A stretch of DNA of 64,000 bases from Asanoa ishikariensis (GTDB taxonomy: Bacteria; Actinomycetota; Actinomycetes; Mycobacteriales; Micromonosporaceae). A model generated the notes under the pieces. The model was not told the origin of the DNA. It ran no database searches and saw only the letters and a program-made list of their open reading frames with translations. This document shows positions 1 through 64,000 of the stretch, in pieces. The translations under genes were made by a program, and so were the position numbers. Every line of letters starts with the position of its first letter. Position 1 is the stretch's first letter. Location of the stretch: positions 124,001 through 188,000 of the forward strand of contig NZ_FNQB01000004.1 of assembly GCF_900107455.1 (NCBI RefSeq), read 5' to 3'.

Positions 1-357
1 GGTCGGGTGACCGCGATCGGCCAGGCCGCGACGGCTCCGGCCGACAGCTCGAGCCTCGACGGTCCGCAGCAGCCGGACGCCGCGACCGTCCCGGTCACGA
101 TCAGCGTGCGCCTGCCGCGCGGATTCACGTTGGACGAGGCGCCGGTCACGGTCGAGGTCACTACGAGCTCCCGGCCCGACGTGCTGCTCCTGCCGATCGC
201 CGCACTGCTCGCCCGTCCGGGCGGCGGCTACCAGGTGCGCCTGGTTGGCGGCGGTGTGGTGCCTGTCGAGCCGGGCAGCTTCGACGAGACCAGCGGACAG
301 GTGGAGATCGTCGGCGGCCTCGTCGAAGGGCAGTCCGTGGAGGTGCCGGCGTCATGA
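1..357 (+). CDS. HlyD/MacA-type efflux periplasmic adaptor, C-terminal part (cut by window start)
   Basis: The reading frame is open from base 1, so only the last ~118 codons are present. The visible part has a beta-rich region ending with the pattern of valine-rich strands, '[20 protein letters not shown]' and a final '[18 protein letters not shown]', which is how membrane-fusion/adaptor proteins of MacB-type ABC systems end (permuted beta-barrel plus membrane-proximal domain). The stop overlaps the next start by 4 nt (ATGA), so it is translationally coupled to the ATPase and permease behind it. The N-terminal membrane anchor and hairpin lie outside the window. Substrate unknown. The adaptor call rests on both context and the C-terminal pattern. 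Confidence 0.75.
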
Positions 358-1040
358 CTGCGGTCCTCGAGCTGGTCGACGTGTGGAAGGTCTATCCCGG
401 CCCACCGCCGGTCGAGTCGCTGCGCGGCGTCACGTTCACCGTGTGCGGTGGCGAGCTGGTGGCCGTCCTGGGCCCGTCCGGTTCCGGTAAGACCACGCTG
501 CTGAACCTCGCCGCCGGGCTGGACCGCCCCTCCGGGGGCTCGGTGCGGATCGCCGGCAGCCCGGTCGAGACGTTGCGCGACCGGCAGCTCTCGGGCGTCC
601 GGGCGCACCGCCTCGGCGTGGTCTTCCAACAGTTCGTCCTGCTGGATCGGCTCACCGCCGTGGAGAACGTGGCGACCGGGCTGATCTACCGGGGCGTGCC
701 GGGTGGCCGGCGGCGTGCCGCGGCCCGGGACGCTCTCGAACGGGTCGGCCTGGCGCACCGCGCCGATTTTCCGGCCGCGCGGCTGTCCGGTGGGGAGCGG
801 CAGCGGGTCGCCATCGCTCGCGCGTTGGTCGGCCGGCCCGCGGTGGTGTTGGCGGACGAGCCGACGGGCAACCTCGACTCCGTCGCCGGCGACGGCGTGA
901 TCGGCCTGCTCCAGGAGCTCAACGCCGACGGGACCACCATCGTGGTGATCACACACGACGAGCGGATCGCCTCGACGATGAGTCGCCGCGTCGAGCTGCG
1001 CGACGGTCGGGTCGTCCTGGACACGGGGGCCGCGTCGTGA
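354..1040 (+). CDS. ABC transporter ATP-binding protein, MacB/LolD type
   Basis: A 228-residue stand-alone nucleotide-binding subunit. Walker [10 protein letters not shown] is at residues 40-48, the Q-loop glutamine near 92, the signature LSGGERQR at 144-151 and Walker [13 protein letters not shown] at 164-175. The 'ADEPTGNLD' form is typical of the LolD/MacB/FtsE group that powers FtsX-type permeases rather than importers. It overlaps the adaptor upstream and the permease downstream by 4 nt each, so the three form one operon for an export or mechanotransmission complex. Known for the family: extrusion of antibiotics, peptides or lipoproteins. Which substrate applies here cannot be seen. Confidence 0.93.
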
Positions 1041-2221
1041 GGTCCAGACTGCGTCTGGCGGACCTGCTGCCGGTCAGCACGGTCGGTCTGCGCTCGCGAC
1101 CCGGGCGAGCCGTGCTGTCGATCCTCGGCGTCGCCATCGGCATCGCCGCGATGGTCGCGGTGCTGGGTGTGACCCAATCCAGCCAGGCCGACGTGCTCGC
1201 CGAAATCGACCGCGTGGGCACCAACCTGCTCACCGTCGCCACCGGCAAGACGACCGGCGGCGACGAGGCCGAACTGCCGCCCACCGCCGCACCGGGGGTG
1301 GCGCGGACCGACGGAGTGCTGTCGGCTGCCGCGACGGCGACGCTCCCGGTACGTGTGTACCGCACCGACCGCATCCCGAGCGGGCGCACAGGCGGGCTGT
1401 CCGTCCGGGTCGCCGACCCCGCCCTCCTCACGACCCTGGACGGCAGGATGCTGGAGGGCCGCTTCCTGGACCCGGCGGTGAGCCGCTACCCGGCTGTCGT
1501 CCTCGGCACCTACGCCGCGACAGTGCTCGGCGTCCGGGATGTCACCGGCCGTCCGCAGGTCTACCTCGGCGATCGTTGGTTCACCGTGATCGGGGTGATG
1601 GCCCCGGTGGACCTGGCTCCCGAGCTCGACACCGCGGCCTTCATCGGCGCCGCCGTGGCGGCCACCGAGTTCGGCTACCAGGGGAGCCCCACGCGGATCT
1701 TCGTGCGCGCTCAGACCGACCGCACCGACGAGGTTGCCGGCCTCCTGGCGCGTGCGGCGAACCCGGCGCATCCGGAGGAGGTCGCGGTCAGCCGGCCGTC
1801 GGAGGCGCTCACCGCCCGGCTGGCGGTCACGGACGGCACCACGGTTCTCATGCTCGGTCTCGGCGTGGTGGCGCTGCTGGTCGGTGGCATCGGCATCGCC
1901 AACGTGCTGGTGATCTCGGTGCTGGAACGGCGTGGCGAAGTCGGCCTGCGTCGCGCTCTCGGCGCCACCCGTGGCCATGTCGGTGCCCAGTTTCTGGTGG
2001 AGTCGCTGCTGCTGGGTGCCGCCGGGGGAGTGGCGGGCATCATGTTGGGCACGGCGGTCACCTTCGCCATGGCGACCGCGCGCGGATGGCAGACCCTGGT
2101 GCCCGCGTACGCCGTGGGGGCAGGGGTCGCCTCCGCTCTGCTGATCGGCGGGTGTGCCGGGCTGTACCCGGCCCTACGTGCGGCTCGCCTTTCCCCGACC
2201 GACGCCCTGCGGACGCTATGA
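1037..2221 (+). CDS. ABC transporter permease, MacB/FtsX family
   Basis: 394 residues, GTG start overlapping the ATPase stop. The layout is the MacB one: one N-terminal membrane helix (about residues 24-46, '[18 protein letters not shown]'), a long extracytoplasmic MacB core domain, then three C-terminal helices with the FtsX sequence '[21 protein letters not shown]' split around residue 285 and the closing '[19 protein letters not shown]' signature of this family. Third gene of the adaptor-ATPase-permease operon. It ends 6 nt inside the convergent methyltransferase gene. Confidence 0.93.
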
Positions 2222-2863
2222 CCGCGCCGGGTAGGCGGTGGGGACGCACGGGGTGACCCAGGTGGAGCGCGCGGTGGGGCGGCGGCAGGTGTAGGTGAGC
2301 GCGGGCGGAAGGTTGCGCCACACCGACGCGCTCGCGATGACCTCGTCGAAGGTGCCGTGCAGGAGACGGCGCAGGCCGCGGGCGCCGGCGAGCGGCAGCG
2401 CGTGCAGATACGCGAACGTCGCGAACCCGGCGCCCGGGGCGAGCACCTGGGCGACCGCGGTCATGATCCGTTGCTGCGCCGCCGCCGGGAAGAGCGACCA
2501 CGGCAGGCCACTGACCACCGCGTCGACCCGGTCCACGCCGCGTTCGCGCAGAACCGCCCGCAGGTCCGCGGCGTCAGCGACGACGACCTCGAGGTCGGGC
2601 CGTCGAGCGCTCAGCCGCTCGGCCAGCCGCGGGTCGATCTCGATCGCGAGGTGGCGGGAGCCCGGCAGGAGCCGCCGGCCGATCGCGTCGCTGACAGCGC
2701 CGGTGCCGGCGCCGAGCTCCACGACGGTCGAAACGTGCGTGCGGGGCACGATCTGGGCCAGACGGCGACACAGTTGCGGTGCGCTCGGCGCGATCGCGCC
2801 GACGGATCGTGGGTTCCGGCTCGCGGCGTCGAGGAAGGCGAGCAGGTCAGGTGGTGTGGTCAC
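2216..2863 (-). CDS. class I SAM-dependent methyltransferase, phospholipid N-methyltransferase-like
   Basis: 215 residues from a GTG start at 2863, preceded by a GAGG ribosome-binding sequence; a longer frame exists upstream but runs antisense to the histidine kinase and is not credible. SAM-binding motif I 'VELGAGTG' lies at residues 48-55, the acidic strand-2 residue in 'AIEIDPRL' near 77, and a 'SGLPWSLFP' motif at 118-126. This SGLPW form is seen in PmtA-like phosphatidylethanolamine methyltransferases and rRNA-dimethylase relatives. Substrate is an inference. It is convergent with the permease gene and divergent from the histidine kinase. Confidence 0.8.
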   Translation of the reverse strand: MTTPPDLLAFLDAASRNPRSVGAIAPSAPQLCRRLAQIVPRTHVSTVVELGAGTGAVSDAIGRRLLPGSRHLAIEIDPRLAERLSARRPDLEVVVADAADLRAVLRERGVDRVDAVVSGLPWSLFPAAAQQRIMTAVAQVLAPGAGFATFAYLHALPLAGARGLRRLLHGTFDEVIASASVWRNLPPALTYTCRRPTARSTWVTPCVPTAYPARS

Positions 2864-2992
2864 GCCGACCAGCCTCTGCGGCGCCGAGCGCCGTGACGTC
2901 GGCCACGAAGCCCGTCCCGCTGGCCGGCGGCAGGACCGCACTCCTACCGAAGGAGGAACCGCGTACCCAGCGTGGCGTTCTAGGGTCGGCGG

Positions 2993-4198
2993 GTGTCGCC
3001 CCCCATCGCACGGTCGCGCCGCGGGTTCTGGCTGCGTCTGGTCCCGACCGCTCTGGCTGTCTGCTACCTGCCGTTGGCGGACCAGCCCGGCAACCCCGTC
3101 GACGGCTGGGCGTGGGCGTTCGGGCTCGGCGCCGCCGCGCTGTTCGCGTTCGGCCGCCGGATCCCGCTCACGATGGTGCTCTGCCTGGCCGCCCTCCTGG
3201 TTGTCTGCGACCGGATCGGCACCCACGCCGACGTGGTGGTGATCCTGGCGACCTTCGCGGCGTTGATCGATCTGGCGTTGCAGCGCGACCGCCGATGGAT
3301 CGCCGTCGGCGCGATCGCGGCCGGCGTCGGCCTGTTCGCCAACTTCGTCGACGTGCCGCTGGAGCCCCTGCAGCCGCCGTTCTTCTTCGTCGTCACCGGC
3401 GTGATCGCCAGCCTGCTCGGCGCGCCGATCCTCCTCGGCCTGCACCTCAAGGCAGCCCGGCTCGCCACCGCGCAGGCCCAGCAGCGCGCGATCGAGCTCG
3501 AACAACGGCGAGAGTCGGAAAAGGCGATGGTACGAGCCACCGAACGCACCGCCATCGCCCGTGAGCTGCACGACATCGTCGTCCACCACGTCGCCTCGAT
3601 CGTGCTGCGCGTCGGTGTGGCCCGCCACCTCGACCCTGACGCTGATCCGGAGACGGCGGCCGCCCTCGACGACGTGCACGCCACGGGCACCGCCGCGTTG
3701 GCCGACCTGCGCCGCCTGGTCGCGGTGCTGCGTGACCCCGCGACCATCGAGGAGGAGGCCCACGCTCCCTTGCTCGACCCCGCCGACCTGCCCGACCTGC
3801 TGCACCAGGCGGTCGCCCGCAGCCGCAACGCCGGCCTGTCCCTCGACGCCCGCGTGGACCCGACGGTCGCGCGGCTCGACGCGGTACGCGGCCTCGCCCT
3901 GCTGCGGGTGGTCCAGGAAGGGCTGACGAACGTGCTCAAGCATGCCGGCCCCCGAGCGAGTGCCACGGTCACCGTGGAGGCGACGGCGGACGGCGCCGTG
4001 CGGATCCACATCGCCGACGACGGTCCCGCTGCGGCACAGCGGCCGCCTCAGGGCGGACACGGTCTGCTCGGCCTGCGCGAGCGGATCGACCTGCTCGGCG
4101 GACGCTTCGACGCCGGACCCGCGGCGTCGGGCTGGCGGGTCCAGGCGGTCCTGCCGGCAGCCGTCACACCGGCGCCGCTCGCGGCGGGGTCGGCGTGA
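2993..4198 (+). CDS. sensor histidine kinase, NarL-system (HisKA_3) type
   Basis: 401 residues, GTG start. The N-terminal ~150 residues hold about five hydrophobic membrane segments, then a coiled linker rich in Gln/Glu (155-185), then the dimerisation helix 'TAIARELHDIVVHHVASI' with phospho-acceptor His193, and a C-terminal HATPase with N-box 'LTNVLKHAG' and G-boxes 'IADDGPA' and 'GHGLLGLRERI'. This is the usual actinobacterial partner of LuxR-type response regulators. The stop overlaps the regulator start by 4 nt (GTGA). The signal sensed is unknown; the neighbouring MacB operon is a plausible target but nothing in the sequence proves it. Confidence 0.94.
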   Translation: MSPPIARSRRGFWLRLVPTALAVCYLPLADQPGNPVDGWAWAFGLGAAALFAFGRRIPLTMVLCLAALLVVCDRIGTHADVVVILATFAALIDLALQRDRRWIAVGAIAAGVGLFANFVDVPLEPLQPPFFFVVTGVIASLLGAPILLGLHLKAARLATAQAQQRAIELEQRRESEKAMVRATERTAIARELHDIVVHHVASIVLRVGVARHLDPDADPETAAALDDVHATGTAALADLRRLVAVLRDPATIEEEAHAPLLDPADLPDLLHQAVARSRNAGLSLDARVDPTVARLDAVRGLALLRVVQEGLTNVLKHAGPRASATVTVEATADGAVRIHIADDGPAAAQRPPQGGHGLLGLRERIDLLGGRFDAGPAASGWRVQAVLPAAVTPAPLAAGSA

Positions 4199-4875
4199 GC
4201 ATTCGGCTCCTGCTCGTCGACGACCAGCGGCTGGTGCGGGCGGGGCTGCGCGCGCTGTGCGCCGCCGAACCCGACATCGAGATCGTCGGAGAGGCGGTCG
4301 ACGGCCGGGACGCGGTCCACCTCGCCGAGCGGCTCGCGCCCGACGTCATCCTGATGGACCTGCGCATGCCACGGATGGACGGGATCGAGGCGACGACGGA
4401 GATCCTGCGCCGGCGCCCGCACGCTCGGATCACCGTGCTGACGACGTTCGACGACGACGACCACCTCTACCCGGCATTGGCCGCCGGCGCCTGCGGCTTC
4501 CTGGTCAAGGACGCCACCCCGGACGAACTGTTGGACGGCATCCGCCGCGCCGCCCGTGACGAGAATCCGTTCAGCCCGACGGTGCTGCGCCGCCTGGTCT
4601 CCCAGGCGATGTCCGCGCGGACCGACCGGGGTGCGCCGGTCCCCGTCCCGGCGGCGTCGCTGACGGCACGCGAGCGCGACGTGCTGCGCCTGCTCGGTGC
4701 CGGTCTGTCCAATGCGGACATCGGTGAGCGGCTGCATCTCGGCATCACCACGATCAAGACGCACGTCGGCAACCTGATGACCAAGACCGGGTACGCCAAC
4801 CGGGTCCAGTTGGCCGTGTTCGCCGTCCGCGCCGGACTGACCGAGGAACCCGCCGGTCCTGATCGCAGCGGCTAG
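4195..4875 (+). CDS. response regulator, NarL/LuxR family
   Basis: 226 residues. The receiver domain shows the acidic pair Asp9-Asp10, phospho-acceptor Asp55 in 'VILMDLRMPRMDG', Thr83/84 and Lys105 ('GFLVKDATP'). The C-terminal LuxR helix-turn-helix is intact: 'LTARERDVLRLLGAGLSNAD' followed by 'TIKTHVGNLMTKTG'. It starts inside the kinase stop codon, so kinase and regulator are co-translated as one two-component system. Its 3' end overlaps the convergent AAA ATPase gene by 4 nt. Confidence 0.96.
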   Translation: MSIRLLLVDDQRLVRAGLRALCAAEPDIEIVGEAVDGRDAVHLAERLAPDVILMDLRMPRMDGIEATTEILRRRPHARITVLTTFDDDDHLYPALAAGACGFLVKDATPDELLDGIRRAARDENPFSPTVLRRLVSQAMSARTDRGAPVPVPAASLTARERDVLRLLGAGLSNADIGERLHLGITTIKTHVGNLMTKTGYANRVQLAVFAVRAGLTEEPAGPDRSG

Positions 4876-6014
4876 AGGTAGAGGCCGGTGGCGACCGGCT
4901 CCCGTTCCTCCGAGCCGCCGTAGCCTTCGCGCAGTGCGTAGAGCTCGGCCAGGGTGGCGCCGTCCGCCGGCACCCCGGTCGAGGTGCCGAGCCAGGCCGT
5001 GGCCTCGCCGAACGGCAATGCGGGCACCTCGATGCGGGCCAGGCAACGCCCGGGACGCACGACGGCCGGGTGCAGGCGGGCGAGGTCTTCGTTGGTCGTG
5101 ATCGCCACCAGCACCTTGCGTCCCTGACCGAGCAGGCCGTCGGTGAGGTTGAGCAGCCGCGAGAGCGCCTGGCCGGTGTTCTGCTTGGCCTCACCGCGGA
5201 TCAGCTCGTCGCAGTCCTCGAGCAGCAGCAGCCGCCATTTGTCGTGCCGCTTGTCGGGGCACCGGCAGTCGCCGGAGCTGCTGAGGGCGACCTCCATCAG
5301 GTAGGCCGGGCTGGTGAAGAGCGCCTCCGGGTCGAGCACGCAGTCGAACTGGCACCACTCGTGCCACTCGCGCGCGAGCGCCCGCAACACCGTGGTCTTG
5401 CCGGTGCCGGGCGGCCCGTGCAGCAGCAACAGCCGGCCACGGACGGACGCACGGTCGACCTTCATGAGGCGGTCGAAGCTCGCCGCCGCGACACCGGCGT
5501 AGTTGGCCCGGATGTCGGCCCAGGAACCTGCCGTGATCGGCCGCGGGTGACGCTGCGGGCTCTGCGGCCCGAAGTACCAGAAGCCCATCTGCACCGACTC
5601 TTCCACCGGCGCGGGCTCCTCGGTCATCCCCTCGACGGCGCGCTCCATGATCTCGGCGCACAGCTCGGCCGTGACCGCGGTGACCGAGACCTCGGCGCTC
5701 TTGGTCCGCGGCCAGTGCACCGACCGCAGCGTCCAGCCCTCGCCGGAGGCCAGCCGGGCGTGCTCGTTCGTGCTGGTGCTCTCGCGCAGCGTGGTGACGC
5801 CGGCCGGAAGCAGGGTGGCGTCCGCGCGCACGTCGGTCAGGTCACGCGACGTCGCGTGCGGCTGGTGGCCGGCGACGAAGGCGGTCAGGGCGAGCGCGTC
5901 GATGATGTCACGAGGGGAGTCGGAGTCGTCGACGGTGAGCACGACGGGCAGCACCGACTCCGGCGCGACGCCGGCGGCGCCGAGCTCGAACGGGATCTGC
6001 CGAGGGATGTGCAC
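4872..6014 (-). CDS. AAA family ATPase with DUF5925-like N-terminus
   Basis: 380 residues. The first ~150 residues match the general look of the actinobacterial DUF5925 region. A single AAA module follows, with Walker A GPPGTGKT at 200-207, Walker B LLLLEDCDE at 262-270, sensor-1 'VAITTNED' near 307 and an arginine-finger-like 'HPAVVRPGR'. A Cys-rich insert 'SGDCRCPDKRHDKW' between the Walker motifs could bind metal. It is a soluble remodelling ATPase of unknown target. Promoter and ribosome-binding site must lie in 6015-6080. The family name is from memory of the sequence pattern, not from a search. Confidence 0.8.
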   Translation of the reverse strand: MHIPRQIPFELGAAGVAPESVLPVVLTVDDSDSPRDIIDALALTAFVAGHQPHATSRDLTDVRADATLLPAGVTTLRESTSTNEHARLASGEGWTLRSVHWPRTKSAEVSVTAVTAELCAEIMERAVEGMTEEPAPVEESVQMGFWYFGPQSPQRHPRPITAGSWADIRANYAGVAAASFDRLMKVDRASVRGRLLLLHGPPGTGKTTVLRALAREWHEWCQFDCVLDPEALFTSPAYLMEVALSSSGDCRCPDKRHDKWRLLLLEDCDELIRGEAKQNTGQALSRLLNLTDGLLGQGRKVLVAITTNEDLARLHPAVVRPGRCLARIEVPALPFGEATAWLGTSTGVPADGATLAELYALREGYGGSEEREPVATGLYL

Positions 6015-6082
6015 CTCTCAATGATCACCGCTGAATCCGGTTGTGGGTAGCGGTTTTCCGGCCGGCGGAGCCCTTGTGACGG

Positions 6083-6111
6083 TTTCTCATGTGGACCGGG
6101 CACGCTAACAT
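6083..6111 (+). promoter_or_regulatory. candidate promoter of the tRNA-like element
   Basis: TTTCTC (6083-6088), a 17-bp spacer and TAACAT (6106-6111) form a plausible sigma-70-type promoter about 30 bp upstream of the tRNA-like sequence. Both boxes are imperfect. Confidence 0.35.
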
Positions 6112-6140
6112 CGGTGACGGAGCCGATCCGGGCTCCGCAA

Positions 6141-6213
6141 GCCCTCGTAGCTCAGGGGATAGAGCAGCGGCCCTCGGAGCCGTGGTCGGGTGTTCGAATC
6201 ACTCCCGAGGGCG
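6141..6213 (+). tRNA. tRNA-Arg-like gene, degenerate (possible pseudo-tRNA)
   Basis: The acceptor arms pair perfectly (GCCCTCG 6141-6147 with CGAGGGC 6206-6212), the D arm GCTC/GAGC with an 8-nt loop is intact, and an anticodon stem GCGGC/GCCGT and a TTCGAAT T-loop (6193-6199) are present. The total of 73 nt is normal. Two defects stand out. The 7-nt anticodon loop reads CCTCGGA, putting C at the normally invariant U33 and TCG at the anticodon, where the usual actinobacterial tRNA-Arg(CCG) loop is CTCCGGA. There is also one unpaired C (6205) between the T stem (GGGTG/CACTC) and the acceptor, with only 4 nt in the variable loop. No CCA is encoded. It may be a decayed copy or a diverged tRNA. 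Confidence 0.6.
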
Positions 6214-6253
6214 CGGTCGGGACGTGGCTGATGGCCGTGAGGACGATGGATCG

Positions 6254-7939
6254 GTGACGCTGACTCGACGAACGAAGATCTTCGTGATCGGCGGCGTCGC
6301 TGCGGTCGCCCTCGCCGCCACGGCGGCGGTTTTCGGCTCGCAGAGCATCGAGGTCGCCAGTTGGCTGGCCGGGATCGGCAGCCTGGCGGCGACGGTCGTC
6401 GCGTTGATCTCCACCCGCGAGGGCTCGCCGGCCGCTGACACCTCCCCAGTCGAGGTGCCGACCCTCGCCCCTGCGCCGCCGGAGATCGTCGCCGTCCCGA
6501 CCCTTCCGCCGGTGTCGGCGCAGGTCGCGGACGACACGGCCGCCCAGGTCATCGTCCCGGCCGGCGCCTGGACACCTCAGCTCGAGCGCCACGGCGTCTC
6601 CGAGGGTCTGCTCCGTGGCGAGGCGGCGGGTGGTCTCTCGACGGCACTCGCCCCGCTCGACGACTTCCTCGCCCAATCGCTGCCGCTGGTCCGCGTCGAG
6701 ATCCGCACCGCCTACCGACCGCGTACCGTCCATGCGGGATCGGTCGACCAGTTCTGGACCGTCCTGCTCGTGGACTCGATCCTCAACGATGGCGGCATCG
6801 GCCTCAAGCGTTGGCTGCTGCGGGAAACCGATCTGATCCTGCGCGCCGAGCGCCAGCACGTTCCGCGGCTCACCGAGGTCTGGGAATGGCTCTTCGCGAC
6901 CCACCTCGCCGCGACCGCTGACGAACCCGCCGACGGGGTCATGGCGACGCTCGTCACCGAGGCGGTCCGCCAGTCCGGCGATGACCACAAACGGCTTTAC
7001 CCCATCTTCGACTTCCTCATCGGGATCGCGCGCGACGACCCGGCGACTCTGCGGCTCATCCGCGACGCGCTGACGCGGCACGACGAGGTGCTCCGGGAAG
7101 GCGGCGGCAGCCCCGCGGTGTTGAAGCGGATCCAGCTCCTGCTCGGTCGTCTCGGCGTGGCGGTCGGGCCGGCGCCGTTCCGGCCCAAGCTCGTAGAGTT
7201 CGCGCCCGACATCACGTGTCCCTACCCGTTCCAGGCGATGCAGGCGCCGCTCACGGTCGGCGACGTCGACACCATCCTTCGTCGCTCCGGCCGTGTCGAC
7301 GCCGCCCTGCCTCACGTGCTCGCCCAGGACAACACCGACGGCACCGCGTTCGGCGGGCTCTGGCGGGAGCTGGCCGACATCCTCGGCTCGTTGTCGCGCA
7401 GCAGTGGCGGTGACGAGTGGCGGTGGGACATCCCGACGGTCGCGGAGTGGGTGACGCTCGCCGGCTGCGTCGACCAGCCCTACCCCTGGGGGCACGACCG
7501 CCCGACGGCTCTCCACGCCAACCTCAAGTTCGATCGCGGCAGCCGGTTGAGCCCGGTGCGCACCTACGTCGCGGGCCGGTCGCCGGCCGGCATCTACGAC
7601 TGTTGCGGCGGCGTCCACGAGATCGTCCGTGAGCTGCCGCACGACAGTTTCGACACTGACCAGCTCTTCGAGGGGGCGTTCCGGCTCGCGGGCGGCTCCT
7701 ATCTGAGCCCTCCGCACGGCGTCACCGGGCAACGGTTCCGCCACCTGTCCCCCCGGGACCGGGGCACCCGCAAGAGTTGTGTCGGCCTCCGCCTCATCGC
7801 CTACCGCGAGGCCGACGAGGCGCGACGCTGGGAGGCGTTGCGCACCTACCGATTGAGCCGGCAAGGGCCGCCGCCGGCGCGCACCCCGACCCAGCGCCAC
7901 GCGACACCCGCCAACCGGACCCGCGGCGGCGTGCGCTAG
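6254..7939 (+). CDS. membrane-anchored protein with FGE-sulfatase-like (C-type-lectin fold) C-terminal domain
   Basis: 561 residues from the GTG at 6254, chosen because a TGAGGA ribosome-binding sequence sits ~10 nt upstream; the longer frame runs backwards through the tRNA-like element. Two N-terminal hydrophobic helices (about residues 8-30 and 36-54) are followed by a Pro/Val-rich linker, a helical region (about 110-370) of unknown type, and a C-terminal domain (about 385-525). That domain reads 'IPTVAEWVTLAG', 'YPWG', 'GIYDCCGGVHEIV', 'RLAGGSYLSPP', 'VGLRLIAYRE', the succession of landmarks of the SUMF1/FGE family. The paired catalytic cysteines expected after the 'GGS' strand are absent, so formylglycine synthesis is unlikely and a binding or structural role is more likely. 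The Arg/Pro-rich tail looks disordered. Confidence 0.75.
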   Translation: MTLTRRTKIFVIGGVAAVALAATAAVFGSQSIEVASWLAGIGSLAATVVALISTREGSPAADTSPVEVPTLAPAPPEIVAVPTLPPVSAQVADDTAAQVIVPAGAWTPQLERHGVSEGLLRGEAAGGLSTALAPLDDFLAQSLPLVRVEIRTAYRPRTVHAGSVDQFWTVLLVDSILNDGGIGLKRWLLRETDLILRAERQHVPRLTEVWEWLFATHLAATADEPADGVMATLVTEAVRQSGDDHKRLYPIFDFLIGIARDDPATLRLIRDALTRHDEVLREGGGSPAVLKRIQLLLGRLGVAVGPAPFRPKLVEFAPDITCPYPFQAMQAPLTVGDVDTILRRSGRVDAALPHVLAQDNTDGTAFGGLWRELADILGSLSRSSGGDEWRWDIPTVAEWVTLAGCVDQPYPWGHDRPTALHANLKFDRGSRLSPVRTYVAGRSPAGIYDCCGGVHEIVRELPHDSFDTDQLFEGAFRLAGGSYLSPPHGVTGQRFRHLSPRDRGTRKSCVGLRLIAYREADEARRWEALRTYRLSRQGPPPARTPTQRHATPANRTRGGVR

Positions 7940-7982
7940 ATGATCATGACCTGGTGGGTACGACGGCACGTGCCGTGGTTCA

Positions 7983-8177
7983 ATGGCGGCCATGATTCTG
8001 CGGCGCGCCCTTGCCGTCCTCCTGCTGGTCGCCGCGCTCGTGGCCCTCTATCTTTCGCGCGGCTCCAGCTCTCTGGATGAGCTCTCCGATTCGGCGAAGT
8101 CGGGCATCTCCGTTGCCGCGGCGGTGTGCGTGCTGGCGGCGGTGCGGCTCTGGCTGCGCAAGGCGCCGGAGCAGTGA
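7983..8177 (+). CDS. small two-helix membrane protein, hypothetical
   Basis: 64 residues (or 61 from the second ATG at 7992). Two hydrophobic segments (about 5-23 and 42-57) are separated by a polar, serine-rich loop, and the C-terminus is short and basic. The hydropathy pattern is coherent and the codon third positions are GC-rich, which supports a real gene, but no clear ribosome-binding site is seen and it is not recognised. It is convergent with the SDR gene downstream. Confidence 0.5.
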   Translation: MAAMILRRALAVLLLVAALVALYLSRGSSSLDELSDSAKSGISVAAAVCVLAAVRLWLRKAPEQ

Positions 8178-8185
8178 GGTAGCCG

Positions 8186-8905
8186 CTAGGCGGTCTGGCC
8201 GAACAGGGCCGCCTGGACGTCGGCATAGAACGTCGCGGGGTCGCCGGCGAGGGCGGCTTTGACGTTGGCGGTGACGGGGTCGCCGATGACTTCGAGTTTG
8301 CCGGCTTCCAGGCCGTCGAGGGCCATGGCGACGATGTCGGCCGGGGGGAGCTTCGGGATGTCGTAGGCGGCCATCATGTCGGTGTCGGCTATGGCGAGGG
8401 CCAGGGCGGTGACCTGCGTCTGCTGGCCGGCGAGCTCGATCCGCACGCCGTTGGTCAGGGACCATTCCGCCGCCTTGGCCGCGGCGTACCCGTTGCTGCC
8501 GGGGCCGTAGACGTACCAGGAGAGCGCGGAGATGACGTTGAGAATGGCGCCGCCCGCGAGCCGAGGCGCGAAGGCGCGGGTGACGTTGAGGGTGCCCCAG
8601 AAGTGCGTGTCGAACTCGCGGCGGACGTTGTCGAGGTTGTCGCCGAGCAGGGGCGAGTGGGTCGAGATGCCGGCGTTGTTGATCAGGATGTCCAGCTCGC
8701 CGACCCGGGAGGCGGCCGCGTCGATGGAGGCCGCGTCGGTGATGTCCAGGTGCAGCGGGATGACGCCAGGCGTGTCGATGAGCTCGGGGCGACGGCCGGT
8801 GGCGTAGACCGTGTGGGCGCCGCGCGCGACGAGGGCTTCGACGAACGCCTTGCCGAGGCCGCGGTTGGCGCCGGTGACGAGAGCTTTAGCTCCGGTGATC
8901 TGCAT
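8186..8905 (-). CDS. short-chain dehydrogenase/reductase
   Basis: 239 residues with a classical SDR Rossmann fold: cofactor motif TGANRGLG at the N-terminus, 'LDITD' for the adenine pocket, 'ILINNAG' and a catalytic Ser...Tyr-x3-Lys (in 'SALSWYVYG' and 'GYAAAKAAEW'). An Arg right after the glycine motif and in 'GRRP' suggests NADPH preference. Its start faces the MerR regulator gene across only 59 bp, and the interval carries a MerR-style promoter, so it is probably that regulator's target. Substrate unknown. Confidence 0.9.
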   Translation of the reverse strand: MQITGAKALVTGANRGLGKAFVEALVARGAHTVYATGRRPELIDTPGVIPLHLDITDAASIDAAASRVGELDILINNAGISTHSPLLGDNLDNVRREFDTHFWGTLNVTRAFAPRLAGGAILNVISALSWYVYGPGSNGYAAAKAAEWSLTNGVRIELAGQQTQVTALALAIADTDMMAAYDIPKLPPADIVAMALDGLEAGKLEVIGDPVTANVKAALAGDPATFYADVQAALFGQTA

Positions 8906-8911
8906 GCGGTT

Positions 8912-8943
8912 ACGCTAAGACCTGACGCTGACGTCAGAGGCAA
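8912..8943 (-). promoter_or_regulatory. MerR-type promoter with operator in an overlong spacer
   Basis: Reading on the minus strand: -35 TTGCCT (8938-8943) and -10 TAGCGT (8912-8917), separated by 20 bp. The spacer holds CTGACGTCAG (8928-8937) and a further GTCAG, making overlapping CTGAC/GTCAG dyads. A 19-20-bp spacer containing a dyad is the hallmark of promoters that MerR-family activators untwist. The predicted start site falls at or next to the SDR ATG, so the transcript may be leaderless. Confidence 0.55.
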
Positions 8944-8964
8944 GGTGCGAGACGGGGGTCACAC

Positions 8965-9342
8965 GTGCGGATCGGAGATGTGGCGACGCGGGCCGCGGTG
9001 AGCGTCCGGGCGCTGCGGTACTACGAGGAGCAGGGGCTGCTGGCCGCGACCCGCAGCGTGAGCGGGCAGCGGCACTACACCGAGTCAGCGGTGGAGCGGG
9101 TCAAACTGATCCAGTCGCTCTACGGCGCGGGGCTCTCCAGCAAGACGATCGCCGACCTGCTGCCCTGTGTCGACGCTCAGGTCAGCACACCGGAGTCGCG
9201 GGCGCTGCTGGCGGCCGAGCGCGACCGCATCGACCGGCAGATCGCGGAGTTGACGCTCACCCGGGGCAAACTCGACGCCATCATCGAGCAGACCTCCCGT
9301 CCGAGCCCGCAAAGCGCCTACACGACCGAGCCGGCGGAATGA
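8965..9342 (+). CDS. MerR family transcriptional regulator
   Basis: 125 residues from a GTG. The N-terminal winged helix 'RIGDVATRAAVSVRALRYYE' with 'GLL' and 'RHYTESAVERV' is textbook MerR, followed by a short dimerisation helix (about 80-115). There is no paired Cys metal site, so it is likely to answer to an organic ligand or oxidative stress. Divergently arranged with the SDR gene, whose promoter has the MerR architecture. The next gene follows 4 nt after its stop and may be co-transcribed. Confidence 0.93.
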   Translation: MRIGDVATRAAVSVRALRYYEEQGLLAATRSVSGQRHYTESAVERVKLIQSLYGAGLSSKTIADLLPCVDAQVSTPESRALLAAERDRIDRQIAELTLTRGKLDAIIEQTSRPSPQSAYTTEPAE

Positions 9343-9346
9343 CCCC

Positions 9347-10522
9347 GTGCGGGTAGTGACGGACGAGGAGCGCCGCGCCCGGTTGGGTGTGCGGCACGCG
9401 CTCGCGGAGTCGGCCAGGGTGAGCTCTCCCGAGGAGGCTGCCCGCGCGGTGGTGTGTCTACACGCGACCGAGGCGCCGAGCGTGCACCTGTCGTGCTGGG
9501 CGCGCGTCGACGACGTCGCAGTCGACGACGTCGAGCGGGCGCTCTACGACACGCGCTCGCTCGTCAGGCAGCAGTCGATGCGCGAGACGCTGTTCGTGTT
9601 TCCCCGTGACCTGGTGCCGGCGGTGTGGGGGAGCGCGGCGGCCCGGGTGGCCGCGGTGCACCGGAAACGACTTCTCAAGGACCTCGAACGATGGGGCCCG
9701 GCCGACGGGGGGCACGGAGCCGCCTGGCTCGCGACCGTGGAGAACGCGGTGCTGGCTCGGCTCGCCGACGGCGTGCAGCGGTCGTCCAAGCAGATTCGCG
9801 AGCAGGTGCCCGAGGCCGGCGGCGTCATCGTCCAGGCTCCGGACAAGACCTGGGGAGGACCGGTCGCGATCGCTCCGAAAGTCCTTACCCAGCTCAGCCT
9901 TGACGGCGCGGTGGCACGCGCCGGCAACGCCGGTGCCTGGTACGCGAGCCGCCCGACCTGGACGACGACACAGGCGTGGTGGGTGCGGGCCGTGCCCGGT
10001 GCGCTCGCGTCCCAGCAGGGCTACGCCGAGTTGGTGGGTCGCTGGCTGTGGTCCTACGGACCGGGCACCGTCGAGGACATCGCCTGGTGGCTCGGCGCCA
10101 CCAAGTCCGTCGTTCGGACGGCGCTCGAGGACCTCGGCGCGCAGCAGGTGTCCCTTGAGGACGGCTCGATCGGTTGGCTGCGCGCCGACGATCTCGACCC
10201 CGTCGCCGCTCCCGAGCCGTGGGTCGCGCTCCTGCCGCTGCTCGACCCGACCGTCATGGGCTGGAAGGGACGAGCCTTCTACCTCGGCCCGCACGCACCC
10301 CAGCTTTTCGACAGCGCCGGCAACGCCGGGACCACCGTCTGGGTCGACGGGCGCGTGGTCGGCGCGTGGGTGCAGAGCCCCGACGGTGTGGTGGGGCTGC
10401 GCCTGCTCGACGAGGTCACCCCGGCGGTGCACCAGCCGTTGGTGGCCGAAGCGCGACGACTCACCGAGTGGCTGGACGGCCAGCGGGTCTTCACGGTCTA
10501 CCCGTCACCGGCCATGCAGTGA
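9347..10522 (+). CDS. winged-helix DNA-binding domain-containing protein (HTH_42 / YcaQ-like)
   Basis: 391 residues, GTG start 4 nt after the MerR gene. 'RLGVRHALAESARVSSPEEAARAVVCLHATEAPSVHL' (here split as an N-terminal segment), 'QSMRETLFVFPRD' in the first third, and the C-terminal 'VALLPLLDPTVMGWKGR' with 'TVWVDGRVVGAW' are the hallmarks of the HTH_42 family. Members of the AlkX/YcaQ branch unhook DNA crosslinks, but the actinobacterial group is mostly uncharacterised, so the role stays open. It is probably co-transcribed with merR. Confidence 0.8.
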   Translation: MRVVTDEERRARLGVRHALAESARVSSPEEAARAVVCLHATEAPSVHLSCWARVDDVAVDDVERALYDTRSLVRQQSMRETLFVFPRDLVPAVWGSAAARVAAVHRKRLLKDLERWGPADGGHGAAWLATVENAVLARLADGVQRSSKQIREQVPEAGGVIVQAPDKTWGGPVAIAPKVLTQLSLDGAVARAGNAGAWYASRPTWTTTQAWWVRAVPGALASQQGYAELVGRWLWSYGPGTVEDIAWWLGATKSVVRTALEDLGAQQVSLEDGSIGWLRADDLDPVAAPEPWVALLPLLDPTVMGWKGRAFYLGPHAPQLFDSAGNAGTTVWVDGRVVGAWVQSPDGVVGLRLLDEVTPAVHQPLVAEARRLTEWLDGQRVFTVYPSPAMQ

Positions 10523-10575
10523 CGGCCGTCGACCCCGGCCTCGACCTTCCAGAACTCATAAATTACTAATTAATA

Positions 10576-10605
10576 TTGACCTCCTGCCGTAACAAGATGG
10601 AAGAT
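10576..10605 (+). promoter_or_regulatory. candidate promoter of the GH27 alpha-galactosidase
   Basis: TTGACC (10576-10581), an 18-bp spacer and GAAGAT (10600-10605) lie 54 bp before the start codon. Immediately upstream is a 20-bp AT-only-like stretch (10557-10577) that is striking in this GC-rich DNA and could act as an UP element. Confidence 0.45.
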
Positions 10606-10658
10606 CGTCGAAACCGTCCCCGCGGTGACCCCCTCGTTCGGCAGCGAAGGAATCTGAT

Positions 10659-12680
10659 GTGAATCGATTTGTGCTCACTGCCCTGCTCGCCGTCACGGCC
10701 GGTCAACTGACCGTGCCGGCGGCCGCGCACGCCGGCCCTCCAGCGACAGCAGCACCCCAGCAGCAGACGCCGTACATGGGCTGGAACACCTACTACGGCC
10801 TCGGTGGCGACCCCACCGAAGCCGAGGTCAAGGCCAGCGCCGACTTCCTGGTCAGCAGCGGCCTGCGCGACGCCGGCTACCGCTACGTCTGGATCGACGG
10901 CAACTGGGCCGCGCCCACCCCACGCAGCGAAAGCGGCGACCTCGTCGCCAACCCCGCGCAGTTCCCCAACGGGCTGGCGCCACTCGTGCAGTACATCCAC
11001 GCCAAGGGGCTCAAGGCCGGCATCTACACCGACGCCGGACCGTACATCCCCGGCAAGTGCGGTCTCGGCAGCGGCGGCGGCTACTACCAGCGCGACGCCG
11101 ACCAGTTCGCCGGCTGGGAGTTCGACGCCGTGAAGGTCGACTTTCTGTGCGGCATCGCCGCGGACCTCGACCCCAGGACCGTCTACACCGAGTTCGCGCG
11201 CGCGTTGCGGAACAACGCCAGCCACCGGCCCATGGTGTTCAACCTCTGCAACCCCGTGACCTCGCCGGACTGGGGCAACTATCCCGAGTCGCAGCAGTCG
11301 ACGTTCTCCTGGTCCTACGCACCGGGCATCGCGCAGTCCTGGCGGACGTACACCGACGTGGGCTTCCTCGGTGACATCAAGTTCAAGGACGTGCTGCGCA
11401 ACTACGACGCGAACGCGCGGCATCCCGAGGTGGCCGGGCCCGGCCACTTCAACGACCCGGACTACCTCGGGCCGCAACTCGGCATGACCGACGAGGAGTT
11501 CCGCACGCAGATGACGCTCTGGTCGGTGGCCGCCGCGCCGCTGATGATCGGCAGTGACCTGCGCACGCTCAGCAGGTCCTCATTGGACATCCTCGCCGAC
11601 CCCGATGTGATCGCGATCAACCAGGACCGGGCCGGCGTCCAGGCCGTCCGCGTCGGCCCCGCCGGCACGACCGAGACCTGGGTCAAGCGTCTGGCGAACG
11701 GCGACCGGGCCGTCGTGCTGCTCAACCGAGGCGACAGCCCGCAGACCCTGACCGTCAAAGCGAAGTCCATCGGGCTCGACGGCGGCCGGTTCACCCTCGA
11801 GAACGCGTGGACCGACCAGGTCACCGAGAGCGCCGGCACGGTCAGCGCGGCCGTCGCCGCACACGGCGCGGCGCTGTTCCGCGTCAGCAAGGCCCGCGGC
11901 CTGCCGGGCGTCCCGCACGTGACCGCCAGCCTGGGCGCGCCGTCGGTGGTTGCCGCCGGCGAGGAGGTGCGGGTCGAGGTCACCGTACGCAATGACGGTT
12001 CGCTGCCGGTGCTCACGCCCGCCGTGCGCCTCGCGGCGCCCCAGGGCTGGACGGTCCAGGCCAAGGGCCGGGCGCCGAAGGTGCTGACACCGGGGAGCAG
12101 CACCACGTTCGCCTTCGCGGTGACCCTCGCGGCCAACGCCGCCACCGGAACGAACGAACTGACCGCCACCACGTCGTACGACGTGATCGGGCATGGACGG
12201 GTGAGTCAGACGACCGCTGCCAGCCTGGTGGTCGCCCCGGCGGCCCCGGACGGCGAGGTCGTCCTGTCGCACCACGCCTGGATCAGCGCCACCAGCGGAT
12301 GGATGAGCCCGACCGTCGACCTCAGCGTCGGCGGCTGGTCACCGATCAGCATGCTGGGCCAGGTCTACCCGACCGGGATCGGCGTGGCATCGCCGTCGAC
12401 GGTCCGTTACTACCTAGGCGGGGCGTGCACCCGGCTCGCGGCGGTCGTCGGCCTGGACGACGCGGTCCGCAACGTCGGGCCCGAGGGTGCCACCTCGACC
12501 TTCCAGGTGATCGGCGACGGCCGGGTCCTGTTCGACAGCGGTGTGCTCACGCGAGACGACCTCCGCCAGGTCGACGTCGACCTGACCGGCGTCCGGGTCC
12601 TCGACCTCGTGGTCGGCGACGCGGGCGACGGCGGCTACAACGACCGCGCGAACTGGGCGGGCCTGACCGCGTCCTGCTGA
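10659..12680 (+). CDS. secreted GH27 alpha-galactosidase with C-terminal NPCBM domain
   Basis: 673 residues. A Sec signal peptide (about 1-25, cleaved near 'AHA') precedes a GH27 (beta/alpha)8 barrel: 'PYMGWNTYYG', nucleophile Asp161 in 'VKVDFLCG', and the likely acid/base Asp233 in 'SWRTYTD' by alignment with human alpha-Gal A Asp231. 'AGPGHFNDPDYL' and 'APLMIGSDLR' complete the family pattern. A beta-sandwich antiparallel C-terminal domain, a NEW3/CARDB-like domain (about 415-530) and an NPCBM domain (about 535-673, 'SVGGWSPISMLGQVY', 'GIGVASPSTVRYYLGG') follow. It removes terminal alpha-galactosyl (or beta-arabinopyranosyl) residues outside the cell. Monocistronic with its own terminator. 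Confidence 0.93.
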   Translation: MNRFVLTALLAVTAGQLTVPAAAHAGPPATAAPQQQTPYMGWNTYYGLGGDPTEAEVKASADFLVSSGLRDAGYRYVWIDGNWAAPTPRSESGDLVANPAQFPNGLAPLVQYIHAKGLKAGIYTDAGPYIPGKCGLGSGGGYYQRDADQFAGWEFDAVKVDFLCGIAADLDPRTVYTEFARALRNNASHRPMVFNLCNPVTSPDWGNYPESQQSTFSWSYAPGIAQSWRTYTDVGFLGDIKFKDVLRNYDANARHPEVAGPGHFNDPDYLGPQLGMTDEEFRTQMTLWSVAAAPLMIGSDLRTLSRSSLDILADPDVIAINQDRAGVQAVRVGPAGTTETWVKRLANGDRAVVLLNRGDSPQTLTVKAKSIGLDGGRFTLENAWTDQVTESAGTVSAAVAAHGAALFRVSKARGLPGVPHVTASLGAPSVVAAGEEVRVEVTVRNDGSLPVLTPAVRLAAPQGWTVQAKGRAPKVLTPGSSTTFAFAVTLAANAATGTNELTATTSYDVIGHGRVSQTTAASLVVAPAAPDGEVVLSHHAWISATSGWMSPTVDLSVGGWSPISMLGQVYPTGIGVASPSTVRYYLGGACTRLAAVVGLDDAVRNVGPEGATSTFQVIGDGRVLFDSGVLTRDDLRQVDVDLTGVRVLDLVVGDAGDGGYNDRANWAGLTASC

Positions 12681-12689
12681 GTGGGGCAG

Positions 12690-12714
12690 CCGCACCCAGG
12701 TCACCTGGGTGCGG
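12690..12714 (+). terminator. intrinsic terminator after the GH27 gene (works in both directions)
   Basis: Perfect 11-bp inverted repeat CCGCACCCAGG / CCTGGGTGCGG with a 3-nt loop TCA. It lies between the convergent GH27 and VOC genes. No T-run follows, as is common in actinobacteria. Confidence 0.85.
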
Positions 12715-12718
12715 CGCC

Positions 12719-13096
12719 TCAAGCTGGCTGCCTGGCGCAGAACTCGTTGCCTTCCGGATCGGCCAGGAGCCGCCAGCCGTCATGCTCGGACAGCACCGTG
12801 GCGCCGAGCCGGAGGAGTTGCTCCAGGTGAGCCTCGTCCCGGAGCCGGACATCGACGTGCATGCGGTTCTTTACCGTTTTGGGCTCGGGAACCTCTTGGA
12901 GGAAGAAGACCAGCGAACCGTCCGGGGAGTCGATGGCCACCGTCGGGTCGGTCTCCGGTGTCAGTCCCAGCGAGGCGAGCCGGGCAACCTCGGCCTCGTC
13001 ATAGGGCCGGATCCGCCAACCGAGCGCGACCTCCCAGAAGCGCGCCAGGCTCGACGCATGACGGCAGTCGAGCACGATCTCCACGAGCTGGCTCAT
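12719..13096 (-). CDS. VOC (glyoxalase/bleomycin-resistance fold) family protein
   Basis: 125 residues from the ATG at 13096; a longer frame exists, but its extra N-terminus has no family resemblance. Pattern: 'VEIVLDCRHASSLARFWEVALGW' (here a beta-alpha opening), 'VPEPKTVKNRMHVDVRL' in the centre, and the ending 'WRLLADPEGNEFCARQP', the usual end of the actinobacterial glyoxalase-like VOC group. Such proteins bind or alter small molecules; no substrate can be assigned. Confidence 0.88.
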   Translation of the reverse strand: MSQLVEIVLDCRHASSLARFWEVALGWRIRPYDEAEVARLASLGLTPETDPTVAIDSPDGSLVFFLQEVPEPKTVKNRMHVDVRLRDEAHLEQLLRLGATVLSEHDGWRLLADPEGNEFCARQPA

Positions 13097-13269
13097 CCGG
13101 CGAACGCTACGCGCGTGACTTGACGGAGTTACATGGTCGCGGCGCGAAATATGGGTGCCGGCATCGATGGCCGGTGCGCCGCCGTCCGGAGATCCTTGGG
13201 TTGGGCGGTGGCAGACGTGGTGCACCCTGCCGCCGCCCACCACAGGCGACCGCTGCGGGAGGAGAGGCG
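13097..13269. other. intergenic region, divergent 5' ends
   Basis: 173 bp between the divergent VOC and KhtT-like genes. It must hold both promoters. The only clear element is the GGGAGGAGAGG ribosome-binding stretch just before the ATG at 13270. Confidence 0.5.
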
Positions 13270-13584
13270 ATGGAGATCGAACGCCACCGACTGGTGCGGC
13301 TAGGGACGGTCTACGTCGTCACCACCGCCAGCGGCGCCCGCATCGGCGTCGTCCGTCGCCACGACGAATGGTTCGAGTTGCTGCTCTACTCCACCGACGA
13401 CCCACGCGCCGCGCCCCACGGGCTGCCGCTGACGGTGGACGAAGCGCGAGCCCTCTCCGCGCTGCTCGCACCGAACCTCACCACACCTGTCCGAATAACC
13501 GAGGAGCGATTGCCGCTCCGGGCGGGTCATTCACGTACCGCGACCGATCGGGTTCGGCAAGGTCCACCTCGCCGAACCCGATAA
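13270..13584 (+). CDS. KhtT-like N-terminal domain protein (cation/proton antiporter regulatory subunit fragment)
   Basis: 104 residues. A strong GGAGGAGAGG ribosome-binding sequence precedes the ATG. Residues 1-75 ('MEIERHRLVRLGTVYVVTT', 'GARIGVVRRHDEWFELLLY', 'LTVDEARALSALL') follow the pattern of the N-terminal domain of KhtT-type K+/H+ antiporter subunits. The usual second (TrkA-C/RCK) domain is missing: the frame loses family character after ~85 residues and its last codons form a terminator hairpin. No KhtU antiporter gene is next to it. It could be a truncated remnant or a free-standing regulatory domain. Confidence 0.55.
   Translation: MEIERHRLVRLGTVYVVTTASGARIGVVRRHDEWFELLLYSTDDPRAAPHGLPLTVDEARALSALLAPNLTTPVRITEERLPLRAGHSRTATDRVRQGPPRRTR
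13550..13579. terminator. terminator hairpin overlapping the KhtT-like stop region
   Basis: GGGTTCGGC (13550-13558) and GCCGAACCC (13571-13579) are a perfect 9-bp inverted repeat with a 12-nt loop. It lies in the last codons of the KhtT-like frame and ~30 bp past the end of the convergent amino-sugar operon, so it could serve both. Confidence 0.6.
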
Positions 13585-13606
13585 CGTCGCAGGCTTGCCC
13601 GTCGGT

Positions 13607-14356
13607 TTAGGGCTCGTGCACCTTGAGGCGGCCGGCATAGCGGGCGAGCAGCGCGTCGTTGTGCGCGTCCCCACCCTCCACGTTGGCCGACCGATATACC
13701 GGCGGGTCGATGCCCCGCGCGATCAGCGCCTCGCAGATCTGCGCGGACAGCAACTGCGCGACCAGCACGCTGGTCATCGTCGACGTCGGCACGATCCGCG
13801 CCCCGCCGGGCAGTTCGAGGGCGGCGTCGCCGGGCACGCCCCGGTTGTCGATCACGACGTCGGCCACCTCGAACAGGCGGGCGCCCGAAGGGTGCCGGGA
13901 CGCCATCGAGGAGCTGTGTGCGACGGACGTGACCGCCACCACCGGGTTGCCGTTGTCGCGGCCGATCGTGGCCATCTCGACGACCGCGCCGTTGATCCCT
14001 GAGTTCGACGCGATCAGCAGCACGTCGCTCGGGCGCACGTCGTGCAGCGCCCAGACCCGGTGTGCCAGGGCCGGGTCGCGTTCGCAATGCGGGTCGAGAA
14101 TGTCCGCCGGGTCGACGCCGCCGTACATCACGAGGTCCTTGATGGACAGTGCGTTCGCGGGCACGAGGCCGCCGGCCCGCCCGGCGATCTCCATGGCGAA
14201 CGAGCGGGAGTGGCCGGTGCCGAAGACCTGGACGATCCCGTCTCCGGCGAGCGCGTCGGTGCACAGCAGCGCGGCCTTGCTGATCGCCGGCCCTTGGGTG
14301 GCGACGACGCTGTCTATCGCCTCCTGGATGGCACCGAGGGCGGTTGGGTTGGTCAC
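13607..14356 (-). CDS. SIS-domain phosphosugar-binding protein (UPF0309-like)
   Basis: 249 residues. The SIS fold shows 'VQVFGTGHSRSFAMEIAGRAG' in split form near the N-terminus (phosphate-binding Ser in GTGHS), 'VLLIASNSGINGAVVEMA' and a C-terminal 'NVEGGDAHN'. Proteins of this UPF0309 type are placed next to N-acetylglucosamine and N-acetylmuramate uptake genes and are thought to isomerise or bind amino-sugar phosphates. Last gene of the amino-sugar operon; its start overlaps the upstream hydrolase stop by 4 nt. Confidence 0.88.
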   Translation of the reverse strand: MTNPTALGAIQEAIDSVVATQGPAISKAALLCTDALAGDGIVQVFGTGHSRSFAMEIAGRAGGLVPANALSIKDLVMYGGVDPADILDPHCERDPALAHRVWALHDVRPSDVLLIASNSGINGAVVEMATIGRDNGNPVVAVTSVAHSSSMASRHPSGARLFEVADVVIDNRGVPGDAALELPGGARIVPTSTMTSVLVAQLLSAQICEALIARGIDPPVYRSANVEGGDAHNDALLARYAGRLKVHEP

Positions 14357-15579
14357 GGACGATCCTTCCGGTTAGCCAGGGCGAGCGCAGCCGCCTGGTC
14401 GAGCACGATTTCGGCGCTTCCGGCGACGACCGGGGAGCGCAGCACCTCGTAGTCCGCGCGCCGGTAGGCCGCGCGGACGGGCAGGTAGCCCAGGTATCCG
14501 TTGGTGTATCCGATGAGGATGGTCGGGTGGTCGAGCGCGTGGTCGAGGCGCTCGCCGAGCGCCAGGTAGGGCTCCGCGCCGACCGCGACCAGCGAGACCG
14601 GCCCGATCCGGACCGCTGACGCGACACAGGCGGGATCGACGGCAGGCGCCGGTGACTCAGCCGCCAGTTGCGCCGCCTGCAAGGCGGTCCACGCGGTGCG
14701 CCGGGCGACCGCACCTCGCGCCCGCTCGAACCGGGCTGAAAGCGATTCGATCAGCTCCGGCGACCCCGGGGGAGGCTTGGCCTCGAGTGGCACACGCACC
14801 TGCCGCGACACGATGGAGGCGTGCGCGGGTACGACGGCCCGCGCGGGTCGCCGCAGGCTCCGCGCGACGGTCGAGGCCACGACGCCACCCAGCCGCGCGC
14901 ACTCCGAAGGCGTCTGTGCCAGGCGGTGGGCCCGCGTGCTGACGTCGCCGGCGGCGCCGGTGGCGACCATCGCCCAACCGCCCACATCGGCCAGGGCGCG
15001 GCGGGTGGCGCCGGTGAGGTCGGCGCTCACGCACAGGTTGTCGGCGCTGAGCACGGTCGGGTGGATGGGCAGCACCACGACGGCGCCGATCAACGCCCCC
15101 GACGGGTCGCTGAAGCTGAGCGTGTCGACCGGCACGGTGCGCCGCGGCCGGGCTCCCGAGCGTTGCCCGCCGACACCGGTGAGCCGGGTGCGCCGCAGTT
15201 CCAACAGCGCGTCACGCTCGGAAGAGACGGCCTCCGCCATCGCCCGCGCGGCCGCCTCGGTGACCGCGTCCCGCCATGGCGCCGGCGTGGTCGGCGACGA
15301 CGGCAGGCAGCTCGTCTCTGGGCCGGCGTGGGTGTGCGACGCCGACAGCCAGACCACGGCGTCCGGCATGGTCGCGGCGACGTCGGCCGCGAGGTCCTCG
15401 TGGACGTACGGCAGGTCCGCGACGGCCCAGACGAACCGGGTGCCGCCGCTCTCGATCGAGACCGCGGCGACCGACAGCGGGTCGAGCGTGCCCGTCGACG
15501 GACCGGCGCGTCCGGCGTAGCCGCCCAGCGGTGTGCCGACCGGGACCTCCAGCGGCACGGCGGCGTGGCCGACCCTCAT
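14353..15579 (-). CDS. neutral/alkaline ceramidase-fold hydrolase
   Basis: 408 residues from the ATG at 15579. It opens with 'VGHAAVPLEVPVGTPLGGYA' (the ceramidase-family start) and has the zinc-type motif 'SASHTHAGPE' near residue 80 and 'LPIHPTVLSADNLCVSADL' in the middle. It closes with 'GYTNGYLGYLPVRAAYRRADYE', the GYTNGxxGY sequence seen in neutral-ceramidase N-terminal domains. No signal peptide is visible, so it is cytoplasmic. Lying inside an amino-sugar operon (4-nt overlaps on both sides), it more likely cleaves an N-acyl bond of a sugar derivative than a sphingolipid; that is inference. Confidence 0.8.
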   Translation of the reverse strand: MRVGHAAVPLEVPVGTPLGGYAGRAGPSTGTLDPLSVAAVSIESGGTRFVWAVADLPYVHEDLAADVAATMPDAVVWLSASHTHAGPETSCLPSSPTTPAPWRDAVTEAAARAMAEAVSSERDALLELRRTRLTGVGGQRSGARPRRTVPVDTLSFSDPSGALIGAVVVLPIHPTVLSADNLCVSADLTGATRRALADVGGWAMVATGAAGDVSTRAHRLAQTPSECARLGGVVASTVARSLRRPARAVVPAHASIVSRQVRVPLEAKPPPGSPELIESLSARFERARGAVARRTAWTALQAAQLAAESPAPAVDPACVASAVRIGPVSLVAVGAEPYLALGERLDHALDHPTILIGYTNGYLGYLPVRAAYRRADYEVLRSPVVAGSAEIVLDQAAALALANRKDRP

Positions 15580-16241
15580 GCCGCCGCCCGCCGGAACAGG
15601 CCGGTGATCGCCGCGGGGTTGGTGATCGCGGTGCCCACCACCACCGCGTGCGCGCCGGCGTCGAGCGCCGCCCGGGCCTCCTGCGGCGTCCAGATCCGGC
15701 CCTCGGCGACCACCGGCACGGCGATCGCGGCCGCCAGCCGGGCGACCAGCTCGAGGTCGGGACCGACGGGCACCCTTCCGCCCGTGTAGCCGGACAGGGT
15801 GGTCGCGACCAGGTCGGCACCCGCGTCCGCCGCGGCCAGCCCGGCCTCGTAGTCGTCCACGTCCGCCATCACCGGCACGCCGTACTCCCGGTGAATGGCC
15901 TCGATCTGCGCCGACAGCGACGTGCCGTCGGGCCGTGCCCGGCGCGTGCCGTCGATGGCGACGAGGTCGGCGCCGGCCTCGATCACCGCGCCGGCGGCGG
16001 CGGCCGAGGGCGTGATGAACACGCCGTCGTGGTCGCCGAGTTTGTTGATGCCGATGATCGGCACGTCGACGACGGCGCGGATCGCGGCGACGTCGCCGAC
16101 GCCGTTGGCACGGATGCCCTGTGCGCCGCCGCGCAGCGCCTCCTGTGCCATCCGGGCCATGGAGTCGGGGCCGTGCAGGGCGCTGTCGGGCTGCGCCTGG
16201 CAGGACACGATCAGTGACTGGGGCGGAAAAGGAACCTGCAT
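15576..16241 (-). CDS. nanE: N-acetylmannosamine-6-phosphate 2-epimerase
   Basis: 221 residues from the ATG at 16241, overlapping the kinase stop by one base. The TIM barrel carries 'LIVSCQAQPDSALHGPDSMA', 'GGAQGIRANGVGDVAAIR', 'IIGINKLGDHDGVFITP' (catalytic Lys), 'ADLVAIDGTRRARPDG', 'MADVDDYEAG' and 'VVAEGRIWTPQEA' (catalytic Glu), the full NanE signature. It converts ManNAc-6-P to GlcNAc-6-P. Together with the kinase gene it channels an imported amino sugar towards GlcNAc-6-P. Confidence 0.95.
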   Translation of the reverse strand: MQVPFPPQSLIVSCQAQPDSALHGPDSMARMAQEALRGGAQGIRANGVGDVAAIRAVVDVPIIGINKLGDHDGVFITPSAAAAGAVIEAGADLVAIDGTRRARPDGTSLSAQIEAIHREYGVPVMADVDDYEAGLAAADAGADLVATTLSGYTGGRVPVGPDLELVARLAAAIAVPVVAEGRIWTPQEARAALDAGAHAVVVGTAITNPAAITGLFRRAAA

Positions 16242-17182
16242 CAGAATCCTCGGTAGACGTGGAGGTGGCCGCCGTACGGGCCACAGTGGTCGAGCAGGGC
16301 GAGGCGGCGGGCGCCGTCGAGGGAACTGCCGGCCGGCGGCACGGGGGAGGCGCGCGGGCATTGCGCGGCCAGCGCTTCGTGGAACGCGTCGACGAGCGGG
16401 CCGCCGGCCGCGACCAGCCGGCCGACCAGCGTCACCGGCACCGCGCCCGCGCCCGCTCCGGTGACGAAGGCGACCGCGCTCGCCGCGGTGTGCGCGAGCT
16501 CGGCCGCCGCCGATCGGATGACGCGGATGGACACCGGGTCGCCGCCCGCCGCCGCAGCGACCACGTCGGGAGCGAACCGGGCGATGTCGTCGACCATCCG
16601 CGGCGACGTGTAGATGCGCTCGGTGAGCTGGGGCAACGGTCCGAAGCGGTGCTGTGCGGCCGCGTCGAGCGCGGTGGCCGATCCCCGGCCGTCGACCGCC
16701 CGCAGCACGGCGGCGATGCCGGCGCGGCCGATCGCGAACGCGCTGCCGTCGTCGCCGAGCAGGTGGCCCCAGCCGTCGAGCCGGCGGATCGTCCCGGCGG
16801 CCGGGTCCACGACCAGGCAGCCGACCCCGGTGCCGACCGTGAGCGCGACACCGTGCGACGAGGGCAGTGCGCCCGCGTGCGCGGTCACGTTGTCGGCGCC
16901 GAGCACGACCTCCCGCGCTCCGAGCACGCGGGCGATGCCCGCCGAGAGCGCGTCGCGCCGGTTGGCGCTCGAGGGCAGTCCCGTCAGCCCGAGCACGACC
17001 CGTTCGACCGGGCCGGCCGCGCCGGCGGAGGCCCACGCCCGCTCGACCGCGTCGATGGTGGCGGTGATCGGGTCGCCGGCGTGGTAACTGAATCCGGGCG
17101 CCTCGTGCACCCGGTCGTCGCCGACGACGGCGAGCCGCAGCCGCGACTGTCCACCGTCGACACCGACGCGCAGCCCGCTCAT
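16241..17182 (-). CDS. BadF/BadG-type N-acetylhexosamine kinase
   Basis: 313 residues from the ATG at 17182. ASKHA-fold kinase with phosphate-1 loop 'RVGVDGGQSRLRLAVV', 'LTVGTGVGCLVVD', 'LDGWGHLLGDDGSAF' and an adenosine-motif region 'PVTLVGRLVAAGGPL'. This is the layout of bacterial homologues of human GlcNAc kinase. Given NanE next door, the substrate is probably N-acetylmannosamine, N-acetylglucosamine or N-acetylmuramate. It overlaps the permease gene by 4 nt. Confidence 0.9.
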   Translation of the reverse strand: MSGLRVGVDGGQSRLRLAVVGDDRVHEAPGFSYHAGDPITATIDAVERAWASAGAAGPVERVVLGLTGLPSSANRRDALSAGIARVLGAREVVLGADNVTAHAGALPSSHGVALTVGTGVGCLVVDPAAGTIRRLDGWGHLLGDDGSAFAIGRAGIAAVLRAVDGRGSATALDAAAQHRFGPLPQLTERIYTSPRMVDDIARFAPDVVAAAAGGDPVSIRVIRSAAAELAHTAASAVAFVTGAGAGAVPVTLVGRLVAAGGPLVDAFHEALAAQCPRASPVPPAGSSLDGARRLALLDHCGPYGGHLHVYRGF

Positions 17183-18018
17183 CGCAGGCCCGCGCTCATC
17201 GCGACGCCCTCGACGAATCGCTTCTGCAGGCTCAGGAACAGCACGATCGTCGGCAGCAGCGCGAGCACCGCAGCGGCCATCATCATCGGCACGCTGCTCG
17301 CGCCGAGGTTGTTGGCCTGCATGGCGGCGAGCCCGACCGGCAGCGTGCGGTGCTCGTCGTCGGAGGCGACCAGCAGCGGCCACAGGTGGCTGTCCCAGTT
17401 CATCAGGAAGATGAACAGCGCCAGCGCCGCGATCGGGCCGCGGACCAGCGGACCGATGATGGTCAGGAGGGTACGCACGACGCCGGCGCCGTCCAGCCGG
17501 GCGGCCTCGAGCAGCTCGTCGGGGACCGAGTCGATGCTCTGGCGCATCAGGAAGATGCCGAACGCGCTCGTACCCGCCGGGATGATCAGGCCCGCGAAGC
17601 TGTTGACCCAGCCGAGGTCGAACACCAGCGCGTACAGCGGGACGTAGATGACCTCGAGCGGCACCATCAGCGTCGCGAGCACGACCACGAACGCGGTGTT
17701 GCGTCCCGGGTACGAGAACTTCGAGAAGCTGTAGCCGGCCAGCGTGCAGGTGACGATGTTGAGCAGCGTGACCGAGACGCCGACGAACACGCTGTTGAGG
17801 TAGTAGCGGCTGAACGCGGCCTCGGTGAACGGCCGTGCGAAGTTGTGCCACTCGAAGCTGCTCGGCCACCAGTGCAGCGGCACCGAGAGCACCTCGCCGC
17901 CGGGCTTGAGCGCCGATAGGAAGGCGTACGCGAGGACCGCGGCGAACACGACCCCGCCGGCCGCGACGAGCAACTGGACCCCGACGCGGGCGGTTCGGCG
18001 CACCGGTGTGGTCTTCAT
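17179..18018 (-). CDS. carbohydrate ABC transporter permease, MalG-type
   Basis: 279 residues with six membrane helices and the EAA loop 'ELLEAARLDGAGVVRTLLTI', ending in the characteristic 'LFLSLQKRFVEGVAMSAG'. It pairs with the MalF-type permease immediately upstream (4-nt overlap) and the lipoprotein before it (CUT1 importer). No ATPase gene is in the operon, so a shared MsiK-like ATPase is expected. Confidence 0.95.
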   Translation of the reverse strand: MKTTPVRRTARVGVQLLVAAGGVVFAAVLAYAFLSALKPGGEVLSVPLHWWPSSFEWHNFARPFTEAAFSRYYLNSVFVGVSVTLLNIVTCTLAGYSFSKFSYPGRNTAFVVVLATLMVPLEVIYVPLYALVFDLGWVNSFAGLIIPAGTSAFGIFLMRQSIDSVPDELLEAARLDGAGVVRTLLTIIGPLVRGPIAALALFIFLMNWDSHLWPLLVASDDEHRTLPVGLAAMQANNLGASSVPMMMAAAVLALLPTIVLFLSLQKRFVEGVAMSAGLR

Positions 18019-18947
18019 GAGTCCTCCCGGCGGAACACCCGTAGCTGCACCATGGTGACGGCGATCAGCAGCGCGAACATGAGGACGGCGACCGCGCTGG
18101 CGCGGCCCATGCGGGCACTCTCGAACGCCGTCTTGTAGACGAACTGGTTGACCACCTCGGTGCCGAACGCGCCGTCGGTGAGCACGACCTGCGGGCTGAA
18201 CGACTGGAAGCCACGGATGACGGCGATGATCGTGCAGATCGCGGTGATGGGCTTGAGGAGCGGGAACGTGACCCGCCAGAAGCGTTGCCAGGCGTTGGCG
18301 CCGTCGACCAGGGCGGCCTCGTGCACCTCGGCCGGCAGCCGGGCGAGCCCCGCCAGGAAGAGGATCAGGAAGAACCCGGTCTCCTTCCAGACGCCCATGA
18401 TGACCAGTGCCCAGCGGGCGCTCGACGAGCTGCTCAGCCACGTCACGTCGAGTCCGAGCGTCTGGTTGAGCAGGCCGTCGGGGTGCAGGACGAGCCGCCA
18501 GACCACCGCGATCGCCACCCAGCTCGTCGCGACCGGCAGGAAGTAGAGCAGCCGCACCCAACCGAGGCCGGCGGTCATGCGGCGCAGCACGATCGCGAGC
18601 AGCAGCGCGAGAACGAGCGCCGGCAGGTACGTGCCGACCGTGTAGAAGATCGAGTTCAGGACGGTCTCGCGGAACCGGGGATCGGTGGCCAGGAACCGGA
18701 AGTTGTCCAGCCCGACGAACTCCGGCGGTGCGGTGAGGCTGTAGTCGAACAGGCTCAGGTAGAACACCCGCAGCCCGGGGTAGATGGCGAACACCGCGAA
18801 CAGCGCCAGGGCCGGCACCGAGAGCAGCGCGCCGAGCAGGTCGCGGCGGTGGACCCTCCGGCGCCGGCGGATGCCGGCGCCGGAGGGGCGGTGACGGGGG
18901 TTCACCGCGGGTGGGGAGGCCTGGTCCGGCCGGGTGGGGGCGGTCAC
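18015..18947 (-). CDS. carbohydrate ABC transporter permease, MalF-type
   Basis: 310 residues from the GTG at 18947, 2 nt after the binding-protein stop. A basic N-terminal tail ('RRRRRVHRRD') precedes six helices, with EAA loop 'EVHEAALVDGANAWQRFWRV'. Partner of the MalG-type permease; imports the amino sugar or its oligomer captured by the lipoprotein. Confidence 0.95.
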   Translation of the reverse strand: MTAPTRPDQASPPAVNPRHRPSGAGIRRRRRVHRRDLLGALLSVPALALFAVFAIYPGLRVFYLSLFDYSLTAPPEFVGLDNFRFLATDPRFRETVLNSIFYTVGTYLPALVLALLLAIVLRRMTAGLGWVRLLYFLPVATSWVAIAVVWRLVLHPDGLLNQTLGLDVTWLSSSSSARWALVIMGVWKETGFFLILFLAGLARLPAEVHEAALVDGANAWQRFWRVTFPLLKPITAICTIIAVIRGFQSFSPQVVLTDGAFGTEVVNQFVYKTAFESARMGRASAVAVLMFALLIAVTMVQLRVFRREDS

Positions 18948-18949
18948 GG

Positions 18950-20254
18950 CTAGCCGATGCTCCGCTGTACGGCCTCGTTCGCTTCGCGCAGCGCCTCGTC
19001 GACCGGCTTGCCGTCGAACACGGCCGCGTCGACCGCGTCGCGGATGGTGTCCTGCACCTCGGCCCAGTGCGGCCCGACCTGGTCGTACTTGCCGGTGCCG
19101 TAGGACTGTGCGATCACGTCGATGAACGGCATGGCCTTGGCCGGCGCGCTGGTCTCCCAGCCCTTGACGGGCTGGACGAAGCTGACGTCGGTCAGCCACC
19201 GCTCCTTCTGGCTGGCGAGGTAGGAGATGAACTTCCACGCCTCGGCCTTCTGCTTGCTGGCGTTGTTGACCGCCCAGAAGTATCCGTACACGCGGTTGAC
19301 CGGGGTCGAGGTCGCGGTGGGCTGGGGGAGCGGCACGACGGCCAGGTTCTTGTAGGTGTCGGGGTTCGACTCCTTGATCTGGTCCATCGACCACGGGTAG
19401 ACGATCGCCATGGACTGGGTGCCGCTGGCCAGGTCCTGGAACGGCGCGGTCGCGTCACGCGAGGAGGACTTCGGGTCGGAGATCCCCGAGGTGCGGGCCA
19501 GCTCGACCCACAGGCGCAGCGCCTCCTTGGTGCCTTCGGACTCCAGGTTCGCGGTCTTGCCGTCGGCGGAGACGATTGAGCCGCCGGTCTGGTTGGCCAG
19601 CGTCTGGAAATTCTGGCTGTACCAGCCGGAGTGCAGGTAGAGGAAGTTGAACGCCTGCTTGTGACCGGCCGCGTTGAGCTTCTTGCCGTAGTCGACGACC
19701 TGCTGCCAGGTCTTCGGCGGCTGCGCCGGATCGAGGCCGGCGTCCTTGAAGTGGGCGGTGTTGATGGCGAACGCGGTGCCGTTGAACTCGCTCGGCACGC
19801 CGAACAGCTTGCCCTCGGCGTCCTTGGCGCCGTCGAGCGTGCCGGGCACGTAGTCGGCCTCGACCTCGCCGACCGACGACTTGCCGAACGCCTTCGGGTC
19901 GATCTCGGCGAGCAGCCGCTTGGGCAGGTACTCACCACGCAGCGCGTTGTCGTCCATGTTGATGATGTCGGGCCCGGCGCCGGTCGACAGCGAGGTCAGC
20001 ATCTTGGTGTTGAACTCGGTGTTCGGGATCGTCTGGTACTCGATCTTGACGTTCGGGTTCTTGCTCTCGTACTCGGCGATCAGCTTCTTGTTCAGGTCGA
20101 TCATCGGCGGGTGCGTGTGGGTCCAGAACGTGATCGTCACGTTCCCGCCGGCGGCGTCGTCACTGCCCCCGCCGCAGGCGGCCGAGCCGGCCGCCACGAC
20201 GGCCAATGTCGCCGCAATAGCCATAAAACGCCTTCGATGTATGCGCGTTCTCAC
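18950..20254 (-). CDS. extracellular solute-binding lipoprotein, CUT1 family 1
   Basis: 434 residues. A signal peptide with twin arginines (RRRF) ends in lipobox 'AGSAAC' (Cys at about residue 27), so it is a lipid-anchored receptor. Body features of family 1 binding proteins: 'TITFWTHTHPPMIDLN', 'GPDIINMDDNALRGEYL', 'FGVPSEFNGTAFAINT', 'KAEAWKFISYLASQKE'. It binds the sugar imported by the two permeases that follow at 2 nt. An amino-sugar ligand is inferred from the operon. Confidence 0.95.
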   Translation of the reverse strand: MRTRIHRRRFMAIAATLAVVAAGSAACGGGSDDAAGGNVTITFWTHTHPPMIDLNKKLIAEYESKNPNVKIEYQTIPNTEFNTKMLTSLSTGAGPDIINMDDNALRGEYLPKRLLAEIDPKAFGKSSVGEVEADYVPGTLDGAKDAEGKLFGVPSEFNGTAFAINTAHFKDAGLDPAQPPKTWQQVVDYGKKLNAAGHKQAFNFLYLHSGWYSQNFQTLANQTGGSIVSADGKTANLESEGTKEALRLWVELARTSGISDPKSSSRDATAPFQDLASGTQSMAIVYPWSMDQIKESNPDTYKNLAVVPLPQPTATSTPVNRVYGYFWAVNNASKQKAEAWKFISYLASQKERWLTDVSFVQPVKGWETSAPAKAMPFIDVIAQSYGTGKYDQVGPHWAEVQDTIRDAVDAAVFDGKPVDEALREANEAVQRSIG

Positions 20255-20278
20255 CGTGGTACCTCCATGAAAGGTGCG

Positions 20279-21013
20279 CTACCGCTGGGGTTCGGGGGTT
20301 CTCTTCGTCGGCTTGAGCTCGACGGTGATCGTGTAGTAGTCGCCGCGGTAGACGGACTCGCCGTACTCGACGACCCGGCCGTGCCGGTCCCGGACCAGCG
20401 TCCGAATGCGGAAACACGGCTGTGTGACGGAGATGCAGAGCAGTTCGGCCGTACGGGCGTCCGGCAACGCCGGCTCGACCTGTGCGGTGCCCGAGATGAT
20501 GTCGATGCCGTAGCGCTCTTCCATCAGCGCGTACCAGGAGCCTTCGAGGTCTTCGGCGCCCAGGTCCGGAAACAGCCGGGCCGGGACGATGTTGGTCTCG
20601 ACGGCGAGCGGTTCCTCGTCGCCGGACCGCAGCCGGATGAAGCGGATCACCGGGTCGCCCTCGGGCACCCGCAACTGTCGGGCGACCTGGGTGGTCGCCC
20701 GCATCCGGCGGATGTCCAGGGTCCGGCTGCTGGCCTTGACGCCGCGGCGCGTCATCTCCTCGGTGAACGAGGCGATCGTCAGGTGCCGAGGAACCCGCGG
20801 CTTGCTCGTGTAGGTGCCCTGGCGTTCGCGACGCTCCAGCAGACCGTCGAGCACCAGCCCGTCGATCGCCTTGCGGAGCGTCATCCGCGCCACCGACCAG
20901 CGCTGGGCCAGCTCGCGCTCGGCGGGTATCCGCTCGCCGACCGGAAGCGAGTCGATCAGATGCAGCAGGCGGGCCCGAGCCTCGGCCGCACGGTCGGAGC
21001 CGTCCAACAACAT
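20279..21013 (-). CDS. GntR family regulator with UTRA domain (DasR/NagR-like)
   Basis: 244 residues. I choose the ATG at 21013 because AGGAGGTGA sits 7-8 nt upstream; ATG 21055 gives a longer form with no ribosome-binding site. The winged helix includes 'GERIPAERELAQRWSVARMT' and 'LRKAIDGLVLDGLLER', and the UTRA domain 'EPLAVETNIVPARLFPDL' and 'YYTITVELKP'. This is the HutC subfamily, which includes DasR. It is the first gene of the amino-sugar operon (24-bp gap to the lipoprotein) and likely represses it until an amino-sugar phosphate binds. A DasR-box-like sequence lies ~90 bp upstream. Confidence 0.93.
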   Translation of the reverse strand: MLLDGSDRAAEARARLLHLIDSLPVGERIPAERELAQRWSVARMTLRKAIDGLVLDGLLERRERQGTYTSKPRVPRHLTIASFTEEMTRRGVKASSRTLDIRRMRATTQVARQLRVPEGDPVIRFIRLRSGDEEPLAVETNIVPARLFPDLGAEDLEGSWYALMEERYGIDIISGTAQVEPALPDARTAELLCISVTQPCFRIRTLVRDRHGRVVEYGESVYRGDYYTITVELKPTKRTPEPQR

Positions 21014-21101
21014 CGCGCTCACCTCCTGCCACCCGACGTCGGCATCGATTCGCATGCCGATCTTTGTTCGCGTTGGTGGCACGCTAGTGCGGCCAGGCGC
21101 C

Positions 21102-21117
21102 GCTGGGCTAGACCATG
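21102..21117 (-). promoter_or_regulatory. DasR-box-like operator upstream of the amino-sugar operon
   Basis: GCTGGGCTAGACCATG differs from the known dre consensus ACTGGTCTAGACCACT at a few positions but keeps CTGG-x-CTAGACCA. A second half-site TAGACCA occurs at 21131-21137. Both precede the GntR/UTRA gene, which suggests autoregulation. Confidence 0.55.
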
Positions 21118-21245
21118 GACCGAATTCGAATAGACCAGGCGATGATCTGGCCCGACAAAACAGCAGGTGAGGACCCTTTCTCTCGCGACGGCGCCGGCAT
21201 CGTGGTCTATCGGCGGCCCGCAAGACACGCGCCCGGACACAAAAA

Positions 21246-21283
21246 CGCCGGCGGTGACAGCATTTTCGCTGTCACCGCCGGCG
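21246..21283 (-). terminator. strong intrinsic terminator of the small secreted-protein gene
   Basis: Perfect 16-bp inverted repeat CGCCGGCGGTGACAGC / GCTGTCACCGCCGGCG with a 6-nt loop. On the minus strand it is followed by TTTTTG, a classical rho-independent terminator for the gene at 21304-21822. Confidence 0.93.
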
Positions 21284-21303
21284 CGGTGTTTCTCCGGGTT
21301 TGG

Positions 21304-21822
21304 TCAGCTGGTGCCGATGTACGGCCAGTACGGCAGCTTCTCCGATGTGAAACGGTGGTAGCGCCCGGCGTACTGGTAGGGCACGCCGGACCAGATCTCA
21401 CCGAAGTCGACGTCGAAGGCCCAGATGGGCGCGGTGTGGTACGGGTACACGGTGGCGTAACAGCCGGTCTTGTCCCTGAACTTGCCGACCTCTTTGCTCT
21501 CGTTCGTGCCGAACTTCATCATGACCCGGGCGACCACACCACGCCCGTTGGCGAGGGTGTCCGAGACGCAGACCGTCACCTCGGCGTTGTACCAGTTGTC
21601 CCCCGGGGTGTACCAGTAGTTGACCTTGAGTGAGTACTGGCCGATCCGCTGCCCGGCGGAGTTGTACATGTCCATGAGCGGGGTACCCGGCTGGCCCTGG
21701 TAGTTCCGCAGCGCACTGTTGTTGGGCAGGTTCGACGCGGCGAACGCGGTCGACGGGGCGAGGACGGCCATCACCGTTGCGATGACGACCGCGACGCCGG
21801 CCCTGCGCAAGATTCTCTTCAT
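21304..21822 (-). CDS. small secreted protein, unrecognised
   Basis: 172 residues with a clear Sec signal peptide (basic 'MKRILRRAG', hydrophobic core, cleavage near 'AFAAS'). The mature part (about 143 residues) is rich in Tyr, Trp and Asn with two cysteines ('VTVCVSDTL', 'KTGCYATVY') that could form a disulfide, and looks all-beta. I do not recognise the family. It stands alone, with its own terminator, and its start faces the first esterase gene across ~200 bp that contain the LacI-type operators. Confidence 0.8.
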   Translation of the reverse strand: MKRILRRAGVAVVIATVMAVLAPSTAFAASNLPNNSALRNYQGQPGTPLMDMYNSAGQRIGQYSLKVNYWYTPGDNWYNAEVTVCVSDTLANGRGVVARVMMKFGTNESKEVGKFRDKTGCYATVYPYHTAPIWAFDVDFGEIWSGVPYQYAGRYHRFTSEKLPYWPYIGTS

Positions 21823-21889
21823 CGCGTGATCATCGATGGATCTACCTGTCTCTGTCTACCCACTTCCCAGGGAGGTCGTCGAGCGGCGT

Positions 21890-21928
21890 AGTACGACGTT
21901 GTAAAGAACTTCTTTACAACGTCGTAAA
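21890..21928 (+). promoter_or_regulatory. tandem LacI-type operators upstream of esterase 1
   Basis: A 15-bp perfect inverted repeat TACGACGTTGTAAAG (21892-21906) / CTTTACAACGTCGTA (21912-21926) with a 5-nt centre. Each arm is itself a near-palindrome of form TTTAC(A/G)ACGT(C/T)GTAAA with a central CG, as in LacI-family operators: sites at 21890-21905 and 21913-21928. The second site is repeated exactly before the paralogue at 24376. The likely -35 (TTTACA 21913-21918) lies within the operator. Confidence 0.75.
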
Positions 21929-22023
21929 GCGCTTGTAACGTGGCGCCAACCGTCAGTCATCGTGGGTGCCCGATGGGCAAGTTTCACCCTCACCCTGACG
22001 GTCGCGATCAAGGACGAGAGGTA

Positions 22024-24267
22024 GTGAGAGTCTTGCAACTGAGCAAGCGGTTCCGAGGGGCTCTGAAACCAGTCGCGGCTGTCGTGCTCGCTTCGGCGAT
22101 GGTGCTGAGCATGTCGAGCGTGGCGCGGGCCGAGGACGGGGTCGACCTGACCCCAGGCCCGCACGTCGTCGCGGATCCCAACTCGCCGACGGGTTACACG
22201 GGGCACTTCGTGTATCACAACCCGACCGCGACCAGCGTGCGGTTCGTCGCCGACATCCTGCTGCGCAACTGGGCGGACCCGACGGACACGACGGTCTACC
22301 AGCCGCAGCAGTACCGGCCCGGTCTGATGCGCGGCGCCGGTGCGTACGACGTGCAGATGACCAACGCCGGCGACGGCAACTGGGTCACCGACGTGCCCCT
22401 GGCGGCCGGCCCGAACCAGTACTGGTTCTACGTCAACAACAACACGAGCTTGTGGGTGGCCGACCCGGCGAACTCTCCGATCTACCCCCCGGACGGCCTG
22501 ACGGGTACGGCCCGGCGCTCCTTCAACAGGGTCAACGTGCCCTATGACGCCGCGAAGCAGAACTACGCACCGCTGGCCGAGAAGGTGATCGCGAACCCGC
22601 GGCCGGACACGCCGAAGGGCACGTGGAGCTACGTGCCGATCCAGATCGGCACGGCCACGCGGACGCTGGGTGTCTATCTCCCGCCCGGCTACGACCCTGA
22701 CCGCGCCCAGCCGTACAAGACGATCTACATGCAGCACGGCAGCGGTCAGGACCAGTCCGACTGGCTGAACATCGGCAGCGTGCCGGTCGTCATGGACAAC
22801 CTGATCGCCGACGGACAGACCGAGCCCGCGGTCATCGTGACGACGAACTCCCAGTACATGGGTGCCTCGCCGTACACGACCAACCTCGAGGGCATCATCA
22901 TCCCGTTCGTCCAGAGCCACTACAACGTCTCGACGGACCGGATGGACAGGGCGTTCGCCGGCCTGTCGATGGGTGCGTCGATGACGATCAACATCATCAA
23001 CAACAACCCACTGCGCTTCGGCTACTACGGCGCCTTCAGTTGGACCCCGCCGCCGCGCACGACCACGGCGAACATCAAGCAGGCCTACATCTACCTGGGC
23101 TGCGGTGCGTGGGACAACCTGAACCTCTGCGTCACGCAGGCACAGCTCAACGCCATGAACGGGCTCGTCAACTACAAGTTCGACAAGATCGCTGGTGGCC
23201 ACGACTTCAACGCCTGGCCGCAGCTCTTCGCGAACTTCGCCAGGAATTACGTGTGGCAGCGAGGGGCGTTCGTCAACGGTGCCCCCGCGTTCGCCGCTGG
23301 TGACGAGTCGCAGTCGGTCGACGAGAACCGCGAGCTGTCGTTCGGTGTGGCGGCGACGGATCCCGATGGCGATGCGCTGACGTACTCGGCCAGCGGTCTG
23401 CCGGCGGGTGCGAGCTTCGACCCGGCGACGCAGCGGTTCTCGTGGACTCCCGGCTTCGACCAGGCGGGCACCTACCCGGTCACCTTCGAAGCCCGTGACG
23501 GCACGAGGTCGTACAGCCTGTCGGCCAGCAAGGACGTCACCATCGCGGTCCGCGACGTGCCCGCGCCGGCGGCCCAGACGGCGCCGTCCGTCAGCGGCGC
23601 CGCCGAGGTCAACGGGGTCCTGACCGCCGCACCCGGCACCTGGGACGTCGACGGCACCACGTTCGGCTACCAATGGTCGGCGGACGGCCAGGCGATCGCC
23701 GGTGCCACCGGCACCAAGCTGGTGGTGACGCCGGAGCTGTCCGGCAAGGCGGTCACGGTCACCGTGACGGCGAGCGCCGCCGGTCGGCCGGACGGCAGCG
23801 CCACGTCCCAGCCCGTCACGATCAAGGCGGTCGCGGCATGGGCGTCGACGGCCGTCTACAACGCCGGTGACCTGGTCATCCACAAGGGAAAGCTCTACAA
23901 GGCGAGCTGGTGGACCCAGAACCAGGCGCCGGGGGTTCCGACCGGGTCGTGGCAGGAGTTGGCCGTCACGGCCGACGGCTCCACGGCGTGGGCGGCCTCG
24001 CGCACCTTCAACGCCGGTGAGCAGGCCTACTACGAGGGCAAGCTCTACAAGGCCCAGTGGTGGACCCGCGATCAGACGCCGGGGGACCCGAACGGGCCAT
24101 GGGCCGAGGTCGTGAGCACGCCTGCCGGCGCGCCTGATTGGACCGCGACCACGATTTATAACGCGGGCGACAAGGTCACCTTTCAAGGCCACGTCTACCA
24201 GGCACAATGGTGGACGAGAAATGCGACCCCGGCGGTTTCGGGCGGCCCCTGGAAGCTGATCTCCTAA
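22024..24267 (+). CDS. secreted multidomain esterase 1 (feruloyl/acetyl-xylan esterase-like) with three CBM5/12-type modules
   Basis: 747 residues from the GTG at 22024 (GAGAGG just upstream; same start context as its paralogue). Signal peptide (1-36, 'SVARA|ED'), an E-set beta-sandwich domain (about 40-175) and an esterase-D-like alpha/beta hydrolase domain (about 195-410) with Ser315 in GLSMG and His393 in 'AGGHDFNAW'. Then a He_PIG/cadherin-like Ig domain (about 425-515), an Ig-like domain (about 525-610), and three repeats (about 612-655, 662-700, 706-747) of the 'Y-x-GD-x-V-x-G-x-Y-A-WWT' chitin/cellulose-binding CBM5/12 pattern. It should de-esterify plant polysaccharide outside the cell. 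Preceded by LacI-type operators. Confidence 0.85.
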   Translation: MRVLQLSKRFRGALKPVAAVVLASAMVLSMSSVARAEDGVDLTPGPHVVADPNSPTGYTGHFVYHNPTATSVRFVADILLRNWADPTDTTVYQPQQYRPGLMRGAGAYDVQMTNAGDGNWVTDVPLAAGPNQYWFYVNNNTSLWVADPANSPIYPPDGLTGTARRSFNRVNVPYDAAKQNYAPLAEKVIANPRPDTPKGTWSYVPIQIGTATRTLGVYLPPGYDPDRAQPYKTIYMQHGSGQDQSDWLNIGSVPVVMDNLIADGQTEPAVIVTTNSQYMGASPYTTNLEGIIIPFVQSHYNVSTDRMDRAFAGLSMGASMTINIINNNPLRFGYYGAFSWTPPPRTTTANIKQAYIYLGCGAWDNLNLCVTQAQLNAMNGLVNYKFDKIAGGHDFNAWPQLFANFARNYVWQRGAFVNGAPAFAAGDESQSVDENRELSFGVAATDPDGDALTYSASGLPAGASFDPATQRFSWTPGFDQAGTYPVTFEARDGTRSYSLSASKDVTIAVRDVPAPAAQTAPSVSGAAEVNGVLTAAPGTWDVDGTTFGYQWSADGQAIAGATGTKLVVTPELSGKAVTVTVTASAAGRPDGSATSQPVTIKAVAAWASTAVYNAGDLVIHKGKLYKASWWTQNQAPGVPTGSWQELAVTADGSTAWAASRTFNAGEQAYYEGKLYKAQWWTRDQTPGDPNGPWAEVVSTPAGAPDWTATTIYNAGDKVTFQGHVYQAQWWTRNATPAVSGGPWKLIS

Positions 24268-24288
24268 GCGTTCCGCAACGAAACGGAA

Positions 24289-24315
24289 GCCGGGGCCGAA
24301 ATATTCGGTCCCGGC
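24289..24315 (+). terminator. terminator after esterase 1
   Basis: GCCGGGGCCGAA / TTCGGTCCCGGC, 12-bp stem with one G-U pair and a 3-nt loop ATA, 21 bp after the stop. Confidence 0.8.
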
Positions 24316-24358
24316 CAATCCGTCGTTCTCATAAAACTCTCGATCGCGGTTATGGAAG

Positions 24359-24391
24359 ACGTTGTGAACACCTTCTTTACAACGTCGTAAA
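24359..24391 (+). promoter_or_regulatory. LacI-type operator pair upstream of esterase 2
   Basis: TTTACAACGTCGTAAA (24376-24391) is identical to the site at 21913-21928. A weaker copy (core GACGTTGT) lies at about 24357-24372, with the same spacing as in front of esterase 1. A GATAGT -10-like hexamer follows at 24397-24402. Confidence 0.72.
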
Positions 24392-24451
24392 TCGACGATA
24401 GTTTTGCTCCCGAGCGCCACTCGGCGCTCACCGGCCGTTCAAGGAGGAACG

Positions 24452-26290
24452 TTGATACGCGTTCTGCAATTGCGGAGAAAACCCGGAGTGGACTCGGGCA
24501 GGCGCGCCGTGGTCCGCAAGTCGGTCGCGGCGGTCGCGCTCGCCTCGGCGATGGTGCTGAGCATGTCGAGCGTGGCCCACGCCGAGGACGGGGTCGACCT
24601 GACTCCGGGTCCGCACGTCATCGCGGATCCGAGCTCGCCGACGGGCTACACGGGGCACTTCGTGTACTACGACCCGACGGCGACCAGCGTGCGGTTCGTC
24701 GGGGACATCCTGCTGCGCAACTGGGCTGACCCCACGGACACGACGGTGTACCAGCCGCAGCAGTTCCGGCCCGGGCTGATGCGCGGTGGCGGCGGCTACG
24801 ACGTGCAGATGACCGATGCCGGCAACGGCTACTGGGTCACCGACGTGCCCCTGGCCGCGGGCGCGAACCAGTACTGGTTCTACGTCAACAACGACACGAG
24901 CCTGTGGGTGTCGGACCCGGCGAACTCGCCGATCTACGCACCTGACGGCCTGACGGGCACGGCCCGTCGTGCCTTCAACAAGGTCTTCGTGCCCTACGAC
25001 GCGGAGAAGCAGAACTTCGCGCCGTTGGCCGCGCGGCAGATCGAGCTCTACCGGCCGAACGCGCCGCACGGCACGTGGAGCTACGTGCCGATCCAGATCG
25101 GCACCACCTCGCGGACGGTCGGCGTCTACGTCCCGCCCGGCTACGACCCCGACCGGGCCGAGCCGTACAAGACGATCTACATGCAGCACGGTGGCGGCCA
25201 GGACCAGTCCGACTGGATGAACATGGGCGACGTGCCCGTGATCATGGACAACCTGCTCCAGGACGGTCTGACCGAGCCCGCGGTCGTCATCACGACGAAC
25301 ACGAACTACCTCGGCAGCTCCGCCCAGGGTTACCCCAACCTGCGCGACGTCGTGATCCCGTTCGTCGAGAGCAACTACCACGTCTCGACGGTTGCCAAGG
25401 ACCGGGCGTTCGCCGGTCTGTCGGCGGGCGCGGCGGTCACCTCCAACCTCATCAACTTCGACGCGACGAAGTTCGGCTACTACGGGGTATGGAGCGGTGG
25501 CGTCGGCGTCCGCAACACCTCCGCGAACCTCAACGTGCCGTACATCCTCTTCGGCGGCGGTGCGTGGGACTTCGGGTTGCCCAACCCGAACCAGGTGGCC
25601 GCGCTGACCAACGCCAACGTGAAGAACGTCGTGGTCGCCGGTGCCCACGACTTCAACACCTGGAACCAGTTGTTCACGACCTTCGCGCGGGACTACCTGT
25701 GGCAGCGGGGTGCGTTTCTCAACGGCGCCCCGGCGTTCGCCACCGGCGGTGAGTCGCAGTCGGTCGACGAGAACCGCAAGCTGACGTTCACCGTCTCGGC
25801 GACCGACCCTGACGGTGACGCGCTGACGTACTCGGCCGACGGCCTGCCGGCGGGTGCGACGTTCGACCCGGCGACGCGGCAGCTCTCGTGGACTCCGGGC
25901 TACAACCAGGCGGGCACCTACGCGGTCACCTTCAAGGCCAGCGACGGCACGAAGTCGTACAGCCTGTCGGGGACCAAGCAGGTGACCATCACGGTGCGGG
26001 ACGTGCCGGGCTGGAACTCGTCGACCGTGTACACCGAGGGGAACCAGGTGAGCTACCACGGCTCGACCTGGCTGGCCTCGTGGTGGACGCAGAACCAGAC
26101 GCCGGGTGACCCGTACGGACCGTGGCAGGAGCTGCTGGTCTCCGGTGACGGCACCGCGATCTGGACGCCGACGCGGATCTTCGTTAGCGGGGATGTCGTG
26201 GTCTACCAGGGCAAGCGCTACGTGGCGCAGTGGTGGACCCGCAACCAGACACCGACCACGCCGTACGGACCGTGGAAGCTCGTGCCCTGA
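24452..26290 (+). CDS. secreted multidomain esterase 2, paralogue of esterase 1, two CBM5/12-type modules
   Basis: 612 residues from a TTG start at 24452, supported by AAGGAGG 5 nt upstream and by alignment of the 'RVLQL' N-terminus with esterase 1. Signal peptide to about residue 44, E-set domain, alpha/beta hydrolase domain with Ser324 in GLSAG and His399 in 'GAHDFNTW', one He_PIG-like Ig domain ('SVDENRKLTFTVSATDPDGD') and two CBM5/12 repeats. The second Ig domain and third binding module of esterase 1 are absent. The two are clearly a tandem duplication with later divergence in the active-site loop. Probable substrate: acyl or feruloyl esters on arabinoxylan; inferred from the GH51 operon nearby. 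Confidence 0.85.
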   Translation: MIRVLQLRRKPGVDSGRRAVVRKSVAAVALASAMVLSMSSVAHAEDGVDLTPGPHVIADPSSPTGYTGHFVYYDPTATSVRFVGDILLRNWADPTDTTVYQPQQFRPGLMRGGGGYDVQMTDAGNGYWVTDVPLAAGANQYWFYVNNDTSLWVSDPANSPIYAPDGLTGTARRAFNKVFVPYDAEKQNFAPLAARQIELYRPNAPHGTWSYVPIQIGTTSRTVGVYVPPGYDPDRAEPYKTIYMQHGGGQDQSDWMNMGDVPVIMDNLLQDGLTEPAVVITTNTNYLGSSAQGYPNLRDVVIPFVESNYHVSTVAKDRAFAGLSAGAAVTSNLINFDATKFGYYGVWSGGVGVRNTSANLNVPYILFGGGAWDFGLPNPNQVAALTNANVKNVVVAGAHDFNTWNQLFTTFARDYLWQRGAFLNGAPAFATGGESQSVDENRKLTFTVSATDPDGDALTYSADGLPAGATFDPATRQLSWTPGYNQAGTYAVTFKASDGTKSYSLSGTKQVTITVRDVPGWNSSTVYTEGNQVSYHGSTWLASWWTQNQTPGDPYGPWQELLVSGDGTAIWTPTRIFVSGDVVVYQGKRYVAQWWTRNQTPTTPYGPWKLVP

Positions 26291-26302
26291 CCCTTAACGA
26301 AC

Positions 26303-26333
26303 CGGCCGCGTCACCCACAGGGTGGCGCGGCCG
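26303..26333. terminator. bidirectional terminator between esterase 2 and the LacI gene
   Basis: CGGCCGCG-TCACCC / GGGTGG-CGCGGCCG hairpin with loop ACA and one mismatch, in the 53 bp between two convergent genes. Confidence 0.8.
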
Positions 26334-26343
26334 TTCGCCGCCT

Positions 26344-27414
26344 CTAGTCCGCCAGCACCGAGGGGCTCACGGCCGACGCGAGCGCCGGCTCCGGGTCCAC
26401 GAATCCGGTGGACTCGCGTGCCGCGACCCGGTAGTCGGCCAGGATCTGCCGTGGCGGCGCCGGGTCGCCCTTCTCGTTGATCCGCTCGATCAGCAGGTCG
26501 ACGGCGACCTCGGCGATCTGGTCCCGGCCGGGATCGACGCTCGACATCGACGGTACGGAGAAGCGTGCCTCGTCGATGTTGTCGAGCCCGATCACCGCGA
26601 CGTCTTCCGGGACGCGGATTCCCGCCTGTCCCAGGGTGCGGAGCGCGCCGAGCCCGAGCGTGTCGTTGAACGTGAACACGGCGTCGAACTCGACGCCGTC
26701 GGCCAGGAGATCGCGCATCGCGGCAGCGCCGTTCTCGCGATGCCACGGGGCGGCGACCCGCACGAGCGCCGGGTCGTACGGGATGCCGGCCGCCGCCAGC
26801 GCCTCCCGATATCCGCGTACGCGAAGGTTCGCGGACCGGATGTCGTCCGGATGAGTCGGGTGCGCTCCGATCACCGCGATGCGGCGGCGGCCGATCTCGA
26901 GCAGGTGCTCGGTGGCCGCGCGGGCCGAGCCCACGTTGTGCATCGTGACGTGGTCGGTGGGGCCGTCGAACATGCGCTCGCCGAGCAGCACCAGCGGGAA
27001 CGGCACCTGGAGCAGCGCGATGTCGTCCTGGCCGAGCTGCTCGGGGCTGAACAGTATCCCGTCGGTGAGCCGCAACCGGTGCCCCGCCAGCACCGCGATC
27101 TCGCCTTCGCGGGTGGCGCCCGTCTGGTCCACGAGCACCGCGACGTTGCGCCGCTCGGCCGCGCGGATGACGGCGTCGGCGAGCTCGGCGAAGTAGTTCT
27201 GGCGAAGCTCCGGGATCGCGAGCCCGATGACGCCGGTCTTTCCCGAACGCAGCCCGCGCGCCGAGAGATTGGGGCGGTAGTCGAGCTTGTCGATCGCCGA
27301 GCGGACCCGTTCGCGGGTCGCCGGGCGCACGTATGGATAGTCGTTGATGACGTTCGAGACCGTCTTGACCGATACCCCGGCGACGCGCGCGACGTCGTGC
27401 ATGGTGGCGGCCAT
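26344..27414 (-). CDS. LacI family transcriptional regulator
   Basis: 356 residues from the ATG at 27414, chosen for the AGGGAG 7 nt upstream. The N-terminal helix-turn-helix and hinge read 'MHDVARVAGVSVKTVSNVIN' and 'RPNLSARGLRSGKTGVIGL'. The periplasmic-binding-like core carries 'VLLGERMFDGPTDHVTMHN' and 'VAVIGLDNIDEARFSVPSMS'. It sits between the esterases and the importer/GH51 operon, which all carry versions of the same CG-centred operator, so it is the best candidate for their repressor. The inducer is likely arabinose, xylose or an oligomer. Confidence 0.95.
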   Translation of the reverse strand: MAATMHDVARVAGVSVKTVSNVINDYPYVRPATRERVRSAIDKLDYRPNLSARGLRSGKTGVIGLAIPELRQNYFAELADAVIRAAERRNVAVLVDQTGATREGEIAVLAGHRLRLTDGILFSPEQLGQDDIALLQVPFPLVLLGERMFDGPTDHVTMHNVGSARAATEHLLEIGRRRIAVIGAHPTHPDDIRSANLRVRGYREALAAAGIPYDPALVRVAAPWHRENGAAAMRDLLADGVEFDAVFTFNDTLGLGALRTLGQAGIRVPEDVAVIGLDNIDEARFSVPSMSSVDPGRDQIAEVAVDLLIERINEKGDPAPPRQILADYRVAARESTGFVDPEPALASAVSPSVLAD

Positions 27415-27770
27415 TGGAATCTCCCTCATCGCGCGGCGACCGCGGAGAAGCGGTCTGGAAAGAGTGTAGCGGCGTGGTCCTTGCCGTCAGGTGGGCGAGA
27501 GAGCAAGTCCCTCTCGCCCCCGTCTATGCCCGGTGGCGGCTGGTTTCCCCCCGAGCGCAATGACGTAACGACCTCGCATTCAGCGTCGTCCCGCAGTCTT
27601 GACAGCGCGCGGGCACTCCGCGATAGTCCTCCTACAACGTTGGAAATACAACGTGAGAAATCGCGTCCAGGACGCGGAGCGGTCCGCGGAGTTCCCCCCT
27701 TCGCGGTCACGCCGGTCTGCGGATGCGCCTGCACCCATGATGACGTCCCGCATCCGAAAGGAATCGAACA
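27415..27770. other. 356-bp divergent control region between LacI gene and importer operon
   Basis: Apart from the importer promoter and operator annotated separately, this stretch contains the LacI ribosome-binding site at its left edge and a short inverted repeat around GGGCGAGAG...CTCTCGCCC (27492-27519) that could be a hairpin in the LacI leader. I see no gene in it. Confidence 0.6.
27599..27660 (+). promoter_or_regulatory. promoter and overlapping LacI-type operators of the importer-GH51 operon
   Basis: TTGACA (27599-27604), 17-bp spacer, GATAGT (27622-27627): a near-consensus promoter. Directly after the -10 come CCTACAACGTTGGAAA (about 27631-27646) and AATACAACGTGAGAAA (about 27644-27659), which match the esterase operator TTTACAACGTCGTAAA at 12 and 10 of 16 positions. 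Binding here would block initiation. Confidence 0.7.
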
Positions 27771-29126
27771 GTGAAGACGAAGCAAGTCCTCGCTGCGTCG
27801 CTGGCCCTCTTGCTGACAGGCGCGATTGCGGCATGCTCCGGCGATGACAGTGGCGGCGGTGGCGGCCAGGACAAGCCGACGAACTGCACCAACACCATCC
27901 CCAAGCCCGACGCGCCCGTGGTCACCCTGTGGGCCTGGTACCCGAACACGCAGCTCGTGGTCGACAACTTCAACAAGGCGCACGACGATGTCCAGGTCTG
28001 CTGGACGAACGCCGGCGCCGGCGGCGACGAGTACGACAAGTTCCAGACGGCGATCACGGCCGGCAAGGGCGCTCCCGACGTCGTCATGCTGGAGGCGGAC
28101 CGGATCGCGACCTTCCAGATCCAGAAGGCCCTGGTGGACCTCACCGACAAGGGCTACCAGGACGTCAAGGCGAACTTCAGCGAAGGCGCCTGGAAGGACC
28201 TCTCGGTCGGCTCGGGCGTCTACGGCGCGCCGATCGACGGTGGGCCGATGGGCATGATCTACCGCAAGGACGTCTTCGACAAGTACAAGATCACCCCTCC
28301 GACCACCTGGGCCGAGTACGAGACCGCGGCGCAGAAGGTCAAGGACGCCGGCGGCCCGCTCTTCGGCGACTTCCCGGCGAACCAGCCGGCCTACGTCACG
28401 GCGCTGCTGTACCAGAACGGCGCGCAGCCGTTCACGTACGACCCCGCCAACAAGGGCGAGATCAGCATCAAGCTGAACGACGACGCCAGCAAGAAGGTGC
28501 TCGACTACTGGGCCGGGCTGGTCAAGAAGGGCCTGGTCGGCAAGCAGGACCAGTTCACGCCCGAGTACATCGCGGGTGTGATCGGCGGCAAGTACGGCAC
28601 GTACCTGTCGGCCGCGTGGGCACCGGGCTACCTGCAGGGTGCCGGCGTGGGTAAGGGCGCCGACGCGAAGGTGTGGGCCACGGCCCCGCTGCCGCAGTGG
28701 GACCCGGCCAACCCGGTGTCGGTGAACTGGGGCGGCTCCGCCTTCTCGGTGACCAGCCAGGCGAAGGACCCGGCGCTCGCGGCCAAGGTCGCGTTCGGGG
28801 TCTACGCCGACGACGCGTCGCTGAAGGACGGCTGGGAGAACCAGATCATCTTCCCGCTCAACCTCAAGGTGCTGAAGGACCCGGCGTTCATCGACGCCAA
28901 GGTCGGGTTCTTCGACGGCCAGCAGGCCAACAAGGAGGTCTACGTCCCGGCGGCCAACGCCTACAAGGGCATGACCTACACGCCGATCGGACAGTACTTC
29001 TACACGGCCTTCACCAAGCAGATCGCCGCGATCAACGACGGGTCCAAGACCGGGTCCGAGGCCGCGGACGCTCTGCAAGAGGACGTCGTGAAGTACGCGA
29101 CAGAGCAAGGGCTCACCGTCAAGTGA
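27771..29126 (+). CDS. extracellular sugar-binding lipoprotein (CUT1)
   Basis: 451 residues. Signal peptide with lipobox 'AIAAC' (Cys near residue 22) and a Gly-rich tether. Body: 'APVVTLWAWYPNTQLVVDNF', 'GAPDVVMLEADRIATFQIQ', 'GAPIDGGPMGMIYRKDVFD', 'NPVSVNWGGSAFSVTSQAK', typical of family 1 binding proteins. First gene of an operon with two permeases and GH51, so the ligand is probably an arabino- or arabinoxylo-oligosaccharide. Confidence 0.95.
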   Translation: MKTKQVLAASLALLLTGAIAACSGDDSGGGGGQDKPTNCTNTIPKPDAPVVTLWAWYPNTQLVVDNFNKAHDDVQVCWTNAGAGGDEYDKFQTAITAGKGAPDVVMLEADRIATFQIQKALVDLTDKGYQDVKANFSEGAWKDLSVGSGVYGAPIDGGPMGMIYRKDVFDKYKITPPTTWAEYETAAQKVKDAGGPLFGDFPANQPAYVTALLYQNGAQPFTYDPANKGEISIKLNDDASKKVLDYWAGLVKKGLVGKQDQFTPEYIAGVIGGKYGTYLSAAWAPGYLQGAGVGKGADAKVWATAPLPQWDPANPVSVNWGGSAFSVTSQAKDPALAAKVAFGVYADDASLKDGWENQIIFPLNLKVLKDPAFIDAKVGFFDGQQANKEVYVPAANAYKGMTYTPIGQYFYTAFTKQIAAINDGSKTGSEAADALQEDVVKYATEQGLTVK

Positions 29127-29134
29127 CCTGACGC

Positions 29135-29170
29135 GGCGGGCCGGTCCGTGAACTCATGGGCCGGCCCGCC
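29135..29170 (+). terminator. intercistronic hairpin between binding protein and permease genes
   Basis: GGCGGGCCGG (29135-29144) / CCGGCCCGCC (29161-29170), a perfect 10-bp stem extendable inwards, 9 bp after the binding-protein stop. No T-run follows, so it more likely attenuates or stabilises the upstream mRNA, raising binding-protein levels over permeases. Confidence 0.6.
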
Positions 29171-29195
29171 GTTCCATCCCAGACCCGGAGACACC

Positions 29196-30125
29196 ATGAC
29201 CGCCTCGACCACCGGCGCCGTGCAAACGAGGAAGCGACGCCGACGCACGAACGCACGGCAGAACTTGATCGGCTGGCTCTTCGTCGGACCGTTCGGGATC
29301 GTCTTCCTCGCCCTGCTCGTGCTCCCGATCTGCTACGCGCTCTACCTGAGCCTGTACCAGAAGACGCTGATGGCCGGGACCACCTTCGCCGGATTCGACA
29401 ACTACCTCAAGGCGTTCGACGATCCCTCGTTCCTCAAGGGCGTGTGGTTCGTCATCCGGTTCTCGCTGGTGCTCATCCCGATCCAGATGATCATCTCGCT
29501 GGCCATCGCGCTGATCCTCGACGAGGTGACGAGCAGGTTCGCCCGGTTCTCGCGTCTCATGATCTTCCTGCCGTACGCGATCCCCACCGTCATCGGCGCC
29601 CTGATGTGGGGGTTCCTCTACAGCAGGAACTTCGGCCCCATCGCGGACGTCTTCGGCGCCTTCGGCGCGGCCGGCCCGGACCTCCTCAGCACCAACATGA
29701 TCTTCTACGGCCTGCTGAACGTGGTGACCTGGCAATGGGCCGGGTACTACATGATCATCCTGTACGCCGCGCTGCAGGGCATCGATCCGACCCTCTACGA
29801 GGCCGCCCGCATCGACGGCGCGTCCAGGTGGCAGATCATCTTCCGGATCAAGATTCGCCTGCTCACGCCGGCTCTCGTCCTCATCCTGGTGTTCGCCCTC
29901 ATCGGAACGCTGCAGTTCTTCAACGAGCCGAAGATCATCCAGCAGCTCGCCGCCGGCGCCATTCCGGATGACTTCACGCCGAACATGTACGCGTACCAGC
30001 AGGCGTTCACGCTGGCCAACAGCAACTACAGCTCGACGATCTCGTTCGCACTCGGCGCAGTCGTATTCATCTGCGTCTACGTCTTCATGCTCGCCACCCG
30101 CAAGCGAGGGAACTTCATGTCATGA
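29196..30125 (+). CDS. sugar ABC transporter permease, MalF-type
   Basis: 309 residues from the ATG at 29196 (GGAG 6 nt upstream; the frame is open further 5' but overlaps the hairpin). Basic N-terminus 'TRKRRRRTNARQ', six helices and EAA loop 'TLYEAARIDGASRWQIIFRI'. The stop overlaps the next start (ATGA). Works with the following MalG-type permease and the preceding lipoprotein. Confidence 0.95.
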   Translation: MTASTTGAVQTRKRRRRTNARQNLIGWLFVGPFGIVFLALLVLPICYALYLSLYQKTLMAGTTFAGFDNYLKAFDDPSFLKGVWFVIRFSLVLIPIQMIISLAIALILDEVTSRFARFSRLMIFLPYAIPTVIGALMWGFLYSRNFGPIADVFGAFGAAGPDLLSTNMIFYGLLNVVTWQWAGYYMIILYAALQGIDPTLYEAARIDGASRWQIIFRIKIRLLTPALVLILVFALIGTLQFFNEPKIIQQLAAGAIPDDFTPNMYAYQQAFTLANSNYSSTISFALGAVVFICVYVFMLATRKRGNFMS

Positions 30126-31006
30126 CCGCCACCAACATCGAACGCGGGCGGGCTCGTCGGAAACCGCGGCACATCCCGCTGCATCTCGTGCTCGCGGCGC
30201 TGGTGATCTACTTCCTGATCCCCTTCTGGTGGGTCATCGTGAACAGCTCGAAGGACTCGGCCGCGCTGTTCGGTGGCACCAGCGCGCTCTGGTTCGCCCC
30301 CGACATCAACTACGTCGAGAACTTCAAGCAACTGTTCACCTACAACGGCGGGCTCTACGCGCGCTGGCTGGCGAACTCGGCCCTGTACGCGTTCGCCGGC
30401 GGCATCGGGGCGACGGTGCTGTCGGTGCTGGCCGGATACGGTTTCGCGAAATACAGCTTCGTGGGCCGCCGCGCCGGGTTCTCGATCCTGCTCGGCGCCG
30501 TCATGGTGCCGGCGACCGCGCTGGTCATCCCGACCTTCATCCTGTTCTCCCGGGCGGGTCTGACGGACACGGTCTGGTCGGTCATTCTGCCGACGCTGCT
30601 CAACCCGTTCGGCGTGTTCCTCGTCAACCTGTACGCGCGTGACTCCGTGCCCGACGAGCTCCTGGACGCGGCGCGGGTGGACGGCGCGGGCGAGTTCCGG
30701 ACCTTCGTCAAGGTCGCGCTGCCCCTGCTGCGGCCGGTGATCGTGACCGTGCTGCTGCTGTCGGTCGTGCAGTCGTGGAACAACTACTTCCTGCCACTCG
30801 CGATGCTCGTGGACAACCGGCTCTTCCCGGTCACGGTCGGGATCGGGCTCTGGCAGTCCACCGCGTCCACGTACGGCGCCGCGGGCACCAACCTGTGGAG
30901 CATCATCATCCTCGGCTCGCTGGTCTCGATCATCCCCCTGATCATCGCGTTCCTCTCCCTCCAGCGCTATTGGCGAGGAGGGCTGACCGTTGGCTCCCTG
31001 AAGTAG
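30122..31006 (+). CDS. sugar ABC transporter permease, MalG-type
   Basis: 294 residues, six helices, EAA loop 'ELLDAARVDGAGEFRTFVKV', ending 'IIAFLSLQRYWRGGLTVGSLK'. Second membrane subunit of the importer. As in the other two CUT1 systems in the window, no ATP-binding gene is present. Confidence 0.95.
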   Translation: MTATNIERGRARRKPRHIPLHLVLAALVIYFLIPFWWVIVNSSKDSAALFGGTSALWFAPDINYVENFKQLFTYNGGLYARWLANSALYAFAGGIGATVLSVLAGYGFAKYSFVGRRAGFSILLGAVMVPATALVIPTFILFSRAGLTDTVWSVILPTLLNPFGVFLVNLYARDSVPDELLDAARVDGAGEFRTFVKVALPLLRPVIVTVLLLSVVQSWNNYFLPLAMLVDNRLFPVTVGIGLWQSTASTYGAAGTNLWSIIILGSLVSIIPLIIAFLSLQRYWRGGLTVGSLK

Positions 31007-31057
31007 CCCGCTCGCGTCGCCAACATCGATCAGCCACTAACGAAACAGAGGGACACC

Positions 31058-32569
31058 TTGATCTCCGCGCATCTCACCATCGACCCGCATTTCGTCGTGG
31101 GGCCGATCAACCGCAGGCTCTTCGGCTCCTTTGTCGAGCACCTGGGGCGATGCGTTTACGACGGCATCTACGAGCCAGCGCACCCCGACGCTGACAAAGA
31201 GGGGTACCGGCGCGACGTGATCGCGCTCGTCAAGGAGCTCGGTGTGAGCACGATCCGCTACCCCGGGGGCAACTTCCTCTCGGGGTACCGCTGGGAGGAC
31301 GGCGTCGGGCCGGTCGAGAACCGCCCCCGGCGTCTCGACCTCGCCTGGCACTCCACGGAGACGAACGAGATCGGTCTCGACGAGTTCGCGAGCTGGCTCA
31401 AGAAGGTCGACAGCGAGCTCATGTACGCGGTGAACCTGGGCACCCGCGGCGTGCAGGAAGCGCTCGACGTGCTCGAGTACGCGAACATCCGGTCGGGCAC
31501 CACGCTCTCCGACCAGCGGATCGCCAACGGCGCGGTCGAGCCGTACGCCATCCGCATGTGGTGCCTGGGTAACGAGATGGACGGGCCCTGGCAGCTCGGG
31601 CACGGCAGTCCGGAGGAGTACGGGCAGCTCGCGGTCAAGACCGCGCGCGCGATGCGGCAGCTCGACCCCGCGCTGGAGCTCGTGCTGTGCGGCAGCTCGA
31701 ACGCGCAGATGCCGCTCTTCGCGAACTGGGAGCGGGTCGTGCTAGAGGCGGCGTACGACGAGGTCGACTACATCTCGTGCCACGCCTACTACGAGCCGCA
31801 CGACGGCGACTACGCGAGCTTCCTGGCGTCCGCCGTGAACATGGATCGGTTCATCGACTCGGTCGTCGCCACCGCGGACCACGTCAAGGCGGTGCGCGGC
31901 AGCAAGAAGACGATCAACGTCTCGTTCGACGAGTGGAACGTCTGGTACCACTCGCGCTATGCCGAGGTCGACCGCATCACCGGGATCGACGACTGGCCGG
32001 TCGCCCCGCGCCTGCTCGAGGACGCCTACTCGGTCGCCGACGCGGTGGTCGTCGGAAGTCTCCTCATCTCGTTGCTGCGGCACGCGGACCGGGTCACGTC
32101 CGCGAGCCTCGCGCAGTTGGTGAACGTGATCGCACCGATCATGACCGAGCCCGGCGGCGCGGCCTGGCGGCAGACGACGTTCTTCCCGTTCGCCCTGACC
32201 TCACAGCTCGCCCGTGGCGTGACGCTGGAGCTCAAGCTGGACAGCCCGACCTACGAGACCGCGCTCCACGGTGAGGTCGGCGTGGTGGACGCCGTCGCGA
32301 CGCACGACGCGAGCACGGGCGACACCGCGGTCTTCATGGTCAACCGCAGCCTCACCGAGGCGGTCGAGCTGGCGGTCGACGTCCGCAACCTCGGCCAGGT
32401 CGCTGTCGTCGACGCGCAGACCCTCCACGACGATGACATCCACGCGAAGAACACGCTCGACGATCCCGAGCGCGTCGGCCTCACGCCGAACACCGCACAC
32501 TCCATTGCGGACGGTGTCCTGCGGATCACGCTGCCGCCGGTCTCGTGGACCGCGGTGACGCTCCGATGA
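31058..32569 (+). CDS. intracellular GH51 alpha-L-arabinofuranosidase
   Basis: 503 residues from a TTG start (AGAGGGA 5 nt upstream). No signal peptide, so cytoplasmic, as usual for GH51. The (beta/alpha)8 barrel has 'FGSFVEHLGRCVYDGIYEP', 'TIRYPGGNFLSGYRWEDGVG', acid/base Glu173 in 'WCLGNEMDGPWQLGH' and nucleophile Glu292 in 'VSFDEWNVWYHSR', with a C-terminal beta-sandwich ending 'LRITLPPVSWTAVTLR'. It releases arabinofuranose from imported arabino- or arabinoxylo-oligosaccharides. Fourth gene of the importer operon. Confidence 0.96.
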   Translation: MISAHLTIDPHFVVGPINRRLFGSFVEHLGRCVYDGIYEPAHPDADKEGYRRDVIALVKELGVSTIRYPGGNFLSGYRWEDGVGPVENRPRRLDLAWHSTETNEIGLDEFASWLKKVDSELMYAVNLGTRGVQEALDVLEYANIRSGTTLSDQRIANGAVEPYAIRMWCLGNEMDGPWQLGHGSPEEYGQLAVKTARAMRQLDPALELVLCGSSNAQMPLFANWERVVLEAAYDEVDYISCHAYYEPHDGDYASFLASAVNMDRFIDSVVATADHVKAVRGSKKTINVSFDEWNVWYHSRYAEVDRITGIDDWPVAPRLLEDAYSVADAVVVGSLLISLLRHADRVTSASLAQLVNVIAPIMTEPGGAAWRQTTFFPFALTSQLARGVTLELKLDSPTYETALHGEVGVVDAVATHDASTGDTAVFMVNRSLTEAVELAVDVRNLGQVAVVDAQTLHDDDIHAKNTLDDPERVGLTPNTAHSIADGVLRITLPPVSWTAVTLR

Positions 32570-32623
32570 CCGGCAGAGCCAACGCGCTTTCCAGGGCCTG
32601 ACAACGCCGTCTGACGATCGAAC

Positions 32624-32656
32624 CCGGCTCGGGCACCCGACAGGTGCCCGAGCCGG
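32624..32656. terminator. bidirectional terminator between GH51 and the beta-helix gene
   Basis: CCGGCTCGGGCACC / GGTGCCCGAGCCGG, perfect 14-bp stem with loop CGACA, between convergent genes. Confidence 0.9.
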
Positions 32657-32669
32657 TCATCGCGTCCGC

Positions 32670-35054
32670 TCAGCCGCGCCGGCTCCACTGCTGGTTGGTC
32701 CCGCCGTGGCAGGACCACAGGTGGAGCTTCGTGCCGTTCGCGGTGCCGTTGCCGCTGGCGTCCAGGCAGAGGCCCGACAGCGCGCTGGTGATGGTGCCGT
32801 TCGTGTTGAGGTTCCACTGCTGGTTCGTCTGGCCGTTGCAGTCCCAGATGATCGCCGCGGTGCCGTTGACGGTGCCCTGGTTGTTCGCGTCCAGACACTT
32901 GTTGCCGGACCCGGTCAGCTGTTTGCTCGCGGTGTAGGTCCATCGTTGGTTGGACCCGCCGTTGCAGTCCCAGAGCTGGGCCTGCGTGCCATTCGTCGTC
33001 GTGGTGCCGGGGATGTCGACACAGCGACCGGACGCGCCGCCCACGATGGTGACGCTCTGCGGCGTGCTCGAGCTCTGCGGCCCGGCCGCGGCCATCACCG
33101 CCTGGGCGCCGGACGGCCAGTTGCCGTTGGTCACGGTGACGTTGCCGGACACGACGTTGCCGCGGTCGCCGTTGGTCACGTTCGTGCTGCCGTTGGTCGA
33201 CCAGTTGTTGGTCACGGTGAAGTTGCCCATGTTCTCGGCGAACCAGTAGTTGGCGGTGGCCCACGTGCCGGTCGAGGAGAACACGTTGTTGCGGGCGGTG
33301 AAGTAACGCGAGCCCTCGTCGAAGTAGATCCCGAAGTAGCCGTTGGTGCGGAGGCAGTAGTTGTCGCTCACCAGCCCACCGGGGTTCGCCGACAGGGTGT
33401 AGATGCAGCCGCCGTCGTTCATCTGCTGCATCACGTCGTGCACATAGTTGCCGACCAGGCGGTTGTTCGCGGCCGTCGTCGCCGTGTTGTAGCGCGGCTG
33501 GTAGTTGTAGAGGCCGCGGTCGGCGTAGTGGTTGCTGCCGCCGGCGTCGTTAGAGCCCCAGCCGTAGCCGATGGACATGCCGGTGTACGGCAGGTTGTAG
33601 ACCTCGTTGTTCGAGACCGTGCTGTTCGTGACGTACGTGGTCAGGACCGAGACGATGCCGCGGTACTCGATGCCGAGGTCGTGCAGCCGGTTGTTGCTGA
33701 TGGTCACGTCCCGGTTGACCATCCGCTGGTCGCCGGGGTGGTGCGCGTCGGCGCGGACTCCGCCGACGACGATGCCACCGGCCGCGTTGCGGGCGATCTC
33801 GGACCGGGTGACCGTGATGTTGCTGGTGCCCAGACCGACCCCGCTGGAGTGGGCGTTGGCGTCGTTGCCGATGCCGATTGCGGTCTGGCCGAGGTTGACG
33901 AACTGCGCGTCGGTGAACGTGACGTTGTTGGCCGCCGAGACCTGCACCGCGGCCGGCATCTGCGCCCAGTTGGGTCGCGTGGCCTCGAACTGGGCACAGC
34001 CGTTGTGGCACGAGCTGAAACTCGGCCAGTTCCAGTTGCCGGTGATGTACGCGCCGGTCTGCTGGTCGACGTAGCCCTGGCTGCCGCTCGCGCCGAGCCA
34101 GCTCGTGCCGGTGAAGGTGACCCCGCTGAAGGTGAGGTGGTGAGCGGGTGCGTCGTAGCTGCCTCCCACAGCGAGCAGGGACTGGAGGGTGGGCAGTTCG
34201 ACGCTGACGCTGCTCATGTTCTGCCCGCTGAGCGGGATGTACGACAGCGCGCCGGTCCCTGGATCGAGGTACCACTCACCCGGAGCGTCGAGGAACTCGT
34301 ACGCGTTGCTCAGGTAGAGCGGGCCAGCCCGGTGCGGACTGGTGAACGTGTCGTACCCGAAGTTGTTGTTGCTCCACCCCGGCTGCTGCATGGTGATGAG
34401 GTTGCCGCTGATGCTCTGCACCGAGACGTAGCGATCCGTGAACGAGTTGACGCTCTCCATCTGCACCCGGCTCTTGTTGGCCAGGTTGTTCAGGTAGCCC
34501 AGGGCACCGTTGGTGAAGCTCAGCCCGGTGCTCGACGCGGTGAAGTCGCTCCGGTTGACCTGGGTGCGGGCCCGGGTGGCGAGGGCGCCGTTGACGTAGA
34601 GCTGCCGGCTGTCGAGCCCAGCGCCGACGTTGGCACGCCAGACGTTCTTCCCGGAATCGGCCAGTGTCCAGCCGGTGACGGCTCGGGCGCCGGTGATCAC
34701 GGGTTGCGCGGACGGGGCCGCCTGCCAGAACACCCGATAGCCGTTGGTGCCGGAGTCGGCGGCCGAGAACCGCAACGGCGCGGTCAGCCGGTACGCGCCG
34801 CCGGCGATCTGCACCACGATGTCACCGGTCATCGAGCCGACCAGGCTCCGGACCCGGGTCTGCGCGGCGGACAACGAGCACGGTTGGGTCGCGGAGCAGG
34901 TGGTGTCGCCGCCCGAAGGCGCGGCGTACAACGTGGTGGTGGCCGCCAGGGCGGGAGCGGCCGGAGCGACCAGGACGACGGTCGCGACGGCGAGACCGGT
35001 GGCCGCCGCGGCCGATGCGAGCCTGCGTACTGCGGTGGATGGGGATCCGAACAT
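32670..35054 (-). CDS. secreted right-handed beta-helix glycosidase-like protein (GH141-like) with ricin-B lectin domain
   Basis: 794 residues from the ATG at 35054 (AGGAGGT 4 nt upstream). Signal peptide to about residue 38 ('APALA'), then 'LYAAPSGGDTTCSATQPCSL' and 'GDIVVQIAGGAYRLTAPLRF', an opening common to parallel beta-helix enzymes, many 'N-N-x-V/I' helix turns ('TISNNRLHDLG', 'STVSNNEVYNLPYTGMSIG'), and a C-terminal ricin-B trefoil (about 665-794) with three QxW-type repeats ('NQRW', 'NQQWNL', 'NQQWS'). The N-terminal pattern recalls GH141 (alpha-L-fucosidase/xylanase); position at the end of a deoxysugar operon fits a fucosidase, but the family call is an inference. Confidence 0.75.
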   Translation of the reverse strand: MFGSPSTAVRRLASAAAATGLAVATVVLVAPAAPALAATTTLYAAPSGGDTTCSATQPCSLSAAQTRVRSLVGSMTGDIVVQIAGGAYRLTAPLRFSAADSGTNGYRVFWQAAPSAQPVITGARAVTGWTLADSGKNVWRANVGAGLDSRQLYVNGALATRARTQVNRSDFTASSTGLSFTNGALGYLNNLANKSRVQMESVNSFTDRYVSVQSISGNLITMQQPGWSNNNFGYDTFTSPHRAGPLYLSNAYEFLDAPGEWYLDPGTGALSYIPLSGQNMSSVSVELPTLQSLLAVGGSYDAPAHHLTFSGVTFTGTSWLGASGSQGYVDQQTGAYITGNWNWPSFSSCHNGCAQFEATRPNWAQMPAAVQVSAANNVTFTDAQFVNLGQTAIGIGNDANAHSSGVGLGTSNITVTRSEIARNAAGGIVVGGVRADAHHPGDQRMVNRDVTISNNRLHDLGIEYRGIVSVLTTYVTNSTVSNNEVYNLPYTGMSIGYGWGSNDAGGSNHYADRGLYNYQPRYNTATTAANNRLVGNYVHDVMQQMNDGGCIYTLSANPGGLVSDNYCLRTNGYFGIYFDEGSRYFTARNNVFSSTGTWATANYWFAENMGNFTVTNNWSTNGSTNVTNGDRGNVVSGNVTVTNGNWPSGAQAVMAAAGPQSSSTPQSVTIVGGASGRCVDIPGTTTTNGTQAQLWDCNGGSNQRWTYTASKQLTGSGNKCLDANNQGTVNGTAAIIWDCNGQTNQQWNLNTNGTITSALSGLCLDASGNGTANGTKLHLWSCHGGTNQQWSRRG

Positions 35055-35140
35055 GGGACCTCCTGGTGCGGGACGGGACGGGGTGCCCGGGCGAGGGCAG
35101 CGCTGCCGTTCGACCGGGGTTGCGCCCGCATGCGCGGTGG

Positions 35141-35467
35141 TTATCCGGCGAGGTGCCAGATTTCCGCCATCGGCGCCCACCGGCGCGCGGAGTCAGTGCC
35201 GTCGAGCGCCTGCTGACAGGGGTCGGTCAGCGTCCACCAGCGCCGCGTCTGTGGATCTGCGGCGATGCGGGCCTGGTCGGCGGCATGGTCCTGCCCGGTG
35301 TACTCGTAGTAACCGAAGAGCAGGTCGTCATGAAGAAAGATGCTGAAGTTGTGGATGTTGGCGTCGAGCAGCATCCGTTCGACCGACGGCCAGACGGCCG
35401 CGTGCAGCCGTAGGTACTCGTCGCGTCGTTCGGGAAGCAGCCGGGTCACCATCGCGTAGCGCTGCAA
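35141..35467 (-). CDS. L-rhamnose/L-fucose mutarotase (COG3254 family)
   Basis: 108 residues from a TTG at 35467, chosen because GAGGAGG precedes it by 5 nt and because family members begin 'xQRYAMVTRL'. Landmarks: 'EYLRLHAAVWPSVERMLLDA', 'NIHNFSIFLHDDLLFGYYEY', 'RRWWTLTDPCQQAL', 'WHLAG'. It interconverts the anomers of a 6-deoxy-hexose. The family name is rhamnose mutarotase, but a member works in the non-phosphorylative L-fucose pathway of Xanthomonas, which resembles this operon. Confidence 0.88.
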   Translation of the reverse strand: MQRYAMVTRLLPERRDEYLRLHAAVWPSVERMLLDANIHNFSIFLHDDLLFGYYEYTGQDHAADQARIAADPQTRRWWTLTDPCQQALDGTDSARRWAPMAEIWHLAG

Positions 35468-35501
35468 GTGGGCCTCCTCGTCACCGATCTGCGGTCGTGC
35501 A

Positions 35502-36263
35502 TCAGCGCCCCAGCCAGCCGCCGTCGACGGGGAGCACGATCCCGTTGACGTAGTCGGACGCCGGTGCGGCCAGGAAGACCACTGCGCCGGCGAGGTCGGC
35601 GGGGCGGCCCCACCTGCCCGCCGGTATCCGGGCCACGATCGCCTCGTTGCGGGTCGGGTCCGCGCGCAGCGCCTGGGTGTTGTCGGTGGCGACATAGCCG
35701 GGCGCGATCGCGTTGACGTTGACGCCGTGCGCGGCCCACTCGTTGGCCAGTGCCTTGGTGAGCCCGGCGAGACCGGACTTCGACGCGGTGTAGGCCGGAA
35801 CGGTGATGCCGCCCTGGAAGCTCAACAGCGACGCCGTAAAGATGATCTTCCCGCTGCCGCGGTCGAGCATCCGCCGGCCGACCTCCCTGCTCAGCACGAA
35901 CTGGCTGGTGAGGTTGACGTGCAGGACGTCGTCCCACATCTCGTCGGTGTGGTCGGCGGCCGGGGCGCGGCCGATGGTGCCGGCGTTGTTGACCAGGATG
36001 TCGATGGGCCCGAGCGCGCCGAGCTCCGCGGCCAGCCGGTGCACGTCGGCCCGGTCGGCGAAGTCGGCGCGCAGCGCGGTGAACCGGCGGCCGGCCGCAT
36101 GCACGCGGCGCTCCACCTCGCTGCCGGTCGGCTCGAGCGCGGCGGAGACGCCCACGATGTCGGCACCCGCCTCGGCGAGCGCGGTGGCCATCGCCAGCCC
36201 GATGCCGCGCCGGGCACCGGTGACCACCGCGGTGCGCCCCGACAGGTCGAAGAGGGCGTTCAT
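35502..36263 (-). CDS. SDR dehydrogenase, KduD-like (2-keto-3-deoxy sugar-acid dehydrogenase)
   Basis: 253 residues. Cofactor motif TGARRGIG, 'LVNNAG', catalytic 'SLLSFQGGITVPAYTASKSG' (Ser, Tyr, Lys), 'NVNAIAPGYVATDNTQALRA', 'RIPAGRWGRPADLAG' and 'SDYVNGIVLPVDGGWLGR' agree closely with KduD. In a fucose-type pathway the equivalent step is oxidation of 2-keto-3-deoxy-L-fuconate at C4/C5; in pectin degradation it is 5-keto-4-deoxyuronate metabolism. The operon context favours the first. Its start overlaps the zinc dehydrogenase stop. Confidence 0.88.
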   Translation of the reverse strand: MNALFDLSGRTAVVTGARRGIGLAMATALAEAGADIVGVSAALEPTGSEVERRVHAAGRRFTALRADFADRADVHRLAAELGALGPIDILVNNAGTIGRAPAADHTDEMWDDVLHVNLTSQFVLSREVGRRMLDRGSGKIIFTASLLSFQGGITVPAYTASKSGLAGLTKALANEWAAHGVNVNAIAPGYVATDNTQALRADPTRNEAIVARIPAGRWGRPADLAGAVVFLAAPASDYVNGIVLPVDGGWLGR

Positions 36264-37288
36264 CGGGTGGGCTCCTGCCAGTCGATGAGGACCTTCATGA
36301 CGCCGCCACCGCGCTCGAGGGCCGTGAAGGCGGCGTCGACGGCCTCGACGGGCTCGACCCGTGAGATCAACCGCTCCGGTGCGACGGCCCCGGAGGCGAC
36401 GAGCCGGACGGCCTCGGCCATGTCGTCGCGCTCGTACAACCTGGCGCCGAGCAGTTCCAACTCACGCCAGAAGAACCGGTGCAGGTTGACGGCCCGGGGT
36501 TGGGGGTGGATCGCGACCATGACGAGCCGGCCCCGGGTGGTGAGCACCGCGACCGCCGTCTCGACACCGCCTGCGGCACCGGAGACCTCGAAGGCGACGT
36601 CGGCGCCGGCGCCCGCGGTGCGGTCGTCCACCAGAGCGACGACGTCGGTGGTCGTCGGGTCGACCGCGTCGATCCCGGCCTCGGCGGCGACGGCGCGCCG
36701 GAACGGATCCGGTTCGACGAGCAGAACCTCGGCTCCGCGTCTCGTCGCCACGGTCGCGATCAGCACGCCGACCGGCCCACCACCGACCACGACGACCCGC
36801 TCACCGCCGGCGATGCCGGACCGCCGGACGTCGTGCACCGCGACCGCGACCGGCTCGATCAGCGCCGCGTGGCGCAGCGGCAGGCCGTCCGGGAGGGGGA
36901 GCACCAACTCCGCCGGAACCGTCCACGACGCCTGCATCGCTCCCGGCGAGTCGATGCCCAGGAACCGCATGGCGTGACAGATGTGGGAATGCCCGCGCCG
37001 GCAGGCGACGCACCGGCCGCACGTGCGGGTCGGCATGACCGTGACCGGCTGCCCGACGGCGAACGCGGTCACGCCGTCGCCGACCTCGGCGATCCGCCCG
37101 GACATCTCGTGTCCGAGCACCGCGGCGGCGCCGACCCGCGCGTCCATGTCGCCGTGGAAGATGTGCAGGTCCGTTCCGCAGATCCCGGTGTACGCGACGG
37201 CGATGCGCACCTCCCCGGGACCAGGTGGAAGGGCGTCCACCTCCGTGACGTCGAGTCGCCGTGCGCCCCGGTAGACGACCGCCTTCAC
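36260..37288 (-). CDS. zinc-dependent alcohol/sugar dehydrogenase (MDR superfamily)
   Basis: 342 residues from the GTG at 37288. Catalytic zinc ligands appear in 'GICGTDLHIFHGD' (Cys) and 'LGHEMSGRIAEVG' (His-Glu), and the structural zinc cysteines in 'CGRCVACRRGHSHIC'. The NAD-binding glycine motif is 'VVVVGGGPVGVLIA' with Glu in 'LLVEPDPFR' for NAD+. It would oxidise a deoxysugar or a sugar acid, e.g. L-fucose dehydrogenation, in this operon. 4-nt overlaps on both sides. Confidence 0.92.
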   Translation of the reverse strand: MKAVVYRGARRLDVTEVDALPPGPGEVRIAVAYTGICGTDLHIFHGDMDARVGAAAVLGHEMSGRIAEVGDGVTAFAVGQPVTVMPTRTCGRCVACRRGHSHICHAMRFLGIDSPGAMQASWTVPAELVLPLPDGLPLRHAALIEPVAVAVHDVRRSGIAGGERVVVVGGGPVGVLIATVATRRGAEVLLVEPDPFRRAVAAEAGIDAVDPTTTDVVALVDDRTAGAGADVAFEVSGAAGGVETAVAVLTTRGRLVMVAIHPQPRAVNLHRFFWRELELLGARLYERDDMAEAVRLVASGAVAPERLISRVEPVEAVDAAFTALERGGGVMKVLIDWQEPTR

Positions 37289-38436
37289 GGCCCGACCACC
37301 GCCAGCAGTCGGTGCCCGGCCCGCTCGGGCCGCACGTTCGGCCCGTCGGCCGTGGTGGTGTCGACCGGACGGGCTGACGCCGCGATGGCCGTCTCGTCGA
37401 TCGTCACGCCGAGACCGGGGGAGTCGCTGAGCACGAACGCGCCGTCCTCGATGGACAGATCTACGTGGACGCCCACCGGTGGCCGCAGATCCTGCAGTTC
37501 GCTGGCCAGGTGGTTCGGCACCGATGTCGCCGCGTGGAGCAGGCCGACCGGGGTGGTGCCGATGGGGCTGACCGGCAGGTCGTGGGCATGGGCCAGCGCC
37601 GAGACCCGCAGGAAGTGGGTGACGCCCCAGACCGCGGCGGTCTGCACGATGTCGACCGCCCCGGCCGCGATCAGCGGGCGGAACTGCTCCAGGCCCGTGA
37701 GGTTCTCGCCGGTGGCGACGGACGCGCGGATGCCGTGGCTGACCGCCGCGAGACCGTCGGCGTCCCACCGCCGCACCGGTTCCTCGACCCAGGTGAGGTC
37801 CAGGGTGTCCTCGAGCTCGCGGACATGCCGGACAGCCTGCTTGCGGGTCCAGCACTCGTTGGCGTCGAGCATCAGGCCGGGCCGCGGCCCGGGTGCGGCC
37901 GCGGCCAACACGTCGCGGACCAGCAGCAGGCGGCGCAGGTCCCGCTCGACGTCGAGCCCGCCCTTCAGCTTGGCGGCCCGCAGTCCGCGGTCGGCGTAGC
38001 CGGTGTAGACCTTGACGAGCTCGTCGTCGGTCAGTCCGATGTCCAGGCCGGAGGCGTACGCCGGCACCACCCGGTCGCGTCCGCCGAGCATGCGCCACAG
38101 CGGTTCACCGGCGGCGCGGGCTTTGATGTCCCACAGGGCGGTGTCGAGGGCGCCGATGGTCCCGAAGACCGTCCCGGCGTGACCGGCCTTGAAGGTCTGC
38201 CGGAGCATGCGGTCGTAGAGGGCGGTCACGCCGCGGGGGTCCTCGCCCTCGATGGCGGCGAAGATGGAGTCGATGTGTGAGTGGGGACCGAGCCCGATGC
38301 CGGTGATTCCTTCGTCGGTGTCGACCATGACGATCGGCACCGGGACGCTGCCCTCGGCGTAGACGCCGTTCGCGTCACCGACGGGTCGGCCCCACTCGTG
38401 GACCGTCGTCAGCGTTCGATACCCGGTGATGCGCAT
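37285..38436 (-). CDS. enolase-superfamily sugar-acid dehydratase (mandelate racemase/muconate lactonizing type)
   Basis: 383 residues. An N-terminal capping domain ('GDANGVYAEGSVPVPIVMVD') is followed by the barrel: base motif 'AAKLKGG' (KxK), metal ligands in 'LMLDANECW' (Asp), 'TWVEEPVRRWD' (Glu) and 'VATGENLTGLEQF' (Glu), and catalytic His in 'LPVSPIG' region not obvious. Members dehydrate acid sugars such as L-fuconate, L-rhamnonate or galactarate to 2-keto-3-deoxy acids. With the mutarotase and KduD-like SDR this forms a non-phosphorylative 6-deoxyhexose route. Confidence 0.88.
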   Translation of the reverse strand: MRITGYRTLTTVHEWGRPVGDANGVYAEGSVPVPIVMVDTDEGITGIGLGPHSHIDSIFAAIEGEDPRGVTALYDRMLRQTFKAGHAGTVFGTIGALDTALWDIKARAAGEPLWRMLGGRDRVVPAYASGLDIGLTDDELVKVYTGYADRGLRAAKLKGGLDVERDLRRLLLVRDVLAAAAPGPRPGLMLDANECWTRKQAVRHVRELEDTLDLTWVEEPVRRWDADGLAAVSHGIRASVATGENLTGLEQFRPLIAAGAVDIVQTAAVWGVTHFLRVSALAHAHDLPVSPIGTTPVGLLHAATSVPNHLASELQDLRPPVGVHVDLSIEDGAFVLSDSPGLGVTIDETAIAASARPVDTTTADGPNVRPERAGHRLLAVVGP

Positions 38437-38437
38437 A

Positions 38438-39265
38438 TCAGCCTTTCGTGGCGCCGGCGGTGACCCCGTCGGCGATCTGGCGCTGGAGGAACAGGTAGAG
38501 CAGCAGGACGGGTGCGGCGGCGATCAGCACGCCGGACGCGAAGGTCGGGATGTCGGCCGAATACTGACCGCGCAGCGCGGTCACACCGACCATGAGCGTG
38601 CGGTGCTCGGCCGAGGGCATCATCAGCAGCGCGATCAGGACGTCGTTCCAGCAGAAGAGGGCGTTGAGGATGCCGACCGACAACAGGGCCGGCGTGCCCA
38701 TCGGCAGCATGATCCGCCGGTAGACGCCGTAGACGCTGTTTCCGTCGATCCGGGCCGCGTCGATGATCTCCGGTGGGATCGTGCGGTAGAAGCTCGTCAT
38801 CAGGAAGACCGTGAACGGCAGGAACTGCGCCACGTAGACGAGCACCAGCCCGGGGTAGGTGTCGATGAGGCCGAGGTCGGCCATGACCCGGGCCATCGGC
38901 ACCATGATCACCTGGAAGGGGATGAAGAGCGCCGCGAGGCAGCCCAGGAACAGGACCGAGGAGCCGCGGAACCTGATCTGGCTCAGGGCGAAGCCGGCCA
39001 TCGATCCCAGCAGGAGAAGCAGGACCACCGCGGCGGTCACCACGACGACCGAGTTCAGGAAGTACCGGCCCATGCCGACACTGGTCCACGCGCCGACGAT
39101 GTTGTCCCAGCGGGCGGCGGGGGCCAACGAGAAGCGGTCGAGGACGTACTCCCGTCGGGTCTTCATCGCGACGTTTCCCGTGAACAGCAACGGATAGATC
39201 GTCGCCAGGGCGAGCAGGCCCATCGGCACGGCCACCAGCCACCGGCTCGTACGCGTGCGCGACAT
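38438..39265 (-). CDS. carbohydrate ABC transporter permease, MalG-type (deoxysugar importer)
   Basis: 275 residues, six helices, EAA loop 'EIIDAARIDGNSVYGVYRRI', closing 'LYLFLQRQIADGVTAGATKG'. The start overlaps the MalF-type stop by one base and the dehydratase begins 1 nt after its stop, so importer and catabolic genes are one transcript. Confidence 0.95.
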   Translation of the reverse strand: MSRTRTSRWLVAVPMGLLALATIYPLLFTGNVAMKTRREYVLDRFSLAPAARWDNIVGAWTSVGMGRYFLNSVVVVTAAVVLLLLLGSMAGFALSQIRFRGSSVLFLGCLAALFIPFQVIMVPMARVMADLGLIDTYPGLVLVYVAQFLPFTVFLMTSFYRTIPPEIIDAARIDGNSVYGVYRRIMLPMGTPALLSVGILNALFCWNDVLIALLMMPSAEHRTLMVGVTALRGQYSADIPTFASGVLIAAAPVLLLYLFLQRQIADGVTAGATKG

Positions 39266-40236
39266 CAGGACTCCTTCACGGCGCGCCGGAGCAGGCTGAG
39301 CTGCAGCAGCCCGACGACCAACATGATCACGAAGAGGACCGTCGACGCCGCGGACGCGAGGGCCGGACGGTTCATCTGTCCTTGTTGGATCCAGATGAAG
39401 TACTCGGGCAGGTAGGTCGACCCTTCCGGCCCGCCGCTGGTCATCACGTAGAGCAGGCCGAACATGGACGTCAGCATCCCGATCATCGTGGTGACGAAGA
39501 CGAACTGGATGGTGCGGGACAGGCCCGGGATGATCACGTGCCAGATCACCTGCGGGAGTGACGCGCCGTCGACCCGGGCGGCGTCCAGCAGCGCACCGTC
39601 CAATGTGGCGAAGCCGGCGAGGAACACCACCAACGCCATCCCGAACGTGGCCCAGATGTGCACGCCGACGACCGCGAACATGGCGACGTCCGGATCACCG
39701 AGCCAGTCCACCGGTCCGAGGCCGACGGTCCCGAGAACGGCGTTGAGCGGCCCGTCGAACGCGAGCAGGAGATTGAAGATCGCCCCGACGATGACGGGAG
39801 AGAGCACCGCGGGGAAGAAGTAGACGCTGCGGAAGAACCGGTGGCCGGGCACCCGCAGGTAGATGAACGTCGCCAGCAGCCCCGGGATCGCCACCGCGAT
39901 CGGCAGCAACAGCACGAGCAGCCCGACGTTGCGCAGCGCCGTCTGGAACAGCGGATCACGGAACAGGTCGATGTAGTTGTCCAGGCCGACGACGGCGCCG
40001 TCGCGGTCGCCGTCCCCGGTGAAGGAGAAGTTGACACCGAGCGCCAGCGGCCACAGCCGCAGCGCGACGATGATCAGGATCGCCGGCGCGACCAGGACGT
40101 ACGGAGCCAGTCGTTCTCCGCGCATGCTCCGGCGCGACGCCCGGGTGGCTCGGCGCGGTGCCGACGGCGGCCGCGGCCCCCCGGTCCGCCCGGCCGGAGC
40201 CGGGCGGACCGACGGGTGCGAGGTGCTGTTGGCCAT
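39265..40236 (-). CDS. carbohydrate ABC transporter permease, MalF-type (deoxysugar importer)
   Basis: 323 residues from the ATG at 40236, 4 nt after the binding-protein stop. A long basic and Pro-rich cytoplasmic tail (about 1-40) precedes six helices; EAA loop 'ALLDAARVDGASLPQVIWHV'. Partner of the MalG-type permease downstream. Confidence 0.94.
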   Translation of the reverse strand: MANSTSHPSVRPAPAGRTGGPRPPSAPRRATRASRRSMRGERLAPYVLVAPAILIIVALRLWPLALGVNFSFTGDGDRDGAVVGLDNYIDLFRDPLFQTALRNVGLLVLLLPIAVAIPGLLATFIYLRVPGHRFFRSVYFFPAVLSPVIVGAIFNLLLAFDGPLNAVLGTVGLGPVDWLGDPDVAMFAVVGVHIWATFGMALVVFLAGFATLDGALLDAARVDGASLPQVIWHVIIPGLSRTIQFVFVTTMIGMLTSMFGLLYVMTSGGPEGSTYLPEYFIWIQQGQMNRPALASAASTVLFVIMLVVGLLQLSLLRRAVKES

Positions 40237-40240
40237 TGGC

Positions 40241-41509
40241 TCAGGCCGGTTTGTCGGAGGCGGCAAGCTGCTTGAGCGCCTCGTCGACCGTGACCGAACC
40301 ACTGATCAACTGCTGGGACAGGCGTCCCATCAGGTCGATCGTCTTCGACGAGAGTGCGACGTGCAGGGCGGGCTTTCCGGACTTGAGGTCGGCGACGATC
40401 GTCGCCACCGCCGGGCCGGCGGTAGACACGTCGATCGTGGTGTCGGAGGCGATCGCGCCGGCGTCGGCGTAGAACGAGGCGAGGGCGTCGGTCGAGGTCA
40501 GGGACCGCACGAGGTCGGCGGCCAGCTTGGGGTCCTTGGTCCACTTGGCGACCGCGTACCCGATGCCGCCGTCGTACGGAAGGCTCGGCGTCGCGCCGTC
40601 GGTGACGACGGGTGCGATCATGACGCCGACGTTCTCCGGCTTCAGGAACTCGTTGAAGTCCTTCCAGTGGCCGATGTCGGACATCAGGCCGATCATGTGG
40701 GCCGCCTTGCCGGACTGGAACTGCGCGAAGGCGTCGTTGAACATGGCGGTCGAGTTCGCCCCGTCCGTGTTCAGGCCGGCGTCGCTGACCTCTTTCCAGA
40801 GTTGGAAGAGCCGCTTGACGCCGGGTGCCTGCCAGTCACGCTTGCCGGCGATCCAGTCGTCGTACTCCTTGGGCGTCAGGATCCCGGAGCCGAGGCCCGA
40901 CATGAAGAACTGGATGCCGATGCCTTCCTTGTTGCCCTGCCCGAAGCATTTGGCGCCGGCCTTCGCGATCGCCGCGCAGTTGGCGAGGAACTCGGTCCAG
41001 GTGCGCGGTGGGCTGTCGGGGTTGAGCCCGGCCTTCTTGTAGAGCGCCTTGTTGTAGTAGATGGGATGTCCCTGCAGGGTCACCGGCGCCGCGTAGGTCT
41101 TGCCGGCCTTGCCGAAGGCATCCCAGCCGGCCAACCGCTGCTTGTCCCCGGCGATGTACTCGTCGATCGCCACCAGGGAGTCGACGCGGTCGCGGATCTG
41201 GCCGCCGCCGTTGAAGAGCATGACGTCGGGACCCTTGCCGGCCTGGATCGCGGCGCCCAGCAGGGTGTAGTACTGCTCGAAGGGCTGCGCCACGAACTCG
41301 ACCGTCGTGTCCGGGTGACTCTTGGCGAAGTCGGCCTTCGCCTTCTTGATGTATGACGCGGCGGTGGCGTCGCCGGACTTCCAGTCCCAGACGACGAGCT
41401 TGCCGCCGTTCGAACCCTTGTCTGCTTCCTTAGGGCCGGAGGCGCTGCCGCATCCGGACATCGCCAGAACCGCTATGAGAACCGCCGACCACAGTGCTCG
41501 CTGCTTCAT
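40241..41509 (-). CDS. extracellular solute-binding lipoprotein of the deoxysugar importer
   Basis: 422 residues; lipobox 'LAMSGC' (Cys at about residue 20). Family 1 features: 'KLVVWDWKSGDATAASYIKK', 'KGPDVMLFNGGGQIRDRV', 'APVTLQGHPIYYNKALYKKA', 'LPYDGGIGYAVAKWTKDPK'. First gene of the operon running down to 35141 or 32670. Its promoter (TTGACG-17-TACGTT) overlaps the FadR-type operator. Confidence 0.95.
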   Translation of the reverse strand: MKQRALWSAVLIAVLAMSGCGSASGPKEADKGSNGGKLVVWDWKSGDATAASYIKKAKADFAKSHPDTTVEFVAQPFEQYYTLLGAAIQAGKGPDVMLFNGGGQIRDRVDSLVAIDEYIAGDKQRLAGWDAFGKAGKTYAAPVTLQGHPIYYNKALYKKAGLNPDSPPRTWTEFLANCAAIAKAGAKCFGQGNKEGIGIQFFMSGLGSGILTPKEYDDWIAGKRDWQAPGVKRLFQLWKEVSDAGLNTDGANSTAMFNDAFAQFQSGKAAHMIGLMSDIGHWKDFNEFLKPENVGVMIAPVVTDGATPSLPYDGGIGYAVAKWTKDPKLAADLVRSLTSTDALASFYADAGAIASDTTIDVSTAGPAVATIVADLKSGKPALHVALSSKTIDLMGRLSQQLISGSVTVDEALKQLAASDKPA

Positions 41510-41565
41510 CGCTGCTCACTCTCCAGAAGGTGCGGGGGAGGACCATCGTGCTCAGAGTGACGAGA

Positions 41566-41610
41566 AACGTAACTCGTATGACGTTAGACGTCAACACAGT
41601 GCCGTATACT
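41566..41610. promoter_or_regulatory. divergent promoters with shared 15-bp operator TGACGTTAGACGTCA
   Basis: The operator is at 41579-41593 (TGACGT / ACGTCA dyad with 3-bp centre). Minus-strand promoter for the importer: -35 TTGACG (41589-41594), 17-bp spacer, -10 TACGTT (41566-41571). Plus-strand promoter for the regulator: TTAGAC (41584-41589) and TATACT (41605-41610). Both -35 boxes overlap the operator, and the same 15-mer (reverse strand) lies in front of GH95 at 58753. Confidence 0.78.
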
Positions 41611-41659
41611 GCCGAGATCGGGCTGGGGGCAGGGCAAAAGGGCGCGTCCGGAGGGCGAC

Positions 41660-42427
41660 ATGACGGCATCAGGGCAACTGAACGGCGCGGCCGCGGCGCC
41701 GCCGGTCTGGGCGCGGCGGTCCACCAACCTGGCGAAGGCGATCACCGCCGAGTTGGTGCAACGGATCGTCCGCGGCGTTCATCAGCCGGGCACGCCGCTG
41801 CCGCCCGAGCCCGCGCTCTGTGAGACGTTCGCGGTGAGCCGCACGGTGGTGCGCGAGGCGGTGAAGATCCTTCAGGAGAAGGGGCTGGTGCAGGTCCGCC
41901 AGGGCACGGGCACGATCGTCACCGCACCGTCCGAATGGGACATGCTCGACGATCTGGTGCTCGGAGCGACGATCGCCGAGGACGACACCGTGGCGATCCT
42001 CGACGACGTGGTGGTGACCCGGCGCGTCCTCGAATCGGACATGGCGAACGTCGCCGCGCGGCTGGCCGACCAGGAGACCGTCGACCTACTGCGCGCCCAG
42101 GTCGACCGCATGGACGAGCTCGTCGGCGACCACGTGACCTACGAGGAACACGACCGCGCCTTCCACGACATGATCATGCGAGCGTCCGGCAACCGCATCG
42201 CCCGGGCGGTCGTGCGCTCGCTGCAGGGTCAGGTCATCCGGAGCGCCGCCTACCTCGGGCGCACCGAGCGTGCCCTGTGTGTCGCGTCCAACCAAGGGCA
42301 CCGCCGGATCTACGACCGCATCGCCGCGCACGACCCGGCCGGCGCCGCCGAGGCGATGTTCACCCACATCACCGACGCTTGGCTGGTCCGCCGCAGCGGA
42401 CCAGACCCCGTGCGCCTGCGCCGTTAG
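41660..42427 (+). CDS. GntR family regulator, FadR/FCD subfamily
   Basis: 255 residues. Winged helix with 'PLPPEPALCETFAVSRTVVR' and 'EAVKILQEKGLVQVRQGTGT', then an FCD helical ligand domain (about 100-245) with metal-type residues in 'EEHDRAFHDMIMRASGN' and 'QGHRRIYDRIAAHD'. Divergent from the deoxysugar operon; its own -35 region overlaps the operator, so autoregulation is likely. The ligand is probably a sugar acid from the pathway. Confidence 0.94.
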   Translation: MTASGQLNGAAAAPPVWARRSTNLAKAITAELVQRIVRGVHQPGTPLPPEPALCETFAVSRTVVREAVKILQEKGLVQVRQGTGTIVTAPSEWDMLDDLVLGATIAEDDTVAILDDVVVTRRVLESDMANVAARLADQETVDLLRAQVDRMDELVGDHVTYEEHDRAFHDMIMRASGNRIARAVVRSLQGQVIRSAAYLGRTERALCVASNQGHRRIYDRIAAHDPAGAAEAMFTHITDAWLVRRSGPDPVRLRR

Positions 42428-42524
42428 TCGGCGGCCGGTGTGTAGCCGAGCTCGCGCGAGATTCGGTCGGCGCCGCCGCCCTGACCGGTTCCAACCGCTG
42501 CCGCGCGCGCCATCCAGTCCGCGT

Positions 42525-42932
42525 TTCGGCCCGTTGCTGGTCGTCGTGCGCTACGACGACCCGGCCAAGCTCGACGGCGTGCTCAGCGCGCTGCCCGGGT
42601 CGCTGACCGGCTCGATCCACGCGGAGGCCGCCGACGACCGGGCCGTGGTGCGCCGGCTGGTCGACGCCCTTGCCGCCCGCGCCGGACGGATCGTCTTCGA
42701 CGGGTATCCCACCGGCGTGCGGGTGTCCTGGGCACAGCACCACGGTGGGCCGTGGCCGGCGACCAACTCGGTGCACACCTCCGTGGGCGCGACCGCGATC
42801 CGCCGGTTCCTGCGGCCACTGGCCTGGCAGGACGCTCCGGAGTGGATCCTGCCCGACGAGCTCACGGAGGCCTTCGAGGCGATTCCGCGGCGCGTCGACG
42901 GTGCGCTCCGGCCGGGTTCGCGAAGGGCCTGA
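42525..42932 (+). pseudogene. C-terminal remnant of an aldehyde dehydrogenase (alpha-ketoglutarate semialdehyde dehydrogenase type)
   Basis: About 135 codons match the last quarter of NADP-type aldehyde dehydrogenases of the KGSADH group: 'FGPLLVVVRYDDP', 'LPGSLTGSIHAE', 'RAGRIVFDGYPTGVRVSWAQ', 'HHGGPWPATNS', 'HTSVGATAIRRFLRPLAWQD'. The catalytic cysteine/glutamate domain and cofactor domain are missing and there is no start codon with a ribosome-binding site. The gene was probably part of the deoxysugar pathway (aldehyde oxidation step) and lost ~350 codons, with the scar near 42520, ~95 bp after the regulator. Confidence 0.75.
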
Positions 42933-43186
42933 TCCATAGCCGTACATCGATTGACGATTGTGTGTCCGAGGGGGACACTGTTTGTCACGCTTCTGGCGTC
43001 GCGGGAGCCGGCGACGCCGGTCAGCGGTTGACCGACCCTCGCCGGACGGTGCTTCACCGGGCATGCCGAGCGGCGCTGGTCGACGCCCACCATGCGGGGC
43101 CTGCCGCGTCCGAGCGCCTGGCCAAGACCCACGTCGACGGTCCGGCGGCGATGCGTCACGCCCCTTGAGGCATCGAGGAGTGACGC
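42933..43186. other. intergenic region upstream of the CE1 esterase
   Basis: 254 bp. Contains an inverted repeat GTGTCC-GAGGG-GGACAC around 42961-42977 and a GAGGAGTGACGC ribosome-binding stretch just before the ATG at 43187. No LacI- or FadR-type operator of this window is seen in it. Confidence 0.5.
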
Positions 43187-44494
43187 ATGAAACTGAGTCG
43201 AACCCTGCTCGCCGGCTCCGCGGCACTGGTCGCGGTGGTGGCCTCGGCGCTGATGGTGCCGGGGCTCGCCACGCCGGCGGCCGCGGCGTCGTTGGCCGAG
43301 GTCACCAACTTCGGCGACAACCCGGGCGGCATGAGGATGCACATCTACGTGCCGGACGTCCGCCCGGCACAACCGGCGATCGTGGTCGCCATGCACGGTT
43401 GCGGCGGTTCCGGACCCGGCTTCTACTCCGGCAGTGAGTTCGCCTCGCTGGCCAACCAGTACGGCTTCATCGTCATCTACCCGTCCGCGACCCAGCAGGC
43501 CGGCTTCGGCAACTGCTTCGACACGTGGTCGGACGCGGCCAAGCGCCGCGGTGGCGGCAGCGACCCGGTCTCCATCGTGTCGATGGTGAGCTATGCGCAG
43601 CAACGCTACGGCGGTGACCGCAACCGCGTGTACGCGACCGGAAGCTCGTCCGGCGGCATGATGACCAACCAGATGCTCGCCCTCTACCCGGACGTGTTCC
43701 GCGCGGGAGCGGCGTTCATGGGTGTCCCGTTCAACTGCTTCGCCAACGCGGCCGACTATCCGCCTGGCAGCAGCAGGTGCACGGGCGGCAGCATGGACCG
43801 CACACCGCAGCAGTGGGGTGACGCGGTGCGCCAGGCCTATCCCGGCTACACCGGGGCGCGGCCCCCGGTGCAGCTCTGGCACGGCACGAACGACACGCTC
43901 GTGCCGTACTCGCTGCTGCAGGAGTCCATCGAGCAGTGGACCAACGTGTTCGGCCTCAGCCAGTCGCCGACCTCGACCGACACGCCGCGGTCCGGCTGGA
44001 ACCGTCGCCGCTTCGCCACCGCCTCCGGCGACGTGCGGGTGGAGGCCTACAGCATCGCGGGCGCCGGGCACAGCCTTCCGTCCAGCGGGATGGCTGCGGC
44101 CGCCGTCGCGTTCTTCGGTCTGAGCGGCACGAGCCCGACGCCGCCGCCGGCCACGACCCCGCCGGCCACGACGCCGCCCGCCACGACGGCTCCGCCCGCC
44201 GGAGCGTGCGCCGCGAGCTACCGCCAGGTCAGCTCGTGGACCGGGGGATTCCAGGGAGAGGTGACCGTGCGGGCGGGACAGGCGGCCGTCAACGGTTGGC
44301 AGGTCGGCCTGGGCTTCACCGGCGGCACCAGCATCACGCAGGTGTGGAGCGGCACGCTTTCCGGCAGCGGCTCGAGCTACACCGTGCGGAACGTGTCGTG
44401 GAACGCCACCATCCCCGCCGGAGGCTCGACGGTCTTCGGGTTCCTCGGTGCCGGGACCGCGGCCGCCCCAACCCTCTCGTGCACGAGCCCGTAG
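43187..44494 (+). CDS. secreted CE1 esterase (PHB depolymerase/acetyl-xylan esterase family) with CBM2
   Basis: 435 residues. Signal peptide to about residue 34 ('PAAAAS'). Catalytic domain (about 38-315): 'IVVAMHGCGGSGPGFYSGSE', Ser154 in GSSSG, Asp236 in 'HGTNDTLVPY', His295 in 'GAGHSLPS'. A repetitive Pro/Thr linker (about 313-335, PPATTPPATT units) leads to a CBM2 (about 337-435) with 'WTGGFQGEVTV' and 'NGWQVGLGF'. CE1 enzymes of this layout remove acetyl or feruloyl groups from xylan; the CBM2 targets cellulose or xylan. Monocistronic. Confidence 0.92.
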   Translation: MKLSRTLLAGSAALVAVVASALMVPGLATPAAAASLAEVTNFGDNPGGMRMHIYVPDVRPAQPAIVVAMHGCGGSGPGFYSGSEFASLANQYGFIVIYPSATQQAGFGNCFDTWSDAAKRRGGGSDPVSIVSMVSYAQQRYGGDRNRVYATGSSSGGMMTNQMLALYPDVFRAGAAFMGVPFNCFANAADYPPGSSRCTGGSMDRTPQQWGDAVRQAYPGYTGARPPVQLWHGTNDTLVPYSLLQESIEQWTNVFGLSQSPTSTDTPRSGWNRRRFATASGDVRVEAYSIAGAGHSLPSSGMAAAAVAFFGLSGTSPTPPPATTPPATTPPATTAPPAGACAASYRQVSSWTGGFQGEVTVRAGQAAVNGWQVGLGFTGGTSITQVWSGTLSGSGSSYTVRNVSWNATIPAGGSTVFGFLGAGTAAAPTLSCTSP

Positions 44495-44534
44495 CCGCAA
44501 TATTCAACTCATCTTCGACGGTCGTCAGAATTTC

Positions 44535-44564
44535 TTGACATTTATGGGCGTGGTCCCCGACGAT
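44535..44564 (+). promoter_or_regulatory. candidate promoter of the NMT1-type importer operon
   Basis: Perfect -35 TTGACA (44535-44540) followed after 18 bp by GACGAT (44559-44564), 109 bp before the binding-protein ATG. Confidence 0.4.
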
Positions 44565-44672
44565 GGCCAACAGGTCGTTGTGACCCGGCTCACACGCGCC
44601 GCACGACGGCACCTGCCACGAGCTCGCAATTGACGCATCCCACCCACCTCCGTTCCAGGAAGGGCCTCGTCA

Positions 44673-45650
44673 ATGAAGAAGGTCAGCGTTCTCGGGTTGG
44701 TCGCCGTCGTCGCGGTGGCCCTCGCCGGTTGCACGGACTCGGACTCGCCGCCGGCGGCGGCGCAGTCGGGTGGCGACCAGCTTCGCCAGGTACGGGTCGC
44801 GGCCTTGCCGATCACCGAGACAGCCGCGCTGTGGGGCGGCATTAAGGCCGGCATCTTCGCCAAGCACGGGCTTCAGGTCGAGGTGTTGCCCGCGCAGGGC
44901 GGCGCACAGGCGATTCCCGCGCTGATCAACGGTGACATCGACTTCGCCATCGGCCAGCCGTTCGGGCCGTTCCGCGCCGACGTGCAGGACCTGGGCGTCG
45001 TGGTGATCGGCAACTACGCGTCGTCCTACGCCACCGGCGACGACATCAACGCCGTCGTCGCGTCGGCCAAGTCGGGCATCAAGCGGCCCGCCGAGTTCGC
45101 CGGCCGCCGCGTCGCGGTCAACAGCCTGGGCGCCGCCGGCGACGTGACGATCATGGCGGCGGTCGAGAAGGACGGTGGTGACCCGAAGACGATCAAGTTC
45201 GTCGAGGTCGCCTTCCCCGACGCACCCGCGCAGCTCGCGGCCGGCAACATCGACGCCGCGTGGGTGCCGGAGCCGTTCGTCACCCAGCTTCGCAGCCGGG
45301 GCGACACCTTCGTCGTCGCGCCCTACCAGGCGACCGTCCCGGGGCTCGCGACGCTGACCACGATCGCGACCAAGAAGCGGTTGGACTCCGACGCGGACCT
45401 GGTGGCGGACTTCTCCGCGGCGATGAAGGAGTCGCTCCAATGGGCGCAGGACCCCGCCAACGAGCCCGCCCTCCGACAGTCCATCAAGGACAACCTGAAG
45501 CTGCCCGAGGCGGTGGCGGACTCGGTCAAGCTGCCGGCGTTCGGGTGGGAGGTCGACCGGGCGAGCCTCGAGGCGCTGGCGACGCTGGCCGGTAAGTACG
45601 GGGTCCTCGACCGCCAGCCGAACCTCGATCGCCTCATCCAGCAGCAGTAG
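44673..45650 (+). CDS. ABC transporter substrate-binding lipoprotein, NMT1/SsuA/TauA-like
   Basis: 325 residues. Lipobox 'VALAGC' (Cys near residue 20). The body has the NitT/TauT-type signature: 'TAALWGGIKAGIFAKHGLQV', 'GGAQAIPALINGDIDFAIGQ', 'AGRRVAVNSLGAAGDVTIMA', 'IDAAWVPEPFVTQLRSRGD'. Such receptors bind sulfonates, taurine, pyrimidine precursors or aromatic acids. Linked to two permeases and, further on, a PaaX-type regulator, so an aromatic or carboxylate substrate is possible. Confidence 0.92.
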   Translation: MKKVSVLGLVAVVAVALAGCTDSDSPPAAAQSGGDQLRQVRVAALPITETAALWGGIKAGIFAKHGLQVEVLPAQGGAQAIPALINGDIDFAIGQPFGPFRADVQDLGVVVIGNYASSYATGDDINAVVASAKSGIKRPAEFAGRRVAVNSLGAAGDVTIMAAVEKDGGDPKTIKFVEVAFPDAPAQLAAGNIDAAWVPEPFVTQLRSRGDTFVVAPYQATVPGLATLTTIATKKRLDSDADLVADFSAAMKESLQWAQDPANEPALRQSIKDNLKLPEAVADSVKLPAFGWEVDRASLEALATLAGKYGVLDRQPNLDRLIQQQ

Positions 45651-45657
45651 CCGTCCG

Positions 45658-46452
45658 GTGCAGGTTCCCTCCGTTCGGCGACCCCGTCCCCGCAAGGTCC
45701 TGCTCGGCGCCTGCGGCCTGGTCGGCTTCCTCCTCTGCTGGCAGCTCGTGCCGGCCCTGGGCCTCGTCGACCCGCAGTACCTGCCCTACGCCACGGACGT
45801 GCTCGTGCGGCTGGCCGAGGAGCTGCGCGACCTCGCCTTCTGGCGACGACTCGGGTTCACCATGACGTCCTGGGCGATCGGCCTCACCGTGGCGACGCTC
45901 GCCGCCGTCGTCCTCGGCGCCGTGGTCGGGCTGGTGCCGTTCCTGCGCCGCGCGACGCATACGCTGATCGAGTTCCTGCGTCCGATCCCGTCGGTCGCCC
46001 TCATCCCGCTCGCGGTGCTCATGTTCGGCATCCAACTGCAGGCCGCCCTGGTCGTCATCGTGTACGCCTCGTTCTGGCAGGTGTTCGTGCAGATGATCTA
46101 CGGTGTCGCCGATGTGGACGTCGTGGCGCGCGACACCGCTCGCAGTTTCCGCCTCAACCGGCGCCAGCGGCTGGCCTACCTGGTGCTGCCGACGGCCCTG
46201 CCCTACCTGGTGACGGGTGTCCGGCTCGCCGCCGCCGTCGCGCTGATCCTCGCCATCACGTCGGAGATGGTGATCGGCAACCCGGGCGTGGGTCGGATGA
46301 TCGAGCTCTCCCGCTCGGCCGGCGACGCCGAGGGCCTCTACGCCCTGGTGGTCCTCACCGGGCTGCTCGGACTGCTGGTCAACATCGTGTTCCGCCTCAT
46401 CGAACGGCGGTCGCTGGCCTGGCACCAGTCGGTGCGCGGGGAGGCGCCATGA
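45658..46452 (+). CDS. ABC transporter permease, SsuC/TauC-type
   Basis: 264 residues, GTG start 7 nt after the lipoprotein stop. Six helices with the EAA-type loop 'VARDTARSFRLNRRQRLAYL' and 'IEFLRPIPSVALIPLAVLMF', the standard SsuC pattern. Followed by a second, similar permease with ATGA overlap. Confidence 0.93.
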   Translation: MQVPSVRRPRPRKVLLGACGLVGFLLCWQLVPALGLVDPQYLPYATDVLVRLAEELRDLAFWRRLGFTMTSWAIGLTVATLAAVVLGAVVGLVPFLRRATHTLIEFLRPIPSVALIPLAVLMFGIQLQAALVVIVYASFWQVFVQMIYGVADVDVVARDTARSFRLNRRQRLAYLVLPTALPYLVTGVRLAAAVALILAITSEMVIGNPGVGRMIELSRSAGDAEGLYALVVLTGLLGLLVNIVFRLIERRSLAWHQSVRGEAP

Positions 46453-47264
46453 CCGCACGGACCCTCGCGGCGACCGGATCGCGCGACGTGGGCCGCCGGG
46501 TCCTCGGCGGCCTGCTGTATCCCCTCGGCCTTCCGTTCCTGGTGCTGGTGTGCTGGGGGCTGGCCTCGACGGGAACGACGAACCGGTTCTTCCCCGGCCC
46601 GCTCGCGATCCTGAGCGCCTTCCGCGAGACCTGGATCGGTCCGGCGTTCGTCGACGACGTGTTGCCGAGCCTCTACCGGCTCGGCCTCGGCATCGCGGCG
46701 TCGATCGTCGTCGGCGTCGCCGCCGGCACCGTCGTGGGTCTGTCCCGCGGTATCGGCGACGTGGTCGAGCCGTTGTTGGAGTTCTTCCGCGCCATCCCGC
46801 CGCCGGTGCTGATCCCGGTCGGCATGCTCCTGCTCGGCATCACCGACACGATGAAGGTGGTGGTCATCGTGTCGGGCGCGGTCTGGCCCATCCTGCTGAA
46901 CACGATCGACGGCGTACGGTCGATCGACAGCGTGCAGTCCGATACCGCGCGCTCGTTCCGGATCGGGCGGCGCCAGCGGCTGTGGTCTCTGGTGCTACCC
47001 GCGGCGAGCCCCCGGATCATGACCGGCGTCCGGCAGGCCCTGTCGATCGCGCTGATCCTGATGGTCATCTCGGAGATGTTCGCGTCGTCCTCCGGGCTGG
47101 GCTACCGGATCGCCTACTTCCAGCGGAACTACCTCATCGCCGAGATGTGGAGCGGCATCCTGCTGCTCGGGCTCGTCGGAGTGCTGCTCGCCGCCGCCTT
47201 CGGCGTGGTCGAGCGGCGGGTGCTTCGTTGGTACCACGGAAGCAGGGCGATCGAGCGTGCCTGA
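46449..47264 (+). CDS. ABC transporter permease, SsuC/TauC-type (second)
   Basis: 271 residues. 'LEFFRAIPPPVLIPVGMLLL' and EAA loop 'SVQSDTARSFRIGRRQRLWS'. Two different SsuC-like permeases in tandem suggest a heterodimeric channel. No ATP-binding subunit follows: the next gene is a regulator that overlaps its stop by 8 nt. Confidence 0.93.
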   Translation: MTARTLAATGSRDVGRRVLGGLLYPLGLPFLVLVCWGLASTGTTNRFFPGPLAILSAFRETWIGPAFVDDVLPSLYRLGLGIAASIVVGVAAGTVVGLSRGIGDVVEPLLEFFRAIPPPVLIPVGMLLLGITDTMKVVVIVSGAVWPILLNTIDGVRSIDSVQSDTARSFRIGRRQRLWSLVLPAASPRIMTGVRQALSIALILMVISEMFASSSGLGYRIAYFQRNYLIAEMWSGILLLGLVGVLLAAAFGVVERRVLRWYHGSRAIERA

Positions 47265-48180
47265 CCGGACCGGCCCGCCGGAGGGGCGAACTGTGCGCAG
47301 CCGTGCACCGAAGCAACTGGTGCTCGCCTTCTTCGGCGAGCACGTGGTCGACGACGATCCCGGCCCCATCCGGGCCAGCGTGCTGATCGGCGTGCTCGAG
47401 GGCGCCGGCGTCGCCGCCCCGGCGACGCGCGCCACCCTCGACCGGCTCGTGCAGACCGGCATCCTCGCGCGCAGTCGCAGCGGGCGGGAGATCCTGTTCT
47501 CCCTGACCGAACACGGCACGGCGGTGCTGCGCGAGGCGACGGCCCGGGTCCGCGGCCCGCACCCGTTCGACCCGCAGGGCACCGGCTGGACGCTCGTCAC
47601 GTTCACGATTCCCGAGGACCAGCGCACGCTCCGCCACCGCCTGCGCTCGACCCTGACGTGGGAGGGCTTCGCGCCGCTGCGCGACGGGTTGTGGTTGGCG
47701 CCCGGCGAGGTCGACCTCGCCAGCTCGCTCGAGCCGTTGCGCCAGGACCTGCCGCCGGACGCCGTCGTCGGCTTCCACGCCCGGGAGCTCACGGGGTTCC
47801 CGATCGGCCAGAGTGTCCGGGCCGCGTGGGACATCGAGACGATCCGGCGTGAGCATCTCGCGTTCATCGAGACCTGGGAAGACGCGGCGGCGACGGCTCA
47901 GGCGTCGAGCGCGCTGACGCTGCGAACGATGCTCGTGGCGGACTGGCTGGCACTGCTGCGCGCGGACCCGAGGCTGCCGCGTGAGTTCATGGACGCGCGC
48001 TGGCCCGCCGAGCGGTCGGTGGAGGTCTACCGCCGGATGCACGAGCGGCTCGCCCGGGCGTCCGCCGGCGAGTTCGCCACGCTTGTCGGCGACCGCACGG
48101 CCGTCAACCGCCGAAGCGCCGGCGCAGGTCGGTCTTCCGCACCTTCCCCGAGGCGGTCCGCGGCAGGTCGTTCACGATGA
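47257..48180 (+). CDS. PaaX family transcriptional regulator (first copy)
   Basis: 307 residues from a GTG overlapping the permease stop. N-terminal winged helix 'KQLVLAFFGEHVVDDDPGPI' with 'APATRATLDRLVQTGILARS', central 'GTGWTLVTFTIPEDQRTLRH' and 'LRDGLWLAP', and a C-terminal domain ending '...WPAERSVEVYRRMHERL'. PaaX repressors answer to aryl-CoA thioesters. The last ~25 residues (Arg/Ser-rich) are read antisense to the ligase gene (77-bp overlap) and are outside the normal family length. Co-transcribed with the importer. Confidence 0.9.
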   Translation: MPDRTGPPEGRTVRSRAPKQLVLAFFGEHVVDDDPGPIRASVLIGVLEGAGVAAPATRATLDRLVQTGILARSRSGREILFSLTEHGTAVLREATARVRGPHPFDPQGTGWTLVTFTIPEDQRTLRHRLRSTLTWEGFAPLRDGLWLAPGEVDLASSLEPLRQDLPPDAVVGFHARELTGFPIGQSVRAAWDIETIRREHLAFIETWEDAAATAQASSALTLRTMLVADWLALLRADPRLPREFMDARWPAERSVEVYRRMHERLARASAGEFATLVGDRTAVNRRSAGAGRSSAPSPRRSAAGRSR

Positions 48181-49606
48181 CCACCTTCTGGGGCAGCTTG
48201 TAGCGGGCGATCCTGCCATCCAGCATTCCGCGTACGGTCTCCGTGTCGATGGTGACGTCCGCGCGCACCGTCATGATCGCCCAGGGCACCTCACCCCATC
48301 GCTCGTCGGGGACTCCGATGACCGCTGCCGCGGTGACCCCGTCGATCTCGCTGAGCAGGAGCTCGAGCTCGGCCGGGTAGATGTTCTCGCCACCGGAGAT
48401 GATCATGTCCTTGAGTCGGCCGGCGATGTGCAGGTAACCGTCGGAGTCCAGATATCCCAGGTCGCCTGAGCGGAACCAGCCGTCCGCGGTGAGCGCCTCG
48501 GCCGTCGCCTCCGGAAGCCCGAGGTAGCCGGCGAAGACGTTGGGACCCGAGATCTCGATCTCGCCGACCGTGCCCGGCGGGCCAGGGACCCGCACGTCGG
48601 TGAAGAAGTGGGGGAGGCCGACGCTGCCCTGCTTCGCCCGCGTCATGGTCGGCGGCAGCGAGGTCACGCCGGGCGACGCCTCGGTCATGCCGTAGCCCTG
48701 GGAGAACGAGAGCCCGCGATCCTCGTACGCGCGCAGGATCCGGGTAGGCACCGCGGACCCGCCGCAGGTGAGCTTGGCCAACGTCGACAGGTCGGTCGAG
48801 GCCCAGTTCGGATGGTCGGCCATGAGCTGGTACGTCGTCGGCACTCCGCTGAGCATCGTGACGCCGTGCCGTTCGATCTGGGCGAGCGCGCGTCCGGGCT
48901 CGAAGCCCCGCTCCAGCACCATCGTGGCTCCCTTGAGGATGACGGGTAGGGCACCCATCCCCAGCGAGGCCACGTGGAACAGCGGAGAGATCATCAGCGC
49001 CACGTCCGTGGAGACGACGTCGTAGTCGACGACGCAGTTCACCGCGACCCAGGTGAGGTTGCCGTGCGTCAGCACCGCTCCCTTGGCCCGGCCGGTCGTG
49101 CCGGACGTGTAGATGATCGCCGCCGGGTCGTCCATGCCCACGCCCGCTGGCTCGGCCGTCGCGCCTTCCGCACCTGGCAGGCGCGTGAGCCCGGGCCGGG
49201 CTGGGGTTCCTCGGCCGGTGGAGACGACGTGCGGCACGCGGGCCCGGTCCGCGACGGGCGTCACGGCCTCCGTTAGCTCCGGGTCGTGGATCAGGATCCG
49301 GGCGCGGCTGTCCGTGAGGACGTGGCGCACCTCGGCCGGTGCCAGCCGGGTGTTGACCGGGACGAAGACGGCGCCGACCTGCGCGACGCCGAACATCACC
49401 TGGAGGAGGTCGGGACTGTTCTCGCCCAGGTACGCGACCGCGTCACCGCGCCGGACGCCGAGCCGCCGGAGCACCGAGGCCACCTGGTCCGCGCGATCGG
49501 CGAACTGCCGGTAGGTGGTCGACCGGTCGTCGTGAACCAGCGCGACCTTCTCGGGCGACCTGAGCCGGCGCTTGGCCAGCCAGGTGCCGATACCCTGCTG
49601 GTGCAT
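48104..49606 (-). CDS. acyl-CoA synthetase (AMP-forming)
   Basis: 500 residues. ANL-family motifs: P-loop 'YTSGTTGRAKGAVLTHGN', 'GYGMTEASPGVTSLP', 'GWFRSGDLGYLDSDGYLHI', 'GRLKDMIISGGENIYPAELE', and the C-terminal catalytic lysine in 'RTASGKVRKTDLRR'. It activates a carboxylic acid as the CoA thioester. Last gene of an operon with MaoC hydratase, amidohydrolase and SDR (15-bp gap after MaoC), matching a beta-oxidation-like or aromatic-acid route. Confidence 0.94.
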   Translation of the reverse strand: MHQQGIGTWLAKRRLRSPEKVALVHDDRSTTYRQFADRADQVASVLRRLGVRRGDAVAYLGENSPDLLQVMFGVAQVGAVFVPVNTRLAPAEVRHVLTDSRARILIHDPELTEAVTPVADRARVPHVVSTGRGTPARPGLTRLPGAEGATAEPAGVGMDDPAAIIYTSGTTGRAKGAVLTHGNLTWVAVNCVVDYDVVSTDVALMISPLFHVASLGMGALPVILKGATMVLERGFEPGRALAQIERHGVTMLSGVPTTYQLMADHPNWASTDLSTLAKLTCGGSAVPTRILRAYEDRGLSFSQGYGMTEASPGVTSLPPTMTRAKQGSVGLPHFFTDVRVPGPPGTVGEIEISGPNVFAGYLGLPEATAEALTADGWFRSGDLGYLDSDGYLHIAGRLKDMIISGGENIYPAELELLLSEIDGVTAAAVIGVPDERWGEVPWAIMTVRADVTIDTETVRGMLDGRIARYKLPQKVVIVNDLPRTASGKVRKTDLRRRFGG

Positions 49607-49621
49607 CAGCGACCTCCCAGC

Positions 49622-50074
49622 TCAGGCGTAGAAGCGGTAGAGCCCGCGGGCGACCACCGCGGGCTTGGGTCCGCCTTCGATGTCGATCGCCTGGTCGACC
49701 GTGATCTGGAAGCCCCCGGTGACCGCGGTGACCTCGGCGACGACGGCCCGCATGCGGATGCGGGATCCGACCACGACGGGGGCGGGGAAACGCACCTTGT
49801 CGAGACCGTAGTTCACCTTCGTCGCCACGCCCCGCACGTCGAGCAGCTCCGTCCACAGTGGGATGAGTAGGGCGAGGGTCAGAAAACCGTGCGCGACCGG
49901 CGCACCGAACGGGCCGGACCGGGCGCGCTCGGCGTCGACGTGGATCCACTGGTGGTCGTCGGTGGCGTCCGCGAAGAGGTTGACCTGCTCCTGCGTGACC
50001 GTCCGGTAGGCACTGTGACCGAGGTCCGCGCCGGCGATCTCGGGGAGCTGGTCATAGCTGATCGTCGTCGGCAC
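49622..50074 (-). CDS. MaoC family (R)-hydratase
   Basis: 150 residues from the GTG at 50074 (AGGAGGA 7 nt upstream; the frame is open 7 codons further). Hot-dog fold with hydratase motif 'DATDDHQWIHVDAERARSGP' and 'APVAHGFLTLAL', plus 'VNYGLDKVRFPAPVVVGSRI'. It hydrates an enoyl-CoA. It overlaps the amidohydrolase 3' end by 23 bp. Confidence 0.93.
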   Translation of the reverse strand: MPTTISYDQLPEIAGADLGHSAYRTVTQEQVNLFADATDDHQWIHVDAERARSGPFGAPVAHGFLTLALLIPLWTELLDVRGVATKVNYGLDKVRFPAPVVVGSRIRMRAVVAEVTAVTGGFQITVDQAIDIEGGPKPAVVARGLYRFYA

Positions 50075-50972
50075 GCAGGTCCTCCTCCTGGTCACCCGAC
50101 AGCCCCAGCAGCCGGGCGGCGTTGTCCTTCAGGATGCCGGGCAGCACCTCGGCCTTGATTGCCGTGCCGGCCACGTCCCGCAGCCACCGGTCCGGGGTGA
50201 GCAACGGGTAGTCGGTGGCGAAGAGCACCCGGTGGGCGAGCATCGAGTTGGCGTAGCGCACCAGTTGCGGCGGGAAGTACTTCGGGCTCCAACCGGACAG
50301 GTCGATCCAGGTGTTGGGTTTGTGGCTGGCCACCGACAGCGCCTCGTCCTGCCACGGCACCGACGGATGGGCCATCACGATCTGCAGGTCGGGGAAGTCG
50401 GCGGCGACGGCGTCGAGCAGCATGGGGTTCGACAGGCCGAGCCGCAGACCGTAGCCGCCGGGGAGCCCGGCCCCGATGCCCGTCTGTCCGGTGTGGAACA
50501 GCGCGGGGACGCCCAGCTTCTCGATCAGGCCCCACAGCGGCGCGTACGCCTCGTCGCTCGGGTCGAAGCCCTGCACCGTCGGATGGAACTTGAACCCGCG
50601 TACGCCCTCCTCCTCGACTAGCTGGTTGGCCAGTTCGAGCGCCGCCTGGCCGGTGCGCGGGTCCACCGAGCCGAACGGGATGAGCACGTCCGCGTGGTCC
50701 GCCGCGGCGCGGGCGATGTCGACGCTGGACAACGGGGCGTGCGCGAGCTGCGTGCGCGCGTCCACCGTGAACACCACGGCGGCCATGCGCCGTTCACGGT
50801 AGTAGCGCGCCACGCTGTCGACGGCCGGTCGGGGGCCGTCGGTCCGGAAGTAGCGCGACGCGGCGGCGACCAGGGGAGCGGGGAGCGAGGTATGGCCGTG
50901 GTCGTCGACCTCGATGTGCACGTGTGTGTCGATCGCGGTCAGGGCGGCGAGGTCGATCGCGGGCTGATACAT
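50052..50972 (-). CDS. amidohydrolase family protein (Amidohydro_2, metal-dependent)
   Basis: 306 residues from the ATG at 50972. Metal ligands: 'IDTHVHIEVD' (HxH), 'FHTGQTGIG' (His), 'MAHPSVPWQ' (His) and 'FATDYPLLTPDRW' (Asp), the ACMSD/gamma-resorcylate-decarboxylase type. Members decarboxylate or hydrolyse aromatic and ring-cleavage acids. Position between SDR and MaoC genes, 2-nt and overlapping spacing, ties it to the acyl-CoA pathway. Confidence 0.92.
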   Translation of the reverse strand: MYQPAIDLAALTAIDTHVHIEVDDHGHTSLPAPLVAAASRYFRTDGPRPAVDSVARYYRERRMAAVVFTVDARTQLAHAPLSSVDIARAAADHADVLIPFGSVDPRTGQAALELANQLVEEEGVRGFKFHPTVQGFDPSDEAYAPLWGLIEKLGVPALFHTGQTGIGAGLPGGYGLRLGLSNPMLLDAVAADFPDLQIVMAHPSVPWQDEALSVASHKPNTWIDLSGWSPKYFPPQLVRYANSMLAHRVLFATDYPLLTPDRWLRDVAGTAIKAEVLPGILKDNAARLLGLSGDQEEDLRADDDQL

Positions 50973-50974
50973 GT

Positions 50975-51898
50975 TCAGGAGGCCGGCCGGAACGCCTCGG
51001 GAAGGTCCGGGAACCGTTCTCCGACCTGCTGCAACGCCCCGGCGAACGTCGTCGGCCACGCGGCGGCGAGCGTGTCGTAGGACCAGCCACCCTCGTGATG
51101 GGCGGTCAGCGCGGCCTCGGGGTGGGTCCAGATCTGGATGCGGTCACCACCGACGCCGACCACCTGACCGGTGACCGCCGCGGCCGCGTCGGAGGCCAGG
51201 AAGGCGACGAGGCCGGTCACGTCGTCCGCGGTGCCGAACCCGAGGTCGTGCCGGAAGAAGGCGGGTACGGGCTCCCCGCGCGAGTCCGCCCGCACCGCGG
51301 CGGCGAAGTAGGGGATGGTGGAGGTCATCGCGGTCGCCGCGACCGGGACGACCGCGTTGACGGTGATGCCGGCGCGTTCGAGCTCCAGCGCCCAGGTGCG
51401 CACCATGCCGACGATGCCCGCTTTGGCGGCCGCGTAGTTGGTCTGGCCGAAGTTGCCGCGCTGGCCCGTGGGTGAACCGACGCAGATGACCCGCCCGCCC
51501 TCGCCGGCCTGGCGCATGTGCCGGACGGCCGCGCGCACCGTGGTGAAGGTGCCCCGCAGGTGCACGTCGATCACCGCGTCGAACTCGTCGTCGCTCATCT
51601 TCCACAGCACCGCGTCGCGCAGGATGCCGGCGTTCGTCACGAGGATGTCCAACCGGCCGAAGCGGCTGACGGCCTCGGTGACCAGTGCCTGCGCCGTGGC
51701 GGTGGGACCGACGGGCGCGACCACCGCGACGGCACGGCCACCGGCTGCCTCGATCGCCGCGACGGCGTCGTCCGCGGCTTGGCCGTCGACGTCGTTCACC
51801 ACCACGCAAGCGCCCTGCCGGGCGAGCTGGCGGGCGTAGGCCAGGCCGAGGCCCTGCCCGGCTCCGGTGACGATCGCGACCTTGCCATCGAGGGGCAT
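50975..51898 (-). CDS. SDR dehydrogenase with C-terminal extension (multifunctional-enzyme type, 3-hydroxyacyl-CoA dehydrogenase-like)
   Basis: 307 residues from the ATG at 51898 (GAAGGAG 6 nt upstream). 'IVTGAGQGLGLAYARQLARQ', 'DILVTNAGILRDAVLWKMSD', catalytic 'SPTGQRGNFGQTNYAAAKAG'. A ~60-residue tail ('GWSYDTLAAAWP') resembles the dehydrogenase units of peroxisomal multifunctional enzymes, which pair with MaoC-type hydratases, as here. First gene of the acyl-CoA operon. Confidence 0.92.
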   Translation of the reverse strand: MPLDGKVAIVTGAGQGLGLAYARQLARQGACVVVNDVDGQAADDAVAAIEAAGGRAVAVVAPVGPTATAQALVTEAVSRFGRLDILVTNAGILRDAVLWKMSDDEFDAVIDVHLRGTFTTVRAAVRHMRQAGEGGRVICVGSPTGQRGNFGQTNYAAAKAGIVGMVRTWALELERAGITVNAVVPVAATAMTSTIPYFAAAVRADSRGEPVPAFFRHDLGFGTADDVTGLVAFLASDAAAAVTGQVVGVGGDRIQIWTHPEAALTAHHEGGWSYDTLAAAWPTTFAGALQQVGERFPDLPEAFRPAS

Positions 51899-51921
51899 GC
51901 GAACTCCTTCGCGTCGACCGC

Positions 51922-51966
51922 AACATAATGCGAAATCCGGCAGCACGTCAACGAATGTGTAATACA
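51922..51966 (-). promoter_or_regulatory. promoter of the acyl-CoA operon with adjacent palindrome
   Basis: On the minus strand: -35 TTGACG (51945-51950), 17-bp spacer, -10 TTATGT (51922-51927). Just upstream is ATGTGTAATACAT (51954-51966), an ATGT...ACAT dyad in a good position for a regulator such as the adjacent PaaX-type protein. Confidence 0.55.
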
Positions 51967-51977
51967 TCGATGCTCGG

Positions 51978-52826
51978 TCAGCGGGTGTCGACGAGTTCCT
52001 CGAAGCGACGTTGGGCCGGTTCTGCCAGCGACTCGGCCGTGCGAAGGAACAGCTGCCTCGCCTCGGCGCGCGGAAAGGACGGCGGCAGGAACTCGGCCGG
52101 AAGATCGGGGTCGTTGCCCACCAGCGCCCGCCAGTCGTCGACGATCTCGGTGCGGTGGACGAGCGCCGCCCGCGGTGCCAGCCCGCCCTCGACGGCCCGG
52201 CTCGCCAGCCGGCGATGGCGGGCCAGGAAGTCGCGGTAGGCGCCGGCGAGGTCGTCGATGCGCCAGCCGGCCTCGAGCCGGGCCCGGCCGGTGGGCAGCA
52301 GTTCCAGGTCGCGGGACCGCAGCACGACCGCGTCCGTGATGCCGAGCTCGCGGAGTTGGTCGCGTGCCTCGTCGAACCGGTCGTGCGGGGTGACCCAGGT
52401 GCCGTCGTACAGCGGCCAGAAGGTCAGCCAGCGCAGCCTGGCCCGCAGCAGCCGGCGCTGGCTCGCGTCGTCCAGGGGGAGGGTGAACGCGATCAGCGTC
52501 CAGAGGCCGTCCCAGGTGCTCTCGTCGCTCGGCGCGAAGATGCGCCGAGCGCCGCGGCGCAGGATCTGCCAGGCCGGATCGGTCAGTCGGTAGCTGGTGT
52601 GTCGGCCCTCTTTGGACCGCTCGAGCAGACCTCGCTGGGTCAGTCGGCTGAGCGTCGCGCGCGCGTTCGCCGGAGCGATGTCGAACTCGGACAAGGCCGT
52701 GACCAGCCCGCCGGACGGCAGCGGCTCCCGGTCGGCGCGCCAGTAGTCGCCGAGCAGGGTCACCAGCAGCCGCTGCGCCCGGGCCCGCCCGACCGGTGGC
52801 CGTCGCTCATCGCTGTCGGTCAACAC
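51978..52826 (-). CDS. PaaX family transcriptional regulator (second copy)
   Basis: 282 residues from a GTG. 'RAQRLLVTLLGDYWRADREP', 'APANARATLSRLTQRGLLER', 'WDGLWTLIAFTLPLDDASQR', 'WPLYDGTWVTPHDRFDEA', 'GAYRDFLARHRRL' and 'WRALVGNDPDLPAEFLPPSF': full-length PaaX. It lies directly upstream of, and on the same strand as, the acyl-CoA operon (79-bp gap holding a promoter) and probably represses it. A second, dissimilar PaaX copy sits at the other end of the block. Confidence 0.94.
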   Translation of the reverse strand: MLTDSDERRPPVGRARAQRLLVTLLGDYWRADREPLPSGGLVTALSEFDIAPANARATLSRLTQRGLLERSKEGRHTSYRLTDPAWQILRRGARRIFAPSDESTWDGLWTLIAFTLPLDDASQRRLLRARLRWLTFWPLYDGTWVTPHDRFDEARDQLRELGITDAVVLRSRDLELLPTGRARLEAGWRIDDLAGAYRDFLARHRRLASRAVEGGLAPRAALVHRTEIVDDWRALVGNDPDLPAEFLPPSFPRAEARQLFLRTAESLAEPAQRRFEELVDTR

Positions 52827-53077
52827 GCCTGAGAAGCTACCGCCCTCGCCCGCGCGGGCCAGAAAGACAGTCGTCTTTTTTCGTTACGAAGGTCCATTCG
52901 AAATAGTCCTCGCGACGCGGTCGATACACCTCTTGAAAGTTTCCGAAACCATCTGGCAACATCGGCGCTACCCGATGTGAACGGTTCGTCCTCCCTGTTT
53001 GAAATGCGCCCGGGCTTTGTGCGAAATCGAATGTTAACGCTCACATAGCCAATCACGTGAGGCGAGAGGAGTTGATC
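52827..53077. other. intergenic region between PaaX copy 2 and the GH27-ricin gene
   Basis: 251 bp, divergent. Contains the LacI-type palindrome annotated at 53031-53046 and a less GC-rich stretch (about 52860-52940) likely to hold the PaaX promoter. Confidence 0.5.
53031..53046 (+). promoter_or_regulatory. LacI-type operator ATGTTAACGCTCACAT before GH27-ricin
   Basis: 16-bp quasi-palindrome with the central CG of LacI-family operators (ATGT ends, 12 of 16 symmetric positions), 31 bp before the start codon. It differs from the TTTACAACGTCGTAAA site used at 21-27 kb, so another LacI protein outside the window is implied. Confidence 0.5.
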
Positions 53078-54715
53078 GTGAGAGTTCGCCGGATGGCCCG
53101 GTTCGCCGCCCTGGTGCTCGCTGTTCTGCTCGCGGGAGGAGGCGCAGTGGTCCTGCGGGCGCCCGCCGCCACGGCGCTGGCGAACGGTGTGGCGCGCGTG
53201 CCGCCGATGGGCTGGAACAGTTGGAACAGCTTCGGCTGCAACATCAACGAGACCCTGATCCGGCAGATGGCGGACGCCCTGGTCTCCAGCGGAATGCGCG
53301 ATCTGGGTTACCAGCACGTCGTCGTGGACGACTGCTGGTTCAACCCCAACCGCGACGCCGCCGGGGACCTGCAGGGCGATCCGTCCCGCTTCCCGAGCGG
53401 GATGCGGGCGCTCGGCGACTACCTGCACGCCAGGGGCCTGAAGTTCGGCCTCTACCAGGTGCCGGTAGACCGGACCTGCGCGCAGTACTTCGGCGCCTAT
53501 CCGGGTGCGACCGGCAGCCAGGGGCACGAGGCGCAGGACGCGCGGCAGTTCGCCGCCTGGGGCGTCGACTACCTCAAGTACGACTGGTGCTCGCCCAACG
53601 GAACGATCCAGGACCAGGTCACCACGTTCGCGAAGATGCGCGACGCCCTGGCCGCCACGGGCCGGCCGATCGTCTACAGCATCAACCCCAACAGCATCCA
53701 CGCGAAGACCGGGCCGCAGCGCAACTGGGGTGACGTGGCCAACCTGTGGCGCACCACCGAGGACATCACCAACGCGTGGGACACCGGCCAGAGCAACGGC
53801 TACCCGATGGGCATCCAGAACATCGTCAACGTCACCGTCCCGCTGGCGAACTACGCCGGCCCCGGCAGCTTCAACGACCCCGACATGCTCGAGGTCGGCC
53901 GCGGCGGGATGTCGGACACCGAGATGCGCAGCCACTTCGCCCTGTGGGCCATGCTGGCGGCGCCGCTGATCGCCGGCAACGACGTGCGGTCCATGACCTC
54001 GGCGACGCAGACGATCCTCAAGAACCAGAACCTCATCGCGATCAACCAGGACTCGCTGGCCCTCCAGGCGCGCCAGGTGTCCGGCGACGGTTCGCGCCGG
54101 GTGCTCGCGAAACCCCTCGCGAACGGGGACGTCGCGGTCGCCCTGTTCAACCAGAGCGGCTCGACCGCCACGATCTCGACCACCGCCGCGGCGGTCGGCA
54201 AGAGCGGCTCGTCGTTCACGCTGCGGGACGCGTGGACCAACACGACCACCAGCTCGACCGGCACGATCAGCGCGTCGGTGCCGGCCCACGGCACGGTCGT
54301 CTACCGGGTGTCCGGGGGCGGCACCGTGCCGTCGAACACGGGGACCCTGGTCAGCGCGGCATCCGGGAAGTGCCTCGACGTGCCCCAGAGCAGCGGGGCC
54401 AACGGCACCCAGCCGATCATCTGGGACTGCAACGGTGGCACCAACCAACGCTGGACGCGCGACGGGCAGACCGTCCGGGCGCTCGGCAAGTGTCTGGACG
54501 CTCCGCTCAACGCCGCCGCCGGGTCGAAAGCGCAGCTCTGGGACTGCAACGGCGGTGCCAACCAACGCTGGACGTTCGGCTCCGACGGCACCGCACGCGG
54601 TGAGCAGTCCGGACTCTGCCTGGACGTCGACCGGAACCTGACCACCAACGGCACCGTCGTGCTGCTCTGGAACTGCACGGCGGCCGCCAACCAGCGCTGG
54701 GCGCTCGTCACCTGA
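53078..54715 (+). CDS. secreted GH27 alpha-galactosidase with ricin-B lectin domain
   Basis: 545 residues from the GTG at 53078 (AGGAG 6 nt upstream). Signal peptide to about residue 35. GH27 barrel: 'PPMGWNSWNSFGCNINE', nucleophile Asp169 in 'YLKYDWC', acid/base Asp229 in 'LWRTTEDI', 'YAGPGSFNDPDMLEVG', then the beta-sandwich domain. A C-terminal ricin-B trefoil (about 420-545) has three 'NQRW' repeats. It is a canonical GH27, unlike the more diverged copy at 10.7 kb. Cleaves alpha-galactosides or beta-L-arabinopyranosides outside the cell. Confidence 0.95.
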   Translation: MRVRRMARFAALVLAVLLAGGGAVVLRAPAATALANGVARVPPMGWNSWNSFGCNINETLIRQMADALVSSGMRDLGYQHVVVDDCWFNPNRDAAGDLQGDPSRFPSGMRALGDYLHARGLKFGLYQVPVDRTCAQYFGAYPGATGSQGHEAQDARQFAAWGVDYLKYDWCSPNGTIQDQVTTFAKMRDALAATGRPIVYSINPNSIHAKTGPQRNWGDVANLWRTTEDITNAWDTGQSNGYPMGIQNIVNVTVPLANYAGPGSFNDPDMLEVGRGGMSDTEMRSHFALWAMLAAPLIAGNDVRSMTSATQTILKNQNLIAINQDSLALQARQVSGDGSRRVLAKPLANGDVAVALFNQSGSTATISTTAAAVGKSGSSFTLRDAWTNTTTSSTGTISASVPAHGTVVYRVSGGGTVPSNTGTLVSAASGKCLDVPQSSGANGTQPIIWDCNGGTNQRWTRDGQTVRALGKCLDAPLNAAAGSKAQLWDCNGGANQRWTFGSDGTARGEQSGLCLDVDRNLTTNGTVVLLWNCTAAANQRWALVT

Positions 54716-54795
54716 GCGGCCCAGGAAAGGGAAATCGGCTCGTTCGCCGACGACGTCGCCATCCAGTAGGACGCCGAACAGCTGGACGGTGAGGG

Positions 54796-54829
54796 CCGGC
54801 TCCCGCGGGTTCCACCCCGCGGGAGCCGG
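54796..54829 (+). terminator. terminator after GH27-ricin
   Basis: CCGGCTCCCGCGGG / CCCGCGGGAGCCGG, perfect 14-bp stem with a 6-nt loop. Confidence 0.9.
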
Positions 54830-54895
54830 CAGCCGGACGCTTCCCGAACCCTATATTCGAGTGGTACGGCCCCGAGCCGGCTCGAAGGGGGATTC

Positions 54896-55609
54896 GTGGC
54901 GCTGACCGACGAAGCCATCGCGAAGCTGCGCGGCATGATCGCGAGCGGCGAGCTGCAGCCCGGGGCCAGGCTGCCCCCGGAACAGCAACTGGCCACGCAG
55001 ATCGGCCTTTCGCGCAGCGGTGTCCGCGAGGCGGTGAAGGTTCTCGAGTCCGCTCGGGTGCTGGACGTCCGCCGGGGAGACGGCACCTATGTCACAAGTC
55101 TGTCGCCGGGGCTGTTGCTGGAAGGACTCGGTGTCGCGGTGGAGCTGTTGCGAGACGACACGCTGCTGGAGGTCATGGAGGTCCGCCGGATGTTGGAGCC
55201 GGTGGCGACCGGCGTGGCGACGCTGCGCATGACCACGGTCCAGCTCGCGGAGCTGAGCCGCATCCTCGACGACATGGGTGCGGCGGCCGGCGACGCGGAG
55301 AAGCTCATCGAGTACGACACCGCGTTCCATCACGTGATCACCGCCAGCACCGGCAACGAGACGCTGACCTCGCTGCTCGACGGCCTCTCCACCCGCACCC
55401 TGCGCGCCCGGGTCTGGCGCGGGTTGATCGAGGGCAACGCGGCCGACCGCACCATCGACGAGCACCGGGCGATCTATCTCGCCCTGCTCGCCCGGGATCC
55501 GGCACTCGTCCACGCCGCCGCCCTCGTCCACGTGAACACGTCGGAAGCCTGGCTGCGTACGGTGATCGGTGCCGCGCCTGCCCTAAACGAACGCGACCGT
55601 CCACTGTAG
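54896..55609 (+). CDS. GntR family regulator, FadR/FCD subfamily (second)
   Basis: 237 residues from a GTG (AAGGGGG upstream). 'GELQPGARLPPEQQLATQIG', 'LSRSGVREAVKVLESARVLD', FCD domain with 'LIEYDTAFHHVITASTGNET' and 'DEHRAIYLALLARDP'. It converges on the GH95 gene with a 27-bp overlap. A perfect palindrome CGAGCCGGCTCG (54873-54884) lies just upstream and may be its own operator. Its targets are not evident. Confidence 0.92.
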   Translation: MALTDEAIAKLRGMIASGELQPGARLPPEQQLATQIGLSRSGVREAVKVLESARVLDVRRGDGTYVTSLSPGLLLEGLGVAVELLRDDTLLEVMEVRRMLEPVATGVATLRMTTVQLAELSRILDDMGAAAGDAEKLIEYDTAFHHVITASTGNETLTSLLDGLSTRTLRARVWRGLIEGNAADRTIDEHRAIYLALLARDPALVHAAALVHVNTSEAWLRTVIGAAPALNERDRPL

Positions 55610-58600
55610 GTTCGTGCTGCCGTTCGACGCCCACTGCTTGAGCGTCGAGCCGGCGGCGACGCTGCCGCCGTTGTCGACGGCCAGTCCGGTGGTCCGGTTG
55701 AGAATCCGATAGCGGCCCTCGCCGAGGTGGAGGACCTGCCACTGCTGGTTGGTGCCCCCGTTCCAGGCCGCCTGCCGCACCGGGGAGCCGTTGGCGGTCG
55801 ATCCCCAACCGTCGGCGACCATGCCGTTGGCGCGGTTGACGATGCGGTAGTAGCCGGTGCCGAGCTCGACGAGCTGCCATTGCAGGTTGTTGCTGCCGTT
55901 CCAGGCCCACAGCTTCAGGTTCGAGCCGGAGGCGACGGACCCGCCACTGTCGATGACCAAACCGTTGGCCACGTTGGTCACGCGCACGTACCGCGACGGG
56001 TTGAAGACGACCCGCACCGACGCGATGGCGTCGTTGTTGCCGGTGGCGCGCAGGTCCGCGTTGTCCGCGGTGAAGGTCCAGCTCGTGCCCGTGAAGTTGT
56101 CGTTCGCGTAGCCGACGACCTGGTATCCGGAGGTCACCCGGACCGACGACGCGGTTCGCAGCCCGATCCCGGCCGACTGGAGCTGCGCCGCCGTGAAACT
56201 GCCGACCGCGAGCGCGGCGCCGCTGCCGCCGAAGTTCGTGTCCGAGTAGAGCGCCGCGGTGCCGACGACCGGAAGCTGCGCCGCGGTCACCCGGTACGTG
56301 CGCCCGGCCAGCACCGGAAGTGCGATGACGTCGCTCTCCGGTCGGGTGACCGAGACGGCGCCGCCGGTGCTGGTGTCGACGACCTGGAAGGTGCCGGCGA
56401 AGTCCCGGCCGCGGACGTTGACGGTCCCGGCACGGTCCGCCCGCACCAGGATCTCGCTCGCCTGTCCGGCGCTCCAGGTGATGCCGACGGTGTAGCCCCC
56501 GCGACCGCGGAGCCCCTGGACCTGGCCGCTCGTCCAGGCGGACGGCAGCGCCGGCAGCACGTGCAGCTCTCCGGCGTGGCTCTGCAGCAGCATCTCCGCG
56601 ATGCCGGACGTCGCGCCGAAGTTGCCGTCGATCTGGAACGGCGGGTGCAGGTCGAACATGTTGGGCGCGAGCCTTGCCGGCGTGGCGAGCAGTCGGATCA
56701 GGTCGTGCGCGCGGGTGCCCTCCTCCAGCCGTGCCCAGTAATTGATCTTCCACGCGAGCGACCAGCCGGTGCCGTCGTCACCGCGCAGCTCGAGGGTGCG
56801 CCGCGCGGCGTTGAAGAGAGTGGCATTGCCGCGCTTGGTGATCTGGTTGCTGGGATGGAGCCCGTAGAGATGCGACACGTGGCGGTGGCTCGTCTCGGGT
56901 TCGACCCAGTCGTACAGCCACTCCATGATGTTGCCGCGTGACCCGACCCGCATCGGGGGCAGCCGGTCGCGGGTCGCCAGCACCCGGGTCCGGAAGTCGG
57001 CGTCCACCCCCAGCACCTGGCTGGCCTGGGCGTACGCGTTGAACAGGTCCCGCAGGATCTGGTTGTCCATGGTCGGCCCCGCGCACACGCTGACACCGGA
57101 GTGGTGCGCGAGCTCCGGCGAGTTCGACGGGTTGGTGACCAGGTAGCCCAGGCTCGGCTCGGGCACCAGGCTGTCCACGAAGAACTGGGCGGCGCCCTTG
57201 AGCGCCGGATAGTACTGGCGGAGGAAGTCGAGATCGTTGGTGAACCGGTAGTGGTCCCAGATCAGCGTGGCCAGCCAGGCGCCTCCGGTCTGCCACATTC
57301 CCCACAGCGCACCGTCGACGACGGAGCTGCCCCGCCAGGCGTCGGTGTTGTGGTGGGTCACCCACCCGCCGGCGCCGTACTGCACCTGTGCGGTGCGGGC
57401 GCCGGTCACGGCCAGGTCGTTCACCATCCTGAACACCGGCTCGAAGCACTCGGACAGGTTCGTGGTGTCGGCCGGCCAGTAGTTCATCGGCAGGTTGGCG
57501 TTGATCGTGTACTTCGAGTCCCAGGACGGCGCGAGCGAGTCGTTCCAGATGCCCTGCAGGTTCGCCGGTTGGGTGCCCTGGCGCGACGAGGAGATCAGGA
57601 GATAGCGACCGAACTGGAAGAGCAGCGCGGAGAACTGCGGGTCGTTGACGCTGGCGTGCTGGGAGATCCGGACGTCGGTCGGCTGGTCGGCCGCCGAGGT
57701 CCGACCGAGGTCGAGCGTCGTCCGGTTGAAGAGCGTCTGGTAGTCGGCCACATGCCGGCTGCGTAGCTGGTCCCAGGAGCGGCTCTGCGCGTTGGCGAGG
57801 TGCCCCCGCGCGATGCCCTGGTAGTCGCCGGACACGTTGGCGTAGCTGACGTAGTTGGTGCCGATGGAGATCAGCAGCGTCACGCTGGTGGCGTTGCTGA
57901 CCGTGAGCGTCCCGCCCGAACTGCTGACGCTGCCTCCCTCGACGACGGCCCGGGCCAGCGCCAGGAACCGGACGCGCCCGGTGACGCCCTCCATGTCGCC
58001 CGAGAGGCCGTCGAGCGCGATCGTCGCGCTGTCCGGACTGGACTGCGTCGTGCGCTGCGGGCTGTCGAAGCGGGCCGAGAAGCTGATGGCGCCGGCGCGG
58101 TCGGCGGTCAGCCGGACGGCGATCGCCTGGTCGGGCGCGCTGGCGAGCGTCTCGCGCTGGTGCCGGACCCCGTTCTGCAGGTACGACACCGAGGTCGTCG
58201 CGGTCGTCAGGTCCAGATGCCGGTAGTACTCGGAGACCCCGGAGCCGCTCGGGAACGTGAGTCGGATGTTGCCGACCGTCTGGTACGCGAGCTGGCCGGC
58301 CGGTCGGCCGAGCATGGCCTGGTCGACAAGGGACTGTGCCTGGCTCCACTGGTTGGCGAACACCAGACGCCGGAGCTCCGACAGCGCCCCCGCGCCCTGG
58401 GTGTTGCTCGAGTCGTACGGCCCGCCGGCCCAGACGGTGTCCTCGTTGAGCTGCAGACGCTCGACGTCGACGTTGCCGAACACCATCGCGCCCAGCCTCC
58501 CGTTGCCGATCGGGAGGGCGCGCAGCCAGTCCGTGCCCGCGCCCTCGTCGTACCAGAGCGCGAGGTCGTTCGCCGCCAGCACCGCGGCGGGGGCGGCCGA

Positions 58601-58690
58601 CGCCGGCCGAGGATGAGCGATCCAGGGGAGCATCGCGGCGCCGGCGCCTGCCGCTCCGAGCAGCACTTGCCTCCGGGTCAGGTCAGACAT
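55583..58690 (-). CDS. Tat-exported GH95 alpha-L-fucosidase with beta/gamma-crystallin and ricin-like domains
   Basis: 1035 residues from the ATG at 58690 (GGAGGT 8 nt upstream). Twin-arginine signal 'DLTRRQVLLGAAGAG'. GH95: N-terminal 'WLRALPIGNGRLGAMVFGN' and 'QLNEDTVWAGGPYD', catalytic region 'GIWNDSLAPSWDSKYTINAN', Glu590 in 'IMEWLYDW' (equivalent to the general acid of the bifidobacterial enzyme), 'DGNFGATSGIAEMLL'. Then a beta/gamma-crystallin-like pair (about 815-905; 'ALYSDTNFGGSGAALAVG', 'VVGYANDNFTGTSWTF') and ricin-like repeats to the end. It releases alpha-1,2-linked L-fucose or L-galactose outside the cell. Its promoter carries the same 15-bp operator as the deoxysugar operon. 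Confidence 0.95.
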   Translation of the reverse strand: MSDLTRRQVLLGAAGAGAAMLPWIAHPRPASAAPAAVLAANDLALWYDEGAGTDWLRALPIGNGRLGAMVFGNVDVERLQLNEDTVWAGGPYDSSNTQGAGALSELRRLVFANQWSQAQSLVDQAMLGRPAGQLAYQTVGNIRLTFPSGSGVSEYYRHLDLTTATTSVSYLQNGVRHQRETLASAPDQAIAVRLTADRAGAISFSARFDSPQRTTQSSPDSATIALDGLSGDMEGVTGRVRFLALARAVVEGGSVSSSGGTLTVSNATSVTLLISIGTNYVSYANVSGDYQGIARGHLANAQSRSWDQLRSRHVADYQTLFNRTTLDLGRTSAADQPTDVRISQHASVNDPQFSALLFQFGRYLLISSSRQGTQPANLQGIWNDSLAPSWDSKYTINANLPMNYWPADTTNLSECFEPVFRMVNDLAVTGARTAQVQYGAGGWVTHHNTDAWRGSSVVDGALWGMWQTGGAWLATLIWDHYRFTNDLDFLRQYYPALKGAAQFFVDSLVPEPSLGYLVTNPSNSPELAHHSGVSVCAGPTMDNQILRDLFNAYAQASQVLGVDADFRTRVLATRDRLPPMRVGSRGNIMEWLYDWVEPETSHRHVSHLYGLHPSNQITKRGNATLFNAARRTLELRGDDGTGWSLAWKINYWARLEEGTRAHDLIRLLATPARLAPNMFDLHPPFQIDGNFGATSGIAEMLLQSHAGELHVLPALPSAWTSGQVQGLRGRGGYTVGITWSAGQASEILVRADRAGTVNVRGRDFAGTFQVVDTSTGGAVSVTRPESDVIALPVLAGRTYRVTAAQLPVVGTAALYSDTNFGGSGAALAVGSFTAAQLQSAGIGLRTASSVRVTSGYQVVGYANDNFTGTSWTFTADNADLRATGNNDAIASVRVVFNPSRYVRVTNVANGLVIDSGGSVASGSNLKLWAWNGSNNLQWQLVELGTGYYRIVNRANGMVADGWGSTANGSPVRQAAWNGGTNQQWQVLHLGEGRYRILNRTTGLAVDNGGSVAAGSTLKQWASNGSTNLQWTVAFV

Positions 58691-58740
58691 GACGGACCTC
58701 CGCAACGCATCGAAACTCGTCTAAGCGATGTGAAGGTCAG

Positions 58741-58768
58741 GTTACAAACATCTGACGTCTAACGTCAA
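58741..58768 (-). promoter_or_regulatory. GH95 promoter with 15-bp operator shared with the deoxysugar operon
   Basis: TGACGTCTAACGTCA (58753-58767) is the exact reverse complement of the operator at 41579-41593. On the minus strand the -35 TTGACG (58763-58768) and -10 TGTAAC (58741-58746, 16-bp spacer) place the operator exactly as at the importer promoter. Confidence 0.75.
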
Positions 58769-58828
58769 CACAGGACCAGACCTCGATGATTTACGGCCAT
58801 CAAGGCGCCAAACATGTGAGCTTTAGGC

Positions 58829-59461
58829 TCAGGGCAGGTCGATCGGCCGGAGAACGCGGTCGATGCCGTGTGCGATCTGCCGGTTGCCCTTGTTCACGTC
58901 GAACCTGATGACGCGCGGGTCGCGGTCGGTGCGATCGGCGTCGACGAGCCTGACCCGCTTCCACCAGTAGCCGTACACGTCGACCTTGACGGTGGACCCC
59001 GCCGCGGTCGGCAGCGCGGCGCCGTCGGCCTTCAGCGCCGCCTTGCGCGTGATCGTGGAGCCCGGCACCACGTGGTAGAGCAGAACCGACTCCACGGTGT
59101 CGATGCCGAGCCCGGCCACCGCGGTGAACGACGCCCGCTCGCTCGGCAGCCGCTTGGTGTGTCGCAGGTCGGCGACCAGCGTCTGGAAGGCCCGGTCGTT
59201 CGGGATGAACGCGGTCAGCGCCGTCCTGCCGTCGGTGAGCACGCCGACCGCGCTGGACGGCTTGGCTTCCAGGACCGCCAGCACCGCGGCCGTCAGGATG
59301 TCGTAGTCGCCGCCGTTGCGGTCGAACCCGCTGGTGTCCGCGGTCAACACCGTGGCGAGCGACCGGGTTCCCAGCTTCCCGTGTGCGTCGGCGGGTGCGG
59401 CGGCGAGAGCGGACGTGACGATCGCCGCCGCAGCGACGGCGACGGTTCGGAGCAACCTCAT
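58829..59461 (-). CDS. secreted fasciclin (FAS1) domain protein
   Basis: 210 residues. Signal peptide to about residue 26 ('PADAHG'). FAS1 landmarks: 'TALTAFIPNDRAFQTLVAD' (H1-type), 'ESVLLYHVVPGSTI' (YHVVPG) and 'QIAHGIDRVLRPIDLP' at the end. It is of the single-FAS1, extracellular adhesion type. Its synteny with a sigma factor and RskA-like anti-sigma factor resembles the mycobacterial sigK-rskA-mpt70/mpt83 locus. Confidence 0.93.
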   Translation of the reverse strand: MRLLRTVAVAAAAIVTSALAAAPADAHGKLGTRSLATVLTADTSGFDRNGGDYDILTAAVLAVLEAKPSSAVGVLTDGRTALTAFIPNDRAFQTLVADLRHTKRLPSERASFTAVAGLGIDTVESVLLYHVVPGSTITRKAALKADGAALPTAAGSTVKVDVYGYWWKRVRLVDADRTDRDPRVIRFDVNKGNRQIAHGIDRVLRPIDLP

Positions 59462-59476
59462 CGTCGTGAGTCCTTT

Positions 59477-59520
59477 CGAAGTACGGGGCGGTGGCTTTGT
59501 TGCCACCACCCCGTACTTCG
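59477..59520 (-). terminator. hairpin between the anti-sigma and fasciclin genes
   Basis: CGAAGTACGGGGCGGTGGC / GCCACCACCCCGTACTTCG: 19-bp arms with one mismatch and a 6-nt loop. It should end the sigma/anti-sigma transcript. The right arm overlaps the -10 element of the fasciclin promoter. Confidence 0.85.
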
Positions 59521-59543
59521 GCCGCGTTGCCCGCGCTGGATGC
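59517..59543 (-). promoter_or_regulatory. SigK-like promoter of the fasciclin gene
   Basis: Minus strand: GCATCC (59538-59543), 17-bp spacer, CGAA (59517-59520). The same boxes and spacing recur before the sigma gene and the DUF4397 gene. Confidence 0.7.
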
Positions 59544-59545
59544 AC

Positions 59546-60250
59546 CTAATAGGTCAGCGTTCCGCGCAGCAGGCTGCGGCCGGAGTGTGCGGCGTCTCCG
59601 TCGTGCGGCTCGTCGCTGATGTCGACCAGGCGGTACCGGTTCATGTCGATGCCGGGCGGCACCGTGAGCACCACGTCCGGCTTGTCGGACAGGTTGCCGA
59701 TCGCGACCATCCTCGTGAGGTCGTCAGGGTCGATCAGCCACACCTCGTGGAAGCCGGTGGTCAGCGGCAGGTTCCGCACGTCGACGCGCATCTCGCCTTC
59801 GGCCAGCACCCGCACGGTCCCGCCGGCTGCCGCGGGCACGGACGGCAGCGGAGAGAGGGTCGCCCGGGCCGTCACCCGCTCCGCCGGAGCGCGGTGCGCC
59901 AACCGGTCGACCACGACCGTTCCGGCGACCGCGAGCACGGCGGCCGCCGCCGCGGCGAGCACCGGCATGAGCCAGCGTGGCCGTGACCGGGGTGACCGTC
60001 GGGGTCGCTCAGCGAGGTCAGTGACCGCCGGCCCGGCGATGCCGGCCTCGATGGACTGCCAGATCCGCTCGGGCGGCGGTGGCAGGTCACGCAGGTCCTG
60101 GCTTTCCGCGCCCAGGTCGGCGACGGTACGCAACGCGTCGAGCTCGTGCCGGCAGACCGCGCACTCGGCCAGGTGGTCGAAGTCGAAAGGGCCCTCGGTC
60201 TCCTCAGAGAGCGCGAGAAGAACCAGCCGATCGGGATCCAGATGTTGCAC
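59546..60250 (-). CDS. anti-sigma factor, RskA-like, with zinc-binding N-terminus
   Basis: 234 residues from the GTG at 60250 (GGGAGGT 6 nt upstream). N-terminal ZAS motif 'HLAECAVCRHELDAL' (H-x3-C-x2-C), one membrane helix (about 94-113, Ala/Val-rich), and an extracytoplasmic RskA-type domain ('GEMRVDVRNLPLTTGFHEVW', 'RLVDISDEPHDGD'). It holds the cognate ECF sigma factor inactive until cleaved. It overlaps the sigma gene by 47 bp, which ensures coupled expression. Confidence 0.94.
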   Translation of the reverse strand: MQHLDPDRLVLLALSEETEGPFDFDHLAECAVCRHELDALRTVADLGAESQDLRDLPPPPERIWQSIEAGIAGPAVTDLAERPRRSPRSRPRWLMPVLAAAAAAVLAVAGTVVVDRLAHRAPAERVTARATLSPLPSVPAAAGGTVRVLAEGEMRVDVRNLPLTTGFHEVWLIDPDDLTRMVAIGNLSDKPDVVLTVPPGIDMNRYRLVDISDEPHDGDAAHSGRSLLRGTLTY

Positions 60251-60785
60251 CGTCCACCTCCCAACGCCGTCGTAGGTTCGCCAGTCCACGGCGAATGTGG
60301 CTCTTGACCGTACCGAGCGGGAGCCCGGTGACGGCCGCGATCTGTGGATGGGTCAGGTCGTCGAAGAAGGCCAGCTCCAGCGTGCGCCGCTGCTCGGCGG
60401 GCAGCCGGCCCAGCTCGTCGGCCACCACGAGCCGGTCGACGACCCGCTCCGGAAGCTCCGCCTGATCCGGCGCGGAGAGCTGGGCACGGACCGTCTGCGT
60501 GACCCGGTCGTCGCGGACGGTCGACCGGATCCGGTCGATGGCCTTGCGCCGCGCTATCCCGAGCAGCCAGCCCAGCAGCGTGCCGCGCTGCGGGTCGAAC
60601 GTCTCCCGCCCCGCCCACGCGGCTACGAACGTCAGTTGCGTGACGTCCTCGGCGTCGGCGCGGTTGCTCAGCAGGCGTTGGGCCAAGTAGAGCACGGCGG
60701 CGCCGTGCCGCTCGTACGCCGTGCGCAGGGCCTTCTCGTCACCGTCGCGCAGGCGCTCGGCAAGCTCGTCGTGGGAAATCATCAA
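60204..60785 (-). CDS. ECF RNA polymerase sigma factor, SigK-like
   Basis: 193 residues. Region 2: 'ALRTAYERHGAAVLYLAQRL', 'RADAEDVTQLTFVAAWAGRE', 'GWLLGIARRKAIDRIRSTVR'. Region 4: 'LPAEQRRTLELAFFDDLTHP' with the helix-turn-helix 'GLPLGTVKSHIRRGLANLRR'. Two adjacent ATGs (60785, 60782) follow AAGGAGG. Paired with the RskA-like gene. Its own promoter and two nearby ones share the GCATCC-N17-CGAA motif, close to the CCATCC...CGAAT motif known for mycobacterial SigK. Confidence 0.95.
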   Translation of the reverse strand: MMISHDELAERLRDGDEKALRTAYERHGAAVLYLAQRLLSNRADAEDVTQLTFVAAWAGRETFDPQRGTLLGWLLGIARRKAIDRIRSTVRDDRVTQTVRAQLSAPDQAELPERVVDRLVVADELGRLPAEQRRTLELAFFDDLTHPQIAAVTGLPLGTVKSHIRRGLANLRRRWEVDGATSGSRSAGSSRAL

Positions 60786-60815
60786 CCTCCTTCCGGGCAG
60801 CGGTTCTCTTTGTCA

Positions 60816-60842
60816 TTCGCTCCGCGGGCCCGAAATGGATGC
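60816..60842 (-). promoter_or_regulatory. SigK-like autoregulatory promoter of the sigma gene
   Basis: Minus strand: GCATCC (60837-60842), 17-bp spacer, CGAA (60816-60819, in GCGAATG). Located 31 bp upstream of the sigma ATG. Confidence 0.7.
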
Positions 60843-60866
60843 GGCGACTTTTTAACCGTGCGGACC

Positions 60867-60893
60867 GCATCCACGGGTGAGGGCTGCGACGAA
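60867..60893 (+). promoter_or_regulatory. SigK-like promoter of the DUF4397-sortase operon
   Basis: Plus strand: GCATCC (60867-60872), 17-bp spacer, CGAA (60890-60893), 46 bp before the DUF4397 ATG. Back-to-back with the sigma promoter. Confidence 0.68.
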
Positions 60894-60938
60894 GACCAGG
60901 GCGTACGGAATTCGCGACTATCTGTTCGAGGTGTATCC

Positions 60939-61763
60939 ATGCGTATCCTGCACCTTCGCCGTGCGGCCACGGTCGGCGCGGTCGCTCTGATCGCGTTCGG
61001 CGCCGCCGGCGCGTTCCTCTCCGGCCCGGCGTTCGCCAGGGCGAACTCGCAAGTGTTCGTTGTACACGGCATCCCCGGGCAGCCGGTGGACGTCTACGTC
61101 AACGGCGAAAAGGCCCTCCCGGACTTCCAGCCGGGCAAGGTCGCGGGGCCGCTGAGTCTGCCGGCCGGGCAGTACGACATCGCGCTCACCAAACCCGGCG
61201 ACGCGATCGCTGACGCGCTGCTGACCGTCGACAACGCCGACGTGCCCGGCGACGCGAACATCAGCCTAGTGGCGCACCTCAGCGCGGACGGCGAGCCCGT
61301 GTTGACCCCGTTCGTCAACGACACCGCCAAGCTGGCCGCGGGCAAGGCCCGGCTCATCGTGCGGCACACCGCCGCCGCGCCGGCCGTCGACGTCCGCGCG
61401 GGCGGCGAGCCCGTCTTCAAGGATCTGACGAACCCGAAGGAGGCCAAGGCGGACCTCGACGCGGGCACGGTGTCCGCGGACGTGGTGCTGGCCGGCACGT
61501 CGACCCGGGCCATCGGCCCGGCGGACCTCGACCTCAAGGAGGGCACGGCGACCATCGTGTACGCGGTGGGCTCGGCCGAGGACAAGACGCTCGGCCTGGT
61601 CTCGCAGAGCATCACCGGGCTGCACTCGGCGCCGGGCGGCGTGCCCAGCGGCGACGGCGGCGGCGCCGATCGAGGCGTGCCGTTGCCCTGGTACGGCGTC
61701 GGTGGTGTCGGCATCGTGCTGGCCCTGCTCGGACTCGCGCGGCTGGCGACCGGCCGCCGGTGA
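60939..61763 (+). CDS. secreted, membrane-anchored DUF4397 protein
   Basis: 274 residues from the ATG at 60939 (GAGGTG 7 nt upstream); the long frame upstream is antisense to the sigma gene. Signal peptide to about residue 34 ('AFARANS'), DUF4397 beta domain(s) ('VVHGIPGQPVDVYVNGEKAL', 'GPLSLPAGQYDIALTKPG', 'RLIVRHTAAAPAVDVRAGGE'), a Gly-rich spacer, one C-terminal membrane helix (about 248-268) and an Arg-Arg end. The tail looks like a sortase-sorting tail (hydrophobic plus basic) but has LPWYG instead of LPxTG. The stop overlaps the sortase start. Confidence 0.9.
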   Translation: MRILHLRRAATVGAVALIAFGAAGAFLSGPAFARANSQVFVVHGIPGQPVDVYVNGEKALPDFQPGKVAGPLSLPAGQYDIALTKPGDAIADALLTVDNADVPGDANISLVAHLSADGEPVLTPFVNDTAKLAAGKARLIVRHTAAAPAVDVRAGGEPVFKDLTNPKEAKADLDAGTVSADVVLAGTSTRAIGPADLDLKEGTATIVYAVGSAEDKTLGLVSQSITGLHSAPGGVPSGDGGGADRGVPLPWYGVGGVGIVLALLGLARLATGRR

Positions 61764-62419
61764 GCGGACCCGACGGCGCGCCCCGACCTGTGCCGGGGCG
61801 CGCCCTGCTCCTGCTGGCGGTCGGCACGGTCCTCACTGGATCCGCCGGCGTGGCGGCCTGCCAGGCCGAACCAGCCGGCGACTTCGGCCGCCCCACCGTG
61901 ACCGCACCGACCTCGGCTCCGCCGTCCGTACCCATCCAGGACGGAACGGCCCCCGCGCCCGCCGACGCCGACGGACCCACTGCGCTGACCGTCCCCGCGT
62001 TGAAGCTGAAGGCGACCGTCAACGCCGTCGGCGTCGACCCGGAAACCGGTGACTTCGCGGTGCCGCCGAGCGTCGACCAGGTCGGCTGGTACCGGTTCGG
62101 GCCGGGCTTCTCGGCGACGGCCGGCTCGATCGTCGTCGCCGGGCACGTCGACAGCGCGGCGGACGGTCAGGGCGCGTTCTTTCGTCTGGGCTCCCTCGAG
62201 GCCGGCGACGAGATCACCCTGGCCGGACCGGACGGGCAGAGCCGGGCGTTCCGGGTGACGGCCCGCGAGCGCTATCGCAAGACGGCGATCCCGCTGCGGA
62301 AGTACTTCGCGCGAGAAGGCCCCGTGCGGCTCACCCTCATCACCTGCGGCGGCCCGTTCGACACACGCACCCGCCACTACCGCGACAACGTCGTCGTCAC
62401 CGCCGTGCCACGGACCTGA
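61760..62419 (+). CDS. class F sortase
   Basis: 219 residues, GTG start overlapping the DUF4397 stop. One N-terminal hydrophobic segment (about 14-33) that ends in 'AAC' (possible lipid anchor), a Pro/Ala-rich stalk, then the sortase barrel with catalytic His129 in 'VVAGHVDS', Cys196 in 'LTLITCGGPFD' and Arg208 in 'HYRDNVVV'. It should attach or process the co-encoded DUF4397 protein at the cell envelope. Its 3' end overlaps the convergent GH130-type gene by 23 bp. Confidence 0.93.
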   Translation: MSGPDGAPRPVPGRALLLLAVGTVLTGSAGVAACQAEPAGDFGRPTVTAPTSAPPSVPIQDGTAPAPADADGPTALTVPALKLKATVNAVGVDPETGDFAVPPSVDQVGWYRFGPGFSATAGSIVVAGHVDSAADGQGAFFRLGSLEAGDEITLAGPDGQSRAFRVTARERYRKTAIPLRKYFAREGPVRLTLITCGGPFDTRTRHYRDNVVVTAVPRT

Positions 62420-63899
62420 GCGCCGGGTTCGACGTGGGCGGTTCCATGGCGGCCAGCAGCGCGTCGAGCGGCACCGTGGCGAAGCCGACGCGGGCGTCGC
62501 TGGCTCCGAACGGCAGCCACAGCTCACCACTGTGGACCAACCCTCCGCAGGAGTAGACGACGTTGGGAACGTAGCCGTCACGCTCGGTCTCGTCGGGTGC
62601 GAGCAGCGCGCCCGGCAGCTCGCCGATGACCCGCTCCGGCCGGTCCAGGTCGAGCAGGAGTGCGCCGATGGCGTACCGGCGCATCGGGCCGACGCCGTGC
62701 GTGAGCACCAGCCAGCCCGCGGCGGTCTCGATCGGCGAGCCGCAGTTGCCGACCTGGATCAGCTCCCAGCTTTCCCGCGGTGCGTGCAGCGGGACCGGTG
62801 GCTGCCACTGCCCGCCGGCGTCGAGGCAGGTCAGTCCGATGGTCTCCCCGTCGGAGCGGCACAGCGCCAGCTCCCGACCTCCGACGGTACGGGGGAACAG
62901 CGCGAGTCCCTTGTTGCGGGCGCCCGGTCCACGCATGGGATGGATCTCGAAGCGGCGCAGATCGTCGCTGGTCAACACGCGGGCGGCGATCCTGCGCCCG
63001 TCGTAGGCGGTGTAGGTCGCGCGGTACACCGGCCCGGACTCGTCGACGTACCTGACGAAACGCGCGTCCTCCATCCCGTTGCTCTCCGCCGGAGTGGCCG
63101 GCCACAGCACGCGTTGACGCAGGTCGGCATCGGCGGGGAAGGTCGCGGCGTAGCTTTCGGCGTTGATGCGGCGTAGCTGTTCGAGCGTGGTTCGCCCGGT
63201 GCTGCGGGAGAGCAGCTCCGCCGGGAGGTCGCCGAGCACCCGCTCGAAGGTCGCCTCGTCGTAGCGTGCCGGAAGCGCGTCGAGCACGGTCGCCGACACC
63301 TCGTTGTCACAGTCCTGTTCGGACAGGCCTGAGGCGAGCAGGTCGCGGCGGTGCGCGATGCCCACCCGTTGCCCGACTACCAGCGGGCCGCGGCGGTCGC
63401 CGATCGAGAGCCCGCGCCCTGGTCCCAGCACGGCGGTGGCGAACCCGATCGAGGACAGGTGTCCTTCACCGATCTGGCGAAGGCTGACAGCGACGCGAAG
63501 CTGCCCGGGCTCCAGACCGTCCTGGTCGGGGTGGGGGACCATCGACGGGTTGCACAACGCCGCCGCCTCCACCGCGTACTCGTGGCTGAAGTAGGCACCC
63601 ACGAGCCGCCGGGCGGTCGGCGAGAGGTCACGAGCCCGGGTGACCCGGTGTCGGACCAGCGCGTAGTGGTGCTCGAACGTGGTCTCCAGGTCGCGGTGCC
63701 GATCGCCGAACCGCTGGAGGATCTCGCGCAGCAGTCGATCGGTCTCGTCGGCGTCGAGGTGCGCGATGCGGTCGATGAGAGCCTGCGCGCGGGTCCGGAC
63801 GAGCGCGGCGTCCTCGCCCGGCACGAAGAGCTTCACGATGACGCGGCTCGGGTCGGGGATGAGGATCGTTTCGTGCCGGACGGCCACGGCCCGGATCAC
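62397..63899 (-). CDS. GH130-type beta-mannoside phosphorylase/glycosidase-like protein
   Basis: 500 residues from the GTG at 63899, chosen because it overlaps the glycosyltransferase stop as GTGA; GTGs at 63905 and 63887 are alternatives. The five-bladed propeller shows 'FSHEYAVEAAALCNPSMVPH', 'RQIGEGHLSSIGFATAVL', 'NGMEDARFVRYVDESG', 'GPGARNKGLALFPRTVGG', 'WELIQVGNCGSPIETAAGWL' and 'YVPNVVYSCGGLVHSGELW', the GH130 succession. Some members act on beta-mannosides by phosphorolysis, others by hydrolysis. Co-encoded with a glycosyltransferase. Confidence 0.9.
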   Translation of the reverse strand: MIRAVAVRHETILIPDPSRVIVKLFVPGEDAALVRTRAQALIDRIAHLDADETDRLLREILQRFGDRHRDLETTFEHHYALVRHRVTRARDLSPTARRLVGAYFSHEYAVEAAALCNPSMVPHPDQDGLEPGQLRVAVSLRQIGEGHLSSIGFATAVLGPGRGLSIGDRRGPLVVGQRVGIAHRRDLLASGLSEQDCDNEVSATVLDALPARYDEATFERVLGDLPAELLSRSTGRTTLEQLRRINAESYAATFPADADLRQRVLWPATPAESNGMEDARFVRYVDESGPVYRATYTAYDGRRIAARVLTSDDLRRFEIHPMRGPGARNKGLALFPRTVGGRELALCRSDGETIGLTCLDAGGQWQPPVPLHAPRESWELIQVGNCGSPIETAAGWLVLTHGVGPMRRYAIGALLLDLDRPERVIGELPGALLAPDETERDGYVPNVVYSCGGLVHSGELWLPFGASDARVGFATVPLDALLAAMEPPTSNPALRSVARR

Positions 63900-64000
63900 G
63901 ACCACCGCCGGGCGTGCTGCATGGTGGAGATCAGCGCGAGGGTCGACTCGGCGCCCTGGTTGAGGTTGGGTCCGTGCCGGGTCAGCCCGTCGTAGCCGCC
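63896..64000 (-). CDS. glycosyltransferase, C-terminal end (cut by window end)
   Basis: Only the last 34 codons are inside the window: 'GGYDGLTRHGPNLNQGAEST' followed by 'LALISTMQHARRWS' and a TGA. The GGYDGL...NxNQGAESTLA pattern is what follows the GT-B core in actinobacterial group-1 glycosyltransferases that sit before GH130-type genes. Upstream partner of the GH130 gene by GTGA overlap. Confidence 0.65.
   Translation of the reverse strand, partial: GGYDGLTRHGPNLNQGAESTLALISTMQHARRWS

Follow-up and report, generated by a model that had tools for sequence, protein, structure and literature searches.

A candidate FadR-type operator shared by a sugar transport and catabolic operon and a distant GH95 gene in Asanoa ishikariensis

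We analysed a 64-kb stretch (the window) of the 9.09-Mb genome of Asanoa ishikariensis, in which a sugar transport and sugar-acid catabolic operon diverges from Reg1, a regulator gene. The operon side of the window contains the following features:

32670..35054, minus strand: secreted GH141-type hydrolase with a ricin-type lectin domain (BT_1002, 5mqp, 1.3e-42)
35141..35455, minus strand: mutarotase, Pfam rhaM PF05336 (start approximate)
35502..36263, minus strand: KduD-like short-chain dehydrogenase (SDR; TIGR01832, 347.3 bits, cutoff 338.85)
36260..37288, minus strand: Zn-dependent alcohol dehydrogenase (predicted start)
37285..38436, minus strand: MLE', an MR/MLE-type sugar-acid dehydratase, 383 aa (Pfam MR_MLE_C 2.1e-46; solved relatives)
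38438..39265, minus strand: ABC permease 2 (domain search)
39265..40302, minus strand: ABC permease 1 (domain search)
40241..41509, minus strand: ABC solute-binding protein, SBP_bac_1 (domain search)
41558..41572: degenerate second Reg1-like site with two mismatches, 21 bp from O1 and overlapping the -10 region
41566..41594, minus strand: operon promoter, predicted by eye (-35 TTGACG 41594-41589, 17-nt spacer, -10 TACGTT 41571-41566)
41579..41593, between Reg1 and the transport operon: O1, putative Reg1 operator, TGACGT-TAG-ACGTCA (sequence, footprint)
41660..42427, plus strand: Reg1, GntR/FadR-type regulator, 255 aa (Pfam GntR 1.4e-19, FCD 4.5e-24)

The GH141 gene lies 86 bp after the mutarotase gene and is probably the last of the operon. 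Its product resembles BT1002, including two Asp residues taken to be the essential ones of that enzyme, and scores barely above the Pfam GH141_M cutoff (29.4 versus 27 bits). The short-chain dehydrogenase passes one KduD cutoff (TIGR01832) and falls below those of two further NCBIfam KduD models. Reg1 has the architecture of the FadR subfamily, a GntR winged HTH with a C-terminal FCD domain, in which D165, H169, H214 and H236, presumably the FCD metal ligands, are invariant in 13 sequences. Of the NCBIfam models, 24 matched Reg1 and none did so at its cutoff (best, a NanR model, 121.7 bits, cutoff 260).

A second group of features surrounds a GH95 gene:

53003..54715, plus strand: GH27-type alpha-galactosidase with a ricin domain, upstream of GntR2 on the same strand (open frame, start not fixed)
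54896..55609, plus strand: GntR2, second GntR/FadR-type regulator (Pfam GntR 2.9e-18, FCD 1.7e-25)
55583..58690, minus strand: secreted GH95 enzyme (alpha-L-fucosidase/alpha-L-galactosidase family) with crystallin-like and ricin-type domains (start predicted at 58690)
58739..58768, minus strand: GH95 promoter, predicted by eye (-35 TTGACG 58768-58763, 18-nt spacer, -10 TAACCT 58744-58739)
58748..58758: putative GntR2-type site, ACATC-T-GACGT, one mismatch, whose half-site GACGT is common to O2
58753..58767, in the GH95 promoter: O2, putative Reg1-type operator, TGACGT-CTA-ACGTCA (sequence, genome count, matrix)

The GH95 protein has the catalytic domain of the family (Pfam GH95_cat 4.5e-171; 7kmq 2e-229) and, in the alignment to 7kmq, its catalytic residues. 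GntR2, which had been overlooked by the first-pass annotation, stands tail-to-tail with the GH95 gene with a 27-bp overlap. It also combines a GntR HTH with an FCD domain, as in the FadR subfamily, and is 34% identical to Reg1.

The first-pass annotation had placed one 15-mer in the same position relative to a TTGACG box in both minus-strand promoters, and this was confirmed: TGACGTTAGACGTCA lies at 41579-41593 (plus strand), and 58753-58767 holds its exact reverse complement. On the minus strand the two promoters have CTGTGTTGACGT in common, so that the TTGACG box overlaps one half-site in each. In the same promoter orientation O1 and O2 mismatch at the three central bases because the palindrome TGACGT-NNN-ACGTCA has an inverted spacer. 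The 15-mer is not frequent: when counted genome-wide, it occurs exactly at just two places, and TGACGTNNNACGTCA at three places in the 9,085,759 bases (none for the reversed control), the third (C2:1633650) within an ABC-ATPase reading frame. We rejected a chance origin of the 15-mer on these counts and on those of mismatched places. When 22 of the 25 one-mismatch places listed were examined with a motif matrix built from 76 sites of related genomes, only two (L008, L010) scored above 20, both in likely coding frames; L017, L025 and perhaps L011 and L022 may be intergenic, with scores no higher than 10.3. At up to two mismatches we counted 491 genome places versus 202 for the control, and many weak matches are therefore background. 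In the window, the matrix found four positions above 8: O1 and O2 (25.9 each), 41558 (12.2) and 4152 (8.2). Four matches were found in the window when three mismatches were allowed, a number also reached by 3 of 100 window shuffles. The degenerate site at 41558..41572 may be merely a conserved -10. A generic sigma-70 scan returned no promoter in the operon or GH95 upstream region, and the terminator-like match that a generic scan gave at 58768-58752 corresponds to the operator palindrome. We also rejected the idea that the site is no more than a promoter element, because GH141-associated sites retain the palindrome without a TTGACG box.

The proposal that the divergent regulator at 41660 binds the 15-mer was supported by a phylogenetic footprint. 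The palindrome was found upstream of the orthologous regulator, with no more than two mismatches, in 76 of 80 named loci (60 exact, 13 with one mismatch, 3 with two), between -57 and -115 from the matched regulator start; the remaining four had no good site upstream of Reg1. Among the 30 best-scoring loci of the family, some from genomes also represented in the 80, the exact motif preceded the regulator in 27, our genome included. All three same-genus genomes that have Reg1 carry the palindrome upstream of it, and the three without Reg1 (E<=1e-60) contain 0, 1 and 2 palindromes, every one in a coding frame. Orthologs were found at the same threshold in 73 of 200 family genomes; a search of 38 of these 73, in which palindromes were placed by comparison of coordinates, found an exact copy beside Reg1 in 20, only elsewhere in 8 and none in 10. 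The exactness of the operator fades as divergence grows. By this footprint, TGACGT-NNN-ACGTCA is a putative palindromic operator with the GT-N3-AC core that is typical of FadR-subfamily sites in excerpts of PMC4494728. Reg1 is thus the likely binder of the 15-mer, as judged from sequence.

The gene content of the 80 Reg1 loci, counted within the locus stretch at >=45% identity, is syntenic with the operon of the window: 71 have the solute-binding protein, 71 and 70 the permeases, 76 MLE', 40 GH141 and 21 GH95. These counts use the catalytic parts only and replace a layout that had counted ricin domains. At 22 loci GH141 lies on the operon strand with its start 3.3-5.7 kb from Reg1, approximately where MLE' ends; one GH141 among them is just 27% identical. 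Stand-alone GH141 genes with a strong Reg1 site were found at L131, L138, L170, L188, L200 and L201.

Coupling of GH95 to the operon, which the first-pass annotation had also claimed, is partly supported, and more weakly than the identity of the binder. In its favour are the exact site, which is unlikely by chance, and a one-mismatch Reg1 site (19.4) in the visibly homologous GH95 promoter of Jiangella L187. The window promoter is also homologous to that of G018; this was visible by direct reading alone, and an alignment of the same-genus GH95 upstream regions was discarded as misleading. In G069, G085, G147, G094 and L192 the GH95 gene comes after Reg1 and has the same orientation. Against coupling, no Reg1 site lies near GH95 in the same-genus G072 and G088 (87 and 86% identity of the GH95 proteins), and Micromonospora GH95 genes carry the motif of the other FadR paralog. 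Among the GH95 promoters near Reg1, just 1 of 20 scored reaches 18; GH95 and GH141 promoters were scored where the match began by residue 110 and at least 200 upstream bases were available. Right before GH95 in G072 and G088 lies what seems to be the end of a reading frame.

The motif of the paralog GntR2, ACATCNGATGT, occurs at Micromonospora GH95 promoters and at two fuconate-dehydratase clusters of the Asanoa genome. It was found in 15 of 30 GH95 promoters versus 9 matches in 1.54 Mb of background; the motif was derived and counted in the same upstream regions, the GH95 promoters and FucD clusters serving as the independent check. A one-mismatch copy overlaps the 15-mer, which gives the GH95 promoter the look of a composite for two regulators. 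We tentatively suggest, as a possible reading that is less likely than not, that this promoter holds a three-half-site operator, ACATC-T-GACGT-CTA-ACGTCA. Its middle half-site would be common to two paralogous FadR-type regulators, which would then have to compete or take turns at one fucosidase gene. Since GH95 carries the GntR2 motif in Micromonospora and a Reg1 site in Jiangella, the promoter could be a snapshot of a gene moving between sister regulons.

Could GH95 instead be controlled solely by GntR2 or a paralog, the 15-mer being a by-product of a GntR2 site beside the -35 box or an accessory half-site? GntR2 adjoins GH95, the TTGACG of the -35 box provides most of the second half-site, and ACATCTGACGT at 58748 is a variant with one C for T, also found as ACATCAGACGT at Micromonospora GH95 promoters. 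Accessory half-sites are described near GntR-family sites in excerpts of PMC4494728, and G072 and G088 fit this reading as well. O2 is less independent than 12 free bases because part of it is common to the -35 box and the GntR2-type site. However, O1 and O2 score equally on the Reg1 matrix, the promoter-strand bases CTGTGTTGACGT are common to both, and Jiangella retains its Reg1 site with no GntR2-type match at one mismatch or fewer in the scored region; we therefore consider sole control by GntR2 unlikely. That the second copy arose by chance is very improbable. The third exact palindrome is a coding match, and coding matches occur in other genomes too, but about three copies in 9.09 Mb correspond to roughly 1e-4 per given 250-bp promoter, and this match sits in a fucosidase-family promoter near the regulator, with a homologous site in Jiangella.

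As to the sugar, the first-pass annotation had favoured L-fucose over rhamnose. The preference over rhamnose held, with GH141, GH95 and the neighbouring genes favouring an L-galacto-configured sugar (L-fucose or L-galactose); the choice of L-fucose itself was weakened, as the operon dehydratase is not a canonical FucD. No named solved dehydratase is close to MLE'. Its best solved relative is L-talarate/galactarate dehydratase (134.7 bits), followed, among the named dehydratases of interest, by FucD (87.5 bits) and rhamnonate dehydratase (76.4 bits); MLE' is thus closest neither to FucD nor to rhamnonate dehydratase among solved enzymes. A true FucD lies at C2:878 kb (651.6 bits to 2hne), and the FucD label is supported for that protein only. 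The aldo-keto reductase beside it, a relative of one in Micromonospora operons, has L-galactose dehydrogenases as its closest solved proteins. Together with the single KduD cutoff passed by the SDR, these points make it possible, though not the reading we favour, that the sugar of the operon is not L-fucose itself but a related one, either L-galactose or a pectin-derived fucose carrying methyl or other substituents. GH95 also includes an alpha-L-galactosidase according to excerpts of PMC8245568, where the -1 subsite Thr has no diagnostic value. The window GH95 has Thr at this polymorphic position, and a substrate call from Thr/His was dropped for that reason. On the other side, the orthologous Micromonospora operon extends to genes for a lactonase-type amidohydrolase and an aldo-keto reductase with relatives next to FucD. 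Rhamnose is highly improbable: the mutarotase belongs to Pfam rhaM, but relatives 66-67% identical adjoin a FucD homolog and GH95 in L210 and L211, the regulon hydrolases are GH95 and GH141, and rhamnonate dehydratase matches MLE' more weakly than FucD does.

Computation established the positions, the rarity of the site, the footprint, the synteny and the homologous GH95 promoters, whereas binding, repression, effector, dual control and substrate are inferred. We consider it probable that the 15-mer is the Reg1 operator, that Reg1 represses the operon, that GH95 is under the same switch with a GntR2 overlap, and that the sugar is L-fucose or a close L-galacto relative. A Reg1 dimer would most likely cover the -35 box of the divergent operon, repressing ABC import, sugar-acid catabolism (dehydratase, two dehydrogenases, mutarotase) and the secreted GH141, and would probably be released by a sugar acid derived from the imported sugar. 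The GH95 promoter carries an equally good operator, so sugar release by GH95 would share this switch. As the overlapping GntR2-type site has the motif of two fuconate-dehydratase clusters, GH95 probably answers to a pair of related FadR-type repressors. L-fucose or a near L-galacto relative is the best candidate for the sugar.

As a local regulon this is unremarkable in kind, except for one unusual operator that looks composite, and we found no description of it or of a Reg1-type regulator among the best-ranked matches in the open-access literature. Reg1 resembles DgoR, ExuR and LldR, local regulators of the FadR subfamily, in its HTH and FCD domains, in an operator between divergent regulator and target operon and, by excerpts of PMC4494728, in a palindrome with the GT-N3-AC core, and differs in its half-site TGACGT, not the common TKGT. 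The FucR regulons of the oxidative L-fucose pathway in microbial-mat bacteria, as excerpted from PMC5507952, likewise have predicted operators in L-fucose transport and oxidation loci; here the dehydratase and transporter are different, and secreted GH141 and GH95 enzymes belong to the proposed regulon. For a FadR-type regulator that is widespread in actinobacteria, the analysis provides an operator and a regulon that can be tested, and it ties two secreted fucosidase-family enzymes to a transporter and a sugar-acid dehydratase. The composite GH95 promoter would illustrate in a simple way how the operators of paralogous regulators diverge.

Both hydrolases have characterised relatives. BT1002 (5mqp) is a GH141 alpha-L-fucosidase acting on RG-II in excerpts of PMC10154630 and PMC12786026, by which the family also holds a xylanase and endo-fucanases. 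Its similarity to the window protein is remote only, with two Asp conserved, which by our reading of the numbering would correspond to D523 and D564 of those papers. XacAfc95 (7kmq), the Xanthomonas GH95 alpha-1,2-L-fucosidase of PMC8245568 (in excerpt), is the best-scoring solved GH95 for the window protein, which has the aligned T-I-N-x-N motif and the aspartate of DGNFG and differs in its extra crystallin-like and ricin domains and its gene context.

The 15-mer TGACGTTAGACGTCA occupies 41579-41593 and its reverse complement 58753-58767, and in both minus-strand promoters, that of the sugar operon and that of the GH95 gene, it stands in the same relation to a TTGACG box, as the first-pass annotation had described. 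Both sites share the palindrome TGACGT-NNN-ACGTCA, its spacer being inverted between them, so that the three central bases differ in promoter orientation; the box overlaps one half-site in each promoter, and CTGTGTTGACGT is the minus-strand reading common to the two. The features concerned are:

32670..35054, minus strand: secreted GH141 with a lectin domain, beginning 86 bp past the mutarotase
41509 downward, minus strand: operon of, in order, ABC solute-binding protein (SBP, 40241..41509), two permeases, MR/MLE-type sugar-acid dehydratase (MLE', 37285..38436), Zn-alcohol dehydrogenase, KduD-like SDR and RhaM-type mutarotase
41579..41593: O1, proposed operator of Reg1
41660..42427, plus strand: Reg1, GntR HTH plus FCD regulator, divergent from the operon
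54896..55609, plus strand: GntR2, second GntR/FCD protein
55583..58690, minus strand: secreted GH95 (best solved match 7kmq)
58753..58767: O2, exact Reg1-type site in the GH95 promoter

Across the whole genome (9,085,759 bases, 11 contigs), TGACGTNNNACGTCA was found at three places compared to none for the reversed control, so that the 15-mer proved rare when counted as had been suggested; the third copy falls within an ABC-ATPase gene. One-mismatch places number 25, and the majority of the 22 that were read sit in long coding-like frames, including the two that score >20 with a matrix trained on 76 sites from relatives (O1 and O2, 25.9 each). The shared 15-mer is not a product of chance.

Reg1 orthologs are present in 73 of 200 family genomes (E<=1e-60), and in the 30 best-scoring family loci, own genome counted, the palindrome 5' of the regulator is exact in 27 and has one or two mismatches in the remaining three. 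A second set comprises the best 80 of the 155 loci found, among them Micromonospora, Nonomuraea, Streptomyces, Actinoplanes, Saccharothrix, Jiangella and Glycomyces; here the palindrome is exact in 60, carries one mismatch in 13 and two in three, and is worse in four. Because the two sets overlap in some genomes and many loci are from Micromonospora, the occurrences do not count as independent. The 76 sites with at most two mismatches lie at -57 to -115 (median -74), and TTGACGTCAnACGTCATACGAG is the longer conserved block around the palindrome on the operon strand. An exact-pattern search of 38 of the 73 Reg1 genomes gave a match in 28 (beside Reg1 in 20) and none in 10, with 50 places in total versus 5 for the control. 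The exactness of the palindrome fades as distance grows. Among six genomes of the genus, Reg1 is found in the own genome, G072 and G088, with the palindrome upstream in each; G052 has no palindrome, and the copies in G101 (one) and G018 (two) all lie within coding frames. GT-N3-AC is a typical core in the FadR subfamily, according to the accessible text of PMC4494728. This footprint upstream of its orthologs makes the divergent regulator very probably the binder of O1, as had been proposed.

Further Reg1-like sites were also seen. A degenerate one lies at 41558-41572, 21 bp from O1, and in several Streptomyces loci (L166, L170, L175, L183 and L191 listed) the block ACGTCATACGAGTT is tandemly repeated about two helical turns apart. 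In 14 of the 80 loci a one-mismatch site lies 2.3-2.5 kb from the regulator start (region L121:10843-12261 and its equivalent in further Micromonospora loci); where the frames were viewed, in L119, L121 and L124, it precedes a secreted-protein gene, that of L121 having ricin-type lectin domains as its sole Pfam matches above cutoff. At L213:8577-9986 (G108), a secreted ricin-domain protein remote from the regulator has an exact palindrome upstream.

The annotation had also coupled fucosidase to operon, and this is likely here, given the exact O2. A one-mismatch site is present in the homologous GH95 promoter of Jiangella rhizosphaerae (L187) and a two-mismatch version in that of G018, where no Reg1 was found, and GH95 follows Reg1 on the same strand in G069, G085, G147, G094 and L192. 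However, no Reg1 site was found at GH95 of G072 and G088, and of the 20 GH95 promoters scored in the vicinity of Reg1 all but one fall below a matrix score of 18. Taken together, these occurrences and the absences in other lineages suggest a coupling that is recurrent yet lineage-specific, and not conserved within the genus. In G018 (L239, G018:C31, about 13,700) the 5' end of a binding-protein gene runs straight into a partial GH95, with regulator and operator gone, which would be either a rearrangement or an assembly chimera.

Control of GH95 is, moreover, probably shared with GntR2, which the annotation had overlooked; it lies tail-to-tail with GH95 and is 34% identical to Reg1. ACATCNGATGT (at most one mismatch) occurs upstream in 15 of 30 loci of the best GntR2 relatives; these 15 belong to the 22 closest relatives (75-100% identical). 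At this threshold the motif is absent upstream of the window's own GntR2. As the motif was derived from these same upstream regions, GH95 promoters serve as the check: it is found within 200 bp, one mismatch allowed, at 15 of the 30 best-scoring GH95 loci (12 Micromonospora, G010, G018 and the own genome), against a background of 9 matches in 1,538,562 bases of 80 loci. In three loci (L205, L210, L211), GntR2 is transcribed divergently from GH95 or from a unit of mutarotase and GH95. The only match in the window (at most one mismatch), 58748-58758, has the half-site GACGT in common with O2, and on this ground we read the GH95 promoter as a putative composite in which two FadR-type operators overlap. 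A more cautious interpretation is an accessory half-site, of a kind described near GntR-family sites in the accessible text of PMC4494728. Overall, the system is an ordinary local regulon of the FadR type, the proposed composite operator being its one unusual feature.

The own genome holds 58 places for the GntR2 motif with at most one mismatch versus 9 for the control. Among the matches listed, two are exact: C2:877434, about 1 kb ahead of an L-fuconate dehydratase (FucD) at C2:878 kb, and C5:101119, between convergent frames; one-mismatch sites stand immediately before that FucD (C2:878394) and before a homolog at C4:1659 kb (C4:1659005). Both clusters contain GntR2 paralogs (52-53% identical); a third FucD homolog lies at C4:1415 kb, the motif placements covering the other two. 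The C2:877434 site (L240, position 7435) overlaps a TTGACA box and, by eye, adjoins a divergent gene resembling a cytochrome bd subunit.

The core of Reg1 divergent from SBP, permeases and MLE' is retained in about 70 of the 80 loci. By position, GH141 begins in 22 loci (one only 27% identical) on the same strand as the operon, 3.3-5.7 kb away from Reg1 and near the end of MLE', and stand-alone GH141 genes have their own strong Reg1 site in L131, L138, L170, L188, L200 and L201. A score >=18 was reached by 5 of 62 scored promoters (4/42 GH141, 1/20 GH95); among 3700 background windows, where true second sites may occur, 19 did so.

As to the substrate, GH95 and GH141 belong to families with alpha-L-fucosidases, and GH141 matches BT_1002 with two aligned Asp conserved; GH95 also includes an L-galactosidase, the proposed specificity residue not being diagnostic in the accessible text of PMC8245568. 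In both L210 and L211 a mutarotase of the same type has a FucD homolog and GH95 as neighbours, and in G018 (L199) relatives of the SDR (73%) and alcohol dehydrogenase (61%) accompany a FucD homolog, aldo-keto reductase and GH95. In Micromonospora (e.g. L118, L119) the orthologous operon extends into a lactonase-type amidohydrolase (PF04909) and an aldo-keto reductase; at >=45% identity the former occurs in 28 of the 80 loci and the latter in 30; their own-genome relatives lie beside FucD at C2:878-881 kb. This C2 enzyme, with 651.6 bits against 2hne, is predicted to be a true FucD. The reductase beside it has L-galactose dehydrogenases as its closest solved proteins (112.5 bits), a likeness that does not separate L-fucose from L-galactose because L-fucose is 6-deoxy-L-galactose. 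D165/H169/H214/H236 of Reg1 are invariant in the aligned sequences; as FCD proteins presumably bind metal-chelated carboxylates via such a residue set, a sugar acid is suggested as inducer. The annotation's preference for L-fucose over rhamnose is partly supported: rhamnose is disfavoured, and enzyme families and neighbours favour, but do not prove, an L-galacto sugar, most likely L-fucose. Against plain L-fucose, MLE' is not a FucD by comparison with solved enzymes, FucD and its partners being encoded elsewhere.

Between the operators, 44634-52883 encodes an NMT1/SsuA-type ABC transporter, AMP-ligase, MaoC, amidohydrolase, SDR and two PaaX-type regulators, an island that looks unrelated to the sugar regulon. 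A PHB-depolymerase-type esterase with CBM2 (43187-44494) lies on the Reg1 strand 0.76 kb beyond Reg1, and the tandem open frames 21928-24267 and 24368-26290, alike in their N-terminal signal-like regions, are apparent duplicates.
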